This document shows positions 1 to 64,000 of a stretch of 64,000 bases of DNA, in pieces. The position numbers and the translations under genes were made by a program. The DNA is from Tridacna crocea (taxonomy: Eukaryota; Mollusca; Bivalvia; Cardiida; Cardiidae), in assembly GCA_943736015.1 (NCBI GenBank), contig OX031070.1, positions 22,651,673 to 22,715,672 on the forward strand, read 5' to 3'. The notes beneath the pieces were generated by a model that did no database searches, was not told the origin of the DNA, and saw nothing but the letters and a program-made list of their open reading frames with translations. Position 1 is the stretch's first letter, and every line of letters starts with the position of its first letter.

Positions 1-88
1 AGTGCACAAGAAACATAACTCTTGATTTCATAATTTAGGAATTATTACCCTTTGTTCTTTTCCTTGCCTAAATTTTATCAGTCCATAC

Positions 89-212
89 CTGTTATAATCC
101 TACTACCATTTGCTCCTCCACAAACCATTCTCAATCCACACAAATGTCCAGTCTCATATACTACAGTTGGGGCCATACTGGATAGTGGGCGCTTGCCTGG
201 CGCTATCTCATT
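89..212 (-). CDS. GGT7: GGT7 exon 12 (last exon in window)
   Basis: Reads NEIAPGKRPLSSMAPTVV and CGGANGSRIITG: the PLSSM serine pair and the GG oxyanion-type turn. CTGCAG acceptor, GTATGG donor; the gene goes on beyond base 1. Confidence 0.93.
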
Positions 213-3200
213 CTGCAGTAAGAATGAAATGACAGATCCCGTTACGTAACGCTTTTTCTTAACCCTTTACCAGACAACACTATTTTCAACTCACCCATAT
301 CAAAAGTATTTTCAAAAAAATGTTTGCTCAAATAGACTTGTCTCTGAAGGAGTAGTTCATTACTTCATTAACAGTGCTCTATAACAGAGTATATTGGATA
401 TCACCTGAAAAAAAGGGAGGAACTGATTGAACCAATATTTATATGCAGTCCAATACAAACTCAGTTGACAACCTTTAACCCTTTCCCAAATGACAAATTT
501 TGGACTCTTCCAAACTGCAAGAGTTTGCAGACGACCATTTTAGATTTTGAGAAAATGGCAAAAAGTTCTCAAAAAGGGTAGAAAACACTGTTGGAAAAGG
601 AGAAATTGCTTGTTACGAACAATTTCTCCTTTTCCCATAGTGTTTTCAAAAGACTTTTACCAAGGCTTGTTTGGGAAAGTGCTAAGTACTTATCTGACAT
701 AGAAATTTCTTTTTATGCCTGTTTTTTTTTTTTTAAAACTCTTTGTCGAACAATCACTTCTTAAGACAAACTGGAGAAAAAGTGACCCAGTATTTTCTAT
801 ATAGTAAAAAAGGTGTTCTGAAAGCTGTTTGTAGCAAAAGTGTTTCATAAACCAATAAATGGTCATTTGCCTGTGTAAAATCCTTACCACACATTGTAAT
901 TTTAGACTTGTCCAAACTGAAAGCACTAATTCTCCATAAAAACGGTAGAAAACATTGTGGAAAAAGGAGAAATGCTGGGTTTCCAGCATTTTCTCCTTTT
1001 CTCACAAGTTTTTCGAACCACTATTTTTTTCACAGATGCTGAAACCCAGGATTGTGTTGTAAAGAGTTAGGATGAAATCAAGAGGTGATCTAAAAGCTTA
1101 CCAGTTTACTTCCCTGACCGGGAGTGTTGAAATCAGCCAACTGGTTGTTAAGAACAATACCTGACTTTGTTACAACCATGGAGCCAAACCAATCATTTAC
1201 AGTGCTGAAAAGATAGTATGTCCAAATACTTATATTTGCTCTAAAACACCATTAGCTTCTCTTTTTTATTGTTTTTACCATGAGTACTGTTTATACACTG
1301 CTTTAACTCTTCAACAAACAACAAAATTTTAAACTTGTCCAAACTGGAAAACAATTACTGATGACAAATTTAAGGCCCAAACCATCATATGAGAGTGTGT
1401 AAGGGAAGGAAATAATGGGATAAAGAGAAGATGTTGTTTACCAAGAGTTTCTCCATTTCAAACAAAGTTTTCAAACACCTTTGCTGCAATAGTCAAGGGA
1501 AGTACCGGTAAATAGTAACAAATTTTACCCTTTATAACTAGAGTTATTTCCCTTGATTAATGCTTAAATTGAAGGCACTATAATATGGAAGCCCATGTTA
1601 AATTTGTGATCCCTTGAATGGAGCCAATTTTGACTCCAAGCCTATAATAGGGAGAAACTTGTTAAAGGTCCATAAAATAAAGCTACATGTCAAATTCAGT
1701 AGCCCTAGCACTTGTGGTTTTAGAGAAGAAGATTTCTAAAACTGTTATTGTTTTTTCAGTTTTGTTGCCATGGCAACCAAGAGTTTTTGAAGGAATCATA
1801 TTCTTTCAATATATTCTGAAGGAGGCCATGGCAGGATCATTTCTATGAAGCTTCATCAAATTTGGATGGATAGTTTCAGTGAAGAAGATGTTTGAAAGAA
1901 AAGTAAACACACATATGGATGGACGCACGACAGACAACAGGCCATGACATAAGCCCACTGGCCTTCAACCAGTGGAGCTAAAAAAAAAATTTTTTTTTCA
2001 GTTTAAGATGAAGGTGGCAGTGTCATTCATGAAAATATTACCAATGATGTTCATTCCTTAAAAATAAATTTCTATCTTTCAAAGAAATAAACAAATATCC
2101 TCCATGTATTCTATCTTTACTCTTTACCACATGACAAAAATGTAGACTAGTCCAAATTCAAAGCATTTGCCAGTTTAAATGTAACTAAAATGAGAAAATC
2201 TATCTTTGATAAAAGAGAAAACATTGTGGGAAAAGGAGAAAATGCTGGCAACCAGCATTTTCTCCTTTTCCCACAATGTTTTCTATATGATTCTTTCTCT
2301 GGGTTGTTAAAAGTCAGAATGGTGTGGTAAAGAGTTAAATAAGCATAAAGTACACTATCACTACCTCGTCACAGAAACAATCAGTTCAGCAGGATCAATG
2401 ACTGAGATATGGGTTGTGCCCTTGTCTTCAGGTAGGCCAATTGACTTGCCATAAAACTCTGCACTGTTGGTCATATTCCCTGTAAGATTTCTCAAACGAT
2501 TGGCTTCTTCTTTGCTGTAAAAATATATTGCATTCTTTACAATAGCTTAACTCTTCACCAGCCTGTGAGACAATAATTTCTTCATCTTCTCCAGATTTAA
2601 AGCGTTTGCAAAGGAAAAATCAGATATGGCTAAAATGATGAAAATTGATTTTAAAATGGTAGATAAAACTATGAGAAAAGATGAAAATGGTGGATTCATT
2701 CTTTTCCCATATACGTACAATCTTAATCACCAACTACAATTACAACACTTTGTATTGATCTCCATAGTTTTCAGCCTCCAAAGTTTTATGTATATGCTAA
2801 GTGCCGAGAATACATCCACTACCTACTTCTATTTTTCATCAACATATATATTTTAAAAGATTAATGCCATTTAATGCCATTAATGTTACATTACAATCTA
2901 AGCCCTGTCAAAATTGAAGAGCATTAACCCAATACCACACAATCCCTACTTTTGACGACCCTGAGAAAGAAGCCTTTAGAAAGCATGGCTGGAAAGGAGA
3001 AAATGCTGGTTACCAGCATTTTCTCCTTTTCCCACAATGTTTTCTATGCTTCACAAAACAAATTTCAATTTTTCAGTCTCTTCTATTTTGTCGTCTGCAA
3101 ATGCTTTCAATTTGGATAAACCTAAAGTTTTGATGTTTGGTAATGAGTTATCAGACAGCAAACTTCACATGACTTAGTGAAAAGAATTGTACCCTAAGAG

Positions 3201-6200
3201 AAGAAAAAAATTAAAAGGAAATGCTGGTACTCTACATCATCTGAATTTCTAACAAATTTTTTAAAAACCAGGATTGCAATAACACAAACTACATGAAAAG
3301 CTGACAAATAAAATGGGACTCAAATGGTGAACATTGTCAATGAAAGGGTAGAAAACATCATGGGAGAAATAGAAGAAAATGCTGGTTACCAGCACTTTCT
3401 CCTTTTTTCACAAGGTTTTCAAAAGTCAGAATTGTGTGGTGAAGGGTTAAATAATAAGATACAATAGCCATGCAATGACCATAGACGGTCAACCTTACTT
3501 TCTCTTTTGTTTTGATCCAAGGACAATAACCCTTTTTCTCCAGGTCATTAAAAACTCAGTATTTCTGTGGTAAAGGAATAAAGAACATTCCTTACCTTAT
3601 CATCACATTGGTAGAGTTTTTTATTTCCTGCATATTAAAGTTTGGATCACCTAGTTTCTCTTTCTGGGCATAACCAAACTTAAATGCCTCCAGAAGCCTG
3701 TGATAAGTCATGTTATCTGGAGTGAGCTGGTACCCTTCCAACATGTTCATTATGGACAATACAACTGGTCCACTACCTGGTGCAGGAACCGACTCAATTG
3801 TGTAACCTGAATGAAGGCAAAATTCACTAACTGCTATTGTATCTGAGAAAACTGTCAATAATTTGAGTTAGCGGTTACATGTACTTTCAATTATCTGTGT
3901 TATTACAATGTTTAATACATGTATCTAAAGAAAAGGCATATAAAATTTGCAAGGTGACTAAAATTCTAGGCTTCAAATAAATGTGACTGGCAGATTTAAC
4001 AGAACAAGAGGGCCAAGATGGCCCTGGATCGCTCACCTGAATTTTTGAGATGACCATAGTCTTTTTTTTTTTTTTTTTTGAGGTATTGAAACATTGGAAT
4101 CAAATTTATAATTTTGCCAAGCAATTTTCAAAAGGTCACCTGTAAAAGTCATTTCGAAATCTGACCATCAGTTTCAAAAAGAAGAATTTTTAAGAATTCT
4201 TCATTTCTGTAAAAGAGCAAGTAGCCCCCATCCACGAGAGCCATGTTTCTTGATGGATCAAAATTTACGAACAAGTTTTGAAAAGGGTCACCCAAGGAAC
4301 ATCTCTCTGAAATTATTTCAAAATCTGACCAGGGGTTTCAGAGAAAGAGAATTTTAAAGAATTTCATCATGTCCGTATAGTGCAAGTAGCCCCCATTCAC
4401 AAGAGCCATGTTTCTTGAGGGATCAAAATTATATGTACAGCTTTTGGAAAGGGTCACGCAAGGAACATCTCTGTCAGATTATTTTAAAATCTGACCACAG
4501 GTTTCAGAGAAGAAGAATTTTCAAGAATTTCTTAATTTCCATATAATGCAAGTAGCCCCCATTCACTAGAGCCATGTTTCTTGGCCAATCAAAATTTCAC
4601 GAACAATTTTAGAAAAGGGTCACCCAAGGAACATCTCTGTGAAATTATTTCAAAATCTGTCCAGCCATTTCAGAGAAGAAGAATTTTCAAGAATTTCTTC
4701 ATTTCTGTATAGTGCAAGTAGCCCCCATTCACCAGAGCCATGTTTCTTGACCAATCAAAATTTCGCGAACAATTTTTGAAAAGGGTAACCCATGGAACAA
4801 GTCTGTGAAATTATTTCAAAATCTAACCAGCTGTTTCAGAGAAGAAGAATTTTTAAGAATTTCTTCATTTCTGTATAGTGCAAGAAGCCCCCATTCACCA
4901 GAGCCATGTTTCATGACCAATCAAAATTTCGCGAACACTTTTTGAAAAGGGTCACCAAAGGAACAAGTCTGTGAAATTATTTCAAAATCTGACCAGTGGT
5001 TTCAGAGAAGAAGATTTTTTAAGAATTCCTTCATTTCTGTATAGTGCAAGAAGCCCCCATTCACCAGAGCCACATTTTTTGACGGATCAAAATTTCACGA
5101 ACAATTTTTGAAAAGGGTCACCCAAGGAACATATCTGTGAAATTATTTCAAAATCCGACCAGCGGTTTCAGAGGAGAAGATTTTTAAAGAATTCCTTCAT
5201 AACTGTATAGTGCAAGAAGCCCCCATTCACCAGAGCCACATTTTTTGACGAATCAAAATTTCACGAACAATTTTTGAAAAGGGTCACCCAAGGAACATAT
5301 CTGTGAAATTATTTCAAAATCCGACCAGTGGTTTCAGAGGAGAAGATTTTTAAAGAATTTGCTAAAAAATTCCATTTGGTTGCCATGGCAACCAGAGTTT
5401 TTGATGGAATCAAATTCTGTGAACAATTTTTAAAGAGGACCTCCCAAGGAACATTCCTGCCAAGTTTGGTCCAAATCCGCCCAGCAGTTTAGGAGGAGTT
5501 GATGTTTAAAAAATTGTTGACGACGCACGACGGACGACGGACACCGGGTGATCCTAAAAGCTCCCCTTGAGCATGTTGTGCTCAGGTGAGCTAAAAACAG
5601 TAGTGATACAAATCTGTTTGTCAGTATAAACAAGATATAGCTTGACATGTATTTGGTTAAAAATTTGATTAAGATTTACAATTATAATTATTCCACTTCA
5701 TGTTTGATCACATGGTAAAAATATGTTAACTATATGTGATGGAACTAACATTTCTTCCCTTTCTCGCATTGTTTTCAAGAGCCTTTTTCTTGTATGGTTA
5801 AGACATAAATGAAGTTGTTGATTGCAACTCTACTTCATATAATGCATGTTTTTATCCTACAAAGATAAAAATCAATCGATGAAAATTTTACAAAATACAA
5901 TCAATTAATGCTACAGCACAGGAAAGATAGTAAAAGATCGACATATTGATCATTAGGGGCAATATCTCACTTTGTCACTTTGTTTTCCAAAGTCACATCT
6001 GACAGATTTATCACAACTGGCCTAGACTAACTCTTTACCCAACTTGAAATTTATAGACCAGTCCATATTAAAACCATTTGTATATGAAAACTTGAACACA
6101 GCTAAAATCATGGTATTTGTCTCTGAAAGGATAGAAAACATTATGACTAAAGAAAGAAATGCTCATTGCAAGCATTTCCTTCTTTACCCAAAATGTTTTC

Positions 6201-9200
6201 AAAAGCTTTCTTTCTGCAGATTATTAAAACATGGGATTGTGTGAAGAAGACTTACCATGATAGGTTGTTTTTACAACATTTCTTGACACACTATTATACG
6301 ACATCAAATCAGATTTCCTCATCACACTTGGAACATCTACATCTGTTACCTGTATTGAATGGTTTAAACTTTATAGATTATTTCATGTCTTGAAAGTCCA
6401 TTAAAATAAGATATGTGGAAGAAAAAAAAAAGCATTCTCTGCGGCAAACTAAATGAGCTCACAGTGTACAAAAACAACCGCTATTAACATTTTTGAACAT
6501 TTTGAAAATTACAAGATGGAAACAATATTAAGGACATACATGTAAATATAAGTCATTGAATTTGAACGAAAACTTTTTGAGATTTAAACAGTTTCAATCA
6601 TAAGAAAATAAAGCAAAGAATAAATTGATAATTCCCAAAACTTAATATCAAATTAAAAAATTTTAAACATGCCATGATAGACAGAATCCTCAGATGACAA
6701 ATGTAGTTTAAATGAGGGAGCTTCTCCCTAAAGGGATTGTAGAAGAGACGAAAATGCTGGTTTTTAGCATTAGATCTATTTGCTAAGACTTTTTTCAAAG
6801 ATTTCTTTCAACAAGGTTGTTGAAAGAAGGAATTATTTGGTAAAGGATTAAAAATCCTGTTAAATGAATATCACAGTTAACACATTACCACACGATCCCT
6901 ACTTTTGACGACCCTGAAAAAGAAGCCTTTAGAAAACATTGTGGGAAAAGGAGAAAATGCTGGTAACCAGCATTTTCTCCTTTTCCCACAATGTTTTCTA
7001 TCCTTCAGAAAACAAATTTCAAATCTTCAGTCACTTGTATTTTGTTGTCTGCAAATGCTTTCAATTTGGATCATCCTAAAATTTTGTCATGTGGTAATGA
7101 GTTAAAGGTAAAGGGGGCAGAGTTTTTCAGCCATTCAAGAGAAATCTAAACTCTTTTAACTTTTTACCAAAATCCCAACTTTTAACGACCCTGAAAAGGA
7201 AAGCTTTTGAAAAACATTGTGGGAAAAGGAGAAAATGCTGGTAACCAGCATTTTCTTCTTTTCCCACAATGTTTTCTTCTCTTCCGAAATCATAATTTAA
7301 ATTTTCACATTTATTCTGTTATCTGCACGTGCTTTCAATTTGGACTTGTCCAAAATTTTGTCATTTTGTAAAGAGTTAAATAGAACAAATATCTCAGATA
7401 CAAATTAGAACTGTCTCAGTCAATTTTAATGACTGCCCACTACATGTACTTTAAATCTGAAGCCATGTTCATAGGTAAGGGTCATATCCAATTTATCTAG
7501 TCTATAATAATATCCATGAAATCTCACAGCCTCAATAATATCATCTGCTATGGTTCCTGAATAGAAAACTTTTGCTCCATGTTCAGCTATTTTGTCTAGT
7601 GTTGCAGCTAAATCTGGACGTTTTATAGTGTCATTTTCTCTTTTAAGGCTTCCATCACTCTTTGTGTAAAATCGCTTCAGTCTTGATTCCATGAATGCAT
7701 TTAGCTTGGAGCTGAATTTTGGATGATGTAAGACATAGTCTGAAATATCAAACAGAAAATTTAGAAATAAGAAATCTGTTTTGTCAAAATATCTAAATAT
7801 ATACATGTACTTACAACTAATAACAGAATGTGATGATAATTTGACGTTTTATTATGTTGCAGAGGGAAAAGTTATAATAGAAATAGACAGTGAACAAATA
7901 TATCAAACCCCACTGTATATGGCTGAGTAATCAGTCAAGTAGTTCTTAACGCATTCATGAAAATTTTTGAATCATCCAAATTTAGAGTTTTGACAGATGA
8001 CAAGTGGGGCCCAAATGATGAAATTTGTCTTCTTAAAGGTAAGGAACATTGAAGGAACTGAAGAAAATGCTGGTTATAACCATTTTCTTTTATTCCACGA
8101 TGTTTTGGAAGGCGGCCTCTTTAAGGCTAGTAAATCCTAGGATTGTTTGGTAACAAGTCACAAGAGGGCGAGTGCCATTTCTATATTCCATCCAGTAGAA
8201 TAAGTGTAATATTGTGACTCAAGAATCTTTCTACTGAAGGAATCTCATCCTATTGGATAATGTAGATCCAAGATTAGACTGATCTTCTGTGAAGTCTTAT
8301 CTTAATCATTACTGGTTCCAAAAACACATTGAGCAACTTGAAAGTTATAGGTTACACTGATTTATATCATTAATATGGAGGTGTAAGATTCAGGCTATTT
8401 TCAAAGCATTTGTCAACAATATGAATGTGAACCTTCCTTCTTTTTGACAGTATACTTTGAGTCATGCTTGGTGAAAAGCTGCTTAATTTATCTGCAAAAA
8501 AATACCAACCAATGACAGCCTACCCAGTCTGTGCAGGATGCCCTGGTTTGAAACTTTTTGCTTTTGGGAAATTTTTTGCATATTGCAGGAGCACTTCATC
8601 TGCGGACAGTGTCTGTTTTATATAAAATCCAATTTATGGATCTTTATTTGTATGGTGACTTACTTTGTGTAGTGCACCATTAAGATGCATTAAACTGCCT
8701 TTAGCCTGGGCATGACTAACATTGCTTGAGAACAACAAAACTCAACAGTGAACAACTGCAGGTTGCACCATTTTTTAAATATTGTTAATCCTGTTACAGT
8801 GGTAACCTCTATCAAGATATATGTAATGAGCTAAAAAGATTAGCACTATATGAATATGTATAAGCATGTGTCTGTCTTTCAGCAGGCAGATTTTGAGAGT
8901 CAAATGTCTCAAAATATCAGAGTACTAAAAATTAGAGATTATTTGCCAACAACAAATTAAATGACACTCAAATAATGCAAATGATGTTAATTACAGTAAA
9001 AAAAATTGAGGGGAATGGAGAAAATGCTGGTTTCCAGTATTTTCTCCTTTTTCCATAATTTTTCTCAAAAGGCTTTTTCCATAGGGTTGTTACATAATGT
9101 TTACTCAGTGGGATGATATCTCGATCTTAAACCATTAACCATTGATTACCCAAAGCAAAATCTTTCTGTCCTTTCATGAAGAAGGTAATTTTGCAATATA

Positions 9201-12200
9201 GATACCTGTGTGTCCAGTCATCTTGAAACCATTCCTTGCAAGGTCAGCAGCTGGCTGCACAACATATTTCCAGGCCAATCTGACGAGAAGAAATATCAAT
9301 TCTTTACCGTAAGTCCCAAATTTAAACAGCTCTGACTATGGCAGCTTTTGAAATCATTGTGAGAAAGAAAAAAAGCTGGTAATCAGGTGATAAAATTACC
9401 ATTTTCTTCTTTTTCCACTGTGTTTTCTACCCTTTCACAGACTTATCCCATCAAACAAGCCAAATTTATTTGTTATCTGCAAGTTTTGCAACACATATGA
9501 ATTTAAATTGGATGTTTAGATTTAGGAAAAATTTTCAGATTTACTCCTAGAGTGTGGGGACCTTCAGACCCTTCTGCAGTATTTTGGCACTTTCAAACAT
9601 GGTGACAAACAGAGAAAATGCTTTACACTACCAAACCATCATGACTGTTAAAAGAAAATGCAAGCGAATGCTTTTGAAAAATATAGTGGAGGAAAGGAGA
9701 AAATGCTGGGTTTTTCAATTAACTTATTACCAAATGAAATACTTTTGGATTTGTCCAAACTGACGGCAAATTTCAGGACAAAAATGACACAATTTTTCCT
9801 TGATATAGCAGAAAACATTATGGGAAAATAGATAATGCTGGTTACCAGCATTTTCTCCTTTCCTCACACTGTTTTAAAAATACTTCTTCCTCAGGGTTGT
9901 TAAAAGTCAGACTGTGTTGCAAAGAGCTAAGCTAATTTAATTTTTCATCTGGAAAAGCTTTCAATGTGGTCCAGTTCAAAATTCTGTCATTTGGTAAAAA
10001 GTCAAAGAGAAATTTGTAACTATGTGTTATACTTTGGTCTCGTATCCTTCCATTACTTGTGTCTTGTTTCACTCCATGTGTAGATTTGAAAGACTACACA
10101 TTTAATTTACAAATTATACAATGATTAATACAAACTGGATGGTTAATACAGCTACTACTAACAGATGTCTCCAATTGACAACTAAATTTACTCAGCATGT
10201 TTTACTCTTGGACAAGCAATTTCTCCTCTTGCTTCAATGATTTCCCCTACATGAAAGAATTCAATCTCAATTCATGCAGATTAAATCTATCCTACTGTAA
10301 CTTCTAGTATATAAAAAGTTGACATAAGCAAGATTCTTTTGTAGTTTTTTTTTCCGGAGAAAAAAGGGTTAGCTACCAGCATTTTCTCCTACAATGTTTT
10401 CTATAGACTTTTTTCTTCAAGCCTTTCAAACTCAGGATTGTGTGGTAACAGGCTAATAGAGTATGGGTTTTATCAAATGTAAAAACTATTTTTTTTTTTC
10501 AAAAAAAAAAAACACACACATTAAAATTAGATGTAGACATACTTTCCATATTTCTTGTGAGCAACCTCCATTCCCTTCAGCTCACCTGGAACTCCAACAG
10601 ACTGTGTTCCCTAGAACATTAACATACAGAAAATGATCCATGCTCTGTGAAAGGGGGGCTTATTAAATCTGTGAAAAAAGTATTGACCCAGGTCAGCCTG
10701 CGCAGCCCTCCCAGGCTGACATGGACCAAAACTTTTCACTATTGGTCAATTTTCTACCTGACAAAGGACCAGTTTACTTAATCCATTACCACACAATCCC
10801 TACTTTTGACGCCCCTGAGAAAGAAGCCTTTAGATAACATTGTGGGAAAAGGAGAAAATGCTGGTAACCAGCATTTTCTCCTTTTCCCACAATGTTTTCT
10901 ACCCTCCACAAAACAAATTTCAAATTTTCCGTCACTTTTACTTTGTCATCTGCAGTTGCTTTCGATTTTGACAAACTTAAAATTTTGTTGTTTGGTAAAG
11001 GGTTAATAATTCAGTCTGTTTTTACACAAAATTAATAGGCTGTTAGACAAATGGACTTTATGGATCCATAATTTAATAAATTATATAATGACTTGCTAAG
11101 TATGATGCATCAAAGAGATAAATTTAGCCCCCTTGTGCTAGAGCATGGTTAAAATGATAAAAAAAAAAAAAAAAAAAATGAAACAATAAGGTGAAAAGCA
11201 ATCTGATTTTATGTCTGCTTGAAAAGTATGAAATAACATTTTTGGACAAAGAAAATACTTGTAAACTATAGATGGTCGAGAGAGAACAAGAGAGAGGGAG
11301 AGGATAGAGAAACTAATGTGTACTTGTTAGTTATGGTCGGATGAGAGAATGATAAAGATAGAGACATAGAGAAATTGAGAAGAAGCAACTGAGAGAAACT
11401 AGAGCTATCACTCAACGTGATCATACCCCCCACCAGCTCCTTGCCACCAAACAGGTCTTTGTCACAGAATGCAGAATTGTTGAGTACAAAAGTAAGAGTT
11501 GAACATGAGCGGAAAATTGTCGCAAGATACGCCCATCTTACCCCTAGCTGTTAAGCTGGGGCATGCACCGGACCAAATTCAAGTATGAAAAACGACAAAG
11601 GGTAATAACTCAAAAATCAAGTGAGCAAGAGTTATGATTCCTGTGCACTGCACTCCCCCTTGATGAGATCTATCCATCCATGAAATTTCATAACCCTAGC
11701 TAGTATAGTTTTGAAGATATGCTCCGGACAAAATTCAAGTATGAAAAACAACAAAGGGTAATAACTCAAAAATTAAGGGAGCAAGAGTTATGATTCTTAT
11801 GCACTGCACTCCCCCTTGATGAGATCTATCCACCCATGAAATTTCATAACTCTAGCTAGTATAGTTTTGGAGATATTCACTGGACCCAATTCATGTATTA
11901 AAGACGACAAAGGGCAATAACTGAAAAATTAAGGGAGCAGGAGTTATGATTCCTATGCACTGCACTCCCCCTTGATGAGATCTATCCACCCATGAAATTT
12001 CATAATCCTAGCTGGTATACTTTTGGAGATATTCACCAGACCCAATTCAAGTATTAAAAACGACAAAGGGCAATAAATCAAAAATTAAGCAAGCAGGAGT
12101 TATGATTCCTGTGCACTGCACTCCCCTTGGTGAGATCTATCCAGCCATGAAATTTCATAACCCTAGCTAGTATAGTTTTGGAGATATTTAGCTTTAACCC

Positions 12201-15200
12201 TTTAACACACAATACCGACTTTACACAACCCTGAGAAAGAAAGCCTTTGAAATCATTTTGGCAAAAAGAGAAGATGCTGGTTACCAGCATTTTCTCCTTT
12301 TCCCACAATTTTTTTCATCCTTACAGAAACAAATTTCAATTTCTGAGTCATATTTATGTTTTCTGCAAATGCTATGGACAAGTCTGAGATATTGTCATTT
12401 GGTACAGCATTTCAGTCCATTTTATATTAGCAGTTCAAAGATTAACTAGGCAGTCATTAAAAATACATACAAATTTCAATCCTTCAGGATTATTTAGGTA
12501 CATATCTACAGTAGTCTCAGACGGGGCTGTCTCCCTGAAATCTATCACTTCTGATGTCTCTACTTTATGATCATGTATCAGCATGAAACCTCCACTGTAA
12601 AGTGATAATTTTCCCATTATCACACAATACTTTTCTACCTACTCAAAATTCGTACAGATGAAGAAAACTACATATTCTAAATTTACTATGAAAATAAGCG
12701 AAAAAAAATTCAAGCAATGTTATGAACAATTGTTCCCCTTCCCTCAATATTTCAATCTTTTGAAAGCTGTCATTTGCTGTGATTCAAAAAGCTATGTATT
12801 AATGGGGCAATGAATTGTTTATATCCTCTTATCCTCTGTACAAAGTTACTTTACCACTGCTAGAAGATAACTTTGTTTAACCCTTACCAAACGACAATAT
12901 TTTAGACTGGTCCAAATTGAAAGCATTTGCAGACGACAAAATAAAAGTAACTGAAAATTTGAAATTTGTTTTGTGAAAGGTAGAAAACATTGTGGGAAAA
13001 GGAGAAAATGCTGGTTACCAGCATTTTCTCCTTTTCCCACAATGTTTTCTAATGGCTTCTTTCTCAGGGGTGCCAAAAGTCGGCATTGTATGGTAATGGG
13101 TTAATCCTGCTACAGACAATTTTTGAAAGTATTCAGGGCAAAAAATTGTAATTCTTATCATGAAAAAATTCTGCTTTAAAATAAATCAAACCACTGACTT
13201 TCTACTAAAGTATTTGACAAATCCAGAACGAAGCACTAGTGGAACACATCATCACAAATCATGAAATCCACCTCAAGAGCATACAAAGCAATGTGGTAAA
13301 ATTGACAGAACAAAAAAAATGTGCTTAAAGATAAACAGTCCACTTGAATTGTATGGCAACCAGTTTTGGGAAAAGAAGCAAATGCTGATAACTAACAATT
13401 AGTCCTTTTCCTCAAATGTTTCTTAATGCTGTCTACATCTGAATCCAAGAAAATTGCATTAACTTTGGTAGAGCAGTAAAACTGATAATAGTAGCAGCAG
13501 CAAGTTGATTGAGTCATTTAACTTGAGGTTCTGTTTACAGTGTGACATCCCAATAGTAAAACAAAAACAAGAAACTAACCCTCCAAGTCCAGAGCTTTCA
13601 GCATTCACAACTCCAACACAAAACATGGCAGCAACTGCAGCATCTACAGCATTACCACCCTTGCTTATCATCTGTAAACCTATATCTGAGCACTCTTTGA
13701 CATCTGCTGCTACTGCTGCATTGGCTCCAATCTAGACACATGCAAAAAGCAGAGTTATAATAAGGGAAAACTTACGTGATTAACCCTTTCCCAAACGACA
13801 AATTTTAGACTCTTCCAAACTCAAAGAGTTTGCAGACGACAATTTCAAATTTTGATGAAAATGGCAGAAAGTTCTCCAAATGAGTAGAAAACACTGTGGG
13901 AAAAGGAGAAATTGCTCGGTTACGAGCAATTTCTCCTTTTCCCACAGTGTTTTCAAAAGACTTGTACTGCAGACACATAAAAACAAGGGCTTGTTTGGAA
14001 AAGGGTTAAAAAGTAACATTGCCTCAAATCTTTACAAAGACCTTCACTGAAAAAATGCAGGAATGGGATTTTATAACACATTTCTTCACTAAATATTACC
14101 AGAATGTTTCCAATAAACTCTTGCACAGACACTTTTAACTAACCCCTTTACCAAACAACAAAATTTTATACTGGTTCAAACTGAAAGCACTTTCAGACGC
14201 CCACATAAATGCTTGAAATTTGTTTCCAGCAGGGTAGAAAACATTGTGGGAAAAACTCAGGGTTGTACAAACCAGAAATTGTTTGGTAAAGGGTTAAAAC
14301 ATCTTTTGCTAAATAACAATACATTCAGGCTTGTAGATACCCATATTCAGTATGGGACAGAATCAACATGACTACCCAAAAACTGTAAGTTTCTATTTCT
14401 TGAAACAAACTTCTTCAACTTTCATCTTCAGTGCAAGGAGCACTTTAGTTTGTCCTGGGAAAACATAAACAAACATGAATTAAAGGTGGCCCTTCAGAAT
14501 TTGGGACGAAAATTTTACAAAAATACAAAAATATCATCCTTATACTCCCAAAGCCGTATAATCGTCATTCATAAAACCCCAGTATTCGAAAACCATCCGA
14601 CAACACGAGAAATTAGAGATTTACTATGGCCAAGGTCGACATCAGCGGGAAACACAAACTATTTTTACATGAACATCTCCCTTATTTACATACTGGAAAA
14701 ACACAGACGAAGCTTAAAACATAGCGTCCGAAGCAAATATTATGAAAAATAATTACATGTTTGTTATGTAATGGAATTTAAGCGTCATTGGTCACGTGCC
14801 AGTCACTTAACATTCCCATAATGCATTTTTTTTGTTTTTGGCGCGAAATCTAAAAATAGCTAAGAGGCTACGTAGCCTTTTAAGGGAATACCATCAAAAA
14901 AATTTTTTGGGGTAATTTTATGATTTTTAATTATTGATGATTTGTATTGTTTTTTCATAAAAATTTCAGTGATATATATATTTTTTGATTTGGTGTGATG
15001 TGAAATTTCTAAGCACCCACCTTTAAACTTAACCCTTTACTTCATAGATACTCATTTCTACGCATTGCTTGTAGGAGCCTTTGGAAAACATTGTGGCAAA
15101 AGGTGAAATTGCTCCTGACGAGCAATTTCACCTTTTGTCACAATGTTTTCTATGCTATCAAAAGGTGTCATATACACATAAGAAACGGTTTCATCCTTGC

Positions 15201-18200
15201 TGCTGTTAAGTGTCAATTAGACATACCATAGAAATGCCATATGGAGTAAAGGGTTAAATAAACCAATACAAATTGAAACAATACGAAAAAACTTTTAAGT
15301 CAAATCAACCACTTAAATCGACCACTTTTGACCAATGCTGACCAGTTAAAACCACTGGCTTAGTCAATACTCAATACTATTGACCGTAAAAAATCTTCTG
15401 CATGAGCAGAAGTGGGATAGGTCTTTGCATTACACTGTAAAGGTTCCAGCTGTATTGGAGATGATATGAAATTACGGTCCATTCTTGCAAGGCATAACAA
15501 TATTAAGCCCATGCATCTGTCTGCTTTTGGAAACATTGTGGAAAAAGAGGTATCAACTTGTTAGAAGCCATTGCTCCCTTTTCTTTGAATTTTCTACACA
15601 ATTCCAATTGGTATTTTTATTTCTTTATATGTGTAACACTGACTTATTTACTGGCTTTTAATAGGTCTCAACTTAGGTTAAATTTCATGTAATTATAGGA
15701 TTATGAAATCACAGCATGTACCTGAGGAGGTCCCAAGTAGATGGAGAGTATCAAAGCAACGGTAATGGCCAAAGAAAACACAAAGGAACACACAATTATT
15801 ATCTTCAAGCCTCTACTCTGGTCTTGTAATCTGAAATAGCATCAAGTCACATGCAGCTTATATTAAGCTTACAATTTTTTTCAAACAAATCCTGTGACAG
15901 ATAACACAATTTTAATCTTGTCCAAATTGAAAGCATTTGTATACAACAAAATAAATGTAGGCATAGCTTTTGAAATGATTGGATTTGTTTAACACTTAAA
16001 CAAATAACAAACTTTAAAACTTGACAAAATTCAAAGCAACTGTAGATAACAAATTAAATGTCATGTAAATGATGATTTCAGTCTTTAACAGGGTAGAAAA
16101 ACTTGTGGAAAAGGAGAAAATGTGGGTTTCCAGCATAATGTTTTCAAAATCCTTTCTCTTCAGGTCGTTAAGTTAGGATTGTGTGCTTATAAGAGTTAAA
16201 ACAAAACTGGACATTGTTAAAATACAGTATTGTTTTGTAACAAAATAAACCCTTGCTATAGATTAGATATGACTTTCCCATCCTTAAAGGAGATAGATTT
16301 TGATGAAAAAAAAATATCCATTAAAAAGGCAACAGCTCCCTTCAATATCCTCTTGTCTCTAGTGATTTGTCACACATAACAATATACAGTTATAAAATCA
16401 TTCAAGTTATTTCTGAATTAATGAAATTACTGTTGATATACTGTAAGAAATTAGAGATAAGAAATTATTGTTGATATACTATAAGAAACACTGACTGTGA
16501 TTAATGATTCTTACCTCAACAACATTTCTTTACAGATTAACTCATTACCACACAATCCCAACTTTTAAAGACCCTGAGAAAGAAGCCTATAAAAAACATT
16601 GTGGGAAAAGGAGAAAATGCTGGTAACCAGCATTTTCTCCTTTTCCCATAATGTTTTCTACCCTTTTCAAAACAAGTTTCTATTTTTCAGTCACAATTAT
16701 GTTGCTGTCTGCAAATGCTTTCAATCTGGACAAGTGTAAAATTTTGTTGTGTGGTTAAGAGTTAATTTTCAAATTTATTCTCAGGTTTTGCTGTATGGAA
16801 AAAAAGAGAAGGAACACAAAAACTTACATGGCTTTGCTTGCCTCCAGTACCTTTTTGGGCTTTTTCAAATTTGTGAATTCACTAGAATGGTTGCCAGAGC
16901 TGTCACTCTCACTTTTAGGAATGGTTTCTTTGCCACCAGTCTCTTCCATCAGTAGTTCTTTATCTCCTGGTCAAAAACATAGCTCACATTAACTCATTGC
17001 CACAAAGCAAAATTCCAGACTAGTCCAATTAGAACACATTTGCATACAACATCTAAAATAGCTTGTTGCTCAATAGACACCACAAACTGCTTGTCATAGA
17101 TTTGTGACAGGATGCATACCATATAACACAGAATCAAGAAATGGCCTTAAAAATTATGGGGGGCAATTTATTCCGGATTGGTTTGCAGATTTTGCATAAA
17201 ATTCTGTGAACGCACCATTGGATGCAGATAGGGCATGGTGAAATTGACAATTTTGTAGGGTGTAAATGCATGTAAACCATCTAGATCATTTTGTCTTTGT
17301 CCCACATGGTTTCTATCCTTCTTATCCATAACAACACAATTGTCTTTTAACCACCCTGAAAAAGAAGGCTTGTAAAAACATTGTGAGAAAAGGAGAAAGT
17401 GTTGGTAACTAGCCTCTTCCCTTTTTTCCCCAACAATTTTTCTGCCCTATAACTCTTTACCTGTGAAAGAGGCCTTCTGAAAACATTGAGGGAAAAGGAC
17501 AAAATGCTGGTAACCAGCATTTTCTCCTTTTCCCACAATGTTTTCTTCCCTATCCAAAAAAAATAAATCATTTATTCAGTTTGATTTAATTTTTCGTCTG
17601 CAAATCCTTTCAATTTGGACCAGCCTCATTTTTTTATCGTTTGGTAAAGCGTTAAGAGAAAAACTTTTATTACTTGTTTACAGCTTATTTTTGACACTAT
17701 TTTTAACATATTTTGTTTATATAATGGCCACCAGCACACCCATCCATGCTTTTCTAGAGTTTCCTTTTACCGGTACTCATCACAATACACTGATTGCTTT
17801 CCTACAACATGATCATCAAACTAATGGTCAGCCGAGAGAGAGAAATGAGCTCTGTCAAGCTCCATATCATCAATCCTCTGAAAGAAACTGGCCAAGCCTA
17901 AAGACAACCCGAACCACGATTTGAGCGACATAAACTTTGTTGCCTGCAAATACTTCTATTTTGGTCAGGTTTAAAATGTTAGTGTTAACTCTTTGCCACA
18001 CAATCCAAAGTTTTAATGGCCCTAAGGAAAAAGCCTTTGAAAAAATTGTGGGAAAACAAGGTAATGCTGGTAACCTGCATTTTCTCAATTTCCCAAAATG
18101 TTTTCTACCCTTTCTCTGATAATGTTTCCCTTTCAAGCTACATTTAATTTGTCACCTGCAAATGCTTTCAATCCCAACAAGTCCAAAATTTTGTAGTCTG

Positions 18201-18279
18201 GTAAAGGATTAAGAGAGTAAAGTACAGACTCACCTCCCATCGTGTTATCTAGTCTGTCATACTTTTCGCCAGATGCCAT
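89..18279 (-). CDS. GGT7: Gamma-glutamyltransferase 7-like, gene model (12 exons, 3' end off window)
   Basis: Join of 18234-18279, 16828-16966, 15722-15830, 13580-13731, 12471-12594, 10543-10610, 9206-9279, 7434-7739, 3596-3806, 2365-2514, 1102-1204 and 89-212, all read on the minus strand; phases match at every junction and give 535 residues before the window ends. A type II membrane protein is predicted: cytosolic N terminus (1-70), one membrane segment (about 71-92), then the ectoplasmic GGT fold. Family marks are NAVDAAVAA (125-133), SSGLGGGGF (144-152), RE in FRETAPS (169-170, the glutamate-binding arginine region), TTHIS (443-447, small-subunit start with the nucleophilic threonine), LNNQLADF (478-485) and PLSSM (503-507). 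The long N terminus, the LPPQ-like stalk, and Q in place of the usual E in LNNQ point to GGT7 rather than GGT1/5. GGTs cleave glutathione at the gamma-glutamyl bond; whether this protein is active is untested. About 100 C-terminal residues lie off the left edge. Confidence 0.9.
475..686. mobile_element. TTAA MITE, family B
   Basis: TTAACCCTTTCCCAAA left end and a GTTTGGGAAAGTGCTAA right end. Central hairpin with GGAGAAATTGCT and its complement. Confidence 0.8.
879..1069 (-). mobile_element. TTAA MITE, family A, diverged
   Basis: ATTGTGTTGTAAAGAGTTA right end; hairpin about GGAGAAATGCTGG, with mismatches at the loop. Immediately downstream of GGT7 exon 11. Confidence 0.7.
1102..1204 (-). CDS. 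GGT7: GGT7 exon 11
   Basis: Reads STVNDWFGS and SGIVLNNQLADFNTPG, the small-subunit substrate-binding strand. The Asp of ADF is kept; the Glu usual in NNEM is Gln here, as I recall for vertebrate GGT7. TTTCAG acceptor, GTAAGC donor. Confidence 0.95.
1303..1500 (-). mobile_element. TTAA MITE, family A, old and diverged
   Basis: TTAACTCTTCAACAAACAAC left end, TTTTAAACTTGTCCAAACTG internal; the palindrome is badly decayed. Confidence 0.5.
1600..1990 (+). repeat. DINE-like 3' end fragment
   Basis: Shares the TTGCCATGGCAACCA block with 5380-5400. It has a GGACGCACGACAGAC microsatellite-like tract and a subterminal hairpin CACTGGCC..CCAGTGG, and ends GAGCTAAAAAA. Confidence 0.6.
2115..2338 (-). 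mobile_element. TTAA MITE, family A
   Basis: Near-perfect hairpin (GAAAACATTGTGGGAAAAGG and complement); right end GGTAAAGAGTTAA. Lies 26 bases from GGT7 exon 10. Confidence 0.85.
2365..2514 (-). CDS. GGT7: GGT7 exon 10, processing site and catalytic threonine
   Basis: Contains DKGTTHISVID. In active GGTs the autocatalytic cut falls before the first Thr of this T-T/A-H motif, and that Thr becomes the nucleophile. The following SVT leads into the next exon's S-T. TTACAG acceptor, GTAGTG donor, phase 2. Confidence 0.95.
2547..2720 (-). mobile_element. TTAA MITE, family A, degenerate
   Basis: TTAACTCTTCACC left end; GATGAAAATGGTGGATTCATT replaces the palindrome centre. Right end lost. Confidence 0.45.
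2924..3150 (+). mobile_element. TTAA MITE, family A
   Basis: TTAACCCAATACCACACAAT left end, GTTTGGTAATGAGTTA right end; hairpin intact from AGGAGAAAATGCTGG. Confidence 0.88.
3336..3450 (-). mobile_element. TTAA MITE, family A, left-truncated
   Basis: Hairpin plus right end TTGTGTGGTGAAGGGTTAA; left third missing. Confidence 0.7.
3596..3806 (-). CDS. GGT7: GGT7 exon 9
   Basis: Reads YTIESVPAPGSGPVVLSIMN, then TYHRLLEAFKFGYAQKEKLG and DPNF. This matches the PPP.SG...LNILEG and EA.K.AYA.R..LGDP blocks of GGTs. TTCAG acceptor, GTAAGG donor. Confidence 0.95.
4004..5597 (+). mobile_element. DINE/Helentron-like element with 166-bp tandem core (type P1)
   Basis: Starts ACAAGAGGGCC and ends GTGAGCTAAAAA. 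Exact 10-bp subterminal inverted repeats: GCTCACCTGA at 4031-4040 and TCAGGTGAGC at 5582-5591. The core is seven units spaced 165-166 bases, each with GTAGCCCCCATTCACCAGAG or the AGAAGCCCCC variant. A short GACGCACGACGGACGACGG tract precedes the 3' end. Non-coding, in GGT7 intron 8. Confidence 0.85.
5598..6027. other. Intronic, no recognisable feature
   Basis: GGT7 intron 8 sequence, AT-rich. Only a short MITE-like scrap (TTTCTCGCATTGTTTTCAAGA) near 5760. Confidence 0.5.
6028..6252 (-). mobile_element. TTAA MITE, family A, diverged
   Basis: CTAACTCTTTACCC left end; the hairpin has shifted to GAAATGCTCATTGCAAGCAT. Confidence 0.6.
6640..6853 (-). mobile_element. TTAA MITE, family A, decayed
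   Basis: Right end ATTATTTGGTAAAGGATTAA; centre ACGAAAATGCTGGTTTTTAG only partly palindromic. Confidence 0.5.
6877..7105 (+). mobile_element. TTAA MITE, family A, full length
   Basis: 229 bp including both TTAA. CACATTACCACACGATCCC left; GTCATGTGGTAATGAG right; perfect arms around CTGGTAACCAG. Confidence 0.92.
7156..7379 (+). mobile_element. TTAA MITE, family A, full length
   Basis: Second copy in the same orientation, 50 bases after the preceding one. One arm has CTTCTT for CTCCTT. Confidence 0.88.
7434..7739 (-). CDS. GGT7: GGT7 exon 8
   Basis: Largest GGT7 exon: KRPDLAATLDKIAEHG and VFYSGTIADDIIEAV are typical. The 3' boundary is the one uncertain splice. A weak GTCATT donor after GGCA gives the right phase and the right length against bacterial GGT; a GTACAT donor 10 nt earlier would break phase. 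Its usual GG.(I/L)T.ED loop is diverged (HGYYYRLDKLD). Confidence 0.85.
7948..8159 (-). mobile_element. TTAA MITE, family A, old
   Basis: CTTAACGCATTCATG left, GATTGTTTGGTAACAAG right; centre GAAAATGCTGGTTATAACC. Confidence 0.5.
8161..9205. other. GGT7 intron 7, mostly unassigned
   Basis: Contains a family-D-like remnant near 8265-8310, a family-F remnant near 8515-8585 and a MITE hairpin fragment at 8990-9096. Nothing else stands out. Confidence 0.5.
9206..9279 (-). CDS. GGT7: GGT7 exon 7
   Basis: Reads AWKYVVQPAADLARNGF, the family W...V.PA..LAR.GF segment. CGTCAG acceptor, GTATCT donor; phase joins AA|A and G|AC correctly. Confidence 0.95.
9290..9545 (+). mobile_element. TTAA MITE-related, decayed
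   Basis: AAATCATTGTGAGAAAGAAA...CTTTTTCCACTGTGTTTTC hairpin remains; termini eroded. Confidence 0.4.
9719..9932 (-). mobile_element. TTAA MITE, family A
   Basis: TTAACTTATTACCAAATG left end. It is preceded at 9665-9715 by a lone left hairpin arm of another copy and followed at 9936-10005 by a lone right end of another, so three copies overlap here. Confidence 0.65.
10350..10457 (-). mobile_element. TTAA MITE, family A, fragment
   Basis: Right hairpin arm and right end (AGGATTGTGTGGTAACAGGC). Confidence 0.5.
10543..10610 (-). CDS. GGT7: GGT7 exon 6
   Basis: Reads GTQSVGVPGELKGMEVAH, the family's VPG..KG...AH...G segment. 68 nt; TTCTAG acceptor and GTATGT donor, phase 2. Confidence 0.95.
10636..11152 (+). 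mobile_element. Family F element split by a MITE
   Basis: ATCCATGCTCTGTG left end and AGAGCATGGTT right end are inverted. The internal part has CAGCCTGCGCAGCCC..CCAGGCTGAC. The insert at 10778-11006 is a full family-A MITE. Confidence 0.65.
10778..11006 (+). mobile_element. TTAA MITE, family A, full length
   Basis: 229 bp with TTAA at both ends and perfect hairpin; nested in a family-F element. Confidence 0.92.
11503..12190 (+). mobile_element. DINE-like element, 155-bp tandem core (type P3), 3'-truncated
   Basis: Starts ACATGAGCGG (variant of ACAAGAGC), then GCAAGATACGCCC and CTGGGGCATGC. Four units about 155-157 bases apart, each with TAGTATAGTTTTGGAGATAT. Ends 3 bases before the next MITE without tail or GGCG tract. 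Confidence 0.8.
12194..12410 (+). mobile_element. TTAA MITE, family A
   Basis: TTAACCCTTTAACACACAAT left end; right end eroded (TCATTTGGTACAG). Confidence 0.75.
12471..12594 (-). CDS. GGT7: GGT7 exon 5, glutamate-binding Arg motif
   Basis: Completes the GGGG turn, then GFMLIHDHK and DFRETAPS. The Arg-Glu pair is equivalent to the glutamate-carboxylate-binding arginine region of GGT1. TTACAG acceptor, GTATGT donor. Confidence 0.95.
12877..13104 (-). mobile_element. TTAA MITE, family A, full length
   Basis: 228 bp; TTAACCCTTACCAAACGAC and TGTATGGTAATGGGTTAA. Perfect hairpin around CTGGTTACCAG. Confidence 0.92.
13330..13460. mobile_element. MITE-like hairpin, decayed
   Basis: TTGGGAAAAGAAGCAAATGC and TAGTCCTTTTCCTCAAATG are imperfect complements; no termini. 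Confidence 0.35.
13580..13731 (-). CDS. GGT7: GGT7 exon 4, start of large-subunit fold
   Basis: Contains the family core KGGNAVDAAVAAMFCVGVV and SSGLGG, the best-conserved GGT N-terminal motifs. Acceptor TGTCTAG, donor GTTAGT, phase 2. Confidence 0.95.
13780..14009. mobile_element. TTAA MITE, family B, full length
   Basis: TTAACCCTTTCCCAAACGAC and TTTGGAAAAGGGTTAA; hairpin ACACTGTGGGAAAAGG, loop region ATTGCTCGGTTACGAGCAAT. Confidence 0.92.
14138..14297 (-). mobile_element. TTAA MITE, family A, internal deletion
   Basis: Left end and GTAGAAAACATTGTGGGAAA run directly into the right flank; palindrome centre and right arm lost. Confidence 0.75.
14480..15026 (+). mobile_element. TTAA element with AGGTGG ends (family J), copy 1
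   Basis: 547 bp. TTAAAGGTGG at the left and CCACCTTTAA at the right are exact inverted ends, so the target is TTAA. Internal marks: TCATCCTTATACTCCC, GTCACGTGCCAGT, GAGGCTACGTAGCCTTTTAA. No coding capacity. Second copy at 59841. Confidence 0.85.
15029..15257. mobile_element. TTAA MITE, family C, full length
   Basis: TTAACCCTTTACTTCATAG and TATGGAGTAAAGGGTTAA. Hairpin differs from A and B: GGCAAAAGGTGAAATTGCTC and complement. Confidence 0.92.
15520..15600. mobile_element. MITE hairpin remnant
   Basis: GGAAACATTGTGGAAAAAGA...CCCTTTTCTTTGAATTTTC; arms diverged. Confidence 0.35.
15722..15830 (-). CDS. GGT7: GGT7 exon 3, membrane anchor
   Basis: Encodes a hydrophobic helix (IIIVCSFVFSLAITVALILS) preceded by basic residues SRGLK and followed by IYLGPPQ. 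The pattern VTVAL..IY.G.PQ is what I recall for vertebrate GGT7 at this point. TTTCAG acceptor, GTACAT donor, ends in phase 0. Confidence 0.88.
15889..16199 (-). mobile_element. Two overlapping decayed family-A MITEs
   Basis: A left end at 15889-15965 and a second copy from about 15989 to TTAA at 16199; the second has lost its right hairpin arm. Confidence 0.5.
16537..16765 (+). mobile_element. TTAA MITE, family A, full length
   Basis: 229 bp, 63 bases from GGT7 exon 2 on its 3' side. GTTGTGTGGTTAAGAGTTAA right end. Confidence 0.9.
16828..16966 (-). CDS. GGT7: GGT7 exon 2, cytosolic tail
   Basis: Polar, Ser/Glu/Lys-rich stretch (ELLMEETGGKETIPKSESD...) between a TTTTTGACCAG acceptor and a perfect GTAAGT donor. 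139 nt: 2 + 45 codons + 2. Poorly conserved in the family, so it is supported by phase and splice sites rather than similarity. Confidence 0.8.
16990..17070 (-). mobile_element. TTAA MITE, family A, left fragment
   Basis: TTAACTCATTGCCACAAAG plus CATTTGCATACAAC; ends abruptly. Confidence 0.45.
17330..17657 (+). mobile_element. Two family-A MITEs in tandem
   Basis: A first copy (17330-17455) loses its right end where a second, better-preserved copy (to TTAA at 17657) begins. Second hairpin: GAGGGAAAAGGACAAAATGC and near complement. Confidence 0.65.
17985..18212 (+). mobile_element. TTAA MITE, family A
   Basis: TTAACTCTTTGCCACACAAT and GTCTGGTAAAGGATTAA; it ends 21 bases from GGT7 exon 1. Confidence 0.85.
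18234..18279 (-). CDS. GGT7: GGT7 exon 1 (start exon)
   Basis: Reads MASGEKYDRLDNTMG and ends with one base of a Gly codon before a GTGAG donor. The following exon supplies GA, so the phase fits. The ATG is the first in the exon and no signal peptide follows, as expected for a protein anchored by an internal membrane segment. Confidence 0.8.
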
Positions 18280-18391
18280 TTTTCTAAAGGTTTTGAATGC
18301 TACTGTAATGCTTGTTTAAAAAAAGTATTCTTATTTCTCTGAAAAAGTAAAGTAGGTATAACTCAGCAATAACTAATATTTAGCTTAATCC

Positions 18392-18600
18392 TTAACCCAT
18401 TACCACACAATCAGTACATTTGACGACCCTGAGAAAGAAGCCTTTAGAAAATATTGTGGTATCCAGCATTTTCTCCTTTTCGGACAGTGTTTTCTACCCT
18501 TCACAAGCAAATTTCAGATTTTCAGTCACATTAATTTTGTTGTCTGCAAATGCTTTCGATTTGGACAAACCTAAAATTTTGTTATTTGGTGATGAGTTAC
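18392..18600 (+). mobile_element. TTAA MITE, family A, left arm deleted
   Basis: TTAACCCATTACCACACAAT left end; the hairpin is one-sided (GAAAATATTGTGGTATCCAG then right arm). Confidence 0.75.
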
Positions 18601-18631
18601 TGAGCTAATAAAGATGCCTATGCAACAACAG

Positions 18632-18990
18632 TGTACATCAAGATCAGACTGCTCAAAATAAGGATTCTTATCACTGATCTAAACCATATACTTTGCTGAA
18701 ATACTATAAACAACTTTTAACCGAACTTAAATGGGTCTTATTATTTGACTGAAGTTGTCTGTTGGGTTTACTCAGAAACTCAGGGTTTATAGCCATTAGA
18801 GTACTGTATAAACCCAAAAAGACACTTTCCATCTAGAAATAAGACTCGAACAATTGCAATATCAAGGCTGCATTTATTCAGTATGACTCAGCAAAGTGGA
18901 TCAAAGATCAGACTAAACTTTCAGTCCAATCATATCTTGATCTACACAGGCTATAAATGCAACTAGAAGTAAGAGTTTGTAAGGTCTGAT
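18632..18990. repeat. Family-D remnants
   Basis: CATCAAGATCAGACTGC at 18636 and GATCAAAGATCAGACT...ATATCTTGATCTACAC at 18898-18951. Confidence 0.5.
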
Positions 18991-19814
18991 CTTGGGCTAA
19001 ATTTGTCTTAGGTATAGTTGTGTTCCAAAAAAGTTAAATGTAATTCACTGTAGTACATTTTAACGCCACATAATAGTAAGTAAGAAGCTTTGCTACCGGA
19101 AAATCATGATGGATTTAGATGATTGCTGCACAGTAAGGCTCAACGTATGGTGCCCTATCTGGCTTTCAATTTTTTTTTCCTTTTCCATTGCTTTGTATCT
19201 ATATCAAGTTTTATTTTAACTCATAAATATAAACATTAATAGGAACATAATTGAAATTTCTACGCGAATATCATATTGCCACCTAAATTAAAATTTGCCA
19301 TCCGAAATACGCAACATGTCCGACAACTATACAGGAAAATATACCAATGAAATGCCCTCCTTTTTCTCCTCACAAATTTGTTTCCTCGTGCAAATGATGC
19401 TTCCAATTCGATGGTTACTTTTTCATCATGAAACGAAGAGCATAACATCGAATTATGTAAAGGATTGCTCAAAACTTCACACAATTTCTGATCGTTTGTC
19501 GTGTCAAATATGTTAATTCGGCTTGAATTACTTCCCCTGCCTCGAGTCAAAATCAAAGTATGCAAATACGGACATGCCGAGTAGTCATATAATTTAAGTC
19601 CATCATGTGCTCTCCTTTAACCCTTACAACATAAATATAAAATAGGAATACATATGCATAGTTATATTTAATGTTTGTGAATTTGCCGTGTAAGGCATCT
19701 TTGTAAGCTTGCCGCTTTGTGCCCTATGAAAACAGTGTGCGCGTTAGCCTCGAACTATAGTAACTGATTCTGGTAAACAGAAGTGAGGACTCCCTATGTT
19801 TTTTTTCAAAATTC

Positions 19815-20042
19815 AAAGTAGGCCTCTTTGCAGATGACAAATAAATGTGGCTGAATTAGTGAAAAGTATTTTTTGAAGGGGCTAACAGCCATTATTTCCC
19901 GATAGATGGCATTCTATAAATAGGCCTATACTTACCATGCGCAGACAACGGGCTAACAGCATAGGGCTCCTTTTCCCACAATATTTTCAAGAGCAGTTTT
20001 CCACATGGTTGCAAAAATACAAAATGTTAAGTAACAAGTTAA
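19815..20042 (-). mobile_element. TTAA MITE, family A, decayed
   Basis: TTTGCAGATGACAAATAAATG and CCTTTTCCCACAATATTTTC remain; right end AGTAACAAGTTAA. Confidence 0.5.
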
Positions 20043-20092
20043 CCCATGACCTCTAGGAGGGCAATCTACAGCAGAAGACTTTGATATTAATG

Positions 20093-20315
20093 TTAACAAT
20101 TTATGGCCTGTTAAAGAAGTGAAATGAACTGATGACTTTCAAGCAGGTATACAAAAACCACTGAGTTTACTATTTCAAAGGAAATTTCTGGGAAAAGATA
20201 TCACCTTCTCGGACAGTGTAGATCAAGATCAGACTGCATGTTCTGTGCAGTCTGATCTTAATCCACACTGTCCGCAAAAAGTGATTGAGTCTCGCTTGGC
20301 AGCCTAAACGGTTAA
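20093..20315. mobile_element. TTAA MITE, family D
   Basis: TTAA...CCTAAACGGTTAA, about 223 bp. Core palindrome 20211-20274 with GGACAGTGTAGATC, GATCAGACTGCA and the complementary arm. Lies in the FABP upstream region. Confidence 0.75.
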
Positions 20316-20528
20316 TAAATAGTGTGCAAATGCTTTGAATTTCGACGAGTCTGAAACGCATGTCGTTTGTAAGAGAATTAGCCGAAGCTTTTAAATGAAA
20401 GCAAGTAAACTTTCTATTTCTTCTACAAATAGAGTACGAAGATTAGATTAAGTCATTATTGTTGTCAAAAGCGCAGTGCCTCGCTTTGTCAGTCGAGTTA
20501 CAAGCAAGGCGATATTACAAAGGTTGGC

Positions 20529-20534
20529 CACGTG
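20529..20534. promoter_or_regulatory. CACGTG E-box upstream of FABP
   Basis: Palindromic CACGTG within GGCCACGTGAC, about 80 bases before the FABP start codon. bHLH factors bind this core. A single hexamer is weak evidence. Confidence 0.3.
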
Positions 20535-20612
20535 ACAGGGGAAGACTATCGCTTAGTAGATAACGACAGCTAGCAAACCAAACACGCTGTTCTAGAAGAA
20601 CTACTGTTGAAG

Positions 20613-20685
20613 ATGGCAGATTTAGCTTCTGGAACGTGGACTTTAGAAAGTTCTGATAATTTTGATGAATATATGAAAGCAGTGG
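20613..20685 (+). CDS. FABP: FABP exon 1
   Basis: Reads [20 protein letters not shown] then MKAVG. The [12 protein letters not shown] motif is the FABP signature. Perfect GTAAGT donor, phase 1. A (CT)22 microsatellite lies 38 bases into the intron. Confidence 0.95.
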
Positions 20686-20720
20686 GTAAGTCAATTTTTT
20701 TTTAATGGAAATGAATCAAC

Positions 20721-20768
<48 letters not shown>

Positions 20769-23700
20769 AACTTCAGACAAGGAAAGCCATCCGCATAACA
20801 ATCAGTATTTCACTACTGAATTTAAACAAGAGCCGTCAGAGACGGGTTATGCTCCCCGAACAAGTGCTTGTCATAAAATATAAGACATTGATATAAATTT
20901 ACTTCTTTTATCCTAGAAGAACCTGTTCATGCCCCCAAAAATTTGAAGTGAAAAGGCAATTACTATCTTAGAGATAGCCAACACAAACTTGTAGAGGACA
21001 ATAAGCCCAATAAGCCCCCTTTAAGCCCCCTTTTCCCATAAGACAATATTGGATCATTGCAATAAATACAATGGGTGTGTGGTTTGTGGCATTTTTTAAT
21101 AATAATTCAAAATTCGAAATCTCATAAAATTTAGAGCAGTCATGAATTAAATATTACATAAAACAATTTTTTACATGAAGCCCCCCCAGCCCCCTTTTTC
21201 CGAGACGCAGCCTGAAATTGAGAAAAAGGAAGAGAGGTACCTGGGCAACGTTCCAACAAGTTCAGATTTGAAATTTCACACAGTTTTGAGCACTGATAAA
21301 GAAGAACCTAGTGAAAAACAATTTTTTCCATGAAGTCCCCTTTTTCCGTGACACAGCCTTAATTTGAGAAACCAGGAAAGACGTATTTGCGTATTAATAA
21401 TTCATAGACTGTAAAAACAAAGGGCACAAGAAACTTGTAAAACAAGATATAACCATGAAATGTTGATAAAAACTGAACAAGTATTAGTAAAAATTGCAAT
21501 TTTGCATTAGGGCCCCTTTTTCATTTTACAAGAAACCCCCTTTTTCCATGACAGAGGGTCAAATTGAAAAACACATAGATAAAGAAACAAGAGCACATGG
21601 TGAAACTTTGAAAAAAACAATATAACCATGAAGTTTAATGAAATTTTGACCAAAACTGAATGAAATATTAGTAAAAATTGGAATTTTGCAAGAAGCCCCC
21701 TTTTTCCATGACAGAACGTCAACTTAAAAAATGCCCAGATTAAAAATAGCAAGGGCACATGCTAAAACTTTTCATAAACAATATAACCATGAAGTTTCAT
21801 GATATTCTGACAAAAACTGAATGAGATATTGGTAAAAATTGCCATTTTGCATTAAGCCCCTTTTTTCCATGACACGGGGTCAAATTGAAAATCCGGGAAA
21901 AATATATCGGCGCATTACCATAAGGAGTTCATATATGAAGTTTCATCCAATTTGGTCCAAGGGTTGTGGAGAAATGGCTTCGGACGGACGGACGGACAGA
22001 CGGACGGAAGGACGGACGGACGGACGGACGGACGGACGGACAGACGGACGGACAGACGAAGCGGCGACTATATGCTCGCCCTTCGGGGAGCATAAAAATG
22101 CATTTTTTTATGCTACAAATATAGTCCCGCTATAGTCCCTTTCCCAAACAATCCCTGGTTTTTACGGATCTGGAATAGTAGCCAGTAGCTGGTTACCAGC
22201 ATTTTCTCCTTTTCCCACAATGTTTTCTACCTTATCATAGACTGAAATCATCTTTCCAGCAAGACTTGAATTATCGTCTGCAAATGCTTTCAATTTGGTC
22301 AAGTCCAAAAGTTAGTCGTTTGGGAAAAGGTTAAGATACACTTCATTCCTAATCTATAATGATACAATCGACAGTGTAAATCAGAGATCAGACTGCATGT
22401 TCTGTGCAGTCTGATTTTGATCTACACCTTACACAAAAGTTTCTTGTGTCGTCTACATGATGAAAAGAATTAACCCTTTCCCAAACAATCCCTGGCTTTA
22501 CGGGTCAGGAATAGAAGCCTTTTGAAAACATTGTGGGAAAAGGAGAAAATGCTGGTAACAAGCATTTTCTCCTTTTCCCACAATGTTTTCTACCCTATCA
22601 TATTGAAAAATCATCATTTTAGCAACTGTTAATTTGTCATCTTCAAAATGCGTTCAATTTGGTCTGGTCCAAAACTTGCCGTTTGGGAAGGGGTTAAACA
22701 CCCATTGATACGAGTCCTTCGCTTAATTGTCTCTTTTTTGGACTTCATCAAAGAAATTACTATATTATAATATTAGATAAAGATTTCACATCCCTGCTTT
22801 GGGTAGCCTTTGCAAACGCTGTGGTATAACAGGGATTCTATATAACATGTTATGTCTGATCCCTGTGTATAAGGGGCAATTGCTCATTATTATGCTATCT
22901 GTTATGACAAAAGAAAATTTGTTTCTTTCCTTCAAATGTATCTTGTATGCATTGTTTAGTCCCAAGCCATCATATGTAACATCTGGTAATTGACCCATGC
23001 TCTATGAATAGGTGGCTGACTGCATCTGTAATATGTATTGACCTGTGGCAGCCTGTGCAGATTGCGTAGGCTGACATTAGTCGAGCGACATGTTGCTGTT
23101 GGGTTTTTTTTTTCGTGTCAAAGGACTATTTCATCTCATGATTCAGAAGACTTTTAGAGGAGATGGATCCATGTTGTAGAACGACTTGTTTGGTATAATC
23201 CATCATAAAAGTGCATTCATACCCTTTTCCTATAACATCGCCCATTTAACCGTTATGCTCCTAGGTGAGACTCGGTGAGCTTTTGGAGACAATGAAGATC
23301 AAGATCAGACTGTACAGAACCTGATCTTGGATCTAAACTATCCGACGAGGAAATACCCCCCTATAACTTAGAAAGCGCAATATATGAGTTATTACCATTC
23401 ACTTGAAAGTTTAATATTAGATATATAGCTGCTTAATTGTTAACCCTTGACTCCATAGATACTCATTTCTATGCACTGCTTGTAGGAGCCTTTTGAAAAC
23501 ATTGTGGCAAAAGGTGAAATTGCTCGTGACGAGCAATTTCACCTTTTGTCACAATGTTTTCTATGCTATCAAAAGGTGTCATATACGCCTAGGAAACGGC
23601 TTTATCCTTGCTGTTATTTAGGGTCAATTTGAAATACCCGAAAAATGCCTTGTGTGGTAAAGGGTTTATGTATGATTCTGTCTACACACAGGCACTTGTT

Positions 23701-26700
23701 GTTACTTTGACAAAGTTCGTCTTCTTTTGCCATCAATTAAATTGGTTCGACTTTTTCCAGATCAAAACGAGTGTTCCTACTGCAATCGAAGCTGATTTCC
23801 GTCAAATGCATAAGCATCCGACAGCGGAAGGTATAGATCCAAGATCAGACTGCATGTGTTGTGAATTCTGATCTTGCTCTACACCTTCCGAAGAAGCTGT
23901 CCACAGCAGTGGATGGGTTAACATCGAGAGATTTTGTTTTACAAAAACAGGACCTACGGCACTATAGCCCAGGTGATAAAGTCAAATGAAATATACCCCA
24001 CCGTTTATTTTCCTGTCAGTTTTCCTGATAACGCAGAGACCGCTTTATGTTAATGAATGTGTTACGTAAATCGTTATCCCGTTTCTTATCTTTGACATTT
24101 GATATAATTATACTTTGCTGTTCGTAATTAACACACAGCCACGCAAAAGACGACTTTTACTTCGTCTGGTAGCGAGATACTTTATCAAGAACGTTATATA
24201 TGAAGAAAGGAAAACAGAATAAGTGACGAAACAGGAAATCGCAGTTTGTCCTATTTCAACAGTCTTTCGCATCCATTAATTTGGGTTTTTTTTACATTAT
24301 TTAGTCATACTTTAAAATGAATTATGCTTCATATCTATGCCAGGGCAAGAAAAGGGTCGGTACGCACCAACCACTCTAAGGAAAATCTCTAGTCCTACGC
24401 TTCAGGATTTTCTAAATCTGAAAGTAACACTACTTCTGATTGGCTAAACCAGATGGTTTAGCCTATCAGAAGTTGTGTTACGTTCAAAGGAATTAGACCA
24501 AGAACGTTCTTACGAGTAGCTGGAAAAAGAACACTGAGATATCTTATCGGACGCACAGAGGACCGCAGAGCTACGCAAATGATTAGTCCCGTTCGAGAAT
24601 AATAAAAGAAATGATGGTTCTGCTGCAAACTAAAGAGATGTTGATCTAAGTAGCTTGAAGTGGCAGGGGTTCAAGATCAGGTTTCATGTACCGTTGAATC
24701 TGATCTTCATCTTTGCTGTGCGCAAAACCTGTGCGAAAGCGATGGAAGGCTAGAAACCAATTTCCCGTCAACAAACAATCCGTGTTTGAACGATACAAAA
24801 AAGAATTATCTGGGAAATACTGCAGGAAAAAGAAGAAAATGTTGATAACCAGCATTTCACCCTGTTTCCAAACATTATTTTCTGACTCGCTAGAGGATTG
24901 ATTGATCATTTGATGTGATTACCAATTTGTCGTTAACATAATTTATATGTTTTCTGTCGGTAAGGATCTAAAATTTGTCACTCCGGGAAAGAATTAACTC
25001 TTCATCAAACGACAAGATTGTAGCCTGGTCCAAACTGATAGCATTTGCAGACGGCAAACTACATATGGCTCAAGTGACAGAATTGTTCATTGATACAGTG
25101 AAAAACATTGTGGAAAAAGGAGAAAATGCTGGTTACCAGCATTTTCTCCTTTTTCCACAATGTTTTCAAAAGGCTTCTATCCTATGGTCGTTAAAACCTG
25201 GATTTGCTCGGTAAAGAGTGAAATGACCTATATCAGCAGTACTGTACTTCTTCTAATTAGAGCACGCTCTATGCTGTTATGGATACTTCTGAGAAATAAG
25301 ACGCAAAACCTTTGATATTTCTCGAAGTGTTATAAAATCTATGGCATCCTTTTCCGCATATTCAAATAAGTTCTTTACAGTAATTCTTGAACCGTCCCTT
25401 TACAAGGCAACAAATATTTACACCAGTCAAAATAATTCGAAGCCATGTGGCTAAAATTATTTAGTTTTTTTCTTTGAAACATTATTCGACCCCCGTTTGA
25501 AATAGAAAACATGGGGAAAGGACAAAATGTTGAATACCAGCATTTTCTGCTTTTCCAACAAAGGTTTCCGGTTTCGAAAGCGTTTTCCCATTTTGGTTGT
25601 TATAATAGGGAAACATCAACCCTTATCCTGCTTAACCCTTTCCCAAACGACAAAATTTTAGACTCTTCCAAACTCAAAGAGTTGCAGACGACAATTTCAA
25701 ATTTAATAAAGATGGCAAAAATTTCTCCAAATGGGTAGAAAACACTGTGGGAAAAGGAGAAATTGCTCGTTACGAGCAATTTCTCCTTTTCCCACTGTGT
25801 TTTCAATAGACTTGTACTGCAGACACGTAAAAACATGGGCTTGTTTGGGAAAGGGTTAATAACTAAAATAAAATTTCCAATTGGATAGTAATAACTCAAA
25901 TACTGAGTTTTCAAAATTATGTTTTGGGGAATACTATCTCCATAACGGACAGTGTAGATCCAAGATCTGGCTGCACGTTCTGTGCAGCCTGATCTTGATC
26001 TACACTGTCCGCAAAAGGTCACGGTAAGTATCGTTTAGCAGTCTAAGGATCGGTTTCGTGCATGAGTGATGTTAGCGAGTAATGAGATTATTAAGTAACT
26101 CAAGTGTTTAAAGACCGTAAAATGACTTAGGCGACAATGTGCAAGAACTTAATACATAGTTGCACCATTTTTCCACATTTAAACGGTTTCCCAAACAAGC
26201 CCTTGTTTTACGTATCTGCTGTACAAGTCTTTTGAAAACACTGTGGGAAAAGAAGAAATTGCTCGTAACTAGCAATTTCTCCTTTTCCCACAGTGTTTTC
26301 TGCCCCTTCGGGTAATTTTCTGCCGTTGTTATGAAAGTTGAAATTGTCGTCTGTAAACTCTTTCAGTTTGGGAGAGTCTAAAATTTGTCGTTTGGGAAAG
26401 GGTTAATCAGTATGTATGTCAGCCATGCTCTATTAAAAGGGGGTTTAATGCATCTGCAAAAAGTATCGACTCACGTCAGCCTGTGCAGGCCGCGCGGGCA
26501 GACCTGGGTTGAAACTTTTTGCCATCTGTCAATTTCCTGCAAGTCAAGGGACCAGTCCAGTTGGTAGTTATGAAAAAAAAAAGATGGATTTTATGGACTT
26601 ATCTTTATGTGAAGGAGATGTGTTTAACTCCCTATTGTCAGAGCATGGCTCATGTGTTATTTAACAGTTCACTTCACCTTTTAAAGCGCCCCAGTGTTTT

Positions 26701-29700
26701 TCCCTGTAGAATGACCTACAACATCCTTGCTATTGGTCTGGCTCCAAGAAAAACGGAGTCCTAACAATTTATGTCGACTTTTGGCGCGTTGACCATCACC
26801 AATTCTCTATTTAAAAGAGCTGTTTAACTCTTTCCCAAACAAGCCCTGGATTTTACGTGTCTGCAGTACAAGCCATTAGAAAACACTGTGGAAAAAGGAG
26901 AAATTGCTCGTTACGAGCAATTTCTCCTTTTCCCACAGAGTTTTCTACAGTTTTGGAGAACTTTCTGTCATTTCAATCAAATTTGAAATTGTCGTCTGCA
27001 AACTCTTTGGTTTGGAAGCCTAAAATTTATCGTTTGGGAAAGGGTTTAACTGTGGGTTTCTCTGCATTCCTATATCGACTGTGTATTCATGCAGTGACTG
27101 GTTGGATCTTTAATATGAGAGATTTATTGTCCAAAGAAGGTTTTCGTTGATAGCAGAAAAATCACGAAGAATTTGCACGATTTTGTATTATCGGATCTTA
27201 GTTCGAAGTATTGATACTCCAGAAAACTTATGGCATGTTCGTATATCACAAATCATTGCACTTCTTGACACTTTGAACAGATATCGTTCTTTTTTACCCC
27301 TAGCTTTCGATCAAACAACCAAACCTGCAAATAAACGTAACTGTGTAGCCCTATACATGTACGTGATTTGCCGTCAAAAAAGAGATTCACGGTTGAAATA
27401 TATCATTCTTTCACCAGTTGACTATGGCTTGCTTTATCTCTTTACCAAACCCCAAAATTTTAAACTGGTTAGCGATATTTGCAGACGACAATTTGAATAT
27501 GGTATACTAAACAGGCTGGTTTTTACGACCGTGAGATAGAAGCCTTTTGAAAAGATTATAAGAAAACGAGAAAATGCTGGTAACCAGCATTTTCTCCTAT
27601 TCCTATATACAATATTTTCTACTCTGCTGGAAACAAGTTTCAAATTTTAAGTTACGTTTATTTTGTCGTCTGCCGATGCTTTCGATTTGGACAAGTGTAA
27701 AATTTTGGCGTTTGGTAAAGAGTTAACTTAGGTCCAATCTAAAATACATGTATTGTTGTTTGGTGGAGAGATAAAATGATATAAAACCTCTCGTACTGTT
27801 CAAGGACATGTAGTTTTAGATTCATGCTAAAATTTCCTCAAGGCTTGGGATCGATAACATACGTCGATCAATGTGTGGTCTTATCCAGAGACGTCTGATC
27901 AGAGAACGAAATTTAGGCATTAAACATATTGAAAGCATTTGCAGACAAGAAATGCGACCCACATATTAAAGGTATTTGACTTTTAAAAGAGTAGGAAACT
28001 TTGCCAAAATAGAAAAAAGGAAAAGGGCATATTGGAGGATACTTTAAAAAAAAAAAAGAATAGCTTCTCAAAATTTTATCGTTTTCTCCCATTTTAGACC
28101 AATTTTATCTCCTTTTTTTCGCCACCAAGATAACTCTTTTAACTCATGACCAAAGTACAATATTTAACGTTTGTCCAAATCGAAACATTTGCAGACGACA
28201 TAATAAAAATGGCTAAAAAATTGAACATTTTTTTAAAGGGTGGAAAACATTGTGGGAAAAGGAGAAAATGCTGGTTACCAGCATTTTCTCCTTTTCTCAC
28301 AATGTTTTCTAAAGATTTCTTCCTCAGAATCGTCAGTCAAATGTAGGGATTGTGTTGTAATGGGTTAAAATGAGATACGAGTAATTCAACTCAAAAAGTT
28401 AAAGTTGAATTACCGACCGAGTAAATAGAATACTTGATAAAGGTCGGTTTCCGGGTCAAGGTGACACAGAGGTTGGGTCCATTCATATTTCAGATACAAG
28501 TAATCAAAGGGTCATTTGTTGATGGACAAAATTACGTAGAGACTAAAGGGGGGGGGGGGGGGGCTGGAACGAAAACCTTACGCCAAAGTCATTAAGTTAA
28601 CTATTTGTACGACCCTTAGCAGGAGAACTGTTCAAAAACATCGCAGAAAGAGGAGGAAGTGATGAACACTAGCTATCTCTCTCCTTTTTGTCTAACAATG
28701 TCTAAAAAATAAAAATCGATTTTTTTTGACAACTGCAACTTGTGGTCTGCGATTATTTTTCTGATTTGCTCCAGTCTGTATTTTTTTGTCAGATATAGAG
28801 CTCACCCTTTGCCGAAAAAAAGCGTGTACACACAGGTACTTGTTGTTATTTTGACAAAGTAATTCGTCCTCTTACTCTTTTGCCATCAATTAAATTGGTT
28901 CGACTTTTTCCAGATCAAAACGTGTGTTTCTACTGCAATGGAAGCTGATGGCAGTAGACCTAGTGAAAACAAAAGAGGGGAAATTGTCGGTAATCAGCAT
29001 TTTCTCGTGTTGCCGCAATATTTTGTACTATTTCATAGATTTATTTATTTATTTATTTATTTATTTATTGCACGTTTTATGCGGTCTGATCTTCAATCTA
29101 CATTGTTTGTAAAGGCAAAGATAGTTATGAAAAGCGCTGAAAGGATTTATGTTTTAAAACATGATCTTTATTTGTTGACATGTATCTCAAGCCTGAAAGA
29201 TAAATGAACTAAGTATTACGCGAGATGAATAAATGTGTCGGGTTTAAAAATGACTTGATGTCCAGTTTGTTTGGCGTGAAACTCTTAATCACAAGACGAA
29301 ATTTTGGACTCTTCCAAATTGAAAGTATTTCCAGACAACACAATTAGAATGAGTCTCAAATGGTTGATATGTGCCTTTACAATGGTAGAAAACATTATGT
29401 GAATAAGAGAAAAATGTTGGTTACCAGCTTTAACCCATTACCACACAATCCCTACTTTTGACACCCCTGAGACAGAAGCCTTTTGAAAACACTGTTGGAA
29501 AAGAAGAAAATGCTGGTAACCAGCATTTTCTTCTTTTCCCACAGTGTTTTCTACCCTTCCAAGAACACATTTCAATTTTTCAGTCGCCTTTGTCGTTAGC
29601 AAATGCTTTCAATTTGGACCAGTCTAAAATTTTCTCGTGTGGTAAAGAGTTAAAAGACTGAAAAGTATCCTTGAATGTCGGTTAAACGAGGAATCGTCCA

Positions 29701-32700
29701 GTGAAGGGTTAACTCTTAGGCTGTAAACTGCGATTTACTGACCTTTAGTGGACAGTGTAGAGCAAGATCAGACAGCACAGATTGTACAGTATGATCTTAG
29801 ATCCACACTGTCCGATAAGGAGATACTATTCCTTGAAACATTAGCTTGAAATAGCAATAAATGAGTTTTTACTATCAAATTGAGTTTAAATTCAGTTTAA
29901 TTATAGGGCCTTTATGGCAACATAAGGGTTAAATGATTATATAAGGGCCCACCAGATGTGTTTGAGTACATGTATTTAACCGTCTGTCCCTACTGCCCCC
30001 TTTTAAAATCCCTAAAGACCAGAGAAAATTGATTTGTCTGACCTTTTCTGACCCTTTAACAGATTTCAATAATTCTTCACTTATTGCCTCACGCATAGGC
30101 TACTATATGCATCGTGTTACCGTCTTGCAGTTTACTTCAAAAACCTGGTAACTACAGCTTGCTTCAAGCTGTAGTTACGAGGTATTTGAAGCAAACCAAC
30201 GTTATGGCATACCGTGTCTGAAAACACTTGGGTAGAAAAGAGAACTTTCTTGACGATACGGTGGTTTAACGTTATAAGCTATCAAACCATTAATTTAATA
30301 TGTAAATAGGTACATGTATATTTCTTAAGGATATTGCATGCGCAATCTGATCTTAATCTACATTCGTCCGCAAACGTACACGAAGCACGTTACCAACCTG
30401 AGCTTTTGAGTGGTAGATCCACTACATGCCTTTTGGAGTTAACGTGAGTTAGATCTATTTCAAAAGTAAAAAGGTTTTCTTTACATTCAGGTATTTAAAT
30501 ATTCTTAGAGTCCGGCATATTCCTGTATAAGTTCGAAGAAAAAGACACAAAAAACCGCAGATTCAATGATATAGGCAGTCAACGTGATAAAAGAACTTTA
30601 CTTTCAAGAAAAGGGGTATTCGGACATTTGCTTAAAGTGTCGTCTCGGATCAGCCTGAGCAGTCCGAGCAGGCTAGGGCCTAATCTGAGTCGACACTTGA
30701 CGACTACATTAGATTTTGTCATACAGTAGACTTGCGCAAAACCAAAAAAAACATACATAAAAACAGAAAGTGTCGTCTCGGCTTAGCCTGCGCAGTCTGC
30801 ATATAGGCTGCATGATCCGAGACGACACTTTACGCAAATGTTCGAATGTCCCTTTTTGGCATGTTGCAGACCATATGACTTGCAACACGGGAAAAGGGGC
30901 ATTCGGACATTTGCGTAAAGCGTCGTCTCGGATTAGCCTGCGCAGTCCGCACAGGCTAATCCGACACGGCACTTTATGACTACACTAGATTTTGTGCTAC
31001 AGTGGACTTGTGTGAAACAGAAAATTGCATAAAAACGGAAAGTGCCGTCTCGGATCAGCCTGCGCAGACTGCGTAGGCTGATCCCAGACGACACTTTACG
31101 CAAATGTTCGAATGTCCCTTTTTGGCGTGTTGCAGGCCATAAAGGAATAGACTATACAACTGTATCAAGCACTCTTCGAAAGTTTGCCAAAGACAAATCG
31201 TGTTTCTACATATCTCACCCTACAATAAGTCACTGTAGGTTACCTCTTTGTCATACAACACTATATAGACAGATCACAAGCGGAAGCATTTGCAAACAAC
31301 ATGTAAAATAAGGTTCAAAGATTGGAATTAGTTGGTGAAGTGCAGAAAACATTTTGGGAAAAGGAGAAAATGCTGGTTACCAGCATTTTCTCCTTTTCCC
31401 AAAATGTTTTCAAATGCCTGGCCCTGTAGGGTAGCTAACACGGGATTGTAACAAGTTAAAACCTATTTATTAAAGGTCACGCAGCTGTACAATTTGTTTT
31501 TATCATAGGCTACAATGTGAGTAATTCCTGGAGGCTTTTGAAAACCAGTCACTCATGTTGGTTAGAAATATATATATCAAAGGTCACGCTTAACATCCAA
31601 TGTGCCTAATTTCTAAAGGTTTCTACCCTTCCCATAGCAAATTCAATCACATTTATTTAGTCGTCTGCATTTTTTTTTTAATTTGGACCAGTCTATAAAT
31701 TTGTCGTTTGGTAAAAAGTAAAAGTCGGAATCGTGGCGTTAAGGATTGAATGGTATTTCTTCCCCTGAGGCTGAAATCAACCACCAGTTAAAATTGCAAT
31801 CTACCGAGTACATTCTGATTTTAAAGAGTTAAATTTCAAAGGAATGCGTTTTCTGATTGGGTATGGCCATTTTGGTAACAGCCAATCAGAACTAGTGTTA
31901 CATGTGCTTTCTTAGTTTTGAATAGGAACTTGATTCGGAAAAGTAGATCAACTAAGTTAAGAATAGATTTTTGGTGACTGCATGCAGGCACTGATATGAC
32001 CGAAAAAAAAAAAGCGACATTTAGTTGACATTTAGAAGACAACAGTTTCCAATGAGTTTTATCATTCCTTACCTCGCAGTTATCTCTCCGTGTCCTTACC
32101 TCGCAGTTACATCTCTGTGTGATATCATAGTCCTTCTACATTCTACAATTGATTAAATTATTACCTCTTTAGCTCATTTTTAAATGATAAAATTTTAGAT
32201 TTGTCAGAACTAACCTTTTACCACTAATATACCGACTTTTAACGATCCTAAGGCAGAGGCCGTTTGAAAACAATGTGGGAAAAGGAGAAAATGCTGGTAA
32301 CCAGCATTTTCTCCTTTTCCCGCAATGTTTACCACCCTTCTAAAGAAATATTGCACCATTTGAGCCACATTGAATTTGCTTTCGATTTGGATAAGACCTG
32401 CATCTTGTTGTCTAGTAAAGGGTAGCCTGGCATTCAGGCCCCGCATTTAAGTCATTCTAATAAACAAGGTACACAACTAAAGCAAAGTCACACAAATATG
32501 TGTTGTTACTTGCCCTTCTTCTGAGAATCAGACATTCAGACATTGAGAACACAGAGATTTGGTTTTGCAGTTTAATGAAAAGGCTCTATTTAACGGACTG
32601 ACGCCAGTCTATGTAAAGGGGTGTAAATATTTGTACATACGACAAATCAAGTATAGCTCAAATGATGAAATTTCTTCTAGCTTAGAAAACATTGTGGGAA

Positions 32701-35700
32701 AAAGGAGAAAATGTTGCTTATCAGCATTTTTTCCCTTTTCTCCATAATGTTTTCAAAAGCAAATTTTCGGCAGGGTCGTTAAACCTAAGGATCACGTGGT
32801 GAGAGGTAAGAGAAATTCGCAGCAGTCCATCTTTTAAAGCATTCCTATAACACAGGGAGATTCAATCTTATCAAGGATTTTATACATGGACATACCTGAA
32901 ACACTGAGACAAAGGACAAATGCTAAAGAAAAAAAAAGTTTCTTTTGTTCAATATACTAAAATGCCATGCTCTGGAAAAAGGTGGCTAAAAGCATCTCCG
33001 TGATTCTTTTTTTCTGAGGAAGTGCATGGTCACATAACTACGGATCCGTAACGTCTATCTTGTGTAACAAGCTATTGATTCATGGGGTAGAGTGGCCCTT
33101 TGACTTGCAGGAAATGGCCTATAGCAAAATGTGTCCGCCTAGGGCAACCTGAGCGGACTGCACAGGCTGACCAGGATAGATACTTTTTGCAGTTGCATTA
33201 ACTCATTACCACACAATCCCTACTTTTGACGCCCCTGAGAAAGAAGCCTTTTGAAAACACTGTGGGAAAATGAGAAAATGCTGGTTACCAGCATTTTCTC
33301 CTTTTCTCACAGTGTTTTCTACCCTTCCCAGAACAAATTTCAATTTTTAAGTCACATTTATTTTGTCGTCTGCCTCTTATCTACCCATGACTTGTTCTGT
33401 ACGATCATTGCATCGACCAACAAAAAGAATGGTCCACGAACTGAGTTTGAGAGACAAAAAACACACAATAATAGTGCATGAATGAAGTTACTTTTCTGAA
33501 GGTCTGCCCCTAACCGCAAAAATTTTGACAACAATAAAACGGGGACTAAATGACATAACGTTCGCATTGTAAGGCTTACAGGTAGGAGTTGGTTTGCCTT
33601 TATCTCTTTACTAAACGACAAAGTTTTAGGCTTGTCCAAATCGAAAGCATTTGCAGACGACAAAATAAAAGTGACTCGGAAAATTTGAAATTTGTGTTGT
33701 GAAGGGTAGAAAACATCGTGGGAAATGGAGAAAATGCTGGTTACCAGTATTTTCTCCTTTTCCCACAATGTTTTCTAAAGGCCCCTTCCTCAGGGGCGTC
33801 GAAAGTAGGGATTGTGTGGTATTGGGATAGTTATTTAAACTTTGCTTTCTTTATTTCGCAGGCGTGGGAATGGTCTTAAGGAAAATGGCGGCCACAATAA
33901 AGCCGAACACAGAGATCAAAGTTGAAGGGAACAAATGGACGATCAAGACAATCAGTACCTTCAAAACCACAGAAATAACGTTCACACTCGGCGATGAATT
34001 TGAAGAAACTACGGCTGATGGCAGAAAAGTGAAAGTGAGTCACAGTTCGAACGGGTGTTTGTCGTCCTCGTCACATTATCTCCCGCTAGATGGCATTCTG
34101 TAAATACTCATCTATCTAATTTGGGCATCCTTGGTACAGAACCGAACCACTTTCCTACGCTCCAACCGTTACTGTGAATTTCAAAAAAAAAAATAAATAA
34201 TGAATAAACGTTTACACAATAAAACGCTATCTCGTGCAATTCACTCAGCAATTGATCAGCAGTCTAGAGAAATCTGGAACTAAAGCAGGTCTTATTTCTC
34301 CTCAAACATATAAATAAAAGCTATTTTCTACATTACTACTTTATAGAGCGTAATATTAGTCAGAACGCTTTTGGGGTTATAGTGATGCGTCATATAAGAC
34401 AGTCCACTCTTCGAAGAATATGACATGCGCAGACAACGGTCCTCGTCATAGCAAGTGTTTCCACTGCTGACCGCATCAAAATTTTCGTTTATTAATTTTA
34501 CACTTTACCCATTATGTCTTTCCAAAACAACAAGATTTTTGAATAGACTAAATTGAAAGCATTTGCAGACGACAAATCAATTGTAATGTAAATGACGGTT
34601 TTTGTCTATGAAAGAGAAAAAAACGTGGGAAAAGGTGGAAAAAAATTCAAACGTCGTTTTGTATTGAAATAACTTATAGTTTTAATGCAGATTTGCTATT
34701 TTTACGACAGCGAAATCATGTTTTTAGAACTGAATTTAGTTAGATATTCACCATTTTGCCTATTTCAACCTCATTTTTCTGTGATTCTTGCAGACGACAA
34801 TATGATATCAGCAAATGGTATGACATCATCAGCCTCGATTTCGATAATGTATCACATGAATTATTGAAAAAAAAAAATGTTACAAACTTCGTTATAACAC
34901 TATTTAAGATGATTCGACGATAAGTATTTTCCTGTTCATTATTTCAGACCACTGCCTCCTTAAATGGAAACACGTTAACAGCAATACAAAAGGGGGATCC
35001 CGATTCAACCATTACGAGGGAATTTACAGACGATACCATGAAACTGGTAAGGAAATTTTGTTCTGTACATTTTCATGTATTATATTTTATAATTGGCCTG
35101 CAACACGCTTAAAAGGGGCATTTTGGCCATTTGCGTAAAGTGTCGTCTCGGACCAGCCTGCTCAGTCCGCCGAGCTTAATTATAATTCCAGTTTTTATGT
35201 AATTTTCCATTTTGCCCCAGTCTGCTGTAGCACAAAATCTAATATAGTCGTAAAGTGCCGTCTTGGATAAGGCCGATCTAAGAAGATTTTTGAACCCTTT
35301 CCCAAGCAAGCCCTTGTTTTTACGTGTGTGCAGTACACGTCTTTTGAAAACGCTATGGGAAAAGGAGAAATTGCTCGTAACGAGCAATTTCTCCTTTTCC
35401 CACAGTGTTTTCTACCCATTTGGAGATCTTTCTGCCATTGTTATCAAATTTGGAATTGTCATCTGCAAACTCTTTGAGTTTGGAAGAGTCTAAAATTTGT
35501 CGTTTGGGAAAGGGTTAAGCAAATGTCCGAATATCCCTTTTCGCATGTTGCATGCCCTATCATAATATGGCAATCGAATACTGATCATTTATCGATGTCT
35601 TGAAAAACATGAATACGAAAAAAAAAGAAAACGTTAAGTCATTTATAAGTAGCAGTATTATGTAGCCTAAATCACATGTCATTTTGAAATTCTAAGAAGT

Positions 35701-35989
35701 ATTTTGTTCATAACATATGTTTCAGAAAAGATTAGCCGATCCAAAGAGTATTCAGTAGTTTGTAAAACGATAAAGTTGAAAATAATTTTTTATATCTAGA
35801 ATCAAAAAATTTAACTTGCTCATCATGAAACCTTTTTTTTCCGCCAAGCATCAATCTCAAAAATATTTTGAATAAGTAGAGGTGTGATTATAAGTGGTGT
35901 CTATTTGACTCTTTTTGTTGATTTTTTTACAGGTTTTATCTGCCAACGATGTGAAATGCACAAGAATATACAAACGAGTAAACAAGTAA
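20613..35989 (+). CDS. FABP: Fatty-acid-binding protein, complete four-exon gene
   Basis: Join of 20613-20685, 33862-34034, 34948-35046 and 35933-35989 gives 133 residues and a TAA stop. Length, four-exon layout and first exon of 24 codons plus 1 base are canonical for intracellular lipid-binding proteins. These carry long-chain fatty acids or related ligands in the cytosol inside a ten-stranded beta barrel. The ligand-carboxylate triad is present at the textbook positions: Arg106, Arg126 and Tyr128 (RIY). Exon 2 carries the [10 protein letters not shown] and [18 protein letters not shown] strands. Intron 1 is 13.2 kb and packed with MITEs; introns 2 and 3 are 0.9 kb. The subfamily (heart/brain-like versus invertebrate FABP) cannot be settled by eye. 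Confidence 0.93.
20723..20766 (+). repeat. (CT)22 microsatellite
   Basis: 44 bases of uninterrupted CT just inside FABP intron 1; probably length-polymorphic. Confidence 0.95.
20826..22098 (+). mobile_element. DINE-like element with GGAC microsatellite (type P2)
   Basis: Starts ACAAGAGCC and ends GAGCATAAAAA. Exact 12-bp subterminal inverted repeats: ATGCTCCCCGAA at 20849-20860 and TTCGGGGAGCAT at 22082-22093. Core of repeated AGCCCCCTTTTTCCATGACA/AACAATATAACCATGAAG units, then a (GGAC)n tract at 21982-22056. Sits whole in FABP intron 1. Confidence 0.88.
22130..22334 (+). mobile_element. TTAA MITE, A/B hybrid ends, left arm deleted
   Basis: CCCTTTCCCAAACAATCCC left end (B-like) with the family-A hairpin centre CAGCTGGTTACCAGC. 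Shares its right TTAA with the next element. Confidence 0.75.
22331..22473. mobile_element. TTAA MITE, family D, between two MITEs
   Basis: Palindrome 22370-22432 (CAGTGTAAATCAGAGATCAG and complement). Its two TTAA are also the TTAA of the MITEs on each side. Confidence 0.65.
22470..22697 (+). mobile_element. TTAA MITE, B-type ends with A-type hairpin
   Basis: TTAACCCTTTCCCAAACAAT and CGTTTGGGAAGGGGTTAA; perfect hairpin around AATGCTGGTAACAAGCATT. Confidence 0.9.
22990..23115 (+). repeat. Family F fragment
   Basis: CCATGCTCTATGAATAGGTGG, then CAGCCTGTGCAGATTGCG. Confidence 0.5.
23246..23443. mobile_element. TTAA MITE, family D, diverged
   Basis: TTAACCGTTATGCTCCTAGG left end; core AGATCAAGATCAGACTG; right TTAA shared with the next MITE. 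Confidence 0.6.
23440..23667. mobile_element. TTAA MITE, family C
   Basis: TTAACCCTTGACTCCATAG; perfect hairpin around TTGCTCGTGACGAGCAA. Right end mutated to AAAGGGTTTA. Confidence 0.88.
23680..23925 (+). repeat. Duplicated segment plus family-D palindrome
   Basis: 23680-23800 matches 28824-28950 closely (ACACAGG.ACTTGTTGTTA, TTGGTTCGACTTTTTCCAGA). A family-D core follows at 23832-23890. Confidence 0.6.
24350..24545. mobile_element. Family H long palindrome, diverged
   Basis: GCACCAACCACTCTAAG outer arm; the inner arm TTCTGATTGGCTAAACCA meets its complement GTTTAGCCTATCAGAA. Related to 49196-49393. Confidence 0.7.
24770..24996 (+). mobile_element. TTAA MITE, family A/B, decayed
   Basis: CAAACAATCCGTGTTTG left; GAAGAAAATGTTGATAACCA centre; shares TTAA 24993-24996 with the next copy. 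Confidence 0.5.
24993..25220 (-). mobile_element. TTAA MITE, family A
   Basis: Arms carry the same change in both halves (TGTGGAAAAAGG with CCTTTTTCCACA), so the hairpin stays perfect. Confidence 0.88.
25390..25600 (-). mobile_element. TTAA MITE, family A, decayed
   Basis: CCCTTTACAAGGCAAC left; GGAAAGGACAAAATGTTGAA centre. Confidence 0.45.
25632..25857. mobile_element. TTAA MITE, family B, full length
   Basis: TTAACCCTTTCCCAAACGAC, perfect ATTGCTCGTTACGAGCAAT centre, GTTTGGGAAAGGGTTAA. Confidence 0.93.
25947..26012. repeat. Family-D core palindrome
   Basis: GGACAGTGTAGATCCAAGAT meets its complement across TGCACGTTCTGTGCA. Confidence 0.75.
26179..26406. mobile_element. TTAA MITE, family B, full length
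   Basis: Opposite flank order to 25632 (starts AACAAGCCCTTGTTTTACG). One arm AAGAAG versus CTCCTT. Confidence 0.92.
26418..26652 (+). mobile_element. Family F element, near complete
   Basis: GCCATGCTCT left end and AGAGCATGGC right end are exact inverted ends; internal CAGCCTGTGCAGGCCGCG. Confidence 0.7.
26824..27049. mobile_element. TTAA MITE, family B, full length
   Basis: TTAACTCTTTCCCAAACAAG and GTTTGGGAAAGGGTTTAA. Confidence 0.92.
27435..27726 (+). mobile_element. TTAA MITE, family A, with a left-end fragment of another copy
   Basis: 27438-27500 is a minus-orientation left end; 27510-27726 is a plus copy ending GCGTTTGGTAAAGAGTTAA. Confidence 0.65.
28139..28368 (-). mobile_element. 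TTAA MITE, family A, full length
   Basis: TTAACTCATGACCAAAG and GTGTTGTAATGGGTTAA; hairpin with one mismatch (TCTCAC). Confidence 0.9.
28546..28563 (+). repeat. Poly-G run
   Basis: About 14 consecutive G in an otherwise AT-rich intron. Confidence 0.9.
28590..28815 (+). mobile_element. MITE-related, decayed
   Basis: GTTAACTATTTGTACGACCC left end; weak hairpin GGAGGAAGTGATGAACAC. Confidence 0.4.
28824..28950 (+). repeat. Second copy of intronic duplicated segment
   Basis: Matches 23680-23800 with a few substitutions and a short insertion; both are in FABP intron 1. Confidence 0.7.
29038..29071 (+). repeat. (TTTA)8 microsatellite
   Basis: Eight near-perfect TTTA units in FABP intron 1. Confidence 0.9.
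29283..29429 (-). mobile_element. TTAA MITE, family A, left half only
   Basis: Runs from CTCTTAATCACAAGACG to TGTTGGTTACCAGC and is cut at the hairpin loop by the next MITE. Confidence 0.7.
29430..29653 (+). mobile_element. TTAA MITE, family A, full length
   Basis: Both arms carry ACACTGT.. and AAGAAG/CTTCTT instead of the family consensus: two paired changes. Begins exactly where the preceding copy stops. Confidence 0.9.
29709..29932. mobile_element. TTAA MITE, family D, full length
   Basis: TTAACTCTTAGGCTG left and CATAAGGGTTAA right define about 224 bp. Core GGACAGTGTAGAGCAAGATC with its complement at 29793-29813. Confidence 0.8.
30130..30200. repeat. Imperfect hairpin
   Basis: GGTAACTACAGCTTG, loop CTT, CAAGCTGTAGTTAC; outer arms ACTTCAAA/TTTGAAG. 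Family not recognised. Confidence 0.6.
30611..30870 (+). mobile_element. Family E element, copy 1
   Basis: GGACATTTGCTTAAAGTGTC opening and GACACTTTACGCAAATG closing; two internal palindromes of the CTCGGATTAGCCTGCGCAG type joined by a unique linker. Confidence 0.75.
30892..31140 (+). mobile_element. Family E element, copy 2
   Basis: Same layout as the preceding copy, same strand, 20 bases apart: AAAAGGGGCATTCGGACATT to CGAATGTCCCTTTTTGGCG. Confidence 0.78.
31250..31460 (-). mobile_element. TTAA MITE, family A
   Basis: Both arms read CATTTTGGG/CCCAAAATG rather than CATTGTGGG: a paired change with a perfect hairpin. Right end GTAACAAGTTAA. Confidence 0.8.
32213..32426 (+). mobile_element. 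TTAA MITE, family A
   Basis: ACCTTTTACCACTAATATACC left end; right end TCTAGTAAAGGGTA. Hairpin with one change (CCCGCAATG). Confidence 0.75.
32590..32810 (-). mobile_element. TTAA MITE, family A, diverged
   Basis: TTTAACGGACTGACGCC left; hairpin AAATGTTGCTTATCAGCATT; right end decayed. Confidence 0.55.
32968..33197 (-). mobile_element. Family F element
   Basis: Starts GCCATGCTCTGG; GGATCCGTAA and CTGCACAGGCTGACC mark the family. It abuts a MITE. Confidence 0.6.
33198..33373 (+). mobile_element. TTAA MITE, family A, right-truncated
   Basis: TTAACTCATTACCACACAAT; perfect core, both arms with ACACTGT; stops after TTTTGTCGTCTGCC. Confidence 0.8.
33595..33831 (-). mobile_element. TTAA MITE, family A
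   Basis: GATTGTGTGGTATTGGGATA right end, 31 bases before FABP exon 2. Confidence 0.8.
33862..34034 (+). CDS. FABP: FABP exon 2
   Basis: Reads [29 protein letters not shown] and [26 protein letters not shown] acceptor, GTGAGT donor; 173 nt is the usual size for this exon. Confidence 0.96.
34497..34640 (-). mobile_element. MITE left fragment
   Basis: TTTACACTTTACCC and GCATTTGCAGACGACAAAT in FABP intron 2. Confidence 0.45.
34948..35046 (+). CDS. FABP: FABP exon 3
   Basis: 33 codons: [19 protein letters not shown] then [14 protein letters not shown]. Arg106 lies in ITREF. TTTCAG acceptor, GTAAGG donor. Confidence 0.95.
35097..35560 (+). mobile_element. Family E element interrupted by a B MITE
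   Basis: AAAAGGGGCATTTTGGCCAT, GTAAAGTGTCGTCTCGG on the left; GCAAATGTCCGAATATCCC on the right; the insert is 35290-35518. Confidence 0.7.
35290..35518. mobile_element. TTAA MITE, family B, full length
   Basis: TTGAACCCTTTCCCAAGCAA and GTTTGGGAAAGGGTTAA, inside family E in FABP intron 3. Confidence 0.92.
35933..35989 (+). CDS. FABP: FABP exon 4 and stop
   Basis: Reads [18 protein letters not shown] then TAA, with the C-terminal R-x-Y carboxylate-binding pair. Pyrimidine-rich ATTTTTTTACAG acceptor. A family-A MITE starts 82 bases after the stop. The first polyadenylation-like hexamer I see is ATTAAA at 36353, which would place that MITE in the 3' UTR. Confidence 0.94.
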   Translation, partial: VLSANDVKCTRIYKRVNK

Positions 35990-36070
35990 CATTCATCTAC
36001 ACCATGGACAAACTATATCAGCCATATGACAATTTGTGCTTATTATGTCTTCATGTACAGAACTGGGTAG

Positions 36071-36300
36071 TCAACCCATTACCACACAATCCCTACTTTT
36101 GACGACCCTCAGAATGAAGCCTTTAGAAAACATTGTGGGAAAAGGAGAAAATGCTGATAACCAGCATTTTCTCCTTTTCCCACAATGTTTTCTGCCCTTC
36201 ACAAAACTTATTTCAAATTTTCAGTCACTTTTTTTTTGTCGTCTGCAAATGCTTTCAATTTGGACCAGTCTAAAATTTTGTCGTTTGGTAAAGGGTTCAA
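36071..36300 (+). mobile_element. TTAA MITE, family A, full length
   Basis: Terminal TCAA/TTCA are one-base variants of TTAA. Centre AATGCTGATAACCAGCATT. Possibly within the FABP 3' UTR. Confidence 0.9.
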
Positions 36301-36519
36301 TCGAACTTTACTTTGAAAACTGCTCCCTTTTGAAGTACATTTCCATTTGTAAATTAAAAAGAGACAAAACGAGTCAGAGAACTTGGTGCTTGCAATAGGA
36401 ATGTATTTAATGTGAAACAGCCATACTACAGACAACATGATGTTTACAGCCTGACGTTTATAGTCTGGCTCTTGATATTTTTTGTCAGGTTTGACCACGC
36501 TTCCTTGACTTGACGTAGA

Positions 36520-36629
36520 TTCCTAAACTTCCAAAAATCTAAATCATTTGCAGACGAAAATTAAGTTTGACTGAAATGTGGGAGATTAGGCTTTGAAAGG
36601 GTTTCGAAAGTTTCTTTCTTTGGGGTCAT
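36520..36629 (-). mobile_element. MITE fragment
   Basis: CATTTGCAGACGAAAATTAA then GAAAGTTTCTTTCTTTGGGG; hairpin lost. Confidence 0.4.
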
Positions 36630-36935
36630 TTAAACCCATTACCAGATGACAATATTTTAGACTGGTCCAAATTCAAAGCATTTGCAGACGACAAAATAAA
36701 AGTGACTGAAAATTTGAAATTTGTTTTGTGAAGGGTAGAAAACTTTGTTGGAAAAGGAGAAAATGCTCTTTAACGGCATTTTGTAGAGTTGTAAATTTGT
36801 TTAGTGAAGAGTAGAAAACATTGCGGGAAAAGGAGAAAATGCTGGTTACCAGCATTTTCTCCTTTTCCCACAATGTTTTCAAAAGGCTTTTCTCTCTGGG
36901 GTGTCAAAAGTAGGGATTGTGTGGTGATGGGTTAA
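36630..36935 (-). mobile_element. TTAA MITE, family A, with internal duplication
   Basis: 306 bp. The left flank and left arm (TTGTTTTGTGAAGGGTAGAA ...) occur twice before the single right arm. Confidence 0.85.
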
Positions 36936-37167
36936 ACATGGAATTGTATGGAAGAAGGTTAAGTTCTAGGCTCTCCCTAACCCAAGTTAAAACATCTGCA
37001 GACTGAAGATTGCAAAAGTCAACAAACATTAGATGATACGGTAAAAACATTGTGGGAAAAGTAGAAAAAGAATGGTCTTGGGCATTTTGTCCTTTTTCAC
37101 GCAGTGTTTTCCAAGTCTGACCTTCTCAAGGTCACTAAAACTCAAAATTATTTGGTTAAGGAGTAAA
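36936..37167 (-). mobile_element. MITE-related, decayed
   Basis: ACATTGTGGGAAAAGTAGAA and TGTCCTTTTTCACGCAGTG; right end TTATTTGGTTAAGGAGTAA. Confidence 0.5.
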
Positions 37168-37449
37168 CCTTGTTTGTGGAGGAACATTCGCAGCTGTTTC
37201 TATGTTTCATTTTCGCTTTTGTTTCTTTTTTCAAGCCTAGAACAAGGAAATGTGGTTGATGAAAAAATATCAAAATACATGTATACAGACAACTGAAGTA
37301 TTTTTCACCCTGGTACAAATCCACGCGTTGACTAGTCCTTAGCACGCTAAATACATGTAATTTAAAGTTTTAAAATGATAGTTAGAATCTGATATTGTTG
37401 TTTGAAAGTGTTTTTTTTTTTTTGGGGGGGGGGGAACATCTCTTTACTC

Positions 37450-37515
37450 GGACAGGGTAGATCCAAGATCAGACTGCACGTTCTGTGCAGTCTGATCTTT
37501 GATTTACACTGTCCG
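37450..37515. repeat. Family-D core palindrome
   Basis: GGACAGGGTAGATCCAAGAT and its complement across CACGTTCTGTG. Confidence 0.75.
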
Positions 37516-37924
37516 CAAAAGGCCCTTGAGTCGCGCTATGCGACCGTGCGGTAAACAAATAATCCAGGGTTCATCAGACTTTATATATATATATACTAAA
37601 TAATGCTTTACGGAATAACGGTTTGTGATTTTATTTAATAAACAGATAATCGAAAACTGCATGGTACTATGCAGAGTAGCATTGTTGGTTTGTTTCGACC
37701 CTTTTAGACTCGGAGGAGAAAGCGTCCATAAAATATGAATCATCGAGTCCCAAACTTCACAGAACGGAACAGAATACAAATTTTCATGAAGAATACTAGT
37801 CGTACATAGTCGTGTTTAAAAACAAAGTGATAAAAATAATATATCACGAGATATCTCAATAGATATAGATCTACCGTTCTATTCTGTTTTCAATGAATTC
37901 TTTCTTCTTGTCATAGCTAAAGCT

Positions 37925-38150
37925 TTTACTAACCACATAATTTTAACCTCCTCCAAAGTCCAAATGCGTTTGCAGACGACAAATTTACAACGACTAAATA
38001 GTGGTATTTATCCTAAAATGGAAAGAAAATAATTAGGAAAATGCCGTTTACAAGCATTTATCTTGTTTTTTTTTTCACAATGTTTTTGTTTTCAAAACTC
38101 TTGTCTTCTTTGTTGTTCTTCGAATAGGGAATTGTTTGGTAATACGTTAA
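37925..38150 (-). mobile_element. TTAA MITE, family A, diverged
   Basis: TTTTACTAACCACATAATTT; right end ATTGTTTGGTAATACGTTAA. Confidence 0.55.
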
Positions 38151-38267
38151 AGCCTGATTGAGAGACAAAAAAGATCCTCAAAACCAATAGATCTAATTTT
38201 GGTTCTATCTTTTTTACATCGATTGTGAAACAAGTTCTTTTAAAGTAAATCATATCACTCACTATGA

Positions 38268-38496
38268 TTCCCTAACACTATACCAAACGATCCCTGCTTT
38301 TTACGATCAAGAGGAAAACGCCTTCTGAAAGCGTTGTGGGAAAAGGAGAAAATGCTGGTAACCAGCATTTTCTTCTTTTTCCACAATGCTTTCAACTCTT
38401 CTTCAAGTTTCAATTTTTGAGTCACGTTTATTTTGTCGTTTGCTAATGCTTTTAATTTGCACAAGTCTAAATTTTTGTCGTCTAGTAAAGAGTTAA
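38268..38496 (+). mobile_element. TTAA MITE, family A
   Basis: Outer arms share GAAAGC/GCTTTC in place of GAAAAC/GTTTTC. Right end CGTCTAGTAAAGAGTTAA. Confidence 0.82.
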
Positions 38497-38539
38497 CCAT
38501 TAGACTTACTTGTTCCGTGATGGGTGGTTCCAAAGGTTG

Positions 38540-38620
38540 GTCCAACTACTCACGGGATTCGAACCCAGAATCTTTGGTGTCTGAGATCGACGATCTACCT
38601 CAACATTACTGTCTCCCACA
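38540..38620 (-). repeat. tRNA-like B-box, possible SINE fragment
   Basis: On the minus strand GGGTTCGAATCCC fits the Pol III B-box, with a plausible D-arm-like GTAGATCGTCGATCTC about 30 bases upstream. No intact acceptor stem was found. Confidence 0.35.
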
Positions 38621-39147
38621 GTCAATAGATTGTCAAATGTGAAAAAAATTGTGCTGAAAAAAAATGAGCGAATGCTCCTTTTCCAGATTTAATTTCCATC
38701 CCATTCAAAGAAGATATCAGGTATTCCATCATAGTCCACCCCAATGTGTCCCTAAGTGTAGAAGAGATATCAAAAGCTTTTATTAAAGAAATTTCTCGTG
38801 ATCTGATTGGTTAACGTGCCGAAAACATATATCATGTTCCCTGGCAAAAACCACGTAAAGCCAGTTTCCCTTTTGAGTGCTCCGTAAACATCACTACACG
38901 TGCAACACAACATCCAAAATAGCGACGTCGATCGATCACCATATTGCACAATTATGCACTATAAACTGCACGTGTTAGTGACATCAGTTTCCAATGACGT
39001 CAGTTTTCATTGAATTGGGGCACTCAGACGGGAATTTCTATTTCGTCAGCATACTCGATTCGAGAGATTATAATACAAGAAAATTTCGCTTAACGCGCTT
39101 TGAAAGGGTAAAACTTTGCAATGTAATAAATTCGTTTTACGGTCAGG

Positions 39148-39160
39148 TGGGGGGGGGGGG
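39148..39160 (+). repeat. Poly-G run
   Basis: Thirteen-odd G in GGTGGGGGGG...; no associated element recognised. Confidence 0.8.
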
Positions 39161-40760
39161 GACTTGGAAACGTGTTCACGGCTGTGGTGAATCATGTCGT
39201 TCCGCCCAACCCCCTTTCCTCGCCACCTAACCGTACAGTTAATACTGTGCCTTTTCAACAGACGACAGAATTTTGTGCCCCCGTATACCAACAGCAGTTT
39301 TAAGTCTAGAAGTATGTTTTGGTGCTTACCAAGCGAAAATCTAGTGTGTAGGGCTCATTCTTTTACCTAGGGCGGGTACTTTCAATTGGCAGGAGCAGCA
39401 ACGTCGATCTGGAACAAGAACGTGAAGTCTCTCAAGTGTGTATAGATTGATTAGCCTACGTACATTGTTGGGCAAGAAAATTACTGTTATCGAAGTTGAA
39501 TCATCTTTTTCAGCAATGTGTTTGATCGGTTTCTTTGGGCCTAAAGTCTTATTTTTAGGAAGATGATGCTTGGTATAGGGTTGAAAAAATGAATCACAGA
39601 AATGAGTTCATATTGATCCGACCCCTAACAGCATGTTATTGACCAATTGTGAAAGAAAGAAAAATGCCGTTGTTTGTCAACTGAGGATTCGAGAAAAAAA
39701 AAAAAATCTTTTAGACCTTTTTTTTTTTCTTGGTCGAACACATATATCAATATAGAGCGTTGTCGTGTAGGCCTATATTGAGAAACTTAGGATTTTTTTC
39801 ACAACTATTTCAATTCTGTGCGTAACAATTTTAACTAAGAAAATTAAGAAAATCCTACTGTATCATTTCGTTTATTTTAGGAACTCGGCGTTGGCATGAC
39901 TAAAATCGATGAAATATAAACTACCTAAAAATGTGAACGTACGGGGTTAGTTTTGGGACACGTCTGGATTTTTCGGACACGAGGGTATATTCGGACATCT
40001 AATCTTTTAAAAAATAGTTTGCATCGCCAATTTACTCTAGATCTACTATGCAACGGGGTAGAATTTTCTCTTGAATCCCTCTACCATGGCCAAAATGTTA
40101 CACTCTGGACTGGGCTTTATTAAAAAAAAAAACATATGAATCAGTATATTGTTTGGAATAACGAAAGACAGTCACGATTTTTGCATAGATCTAATAGAAT
40201 ATGCAACACGAATCCTGGTTCGAAAACAGATCTACCCAATTTCACTAAAATTATGTAGGGCGCTTTGGAACCACTTAGAAAGCAGAATCGAGTGTAGCTA
40301 GAAGAATGCAGACGCTCTGTGGGTGTTCAACGCATGTTTGTATCTGGTAAATATGATTTTAACATGGCAAAGGGCTGCTTTTTGTTGACTTATAGTGTTA
40401 GAAGTAAATCATGTCTGTTAGAGATGTAATTAAAAAAAATCTACATTTATCTTTATCTATATGGATCTATTATTTTGTAAAAATGTTGATAGATCTATGT
40501 ACTTACATGGATGTGCAGACGACGGTTTGTTGAAAAAAGGACGATTCGTTTGTATGTTTCTGTTCATCACGTTAATCGAACAAAGCTTATTATAAACGAA
40601 ATTATACGATGTGTCCAAAGACTACATCTACCTATGGTTCATGAATAGATACCTGACAACGCTCTACACAGTTAACACATTAATGCCATAACGACTTGGC
40701 TTTCAAAAGGACCTATTTTGAGAGACAACGCCGATCTTGAACAGGGGTTCTTAATTTTGA

Positions 40761-40768
40761 TCACGTGA
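40761..40768. promoter_or_regulatory. TCACGTGA E-box (CLEAR/M-box type), HPS4 promoter
   Basis: Perfect palindrome within ATCACGTGAT, 35 bases upstream of the proposed HPS4 ATG. TCACGTGA is the preferred core of MiT/TFE factors (MITF, TFEB), which drive lysosome and pigment-granule genes; HPS4 serves such organelles. Function is inferred from position only. Confidence 0.45.
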
Positions 40769-40778
40769 TTATATCATG

Positions 40779-40786
40779 TCATGTGA
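40779..40786 (+). promoter_or_regulatory. TCATGTGA M-box, HPS4 promoter
   Basis: Second MiT/TFE-type core, 10 bases after the TCACGTGA site and 16 bases before the proposed ATG. TCATGTG is the classical M-box of MITF target promoters in vertebrates. Confidence 0.45.
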
Positions 40787-40802
40787 TTTACTTTCATCTA
40801 AA

Positions 40803-40819
40803 ATGGCGGATGAGGGGAG
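40803..40819 (+). CDS. HPS4: HPS4 exon 1, proposed start
   Basis: AAAATGGCGGATGAGGGGAG gives MADEG plus AG, and the next exon supplies G, so the phase is right and no stop intervenes. The donor (AG|GTCTAC) is weak. It is supported by the two E-boxes just upstream and the Kozak-like context. Alternatively, the true start exon lies elsewhere in 40.8-44.2 kb. Confidence 0.45.
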
Positions 40820-43800
40820 GTCTACGTTTTAGTCACAGACAAGGCAACTGAAATCACCGTAATTGTCAGTGAAGCCTGGTAATGATCACGTTGTTAGCCT
40901 TATATAGATGGTCATTAAAGTAGTTAGATCAATTTTTGTCCCTAAGATCGAATGAACAACCGCCATGAAAGGGGAAAGTTATATCGAAAGTAGAATTAAA
41001 CGGTTGTGGAAGTTGTGGGGAAGTTTTTGAGATTAGAGTAACTCAATTTAAAAAGTTTTACAATTACAGAAATTTTATAGAGGACCCTATAAAATTCATG
41101 TTTGTGTAGCATCGATCCGAATTCTAGCCTTGATGATATTCTAGTGATTGTTTCTCCGCCTACCTTCGTAGCAACCACTGACCGGTCATCTTTTAGTCGG
41201 TTTTAATTGGCTTTGATCTACTTGACAGCTGTGAACATGAATGTAAATGGACAGATAAATTATTTTACTTCAAATTGACAATATGATCAGAATAAGTATT
41301 TTGTATGTCTTGTTGTCATTACCAGTTTCTAATATATGCTTAATTTTTAAACAGACACTCATTATTCCTTCAGTTGACTGTGCATCATGTTCAACCTCCT
41401 TTCCTTTTTTATAATAAAGAAGCTCCATATGATCAACAGTTTAAGTGGTTAGTATGACTGCTTGTAAATTAACCCTTTACCACACAATACTGACATTTAA
41501 TGACCTACCTTCAGTCTGAAGGTCTGCTCCGATGCTATATTTGTCTCTAGTCTCCGCAGGCCTTCATATCAGCCCTCCTTAAACACTTCTGGAATTAATA
41601 TGATTTTACCCACATCTTTTCAAACAGCTCTATGCAACAAAGTTTCCAGTGACAGCTAATAAAATGGGCATGGATTGTTAGATAAATTATTAATCTTTAA
41701 GAGCACACAAGATATGCTGCAAAATATCAATTAAATCAATGGGAATTTACCTTTTTTCCTAACGTAAATAAATCCAGCTTAATTTGTAAACAACTAACAC
41801 GGCGACTTCCGTAAGTCAGGCATGGGCACTCAACGGAATTTGAATTTTGTACAGTCTGGCTCCCTAACCCTATACAGCCAAGTTCGATCAGGGTGCGTTT
41901 GTTTACAGCAAAATTCGCAACTAAACCGTCCTGTAGCGTGTCAGAGATACTGCGATTTCTGCCGAGATATGTGCATTGATAGGATCCCCATGTTTTGATT
42001 TCTGGTGAAGTAGGTCAACTGTTATTTACGTTGAAAAGTACAGATTTGCACAAAGGTAAGAGTTGGATATTAACTAACACCAGTTTTTTTGTAAAGATTA
42101 ATCATTTATCTAACGATCCATGCCCATTTTATTAGCTGTCATTGGAAATTTTGTCGCAAAGAGCCGTTCGAAAAGATGCGGGTAAAATCATATTTTTTCC
42201 AGATACCTTAAATGAAGATTGGTCTGAAGGGGTATGCAAAGAACAGTAACAAAAATAGCATCGGAGCAGACACCTTCAGACTGAAGGTATTAATGACCCT
42301 GAGAAAGGAGCCTATATAAAACATTGTGGGAAAAGGAGAAAATGCTTGTAACCAGCATTTTCTCATTTTCCCACAATATTTTGTACCCTATCAAAGTCAG
42401 AAAATCATCATATTAATAAGATTTTAATTTGTTGTCAGCAGATGCTTTGAATTTGGTAAAGAGTTAAATACATCCAGGACATTTTAGTGTCAGATTTTAA
42501 CTCTTTAGTACACAGCAAATAATAGACATGTCTGAACTAAAAGCATTTGCAGATGACAATTTAAACATAGCTTAAATGATGGAATTTGTCTTTGATAGAG
42601 TAGAAAACATTGTGGAAAAAGGAGAAAATGCTGCTTACCATCATTTTTTCCTTTTACCACAATGTTATCGAAAGGCCTCTTTCTGTCGTTAAAAGTTGGG
42701 ATCGTGTGGTAATGAGTTAAATCCAAACTGATAAATAGGTAAGCAAACGTACTTGAAATGACTTTCAAGCCTTTCAGAAGCCTTCTGAAAACATTGTTGG
42801 AAATGGAGAAAATGCTGGTAACGAGTATTTTCTCCTTTTCCTACAATGCTTCCTACTCTTCTGAAGTCATGTTTCAAATTTTGAGTCACATTTATTTTGT
42901 CGTCTGCAAATGCATTCACATAAATGTCTATAATTATGTCATTTGGTAAAGAGTTCAAAGATGGTAGCAGAAAAAGTGTCTATATGATAATGAGAGAAAC
43001 GAAAAAAAAAATATGTTTACATTTAATCTTTAAGTTGGTGAAGTAACTGAGACAGTCAGCATTTCTATGAGTACTGTAACTGATGCAGGCTTGGTCATTT
43101 CCTCGTGCCTCAAACGTTGTCCACAGACCACTCAATATGCCAAAGGACAATACACTCTCACAGGCACTGAATAACAGGTAACCTTGCAGCCAGTTATAAG
43201 CCATGCTCTGTAAAGAGGGGGCTGAATCAACCCAGGTCAGCCTGCGAAGTCCGCACAGGCAGATCTGGGCCAAAACTTTTCGCTATTGTTTAGTTTCTTT
43301 TATGTCCAAGGATCAGGCTTCCTCATGATTAACCCATTACCACATGAGAAAATTTTAGACTGGTCTAAATTGAAGGCATTTGCAGATGACAAAATAAAGG
43401 TGACTGAAAAATTGATTTTCTTTCTGGGAAGGGTAGAAAACACTGTGGGAAAAGGAGAAAATGCTGGTTACCAGCATTTTCTCCTTTTCCCACAATGTTT
43501 TCAAAAGGCTGGTTTCTCAGGGGCGTCAAAAGTAGGGATTGTGTGGTAATGGGTTAAGTTGGTTGTGGAAGAAGAGTGGCTATTACAGATCCGTAATTTT
43601 GTGATAGCTGGCTTGGTAAAATGCATTACAGAGATACAGTAAGCCCCTTTTTGCCAGGGCATGGCTCATATATGTTTACATTTTATGTATGAACATGCAA
43701 ATATATTTTTCTGTCTTGGAGGAGACCACTTACGAATAGTCTCGTTTAAGAAGGAGAAAATACCTGTAACATAATATTATGATGAATAGCCCCATAAATA

Positions 43801-46800
43801 AATTGCTGTTCCTGATGATTTTTATCCAGATTTCTAGGATGTGTTTAAAATTGTATGCTATGAATTAATTTCAAATGAGTCAAATTTGTGGATGGTTCTT
43901 TTCCTCCAAGAGTCCATGAGTTACATGGATTTACATGTACCTGTACAAGTTGAAGTATTAGCTCTTTGTCAAGGTAAAATTTAAGTCACAGATTTAATCA
44001 GACAGATTTTTATCTGTTAGGCTTCACTGAACAAGCAGACTACATAGAACCATGATCAGGCTGTGCAGTCCGTGCAGTCTGATCTTGAACTATGTTGTCA
44101 GCAAAATTCCATATTTTTGCGAGTGGAAATGAGAGAGTTAAACTTCCAATAATGGATTGGAAAACTTTCCTTGACTCCGAAAAATTGGAATCAGAGATTT
44201 TGGTGATCTTACCCACAACAGTGAAAAAGTTCACACGCTGCCTTTTATTTACTCGCAGGCTTTCGGATGACCCTGTGTTCTTTGTCTATGATCATAACAT
44301 GCTGAAAAAAGAAGAAGATGACTTAAAAGATGCAATTTTGTACTTCTCACCAGAATATGTAAGTCAGTAATTGATCTTATTATCTCTTTATTTCTTTACT
44401 CTTTACCAGACGACCAAATTTTTGACTCATCCAAATTGAAAGCATTGGAAAACAATTGAATTAATGCAACTTGAAAACTGAAATTTGTCTTGGGAAGGGT
44501 AGAAAACATTGTGGGAAAAGGAGAAAATGCTGTTTACCATTTTCCCACAATGCTTTATAAAGGCTCTTTCATAGAGTAAAAAAAGCAGGGATTGTTTGAG
44601 AAAGGGTTAAAAGAATATAACAAAATTTTACAATTACCCAAATTAATTAACCCATTACCACACAATCCCTACTTTTGACGCCCCTGAGAAAGAAGCCTTT
44701 AGAAAACATTGTGGGAAAAGGAGAAAATGCTGGTAACCAGCATTTTCTCCTTTTCCCACAATGTTTTCTACCCTTCACAAAACAATTTTCGATTTTTCAG
44801 TCACTTTCATTTTGTCGTCTGCAAATGCTTTCGATTTGGCCCAGTCTAAAATATTGTCGTGTGGTAATGAGTTAAGACTTTGGTAGACTACAAGTGAAAC
44901 ATTGCTCCGATGATGAGATTTGTCTTTGAAAGAATAGAAAACACCAGCATTACCAGCATTTTCTCCTTTTCCCACAATCTTTTCAAAAGGCTTCTTTCTC
45001 AGAGTGGTTAAAGCTTGAAATTGTGTTATAAAGATATCTATTGCTGAATGTGATAAATATTTAGTTTGTGCACTTGATAATAACACAATTTTACCAATTT
45101 CCTAAGGCTTATATAACAGTTATAGAAAATGTTTAAAATTAGAATGGTTTCCCTTTAAGTTGTCTGAACATACATTTAATCTGAGGGATTCCTGTAAATG
45201 AGGAGCATTCATAAATGTAGATAAGTAACTCTTTGCCAGATGCAAATCTGATTTATATACAAGCTACAAGTTTCACCTTAAAACATTGTAGGAAAAGGAT
45301 AAAAGGCTGGTTAGCAGCATTTTCTCTTTTACCATGGAATGTTCAAATTTACATAATCTATATTCTAGATGTCAGCCGATGACCAGTGTGCCCTGTGTGG
45401 ACAGCTGATGGGAATGGCTGAATTCCTGAGTGCCTCTATCAGTCAGTCAGCCCCGATGTTCTTCAAGTTTGACCATGAAAAGTTTGCATTAAAACGGATT
45501 GGTTCCTATTCTTTTGTGAGTATTAGCATTCAAAATGATCTTATATTAGTGTAGGATGTTTATTTGTTTAACCTTTCTCGCTGCACACTAGTTTTAAAAA
45601 CTGTGATGGAATGTACTTTTGAAAACATTGTGGGTAAAGGAGAAAATGCTGGTATCAAGCATTTTCTTCATTTCCCACAATGTTTTCTACACTTTTAGAG
45701 ACAACTCTTATAATATGAACTACATTGAATCATTGCCTGCAAGTGCTATCAATTTTGACATGGCTAAAACTTTCTGGTCTATTTAACTCATTACCAAACG
45801 ACAATATCTTAGGCTTGTCCATATGGAAACTATTTGCAGACGACAAAATAAAAGTGACTGAAAATTTGCAATTTGTTTTGTGAAGGGTAGAAAACATGGT
45901 CGGAAAAGGAGAAAATGCTGGTTACCAGCATTTTCTAAGGAGAAAATGCTGGTTTCCAGCATTCTCTCCTTTTCCTACCATGTTTTCTAAAGGCTTCCTT
46001 CTCAGGGTCGTCAAAAGTAGGGATTGTGTTGTAATGGGTTAAGGGTGTACTATTAACCAGATATAAGACCTGCTTTATGAGCAGTTCTCTCTTTCTTACA
46101 TTGTTTTTAAAAGCAACTTGCATCCATGTTTTCAAAAATTGAATGGTAAAAGCTTAAGTCTTTCCCTCATGTAGACAACTTGTGTCATCCAGTTGACCAC
46201 AAATAAAAATATTGTGGTCAGAGGAGATGTTACTGATGAGAAATTTCTCATTTTGCTACAATGTTGTCAAATGATTTTCCATATTTACCCATAACCAAAC
46301 AATTCCATGTTTCAATAGTCCTAAGGAAATAGTTTTCGAAAATAATTATTTTTTTAAAAGGAGAAAGTTTCATTTAATGTGTCTTGTGTAAATGCTTTCA
46401 GTTTGTGCAAGTTTGAAATTTTGTCTACTGATAAAAAGTTAATCCTATAGAGGATCCCTGGGTTGTAAAGATTTTAAAATTGATTTTTTCTACTTCTTCT
46501 CGGTGTGTACACATATAAATTTTTGAAATGTTATTTTTTGGGGGGGTGGGGGGGGGTCCATCGAAAATGCTCTCGTCTTATTATTTGATACTTTGATTTC
46601 CGGATTTCAGTGGATGTAAGCCGTTTACAAGAAAAGTCAACATTTCCAGTTCTAACCATGAGGAGGTCTTCACATTTAGAACCTTTTGTTTTTAATTTAT
46701 GACTGTATTTTACATAAATGCTGCGCAGTATCAAACCAGTATCATTTTTCACGAATCCGATAACCACATTTTTGCCAAAATTCTAGGGGGGGAGGTCTGG

Positions 46801-49800
46801 ACCCCTGGTTTCCCCCCCCCCCTTCTTGATCCGCCCATGTGATATACAAATCTGATGTGGCGTGATTCAAACCAATGGCAGAAAAATATCCTCATTTTTC
46901 GAGGTTTAATTAAAAGACCATTACTATAACCACTGAGCAAAAAAGGTATCTCTCCAATGCAGTTGTTAGATATTGTAGTTAAATTGAGAAAAATCATGCA
47001 TGAAGAAGTGGTCTCCAGGAAAAGTAGTACATGTATATATTTTCCAGTACTTTATTGAATTTTTTCCCAGGGTTTACAAGCAAGTGTTGCTATTCCTGAT
47101 TCTGTGGTCAGCGAGCAACTGATGAGCCTCTATGAAGTGTTTGTCACTTTTCATGGTAGTGTGGACAGTGTGAGGCTGGTGAGTGGTAATGTTGTCTCTG
47201 TGTGGCTTTGTGGTTTTTGGCTTGGCTACTTATAACCCTTTACCACACAATGACGACTTTTGACGACCCTGTGATAGAAGTCTTTTGAAAACATTATGGG
47301 AAAAGGAGAAAATGCTGGTGACCAGCATTTTCTCCTTTTCCCACAATGTTTTCATCCTCGGATACCCCGGGGTCTCCCTATTTGCTACTCTGTAGCGTAG
47401 CAAATAGGGAGACCCCAGGGTATCCGAGGATGCAATGTTTTCTACCCTTCCCAAATCAAATTTTGATTTTTCAGTTATATTTATTTTGTCGTCTGCAAAT
47501 GCTTTCAATTTGGATTAGTCTATAAATTTGTCATTTGGTAAAGAGTTAAGAGAAAATATGGAGGTATTGCAGTAGCCCTGTTGTTGTCATTATGCATTTT
47601 CTCCACTTTCCACAATGTTTTCAAAAGGTTTCTTTCACAAGGGTGTTAAAAGTCGTGATTGTGTGGTAAAGGGTTAATTTTTTGCAATATTTTGGACAAA
47701 CACATAAATTTATTTTTGAATAATTATGATCTCTGCTTTCCGTCAATATATGTACCCTATTTTCAGTGTTATTTCAATTATATTGCAGTAGCAGGTGCAC
47801 TTATCCACCATAATTTCTTTTTACCCATACTTTGCTCACTTTTTGCAAGCCATACACTGCTCACCGGCAAATATTATAAAGAGAATGAGTAGCAAGTGGG
47901 AGAGAAGAATGAATTCTATGGAAATGGCTTGTATTAGCTTTTGGCAAGAATGGCTTGCCAGGATTCATTTCTGGTTTACAAGACAAGAAATTGGTTTTGC
48001 TGTCTTTGATCAACATCGGCTATTTTAAAAGTAAAATAAAGTTTTTTTTTTCATTTACAGAGATGTAAAGACAGTCCTGTCCATTTCTTGAAGGAGTTTA
48101 GTAATATATGGAGGGTGATTTTAAAAATTTCCAATGTTAGTCTACATTCAACCGTCTCTCAAACTTTCAACCATGTTCCATGTGTCCAACTACCAAAGGT
48201 ATCTTTCACAGTTTAACCCTTTACCATTACCAAACGACAACATTTTAAATCGGTCAAAACTAAAAACACTTGCAGACAACAAAATAAACGTAACTGAAAA
48301 TTGAAATTTGTTTCCAGCAGGGAAGAGAACATTGCAGCAAAAGGAGAAAATGCTGGTTACCAACATTTTCTCCTTTTTCCACAATGTTTTCAAAAGGCTG
48401 CTTTCCAAGGGTTGTAAAAACCAGGGATTGTTTGGTAAAGGGTTAATTTTTCATCTCTATACTTTTGTAGAATGATATATTTATAATTAGCTGAATTTAT
48501 TTGATCAGGATTTTTTTTTTCTTTTTACTTGAAAATGAAATTACAGATCTGTTAATGTTTGAAGCATATTAATCTGGTGCCAATTAGGGAAAGTAGTCTG
48601 GTAGCTATTTTTGTTTATCTGTTGATCAAACAAATATCTGTTTAACTTGATCAAACAAATATTTCAATTGTCAAGAAAAATATGTCTTTATTACAGAGTG
48701 GTTCCCATTTATTTTCTCAAGCATCCCATCTACTTCAATCAAGTCAGAGACGACCTTTTGTTCTGGCTGGCGCAATATTCTATAAGAACAAGTAAGTCAG
48801 TTATCTCTTGTATATATCAATTATACCTTTTAGACAAAGGCTTTTTTTTTTCAAACGATTCTGTCTGTTATTGACAAAGAAGATGAGGGCTTTTGAAAAC
48901 AATGTGGGAAAAGATGTAGGTGCTAATATTTTACATTTTCTCCTTTTCCACAATGTTTTTAGAAGCAGACAGTTCAATTTGGTAACTGAAATTGCACTGT
49001 ACTGGGACAAGCATGGTCTTTTTTGCTGGTAAAATTTATCCTGAAACTGGCATTGGTTCTGATTGAGTGAAAATTTTTGTTTGTAAACAGACTTAGTGAT
49101 AAACATTGTGATCATGCCCATTAAGTATATACTGAGTAACAGAATTTTGTATGTCTGTCCTATTTGAATTTTCAAGACTTGAAAGTAACACAACTGGGCC
49201 CGTATTCACCAACCATTCTTAAGAATATTCTTAGTCGTATTCTTCAGAATTTCATCACTTTGAAAGTAACAGAACGTCTGATTGGCTAAACCATATGGTT
49301 TAGCCAATCAGAAGTTCTGTTACTTTCACTGTCTGAAAATCGTGAAGAATAAGACAAAGAATGTTCTTAAGAATTGTTGGTGAATACGGGCCCTGGTTGG
49401 CTAAACCATTTCAGAAATTGTGTTTGTTTCAGCTTCTGAAAATCTTGGAGAAGAGGACAGAGAATGCCTGTAACCCTTTACCAAACAATCCTCACTTTTA
49501 ACACCACTGAAGAAAAAAGCTTTTAAAAACAATGTGGGAAAAGGTGAAAGGGCTGGTGAATCTCATCTTATCCTTTTCTCACAAAGTTTTACAAACTATC
49601 AAGAACAAATTTTGTCATTTGGGCCACTTTTGATAATTAGTTGTCTGGAAATGCTTTCAGTTTGGATTTGTAGTTTGGTAAAGGGTTACAAATGGTTGTG
49701 GTTTTGGTTGTAGTTAATAATGTTGTGTCCTAGTCTGGGAGGTAATGAGTAGGCCTAGTAATGATAAAGTCTTGAGTTCAATACCTTGACTTTGTTGACT

Positions 49801-52800
49801 GTTCATTGGCCCACACTTTCAGTCCAAGTACTGATGTAGATCCCAGGAAGCAGAATCAAAGGAGGTTGGTAAAAGTTTCACAACAACTTTCATTTCTTCC
49901 GTCATATCTGTTTTTAGTTAGCAAATGCTTTCAATTTTGATAATCTTAAATTTTGTTATTTTGGAAAGAGTGAAATGTTTTCAACCCTTTGCAAGACAAG
50001 AAAATGTTAAACTTACCAATATTTATTGCATTTGAAACATTCAAATGTGGCTAAAATGTTGAACATTGTTAAAGAGGGAACAGCATGTTGGAAAAAGGAG
50101 ATAATGCTGGTTTTCAGCATTTTCTCCTTTTTATAAGCCAGTCGAAGACGGGACGTATTATGGGATCACCTGTGGCATGCAGGCGGGCGGGCGGGTGGGC
50201 GTCGGGGCGGGCGGGCAGGTGGGCAGGCAGTGTCCAGTTCTTTGTCCGGAGCATATCGCCAAAACTATACTAGCTAGGGTAATGAAATTTCGTGGGTGGA
50301 TAGATCTCATCAAAGGGGAGAGCAGTGCACAGGAATCATAACTTTTGCTTGCTTAATTTTTTTGTTATTGCCCTTTGTTGTTTTTCATATTTGAATTTTG
50401 TCCCGAGCATATCTCCATAACTATACTAGCTAGGGTTCTGAAATTTCATGGGTGGGTAGATTAATAAGGGGGAGTGCAGTGCACAGAAATCATAACTCTT
50501 GCTTACTTAATTTTTGAGTTATTGCCCTTTGTTGTTTTTCGTACTTGAATTTTGTCCGGAGCATATCTCCAAAACTATACTAGCTAGGGTTATGAAATTT
50601 CATGGGTGGATAGATCTCATCAAGGGGAGTGCAGTGCATAGGAATCATAACTCTTACTCACTTAATTTTTGAGTTATTGCCCTTTGTCGTTTTTCATACT
50701 TGAATTTTGTCCGGAGCATATCTTCAAAATTATACTAGCTAAGGTTATGAAATTTCATGGGTGGATAAATCTCATCAAGGGGGGTGCAGTGCACAGGAAT
50801 CATAACTTTTACTCGCTTAATTTTTGAGTTATTGCCTTTTGTCATTTTTCATACTTGAATTTTGTCTGGAGCATATCTCCAAAACGATACTAGCTAGGGT
50901 TCTGAAATTTCATGGGTGGATAGATCTCATCAAGGGTGAGTGCAGTGCACAGGAATCATAACTCTTGCTTGTTTAATTTTTGAGTTATTGCCCTTTGTTG
51001 TTTTTCATACTTGAATTTTGTCGGGAGCATATCTCAAAAATTTATACTAGTTAGGGTTATGAAATTTCATGGGTGGATAGATTTCATCAAGGGGGAGTGC
51101 AGTGCCTAGGAATCATAACACTTGCTCGCTTAATTTTTGAGTTAGTGCCCTTTGTTGTTTTTCATACTTGAATTTTGTCCGTTGCATGCCCCAGCTTTAC
51201 AACTTGGGGTAAGACGGGCGTATTTTGCGACAATTTGCAGCTCTTGTTCCACCATGTTTTAATTTGCTTTCTTAACCCTTTACCCAATTAGGCATTTTTA
51301 TGGTATCTCTTATTGACCCTATATCACAGCAAGGATGAAGCCTTTTGTTATGTGTATATGACACCTTTAGATAGTGTAGAAAATATTGTGGCAAAAGGTG
51401 AAATCTCGTCACTAGCAATTTCACACTTTGCCACGATGTTTTCCAGAGGCTCCTACAAGCAATGCGTAGAAATGAGTAACTATGGAGTAAAGGGTTAGGG
51501 TTGTTAAAACTTTGGATGGTTTGGTATATGGTTTTTGAGCATATAATTCAAATTTAGGGAGTACATGTACTACTGAAAGTCTTTTGTCTTACAAAACTGT
51601 TTCAGGGTTTTATGCACTCAACTTTCACCAGCCTTGACACGTCATTTAACTTATCTACAAAACCAGGTATGCATTTTGAACTTTTTGTCAGAAAAAAAAA
51701 CAACTTTACAAAACAATCTCATGTGTTATTGATGCCTGATAAGGAAGTGCTGTAAGAGTAATGCCAAGGATGCTAATGCCTAGAATATGTAAGTGGAAAG
51801 TGTAGATCAAAGATCAGACTGCACATTATGCACTGTCTGATCTTGATCAGCTGTGGTCATGAAAGGGGCTTTTAGGGTTACTGTTGTTTAACCCTTTACT
51901 AAACAATCCCTGATTTTTACAACCATGATGTAGAAGCCTTTTGGAAACATTATGGGACTTCCCAAATTTCAGCTTTTGAGTTATGTGTATTTTGTCATCT
52001 GCAAGTGCTCTCAGTTTGGTCCAGTCTTCAATTTTGTTGTTTGGTAAAAGTAAAAAGATGTCTATGTAAGAAAGCAGGCAGTGATTTGGTAAGAACAATG
52101 CGCAAAGTTCTGGTAAAAGCAACAAGTTTTGGAAGAACATGGTGCTATGTATTAATTCTTTACCACACTGGCCCAACTTTTAACACCCCAATTAAAAGGG
52201 CCTTTAGAAAACATTGTTGGAAAAGGAGAAAATGCTGGTAACCAGCATTTTGTCTTTTTCCCACAGTTTCTTCCTTTCCTAAAACAACTTCAACTCTATA
52301 GTCATATTTATTTTGTCGTCTGCAAGTGTTATTGAACCAGTCTAAAATTTTGTCGTTTGGTAAAGAGTTAAGCAAACATAAAATCATTAAACATATTAGA
52401 TAATACAAAAAACATTAGATGATATTAGACAATGTTACAATGTTATTAATCAAGTGATTTCTTATTGGCCCAGTTACAGGCCCGAGGTCAGTTGTATTGG
52501 CCCAAGGCCGAAAGCTGAGGGCCAATACGGCTGACTGAGGACCTGTAACTGGGCCAATCACTTGATCAATGACATTTTTATAGATCAATTGTTGGCTCAG
52601 AATGTCGACCTTCAACTTCGCATAACACATTCTCAGTTTCTTTGGCTGACAAGAGTTCAAAGCGCCCAATATCGTCTGCTAAGACTTCAAGCATATCTTT
52701 CCCTTTTTGGGCATTTTTTATGGGACATTCTCTTTTCCTCAGACATTTGATTTCTTTAAACATAAGAAACGAAAACTTGTAGCATAACATCGGCCATTTT

Positions 52801-55800
52801 TGTTTACCCAAAATAAGAACAGATGCTCACGTGACTGAACTTTTGACCAATCACGTTCAAGGATTTCTGTATTGGTCGCAGGTCATCAATATTGATACGA
52901 GGTCAACTGTGTTGATCGGAGGTCAAGTCGTATTAAGCTGGGGTCACAACCTGTATACTATACGAAGTAAGAAATTTGACTAGTATCTCGTGGACCGGTT
53001 TCCACATATAACTTCTATATGCATGGATCTAATAGTTAATTAATAATCGGTGATAATAGCTGTGCTTGTATTGTTTCAGATTCCATTCATTGCCAGAAAT
53101 ACAGGTAAAATCTCTTCTTTTTCTTTTTTTTATATTTAAACTTTGATTTCTTTTAAAAACTTTTTACAGCACAATCCCAGGTTTTAACAAGAAGAAGAGG
53201 CCTTGCGTAGTAAAAGAACATTGTGGGAAAAGTGGGAAGGGCTTGTAACCAGTTTTTTCTCCTTTTTATACGCCCGTCGAAGACGGGACGTATTATGGGA
53301 TCACCCGTGGCGGGCGGGCGGGCGGGCGGGCGGGCGTCCGGGCGGGCGGGCGGCGTCCAGTTCTTTGTCCGGAGCATATCTCCAAAACTATACAAGCTAG
53401 GGTTATGAAATTTCATGGGTGGATAGATCTCATCAAGGCGGAGTGCAGTGCACAGGAATCATAACTCTTGCTTGCTTAATTTTTGAGTTATTGCCCTTTG
53501 TTGTTTTTCATACTTGAATTTTGTCCGGAGCATATCTCCAAAAGTATACTAGCTAGGCTTATGAAATTTCATGGGTGGATAGATCTCATCGAGGGGGAGT
53601 GCAGTGCACAGGAATCATAACTCTTGCTTGCTTAATTTTTGAGTTATTGCCCTTTGTTGTTTTTCATACTTGAATTTTGTCCGGAGCATATCTCCAAAAC
53701 TATACTAGCTAGGGTTATGAAATTTCATGGGTGGATAGATCTCATTCAGGGGGAGTGCAGTGCACAAGAATCATAACTCTTGCTTGCTTAATTTTTCAGT
53801 TATTGCCCTTTGTTGTTTTTCATACTTGAATTTTGTCCGGAGCATATCTCCAAAACTATACTAGCTAGGGTTATGAAATTTCATGGGTGGATAGATCTCA
53901 CTGAGGGGGAGTGCAGTGCACAAGAATCATAACTCTTGCTTGCTTAATTTTTCAGTTATTGCCCTTTGTTGTTTTTTATACTTGAATTTTGTCCGGTGAA
54001 TATCTCCAAAACTATACTAGCTAGGGTTATGAAATTTCATGGGTGGATAGATCTCACCGAGGCAGAGTGCAGTGCACAAGAATCATAACTCTTGCTTGCT
54101 TAATTTTTGAGTTATTGCCCTTTGTTGTTTTTCATACTTGAATTTTGTCCGGAGCATATCTTCAGAACTATAGTAGCTAGGGTTATGAAATTTCATGGGT
54201 GGATAGATCTCACTGAGGGGGAGTGCAGTGCACAAGAATCATAACTCTTGCTTTCTTAATTTTTCAGTTATTGCCCTTTGTCATTTTTTATACTTGAATT
54301 TGGTCCGGTGAATATCTCCAAAACTATACTAGCTAGGGTTATGAAATTTCATGGGTGGATAGATCTCACCGAGGCGGAGTGCAGTGCACAGGAATCATAA
54401 CTCTTGCTTGCTTAATTTTTGAGTTATTGCCCTTTGTCGTTTTTCATACTTGATTTTTGTCCGAAGCATATCTCTAAAACTATACTAGCTAGGGTTATGA
54501 AATTTCATGGGTGGATAGATCTCATCAAGGGGGAGTGCAGTGCACAGAAATCACAACTCTTGCTTGCTTAATTTTTGAGTTATTGCCCTTTGTTGTTTTT
54601 CATACTTGAATTTTGTCTGGTGCATGCCCCAGCTTTACAACTTGGGGTAAGACGGGCGTATCTTGCGACAATTTGCCGCTCTTGTTCCACAATGTTATCT
54701 ACAATGTCAAAAGACTTCTGTACACTTTTATCACTTGTTAACTGGTTATCTTCAGATGCCTCAAACTTGGGTAAACTTGGAAGAGCTTTGAATTTGTTTT
54801 GATGGTAACAAGTTATATTTTCTGTGTGTACTAATAGTAGTTGATCTTTTTTTCAGACGGTAAAATTTTTGCCTTGTCCAAATTGAAAGCTTTTGCAGAC
54901 GAAAATATCATTGTGACTAAAATGGTGCAGGTCTTCTTTGATAGGGTAGAAAACATTGTGGGAAAAGGAGAAAATGCTGGAAACCAGCACTTTCTCCTTT
55001 TCCCACAATGTTTTCAAAAGGCTTCTTTCCTAGGGTCTTTAAAAGAAGTCACTGTGTGGTAAAGGGCTAAGAAAACTAGTTTTTGGTGCCAATTCCATCA
55101 TTTTGCTTATTTGTTAAGTCTTTTTAAAACAATAAATTTCCAAAATCAGAGAGTCCAAAGATTCCAATTTTCAAATATTAAAGGCAAGTTGTCATTTCTC
55201 AAACTACCAGTCAAAAAGGAAATTCGATTTCATAAACATACTTGATTCATGATTTCATAAAAATACTTGATTCATGATTTCATAAACATACTTGATTCAT
55301 GAGAACGTAAAACAATTAACTTTCAGATACATGTTGAAACGGTAAAATTTTGCAGTGTAAAAATTACCTCATCCAGTAAGATGGCAGAGCACTTGGAAAC
55401 TTGCTTATAATTTCAGCTCAGTTTGACATGATTTTCCACAGCTGTTAACAAGTTTCCAAGTACCCTACCACTTGACCAGAAAGCTAATAAAGTTGTTTGA
55501 TTAGGTAGAAAAAGCTTTGTTGGAAAAGTAGGCACTGTTTGTCATAAGCAATTTCTCCTTCTCCCATATTGTTCAAACGCCTTCACATCCTCAAGGTCGT
55601 GAAAACTTAGGATTGTTTTACAAAGGTCTGATTTAACCCATTACCACACAACCCCTACTTTTGACACCCCTGAGAAAAAAGCTTTTAGAAAACATTGTGG
55701 GAAAAGGAGAAAATGCTGGTAACCAGCATTTTCTCCTTTTCCCACAATGTTTTCTACCCTTCACAAAACAAACTTCAAATTTTCAATCACTTCTATTTTG

Positions 55801-58800
55801 TCGTCTGCAAATGCTTTCACTTTAAACCAGTCTTAAATATTGCTGTTTGGTAATGAGTTAACCATTTTTACCACTGAATCCCGACTCTGGCCCATAGAAA
55901 GAGGCCTTTTGAAAACATTGGAAAAGGAGAAAATGCTGATACCAGCATTTTCTCCTTTTACCACAATTATTTCTACCTTTGCCAAAGCAAATTTCAAGTT
56001 TTGAGTTACTGTAATTTTGTTGCCTGCAAATGCTTTCAATTTAGAAGAGTCTAAAATTTTGTCTTTATTTACCTTTTTACCAAACAACAAAATTTTTGAC
56101 TAGTCCAAATTGAAAGCATTTGCAGATGATGAAATAAATGTGAATCAAAAATTGAATTTTGAGTTGGATAAGATAGAAAACATTGTGGGAAAAGGAGAAC
56201 ATGCTGGTTTAATACCAGCATTTTATCCGTTTCCCACAATGTTTTCAAAGGCTTTCTTTCTCATGGTTGTTAAAAGTTGGGATCATGTAGTAAATAGTTA
56301 AAAGAATTTTTTATTCATCTAAACTCAACTTTCACAGTAAAGTTTTAAAAACTGAATTTTTTCAGAAACTGATATGCCAAAAGGCTGTAAACCAATTACC
56401 ATCTTCCTCACTGATGAAGAGTTGAAACAAATAACACCATTACATGCTAACTCAAACAGACATTGCAAGAGTACAAATTTTTACCAGCCTATCAAGAAAA
56501 CGGTCAACAATCCATACATAAATCATGGAAAAAAATTAACCAGAAGACTGACATGTTCATCTGTACCTGCTTTTTCCCCCGATAAAATATCTAGATCACC
56601 TGCAAATGTTACAGAACAGAGCATTAAAAGATATATACGGAATGAACAATTAAAGTCTCACCTTGGAAAACAAAATGTTATAGGTGTGGAGCAGTCAAGC
56701 TGGGGTAAAAACAAATCTAAATATACCCTGGTACATGATCCCCTTGTTGAGTGCCAAACTGGTGAATCCCCGTTGACTGATAGCAGACGCAAGTTAGGAG
56801 AGCTAAATGCAGACCCTCATGGAGGGCAGACATATCAACAGCTTGAATGGAATCAGCATTTGAACTCTTTTGATATTGATGTATCTGGGAGTCTGTCCGT
56901 TTCGCTTCAGAATGTTCACAGGGTTGAGACAGTTAAAGCAGACATACATGCTGTTACTACCCTTGAACAAGGTAATGAAATATTAAGTGATGGTGACAAA
57001 AGTACTAAGGGAGGTAAAGATATTGTATTTTCTAGTCAAAATGTTATTGAGAGTACAGTTGAGTCAGGAAAACAGAATGGAAATGATTCTGCAAGTAAGG
57101 AATTTAAAGATAAAGACTTCAATGTAAAGGTCATAAATAGAGATAGTGCTTTAGCCAATGCAGATACTGAATTTTCTGAGGTGAAAGAGAAAAGTGATGT
57201 AGTGCTTATTGCTAACGAATCTTTTTCTGGAACTCCAAATCAAATTAGAAATCATCATGATGTACTGAATGACAACACTTTTAAAATGGTTGTAGCAAAG
57301 GATCATCAAAATAAAGTTACATATAAAAATAGTACTGAAAGTGAAATCTGTACAAATAGATCTGATGCTCATAATGGTACTAACAGGATGGAAGCTAGTT
57401 TAGAAGGTATTGCTAAACACAGTTTTCAAGACAATGCTCCAGTTATGCAAAACATAAAACAAGAGATCTTGTCAATAAAGGCAGACTCGCCTAGGTTAGT
57501 AAGTGAATCGGAACTAGAGACAGAAGATGAAATGGAGACAGTTACTGACACTTTTGTTCCCTGTATAGCTTGTCTTGATCTTAATGCTACACAAGCTGAT
57601 AATCCTGCTAGTGCCAAAATGAGATGTGAGAAATGTAGATCTCAGCCATCTGTTAGAGAAGTGGTTGGGAAAACAGGTAAAAGACAGGAGATTATAGATT
57701 TTGGTGATAAAGTTGATGAAGATGAGTCTGACATGGATGAAACCGAGGAACAAAGTGATGTCGAAAGTCGACATTTTTATTCAGCACAGAGTGAGGCTGT
57801 AGTAGGGAAAGTAGCTTTGTCATCATTTAGTAATGATGTTTCAAAGGATAGTACAATATCTCGGTACTGGACGCATGAGATGGAGGGTTTAAATGACGTC
57901 ACTTTATATGTACAGTGTCACTCTGAAATCTCACTACTTTTGATCATGGAAAATCCAGAGCAATTTGAGGAAAATCTGTTCCATTCCTTGGTAAGTCAAG
58001 TATTGATATTTGAGCTTGATGGGCCCTGCTCTGTGAAAAGGGGGTTTGACATGTCTTTGTAATACATCATTTCTTTACCGCACAATCACGACTTATGACG
58101 ACCCTGAGAAAGAAAGCCTTTGAAAACATTGTGGGAACTGCAAAAGAAAGCCTTTGAAAACATTGTAGGAAAAGGAGAAAATGCTGGTAACCAGCATTTT
58201 CTCCTTTTCCCACAATGTTTTCTACCCTTTCCAAAGCAATTTTCAATTTCTTAAGCCACATTTATTTTGTCGTCTGCAAATGCTTTCAATTTGGACAAGT
58301 CCAAAATTATGTTGTTTGGTAAAGAGTTAAACCATGCAAGTTGTGGCATGAGGAAGACCCCGGAAAACATTGAAGTTTTAAATTGAAGGAAAAAAGACAT
58401 AAAATATTACTTATCTATGTTAGATAGAAAAAAGAAATGTTGATAGATTAAATTCGTGGAAAATGATCCTACAGAAACAAGATCATTTTGCATATGATTG
58501 GTCTAGAAAAAGGGCTTTGATTAACACTTTACCACACAATCCTGACTTTTCATGATCTTGAATAAGAAAAAACATTGTGGAGTAAATACTGGTAACCAGT
58601 ATGTTCTCCTTTTTCTACAATGTTTTCTGTTCATCCCAAAAAAAATTCATTTTTTGAATCCCATTACTTTAGTTGTCTGCAAATACATCCAAATTGGACC
58701 AGTCTAGAATTTTGTTGTTTGGTGAAGGGCCAATGTGTCTGCAAAATATGTGGACAAATCTTTTGTTGACCCTTTATCGATGGGTGAGTGCAACACTATC

Positions 58801-61800
58801 CTAAGTGCCTATACTTTGTATAGGCACTTAGGATAGTGTTGCACTCACCCATCGATATGCCATTGGTCAATTTTCTGCATGTCAAAGGACCAGTCTACCT
58901 CCAGATTCAGTTGGTTGATAAACAAAATGGATTTCAAGATAAATATGTATATCATTACTGGCTTAGTATTATTATAACACAGAAATGCTTTAAACCTTTA
59001 CCACACAATTTTGAATTTTAAAGACCTTGGCAGAGAAGTTTTTTTTTAAACATTATGAGAAAAGGAGAAAATGCTGATAAACACCATTTTTTCCTTTTCC
59101 CACAATATTTTCTATTCTATCAAAACAATAATGGAAATAAATAGTCAAGTAAAGAGTGAAAAGGTAGAGAATGCTGGTCATCTGCATTTTCTCTGTAGGA
59201 AGACTTCTTTCTCAGGGTTGTTAATAGTCTGAATTTTGTGGTAAAGTGTTAAAATTTTCAATTTCAGTGGAAGGGTTCCCTAGCCCATCTAGCAGATCTT
59301 GATTATTATATCGCAGAATGTATTGAAGGAGCGGAAGGTTCAGAGAATGATGTCAGCTACAAGTATGCCAGATTTGATGCATTCTCAGCGGAACTTCACA
59401 GTATGTACTCTCTGGCCATTTTCTTTAACTCATTACCAAACGACAATAATTTAGTCTGGTCCAAATTGAAAGCATTTGCAGACGACAAAATTAAGGTGAC
59501 TGAAAAATAGAAATTTGTTCTGGAAATGGGTAGAAAACACTGTGGGAAAAGGAGAAAATGCTGGTTACAAGCATTTTCTCCTTTTCCCATGGTATTTTCA
59601 AAAGGCTTTTTTCTTAGGGGTGTCAAAAGAAGGGATTGTGTGGTAATGGGTTAATGTATTTTTTAACCCTTGAACTGGTGAAGTTTACCCATGGCACTGT
59701 TACAGATAGTGAAGGTTATGATAAGACTGCACAGAATGCTTTATCTCATCTTACATTTATACTTTCCAAGATGTTGAACTTTTTATGCAAAAAGATAGTT
59801 TTGTTGTCAGAGTTTTGGGGTGTGTACTTTCAGTCACTCTTTAAAGGTGGCCCTTCAGATCTTGGGACGAAGAATTAAAAACAATGCAAAAAAATCATCC
59901 TTATACTCCCCAAGCCTTTTAATTTGCCTTCATAAAACCCCAGTAGTCGAAAACCATCCGACAGCACGAGAAATTACAGATTTACTACGGCCCAGGTAGA
60001 CACCAACGGGAGACACGTTCTATTTTTAGATGATCAATTTGGTCATTTATATACAGGAATACACAGACAAAGTTTCAAATATGGGGTCCGAAGAAGACAC
60101 TATGGAAAATAATTATTTCATGCTTGTTATGTAATGGAATTTAAGCGTTATAAGTCACGTGCCAGTGACTTAGCATTCCCAAAATGCTTTATTGATTTTT
60201 GGTGGGAAATCTAAAAATACCTTAAGAGGCTATGTAGCCTTTTAAGGGAACACCATCAAAAAAATTTTTTTTGTAATTTTATGAGTCTTACTTATAGATA
60301 ATTTATATTATTTTTTCATATAAATTTTAGTGATATATATGTTTTTTTAATTTGGTGAGATGTAAAAATTCTAAATACCCACCTTTAAGACAAGTAAATG
60401 TTAGATTGGTTTAAATTGAAACATTTGCACACAACAAACATTTCTCAAAAATCTGAAATTTGCCTTTAGAGGGGTAGAAAACATGGTGGAAAAAGGAGAT
60501 TGTAGAGTTGGATCCCTGATGAACAATGTGTGACCTACACATGCTTCATTTATCTCTTTAACCCTTTCCCAAACAGCAAATTTTGGACCAGACCAAACTA
60601 AAAGCATGTTGCAAATGACAAATTAACAGTTGCTAAAAAGATGATTTTTTTATATGGTAGGGTAGAAACATTGTGGGAAGAGGAGAAAATGCTGGTTACC
60701 AGCATTTTCTCCTTTTCCCACAATATTTTCAAAAGGCTTCTATTCCTGACCCGTAAAAACCAGGGATTGTTTGGGAAAGGGTTAACCACCTAGTAAATGA
60801 AATACACATTTTCAATGACCAGAAATAGCTATGACAGTTGAGTCATAATGTGAAATAATGTATTGGACAGTGTAGATCAGAGTATCTGTGCAGCCTGATC
60901 TTTTTTCTATACTGTCGACAAAAGCTTCTGGTATTGTCTATTGAAAGAAAAGAGTTAACCCATACCAAACAACAAAATGGTAGACTTGCTGATGACATGA
61001 CATAAATGTGTCTCAAATCAACAGGTTTGACTTGATATGTTAGAAAACATTGTGGGAAAAAGAGAAAACCTCAAAGGTCTCAAAATTCTCTACTCGGAGT
61101 CTTCAGAACATTGAATTGTCTTGTTAAGGACAAAGAAATGACTAAAACCATTTTTTTTGTTTATTTGTTATTTTTCCCATAGCAAATATCGAAGACATTC
61201 CTGTAAAGAAAAAAGAAACAAACATTCAGCAGATGATGAGTGTTCTACATTCCGATTTTAAAGAGAGACAAAATCTTACAGATGTCACTCTAAGGTAAGC
61301 TTGTATAGTACCACTGAGTCTGTGTTTAGACGTGATTTAAACTAGTGTGTCATTTGGCGCAAAGGAGAAACATCTGAAAGAAAGCAACTTCTCCTTTTGC
61401 CACCATTGTTGTCCATGCAATGAAAAATTATGATTCTCTTTCAGCCTTTTTGCTTTGTCTTATTATACCCCACCCCAACATAGTGGAGGGTGGTTTACTG
61501 GAAATGCCATGGCTGTCTGTCTGTCCGTCCGTCCATCCATCCGTCTATCTGTCTGTCAGTTGGTGGGTTGTTCTGTCTGTTGGTCTGTCTGTCCACAGAC
61601 ACCAATTTGTCTGGAGCAATACTCCTACAGTTTTTCACGTACTGAACTGAAATTTACACACAGGGTTTCTATATATATATGAAGTTGTGCCTGTGCAATT
61701 TTCGTGACCCTGCTGCTATTTGTGTCTGAATCATCTCCCCTTGATTTTTTTCCAATCTTTTGTATTAAGCCATTTTGCATTCTATGACAAAAACCTCTTT

Positions 61801-62492
61801 TGTGACAAGGAGCTGGTGTGGGGGTATAATTACATTTAGTGATAGCTCCAGTTTCAAGTATTTATAGGCAAATGTTACCTTTACCAAGCAGTCCTAAGTT
61901 TTAACTCTTTACCCAAACAACAAAATTTTATAATGGTCCAAATTCAAAGCATTTGTAGAGAACAAAGTAGTCATGACTTACAAATTGAAATACATGTATG
62001 TTTTAGAAGGAGTAAAAAACATTGTGGAAAAAGGAGAAAATGCTTTTTACCAGCATTTTCTCTTTTATTGTAATGTTTTCAAAAGGCTTATTCTTTGGGG
62101 TGATTAAAAATAGTGATTGTGTGATAAAGGGGAAAAAGGTCTTGAAAAGGAGGCTGTTAGAAAAAGATAAAGTTTTTTGTAACCAGCTTTTTCTCCTCTT
62201 CCTTTCTACCCTTTCATGAGAAAATTTGAAAGTGTTGTCTTATAAACATGCTTTAAATTTGTATATGTCAAAAATTGTTTTGTCTAGTTAAGATTTTAAT
62301 TTTTGTTCTTGTTTTAGGTCCCAGTCAGCTTGTTGCTATGGTCACCATCGTGCTGGAGATGAAACCTTTTTTCAACCAGAACTCCCTAATCGACCTGTCT
62401 CAGGCCTACCCTTACCTAGAGATCCTGCTTTTAATTTAGATGTTGTTGCGAAGCAACGTTTAGCAGAAGACAAAAAAATGACTGTGTTATAA
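40803..62492 (+). CDS. HPS4: HPS4 (BLOC-3 subunit), complete gene model of 12 exons
   Basis: Join of 40803-40819(?), 44259-44358, 45369-45515, 47071-47178, 48061-48198, 48697-48791, 51606-51666, 53080-53104, 56366-57990, 59268-59400, 61183-61294 and 62318-62492; phases agree throughout and give 911 residues. Matches to vertebrate HPS4: VFFVYD...KKEE, CALCGQLMGM, KFALKRIGSY, FVLAGAILYK followed by TQLSPALT, IPFIA..PITIFLTDEE, the third-longin segment DVTLYVQCHSEISLLLIME, and the C-terminal block CCYG...ETFFQPELPNRP to the stop. HPS4 with HPS1 forms BLOC-3, the exchange factor for Rab32/38 in making lysosome-related organelles. The protein is about 200 residues longer than human HPS4 (708) because of a low-complexity, acidic central insert in exon 9. 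Confidence 0.9.
41469..42467 (+). mobile_element. TTAA MITE, family A, split by a 784-bp foldback
   Basis: TTAACCCTTTACCACACAAT at the left; the copy resumes at CCTGAGAAAGGAGCC after the insertion and ends TTTGGTAAAGAGTTAA. Confidence 0.9.
41506..42289. mobile_element. Mutator-like foldback element, 784 bp
   Basis: Flanked by a perfect 9-bp direct repeat TTAATGACC (41497-41505 and 42290-42298). Ends TACCTTCAGTCTGAAGG and its complement; CTGCTCCGATGCTAT pairs with ATAGCATCGGAGCAG; an inner pair of about 85-bp arms holds TTTATTAGCTGTCA.. and AATAAAATGGGCATGG. 9-bp duplications with long inverted ends are typical of MULEs. No transposase. Confidence 0.85.
42497..42720 (-). mobile_element. TTAA MITE, family A
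   Basis: TTAACTCTTTAGTACACAGC and GTGTGGTAATGAGTTAA; hairpin with several independent mismatches, so older. Confidence 0.8.
42768..42956 (+). mobile_element. TTAA MITE, family A, left-truncated
   Basis: Starts within the left flank (AAGCCTTCTGAAAACATTG); right end ATTTGGTAAAGAGTTCAA. Confidence 0.72.
43200..43680 (+). mobile_element. Family F element split by a MITE
   Basis: AGCCATGCTCTGTAAAGAGG left, AGGGCATGGCTC right, GTCAGCCTGCGAAGTCCGCA inside; the 43329-43557 MITE sits in the middle, as in the 10.6-kb copy. Confidence 0.7.
43329..43557 (-). mobile_element. TTAA MITE, family A, full length
   Basis: 229 bp, perfect TTAA at both ends, hairpin with one mismatch. Confidence 0.93.
44035..44138. 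repeat. Family-D core and right end
   Basis: AACCATGATCAGGCTGTGCA and complement; ends GAGAGAGTTAA. Confidence 0.55.
44259..44358 (+). CDS. HPS4: HPS4 exon 2, first longin domain
   Basis: Reads LSDDPVFFVYDHNMLKKEED then DLKDAILYFSPEY; vertebrate HPS4 has a NYFFLYDGSKVKEE-like stretch here. Long pyrimidine tract and CGCAG acceptor, perfect GTAAGT donor. Confidence 0.85.
44394..44610 (-). mobile_element. TTAA MITE, family A, right arm shortened
   Basis: Left arm complete, right arm reduced to TTTACCATTTTCCCACAATG. Begins 36 bases after HPS4 exon 2. Confidence 0.78.
44647..44875 (+). mobile_element. TTAA MITE, family A, full length
   Basis: 229 bp, close to family consensus; perfect hairpin. 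Confidence 0.94.
44876..45035 (-). mobile_element. TTAA MITE, family A, damaged
   Basis: Left arm deleted at GAAAACACCAGCATTACCAG; right arm intact. Confidence 0.65.
45223..45350 (-). mobile_element. TTAA MITE, family A, right-truncated
   Basis: GTAACTCTTTGCCAGATG left; hairpin AAAAGGCTGGTTAGCAGC. Ends about 20 bases before HPS4 exon 3. Confidence 0.55.
45369..45515 (+). CDS. HPS4: HPS4 exon 3
   Basis: 49 codons with CALCGQLMGMAEFL and FDHEKFALKRIGSYSF, equal to the LLCGQIAG and KFAIKVDGDYLW blocks of human HPS4. TTCTAG acceptor, GTGAGT donor, phase 0 both ends. Confidence 0.92.
45569..45786 (+). mobile_element. TTAA MITE, family A, diverged
   Basis: TTAACCTTTCTCGCTGCAC left; hairpin AATGCTGGTATCAAGCATT; shares its right TTAA with the next copy. 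Confidence 0.7.
45783..46042 (-). mobile_element. TTAA MITE, family A, with doubled hairpin centre
   Basis: The GAGAAAATGCTGGT..ACCAGCATT centre appears twice in a row (45909-45938 and 45939-45970), making 260 bp. Confidence 0.85.
46285..46442 (+). mobile_element. MITE remnant
   Basis: TTTACCCATAACCAAACAAT left; CTACTGATAAAAAGTTAA right; hairpin gone. Confidence 0.45.
46538..46825. repeat. Unassigned element with G-run/C-run ends
   Basis: GGGGGGGTGGGGGGGGGTCC at the left and a CCCCCCCCCC run at the right bracket about 280 bases; the ends could pair. Confidence 0.4.
47071..47178 (+). CDS. HPS4: HPS4 exon 4
   Basis: Reads GLQASVAIPDSVVSEQLMSL then YEVFVTFHGSVDSVRL. The human counterpart has CAVELPDVSCKRFLDQL then FFNFYNGPVSL. 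TTCCCAG acceptor, GTGAGT donor. Confidence 0.92.
47232..47549 (+). mobile_element. TTAA MITE, family A, with hairpin inserted
   Basis: Full copy 317 bp long because a 66-bp hairpin sits just after the right arm. Right end ATTTGGTAAAGAGTTAA. Starts 54 bases after HPS4 exon 4. Confidence 0.85.
47354..47431. repeat. Inserted GC-rich hairpin with flanking CAATGTTTTC repeat
   Basis: Arms of about 35 bases (ATCCTCGGATACCCCGGGGT and complement, one mismatch), loop TCTGTAGC. MITE sequence CAATGTTTTC occurs on both sides, as a target duplication would. Confidence 0.8.
47575..47686 (-). mobile_element. TTAA MITE, family A, right half
   Basis: GCATTTTCTCCACTTTCC to GTGTGGTAAAGGGTTAA. Confidence 0.7.
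48061..48198 (+). CDS. HPS4: HPS4 exon 5
   Basis: 46 codons: RCKDSPVHFLKEFSNIW then RVILKISNVSLHSTVSQTF. Less conserved helical part of the longin region. T-rich tract with TTTACAG acceptor, GTATCT donor. Confidence 0.88.
48213..48446 (-). mobile_element. TTAA MITE, family A, full length
   Basis: TTAACCCTTTACCATTACC left end with a 6-base duplication, GTTTGGTAAAGGGTTAA right. Begins 15 bases after HPS4 exon 5. Confidence 0.88.
48697..48791 (+). CDS. HPS4: HPS4 exon 6
   Basis: Reads ASHLLQSSQRRPFVLAGAIL then YKNK; human HPS4 has [20 protein letters not shown] here. TTACAG acceptor, GTAAGT donor, phase 2. Confidence 0.95.
48850..48965. mobile_element. MITE hairpin remnant
   Basis: AAAACAATGTGGGAAAAGAT and CTCCTTTTCCACAATGTTTT survive. 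Confidence 0.5.
49196..49393. mobile_element. Family H long palindromic element, 198 bp
   Basis: GGGCCCGTATTCACCAAC at one end and GTTGGTGAATACGGGCCC at the other, with the whole element foldable: centre TTGGCTAAACCATATGGTTT. An imperfect, fully palindromic MITE. Confidence 0.85.
49470..49689 (+). mobile_element. TTAA MITE, family A, diverged
   Basis: GTAACCCTTTACCAAACAAT and GTTTGGTAAAGGGTTAC; terminal TTAA mutated on both sides. Confidence 0.7.
49983..51271 (-). mobile_element. Family-A MITE interrupted by a P3 DINE-like element
   Basis: Left part 49983-50127 (TTTTCAACCCTTTGCAAG to CAGCATTTTCTCC) and short right part TCCACCATGTTTTAATTTGC. Confidence 0.75.
50128..51247 (-). mobile_element. 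DINE-like element (type P3), 1.1 kb
   Basis: Minus-strand copy: ACAAGAGC end at 51247, TAAAAA end at 50128. GGCGGGC-rich tract at 50180-50232 and about six units of 156 bases with ACTATACTAGCTAGGGTTAT. Confidence 0.85.
51272..51497. mobile_element. TTAA MITE, family C
   Basis: TTAACCCTTTACCCAATTAG and TATGGAGTAAAGGGTTAG; 108 bases before HPS4 exon 7. Confidence 0.85.
51606..51666 (+). CDS. HPS4: HPS4 exon 7
   Basis: In the phase set by exon 6 it reads KVLCTQLSPALTRHLTYLQN, against human LIVSTQLPPSLTAK. The neighbouring frame is also open here and must not be used. TTTCAG acceptor, GTATGC donor. Confidence 0.92.
51799..51855. repeat. Family-D core palindrome
   Basis: AAGTGTAGATCAAAGATCAG and near complement across GCACATTATGC. 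Confidence 0.6.
51888..52056 (+). mobile_element. TTAA MITE, family A, hairpin deleted
   Basis: Left flank runs to GGAAACATTATGGGA then jumps to the right flank TTCCCAAATTTCAG; GTTTGGTAAAAGTAA end. Confidence 0.75.
52152..52371 (+). mobile_element. TTAA MITE, family A
   Basis: TTAATTCTTTACCACACTGG and CGTTTGGTAAAGAGTTAA. Confidence 0.85.
52444..52569. repeat. Foldback repeat, about 126 bp
   Basis: ATTGGCCCAGTTACAGG and CCTGTAACTGGGCCAAT are exact arms; outer ATCAAGTGAT/ATCACTTGAT also pair. Loop near AAGGCCGAAAGCTGAG. Related half-motifs (GAGGTCA) continue at 52880-52930. Confidence 0.8.
53080..53104 (+). CDS. HPS4: HPS4 exon 8 (25-nt micro-exon)
   Basis: Reads IPFIARNT plus G, joining exon 9 to give RNTETDMPKG. 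TTGTTTCAG acceptor, GTAAAA donor. Supported by phase on both sides and by the human PPNVQIIPVFVT-like context. Confidence 0.8.
53157..54812 (+). mobile_element. Family-A MITE interrupted by a P3 DINE-like element
   Basis: Left part 53157-53262 (TTTTTACAGCACAATCCC to TTTTTCTCC), right part CCACAATGTTATCTACAATG to GGTAACAAGTTA. Confidence 0.8.
53263..54685 (-). mobile_element. DINE-like element (type P3), complete, 1.42 kb
   Basis: ACAAGAGC end at 54685 and TAAAAA end at 53263 (minus strand). Exact 10-bp subterminal inverted repeats: TACGCCCGTC (53269-53278) and GACGGGCGTA (54651-54660). (GGCG)n tract at 53308-53352; eight 156-bp core units. Confidence 0.92.
54850..55070 (-). mobile_element. 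TTAA MITE, family A
   Basis: Left end lost (CAGACGGTAAAATTTTTG); hairpin centre GCTGGAAACCAGC; right end GTGTGGTAAAGGGCTAA. Confidence 0.8.
55226..55300 (+). repeat. 25-bp tandem repeat, three units
   Basis: GATTTCATAAACATACTTGA then TTCAT, three times head to tail with one substitution. Confidence 0.92.
55490..55632 (-). mobile_element. MITE remnant
   Basis: AAGCTTTGTTGGAAAAGTAG and AATTTCTCCTTCTCCCATAT; B-like centre. Confidence 0.45.
55633..55861 (+). mobile_element. TTAA MITE, family A, full length
   Basis: 229 bp, perfect hairpin; shares its right TTAA with the next copy. Confidence 0.93.
55858..56072 (+). mobile_element. TTAA MITE, family A
   Basis: TTAACCATTTTTACCACTG left end; hairpin shortened on the left (CATTGGAAAAGGAG). 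Confidence 0.75.
56074..56301 (-). mobile_element. TTAA MITE, family A
   Basis: Third copy in a row, 65 bases before HPS4 exon 9. Loop enlarged to GCTGGTTTAATACCAGC. Confidence 0.82.
56366..57990 (+). CDS. HPS4: HPS4 exon 9, large disordered insert
   Basis: 541 codons. It begins TDMPKGCKPITIFLTDEEL (second longin strand), then about 470 polar residues without recognisable fold, including two CxxC pairs (C630/C633 and C651/C654) and an acidic run (EDESDMDETEEQSDVES). It ends with GLNDVTLYVQCHSEISLLLI, the third-longin segment. TTTTTTCAG acceptor, GTAAGT donor. The only long uninterrupted coding exon in the window. Confidence 0.93.
58022..58064 (+). repeat. Family F left-end fragment
   Basis: GGCCCTGCTCTGTGAAAAGG, GGGTTTGACATG, just after HPS4 exon 9. 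Confidence 0.5.
58065..58330 (+). mobile_element. TTAA MITE, family A, with duplicated left arm
   Basis: GAAAGCCTTTGAAAACATTG occurs twice, 35 bases apart, before one right arm. Confidence 0.82.
58521..58732 (+). mobile_element. TTAA MITE, family A, diverged
   Basis: TTAACACTTTACCACACAAT and GTTGTTTGGTGAAGGGCCAA; left arm short. Confidence 0.72.
58776..58856. repeat. Perfect 39-bp hairpin with TTT loop
   Basis: Arms 58776-58814 and 58818-58856 are exact complements (ATCGATGGGTGAGTGCAACA and onward). It interrupts a family-F-like sequence (continues CATTGGTCAATTTTCTGCAT). Confidence 0.95.
58990..59253. mobile_element. Two decayed family-A MITEs fused
   Basis: Left end TTTAAACCTTTACCACACAA, first hairpin near 59060, a second partial one near 59165, right end TTTGTGGTAAAGTGTTAA 14 bases before HPS4 exon 10. 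Confidence 0.6.
59268..59400 (+). CDS. HPS4: HPS4 exon 10
   Basis: Reads WKGSLAHLADLDYYIAECIE then GSENDVSYKYARFDAFS. The human match is the SLASLNGLEVHLKE region and YNFTHYDRIQS. TTTCAG acceptor, GTATGT donor, phase 1. A family-A MITE starts 25 bases into the next intron. Confidence 0.92.
59425..59654 (-). mobile_element. TTAA MITE, family A, full length
   Basis: TTAACTCATTACCAAACGAC and GTGTGGTAATGGGTTAA; both arms with slight mismatch at the outer edge. Confidence 0.92.
59841..60388 (+). mobile_element. TTAA element with AGGTGG ends (family J), copy 2
   Basis: 548 bp, same orientation and length as copy 1 at 14480. TTAAAGGTGG and CCACCTTTAA ends; GTCACGTGCCAGTGAC and GAGGCTATGTAGCCTTTTAA internal. 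Confidence 0.85.
60400..60510 (-). mobile_element. MITE left fragment
   Basis: AAGTAAATGTTAGATTGG and GTAGAAAACATGGTGGAAAA; stops at the hairpin centre. Confidence 0.5.
60558..60785 (-). mobile_element. TTAA MITE, B-type ends with A-type hairpin
   Basis: TTAACCCTTTCCCAAACAGC and GTTTGGGAAAGGGTTAA, but the centre is AATGCTGGTTACCAGCATT. Confidence 0.9.
60867..60958. repeat. Family-D core and right end
   Basis: GGACAGTGTAGATCAGAGTA with partial complement; ends AAAAGAGTTAA. Confidence 0.55.
60955..61135 (-). mobile_element. TTAA MITE, family A, hairpin half lost
   Basis: TTAACCCATACCAAACAAC; left arm ACATTGTGGGAAAAAGAG, no right arm. Confidence 0.55.
61183..61294 (+). CDS. HPS4: HPS4 exon 11
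   Basis: Reads NIEDIPVKKKETNIQQMMSV then LHSDFKERQNLTDVTLR; human has [20 protein letters not shown] and MTVR. CCCATAG acceptor, GTAAGC donor. Confidence 0.93.
61461..61831 (+). mobile_element. Tandem-microsatellite element with TATACCCCAC ends
   Basis: TATACCCCAC at 61464-61473 and GTGGGGGTATA at 61818-61828 are inverted. A (CTGT/CCGT)n tract at 61514-61592. Resembles the DINE-like elements in layout but lacks their termini. Confidence 0.6.
61902..62133 (-). mobile_element. TTAA MITE, family A, diverged
   Basis: TTAACTCTTTACCCAAACAA; right arm shortened (TTTTATTGTAATGTTTTC). Confidence 0.68.
62145..62293 (+). mobile_element. MITE remnant
   Basis: GAGGCTGTTAGAAAAAGATA, GTAACCAGCTTTTTCTCC; 25 bases before HPS4 exon 12. 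Confidence 0.45.
62318..62492 (+). CDS. HPS4: HPS4 exon 12 and stop
   Basis: Reads SQSACCYGHHRAGDETFFQP then ELPNRPVSGLPLPRDPAFN and ends KKMTVL-TAA. Human HPS4 ends with ACCNPIQETYFQQL and GFPNPQDGAFSLSGKAKQ; the order and spacing match. TTTTAG acceptor. Confidence 0.95.
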
Positions 62493-62558
62493 ACAGTGCT
62501 ATAATTAATTTATAAACAGCAAATGTGTTCACTATTATATTTTTGTCAGTTTGTTATG

Positions 62559-62564
62559 ATTAAA
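62559..62564 (+). promoter_or_regulatory. ATTAAA polyadenylation-type signal, HPS4
   Basis: First canonical-variant hexamer after the stop, 67 bases downstream, followed by GT-rich sequence. It would give a short 3' UTR free of MITEs. Confidence 0.45.
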
Positions 62565-62609
62565 CAGTTGCAATATGTGGAAATACAAAATGTGTTATGG
62601 GTTATTTTA

Positions 62610-62990
62610 TTCATCCCTGAACTGGACCAGATGATAACCTTTTAGACTTGTCTATATTGGAAGCATTTGCAGACAACAAATTAACCCTTTACTCCATAAG
62701 GTATGTCTATGTTATCTCTAATTGACCCTAAATAACAGCAAGGATGAACCATTTCTTATGTGTATATGACACCTTTTGATAGTGTAGAAAACAGTGTGGT
62801 AAAAGGTGAAATTGCTCGTGACGAGCAATTTCACCTTTTGCCACAATGTTTTCAAAGGCCCCCACAAGTAGTGTGTAGAGAAGTAATGAATATCTATGGA
62901 GTACAGGGTTAAAAGTACTTCTGGCAAGAGTAATGTCTTTAAGCTGGCTATAGAAAGCATTGCCAGGGAAGGAGAAATGCTTGTTACAAT
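62610..62990 (-). mobile_element. Family-A MITE split by a family-C MITE
   Basis: 62610-62680 is an A left flank (GACTTGTCTATATTGGAAGC); A-like sequence resumes at 62913 (TATAGAAAGCATTGCCAGGG). Confidence 0.55.
62681..62912. mobile_element. TTAA MITE, family C, full length
   Basis: TTAACCCTTTACTCCATAAG and TATGGAGTACAGGGTTAA; hairpin ATTGCTCGTGACGAGCAAT. Confidence 0.92.
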
Positions 62991-62993
62991 GTT

Positions 62994-63144
62994 TAACTCT
63001 TTACCAAACAATTTTCGGTTTTAGATAGAATCCTTTTGAAAACATTGTTGGAAAATGAGAAAATGCTGGTAACGTTTATTTTGTCATCTGCAAGTGCTTT
63101 GAATTTGGACCACTCTAAAATTTTGCTGTTTGGTAAAGGGTTAA
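62994..63144 (+). mobile_element. TTAA MITE, family A, right arm deleted
   Basis: Left arm to GCTGGTAAC joins directly to GTTTATTTTGTCATCTGC. Confidence 0.82.
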
Positions 63145-63594
63145 TTCTTCACCTCACAATACCAAGTTTTTAGGACCCTGTGAAAGAGGCCTTTTGAAAA
63201 AATTGTGGGAAAAGATAAAAATGCTGGTAATCAGCATTTTCCCCTTTTTCCTGCCACGAATAATTTCTACTTTTTCAAAGACAGAAATTACCATTCAGTT
63301 TAAACATATTTATTTTACATCGATTGAGAGACAAGTTCTGCCAACTTATACTAATCTCTCTCAATTCTGCTTCCTGGGAGCTACACCAGTACTCGTGCCG
63401 AATGTATGGGCTGATGAAAAATCCCTAAGTTGACACCGGCTCCCGGGAATCGAACTTGCCATTTGGTTACATGGCCGACGCTCAAACTCACGACCACGGA
63501 CACCACTATTGTCACCACCATTTCAGCTACATGTTGTCTGTACTTGCTTTCAGTTTGGTGGGATCCAAAATTTTGTTGTTTGGTAAAGGGTTAA
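63141..63594 (+). mobile_element. TTAA MITE, family A, carrying a tRNA-like insert
   Basis: TTAATTCTTCACCTCACAAT left, TTTGGTAAAGGGTTAA right; shares TTAA 63141-63144 with the preceding copy; insert from about 63290 to 63530. Confidence 0.75.
63425..63532 (-). repeat. tRNA-derived SINE fragment
   Basis: Minus strand: AGTTCGATTCCCGGGAGCC (B-box) preceded by TGTAGCTGAAATGGTGG-like A-box region. Inserted in a MITE. Confidence 0.5.
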
Positions 63595-63613
63595 AATGTC
63601 TTGCTGAGAGTAG

Positions 63614-63725
63614 TTAACCCTTTACCACATACTCCCACATTCTGGTAACATTTAGGATAGAGGCTTTTGGAACATTATGGGAAAAGGAGATAATGTTGGT
63701 TACTAGCATTTTCTCCATGTTATTT
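63614..63725 (+). mobile_element. TTAA MITE, family A, right-truncated
   Basis: TTAACCCTTTACCACATACT to TACTAGCATTTTCTCC, then replaced by the next repeat. Confidence 0.7.
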
Positions 63726-63729
63726 CCAT

Positions 63730-64000
63730 GCTCTTACTCATTAGCTGTCTGACCTAGAACCCTGAAACTTCATATGATTTTGTTGCTATCTGAGGAAGTA
63801 CCCTATTGTCTGAGGGTCAGATTGGTCAAAGGTCAGGGTCATTGGTGAACTTTGATACCAATAATCCCTTCTGTGCTCTAATTCAGTAGCTGTTTGACCT
63901 AGGAACATGAAACTTTATACAAGTGATGCTCATGATCCAATGAGATGCCCAATAGTTTTTTGGGTCACATGGGTCAAAGGTCAAGGTCGCAGAGGGGGGA
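63730..64000 (+). repeat. GGTCA-rich tandem repeat, runs off window
   Basis: Two units about 150 bases apart, each with TAGCTGTNTGACCTAG, GAAACTT.ATA and GGTCAAAGGTCA(A/G)GGTC. Confidence 0.7.

What the first reader, a model, noticed from the sequence alone, without database searches (positions are those of the whole stretch)
475..63725. Extreme density of palindromic TTAA-target MITEs
At least 80 copies or fragments of about 225-230 bp elements with TTAACCCTTT..AAAGGGTTAA ends and a 60-70 bp near-perfect central palindrome fill introns and intergenic DNA of all three genes, about one per 700-800 bases. The CCC-type ends and TTAA target fit piggyBac mobilisation (known family rule); a central rather than terminal long palindrome is unusual for piggyBac MITEs.
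Basis: partly seen in the sequence, partly recalled or inferred. Interest (0 to 1): 0.85.

Follow-up and report, generated by a model that had tools for sequence, protein, structure and literature searches.

The report
Million-copy palindromic mini-transposon

Summary
A 229-bp element (both TTAA included) covers 33% of the window: 121 copies or fragments, 58 with both ends. In 20 samples (200 kb) of the 1.05-Gb genome it covers 19% (bootstrap 14.0-24.5%), implying about 1.2 million copies or fragments. An exact 29-bp core string occurs 208,145 times. Insertion at TTAA is supported: 72 of 146 full copies have TTAA on both sides, and the cleanest paralogous empty sites hold a single TTAA. The ends fit the piggyBac rule and the genome holds many piggyBac transposases. 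However, of 118 matches only 17 loci were read; ends were resolved in 7 and none matches, so the partner is unidentified. The 67-bp palindrome is perfect in the consensus, lies off-centre and varies in matched pairs: 10,723 copies of a variant changed on both arms against 12 hybrids. In-place repair between arms looks weak at the one pair tested with a control. Best reading: a piggyBac-type nonautonomous element whose source copies keep a long palindrome; the palindrome's function is inferred.

The parts
260..63718 (.). Span holding 121 merged copies or fragments of the element (60 plus, 61 minus), 33.0% of the window
   Evidence: nhmmer model; shuffled control 0 hits
44647..44875 (+). Best-scoring full-length copy in the window, TTAA to TTAA
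   Evidence: 245 bits; both TTAA present; single-strand DNA fold -53.5 kcal/mol against -18.4 (sd 3.05) for 200 shuffles, z -11.5
44702..44768 (+). 67-bp palindrome of that copy (consensus positions 56-122)
   Evidence: consensus palindrome without mismatch over 33-bp arms; paired in the fold
36073..36297 (+). Near-full-length copy (239 bits)
12880..13103 (-). Near-full-length copy (236 bits) between gamma-glutamyltranspeptidase-like segments
13780..14009 (-). Full copy with the second core type (CTCG..CGAG), TTAACCCTTT..AAAGGGTTAA
15029..15257 (+). Copy with divergent arms and a core of the GGTGAAATTGCTC type
14811..14952 (.). Paralogous empty site (single TTAA) for the insertion at L024:7856-8084
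   Evidence: 88% identity over 144 bp
26421..26516 (.). Paralogous empty site (single TTAA) for the insertion at L026:1857-2085
   Evidence: 79% over 97 bp; 4 of 4 paralogous sites have TTAA

Best explanation
It is a very large family of short, non-coding, nonautonomous DNA transposons of piggyBac type. SHOWN: the element is flanked by TTAA and inserts at TTAA; it has CCC-type ends; it is present at an estimated million or so copies and fragments; its palindrome is long and perfect in the consensus; and its subfamilies differ by matched changes in the two arms. INFERRED: a piggyBac-superfamily transposase supplied in trans recognises the ends and moves the element by cut and paste; the copies that seed new insertions are filtered for an intact palindrome; resident copies then decay. 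Most likely (inference) the palindrome is an internal binding or folding dyad that helps the transposase bring the two short ends together, comparable to the palindromes bound by paired C-terminal domains in piggyBac and piggyBat ends.
For: TTAA on both sides in 72 of 146 full copies of window plus samples, left 103, right 96 (all loci held, some overlapping: 84 of 169). Empty sites in other repeats with one TTAA: 4 of 4 for L026:1857-2085, 3 of 4 for L024:7856-8084, 4 of 7 for L027:6646-6861. piggyBac transposases: 118 domain matches, a lower bound; four lineages with resolved ends begin TTAACCC. Palindrome constraint: mean divergence from the consensus 8.4% in the core, 19.5% in the arms, 172 copies; parsimony changes per column, core against non-CpG arms, 1.39 against 4.20 on internal and 8.2 against 14.1 on terminal branches, 155 of those copies; exact strings of equal length 208,145 (core) against 32,293 (an arm stretch of above-average conservation). 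Matched change: the consensuses of the main and second clusters (86 and 12 copies) differ at 6 of 67 core positions, which are three pairs changed on both sides, and at 37 of 162 arm positions. Genome-wide 10,723 double-arm variants against 12 hybrids. Fairly fixed spacing to both ends.
Against: No partner with matching ends: 17 loci of 118 matches read, ends resolved in 7. The four lineages with resolved ends contain no comparable long palindrome in the representatives scanned (L031, L032, L033, L035, L037, positions compared by hand). Of 22 insertions with a paralogous site, TTAA is the commonest reading in only 8; the rest are near-TTAA or poor alignments. The L026 and L027 cases sit at the same TTAA of the same host repeat and may not be independent. 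Whole-genome pair tests were made at a few pairs only, and the local pair table uses copies found with palindromic query strings, which favours those types. The lower terminal-branch rate in the core could mean slower decay of resident copies, which source-level selection alone does not predict. Other palindromic repeats are common in this genome (40 of 196 long palindromes found are not this core; one of the 40, at window 45936, lies between two copies of it), so a general process that makes hairpins is not excluded.
Confidence: 0.65

Rival explanations
1. The palindrome is kept by mutation, not selection: one arm is copied onto the other in place (template switching or gene conversion through a hairpin).
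For: Matched double changes exceed independence: 198 against 62 expected for one G-C to A-T pair, and 19 against 0.55 expected (1.4 with the age factor of the control) for one G-C to C-G pair. Local matched changes in all: 76 against 58.7 (sd 6.7) in permutations.
Against: A non-partner control double change is also in excess, 291 against 119, so most of the A-T excess is age mixture; the partner/non-partner ratio is 1.30 (relative Poisson error 9%). Local private matched changes 31 against 25.1 (sd 4.9). One-sided changes are far commoner, 798 against 85 matched and 55 unpaired double changes.
Confidence: 0.15
2. It is mobilised by another TTAA superfamily such as Kolobok.
For: Kolobok also targets TTAA and has long-lived MITEs in Xenopus (PMC6004289, passages).
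Against: Kolobok ends begin AGGRR or AG (same passages); here the ends begin CCC, as in piggyBac (CC[C/T]T rule in PMC2872659, passages). No search for Kolobok transposases was made here.
Confidence: 0.08
3. The palindrome is selected as a hairpin RNA (small-RNA source or regulatory hairpin), not for transposition.
For: Very stable fold; copies lie close to open-frame segments.
Against: No expression data were available; Rfam at gathering thresholds finds nothing in the window; constraint is stronger on internal than on terminal branches, as expected for propagation of source copies.
Confidence: 0.1
4. Copies spread as satellite or segmental duplicates and not by transposition.
For: Some nested or adjacent copies, and a 98% identical stretch of about 3.9 kb on two contigs that holds copies.
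Against: Single-TTAA empty sites, balanced strands, TTAA-bounded copies in differing flanks.
Confidence: 0.02

Closest known systems
piggyBac-derived MITEs of corals (CMITE, PMC2872659; passages seen)
   Same: Short, TTAA target duplication, CC[C/T]T terminal motif
   Different: A 67-bp palindrome with matched arm changes here ('palindrom' does not occur in that paper's text); no partner with identical ends found here, whereas AmiPB1 shares its ends with CMITE family I
piggyBac / piggyBat transposon ends (PMC11707139; passages seen)
   Same: TTAA target (recalled), and short palindromic sites in the ends bound by paired cysteine-rich domains
   Different: Those palindromes are about 12-19 bp; here one palindrome of 67 bp in a 229-bp element
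T2-MITE / Kolobok of Xenopus (PMC6004289; passages seen)
   Same: TTAA target, long-lived high-copy MITE family
   Different: AGGRR ends instead of CCC

Membership tests
piggyBac superfamily (nonautonomous member) | TTAA target site duplicated on insertion, single TTAA in the empty site | tested here: met
   72 of 146 full copies with TTAA on both sides; empty sites 4 of 4, 3 of 4 and 4 of 7 in the clean cases, TTAA commonest in 8 of all 22
piggyBac superfamily (nonautonomous member) | Terminal motif CC[C/T]T | tested here: met
   Left consensus CCCT; the right consensus reads CTCT, with CCCT in many copies
piggyBac superfamily (nonautonomous member) | Short terminal inverted repeats, about 12-19 bp | tested here: met
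   The two consensus ends agree at 12 of the first 15 positions after TTAA, counted by hand on the consensus
piggyBac superfamily (nonautonomous member) | Autonomous piggyBac element with the same ends in the genome | tested here: inconclusive
   17 loci read of 118 matches; both ends resolved in 7, none the same; in the other 10 no matching pair of ends was seen
piggyBac superfamily (nonautonomous member) | Precise excision by piggyBac transposase | not testable with these tools
   needs an assay
MITE | Short, non-coding, inverted ends, fixed target duplication, high copy number | tested here: met
   229 bp; about 1.17 million copies or fragments estimated
Kolobok / T2-MITE | Ends beginning AGGRR or AG after TTAA | tested here: not met
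   Ends begin CCC (rule from PMC6004289 passages)

The most novel reading that the evidence does not exclude
A long internal palindrome is an essential cis-acting part of a piggyBac-type MITE, acting as an internal transposase dyad or folding element, and its possession let one 229-bp element reach about a million copies and a fifth of a 1-Gb genome. Its arms evolve by matched change in the source lineages.
Probability: 0.35. Interest if true: 0.8.

Novelty: new variant of a known kind. Interest (0 to 1): 0.62.

Why it matters
How MITEs out-multiply their parents is, from general knowledge, an open question. Here one family makes up an estimated 19% of a genome and carries a structural feature with clear matched variation, so the feature can be tested directly for a role in mobility. 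For scale, one survey retrieved 239,126 MITE insertions of all families from four wheat-group genome drafts (PMC6200218, abstract and outline seen).

Tried and rejected
Partner hunt: 17 piggyBac loci were read of 118 matches, some of which are pieces of one locus. Both ends were resolved in 7 loci, four lineages (L031/L038/L039; L032; L033/L035; L037). L041 gave one end only. L036 gave only a weak pair (10 of 14); core-like stretches lie near it and near L030, not tested against background. L029, L030, L034, L040, L042, L043, L044 and L045 gave no convincing ends. Element copies flank several of these loci and were not counted as their ends.

Singletons within the 86-member cluster suggested equal rates in core and arms (1.02% and 0.91%); smaller clusters gave lower core rates. 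I judged the columns of the large cluster saturated and used instead, whose lower terminal-branch rate in the core is only partly explained. An exact 87-bp left-half count (1,831) does not settle whether the family is active now.

Outside relatives: none in viral contigs (exact core pattern) or phages (one copy); near records may be left out there. Five sequence strings were sought in the paper library; two papers held one each and look unrelated by title (not read). The listings (several capped) named no paper that I recognised as describing this element; subscription papers are mostly missing. PMC10294476 and PMC9942856 were seen in passages only.

Full report
OBSERVATION. A fuzzy search for a 29-bp palindromic core gives 85 sites in the window; five shuffles give 0 or 1. 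An iterated profile gives 121 merged copies or fragments in the window, 58 with both ends, 33.0% of the sequence; shuffled sequence gives no hits. Strands are balanced (60 plus, 61 minus).

SCALE. Twenty 10-kb stretches at round coordinates that I chose on contigs C1-C14 (not a random draw) hold 152 cores, 39 of them exact. That predicts about 204,500 exact cores in the genome; the whole-genome count is 208,145, so the samples are representative for this string. From the same 20 samples the family covers 19.3% of the genome (bootstrap 14.0-24.5%), or about 1.17 million copies or fragments (0.87-1.48 million). Two of the 20 stretches held none. The window is denser than average.

ANATOMY. Consensus 229 bp including both TTAA. 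Left end TTAACCC[T/A]TTACCACACAATCCC; right end, read inward, TTAACTCTTTACCAAACGACAAAATTTT, with CCC in many copies. A 67-bp palindrome without mismatch in the consensus lies at 56-122; its centre is 88 bp from the left TTAA and 140 bp from the right, a fairly fixed spacing (77 and 56 of 123 copies exactly). The sequence outside it is not palindromic apart from the ends, so the element has an orientation. One copy folds at -53.5 kcal/mol as single-stranded DNA against -18.4 (sd 3.05) for shuffles.

INSERTION SITE. Of 146 full copies in window and samples, 72 have TTAA on both sides, 103 on the left and 96 on the right; in the window alone 19 of 49 have both. With the other loci held, some overlapping, it is 84 of 169. 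This fits aged copies. Joining the flanks around one TTAA finds paralogous sites for 22 insertions. In 8 of 22 the commonest reading at the junction is TTAA; the clean cases are L026:1857-2085 (4 of 4), L024:7856-8084 (3 of 4) and L027:6646-6861 (4 of 7). In the last two the copy's own flanks no longer read TTAA, and L026 and L027 lie at the same TTAA of one host repeat, so they may not be independent. The remaining cases are near-TTAA readings or poor MITE-to-MITE alignments. Together this supports insertion at TTAA.

PARTNER. The piggyBac transposase domain has 118 matches, a lower bound, 26 of the best 30 without an inner stop. I read 17 loci. In 7, of four lineages, both ends are recognisable: TTAACCCTTTATATAC (about 2765 bp, three copies with 99% identical proteins), TTAACCCTTTCAGTGC (2693 bp), TTAACCCTAGTCATGC (2606 and 2610 bp) and TTAACCCATTTATGCC (2883 bp). 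They share 7-10 letters with the element and then diverge. Their end strings as typed (one shortened) do not occur in window plus samples, whereas three element-end strings occur 32, 27 and 23 times. In the other 10 loci no matching pair of ends was seen, but most ends were not resolved. The partner is therefore not identified. Kolobok ends (AGGRR or AG, PMC6004289 passages) do not fit.

PALINDROME. Core divergence from the consensus is 8.4%, arms 19.5% (172 copies). In pairwise comparison the core/arm ratio is 0.42-0.48 in all bins of arm divergence that held pairs. On a tree of 155 copies, core changes per column are a third of the arm value on internal branches and 0.58 of it on terminal branches. 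The inner 19 bp of each arm are on the whole the most constrained. Subfamilies differ by matched pairs: five of the 33 pairs have a second paired type in at least ten local copies, namely T-A to C-G (23), G-C to C-G (11 and 18) and A-T to T-A (12 and 23), with few intermediates at the transversion pairs (198 cores, found with palindromic query strings). Genome-wide, the 29-bp string changed at two pairs on both arms occurs 10,723 times, the hybrid with one arm of each type 12 times, one pair changed on both sides 19 times, and on one side only 679 times.

IS IT REPAIRED IN PLACE? For one G-C to A-T pair: 7,204 one-sided and 198 matched against 62 expected from independence. A control with non-partner positions on the two arms: 6,872 one-sided and 291 double against 119 expected. 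Observed/expected is 3.18 for partners and 2.45 for non-partners, so most of the excess is age mixture; the remaining 1.30-fold excess (relative error 9%) may be small source lineages or rare copying between arms. In local data, private matched changes are 31 against 25.1 (sd 4.9) in permutations, while all matched changes are 76 against 58.7 (sd 6.7). So the symmetry appears to be kept mainly in the lineages that seed new copies. One pair with a control is thin support, and the lower terminal-branch rate in the core is not fully explained by this.

CONTEXT. Of 196 long palindromes found in 349,547 bases held, 156 are this core and 40 are classed as other (one of these, at window 45936, lies between two copies of the core), several of them from other repeat families. 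Hairpin-like repeats are thus common here, which leaves room for a general process.

MECHANISM. Shown: TTAA insertion, ends, abundance, palindrome, matched change. Inferred: piggyBac transposase in trans, cut and paste, selection of source copies for an intact palindrome. The closest biochemical analogy is the palindromic site bound by two C-terminal domains in piggyBac and piggyBat ends (PMC11707139 passages), but those sites are about 12-19 bp, and no such role has been tested here.

NOVELTY. The kind of element (TTAA MITE) is known. In the searches made I saw no description of this abundance or of a co-varying internal palindrome; listings were partly capped and the library lacks most subscription papers.

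Noticed in passing
window 4151-5360, 11563-12187, 21523-21874, 50241-51181, 53364-54625: Tandem arrays of 155-166 bp units; those at 50241 and 53364 share a unit.
   Followed up: no
window 49294, 24451; L013, L014, L019, L028: A second, palindromic repeat of about 190 bp (8 copies aligned) with GTATTCACCAACCATTCTTAAGAAC-type ends.
   Followed up: partly
window 30161, 20239, 37479, 30943, 31067; several L loci: Further hairpin-like repeat families of roughly 70-90 bp, boundaries not settled.
   Followed up: partly
G000 C13:4.48-4.61 Mb, C8:56.71-56.76 Mb, C8:50.40-50.44 Mb: Clusters of mostly broken piggyBac-domain matches close together.
   Followed up: no
L031, L038, L039: A piggyBac lineage with about 99% identical proteins at three sites and matching ends, which looks recently active.
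   Followed up: partly
L029, L043: piggyBac-like genes 94% identical, with short repeats beginning TTAATCCTTT at about 73-bp spacing upstream.
   Followed up: no
L034 and L042: A stretch of about 3.9 kb, 98% identical on two contigs, with copies of the element; such pairs could measure decay after insertion.
   Followed up: no
window 47233-47548: A copy interrupted by a separate palindrome (GGATACCCCGGGGTCTCCCTATTTGC) near 47391.
   Followed up: no
L026:1857-2085 and L027:6646-6861: Two copies inserted at the same TTAA of the same host repeat family, which may mark a preferred target.
   Followed up: partly
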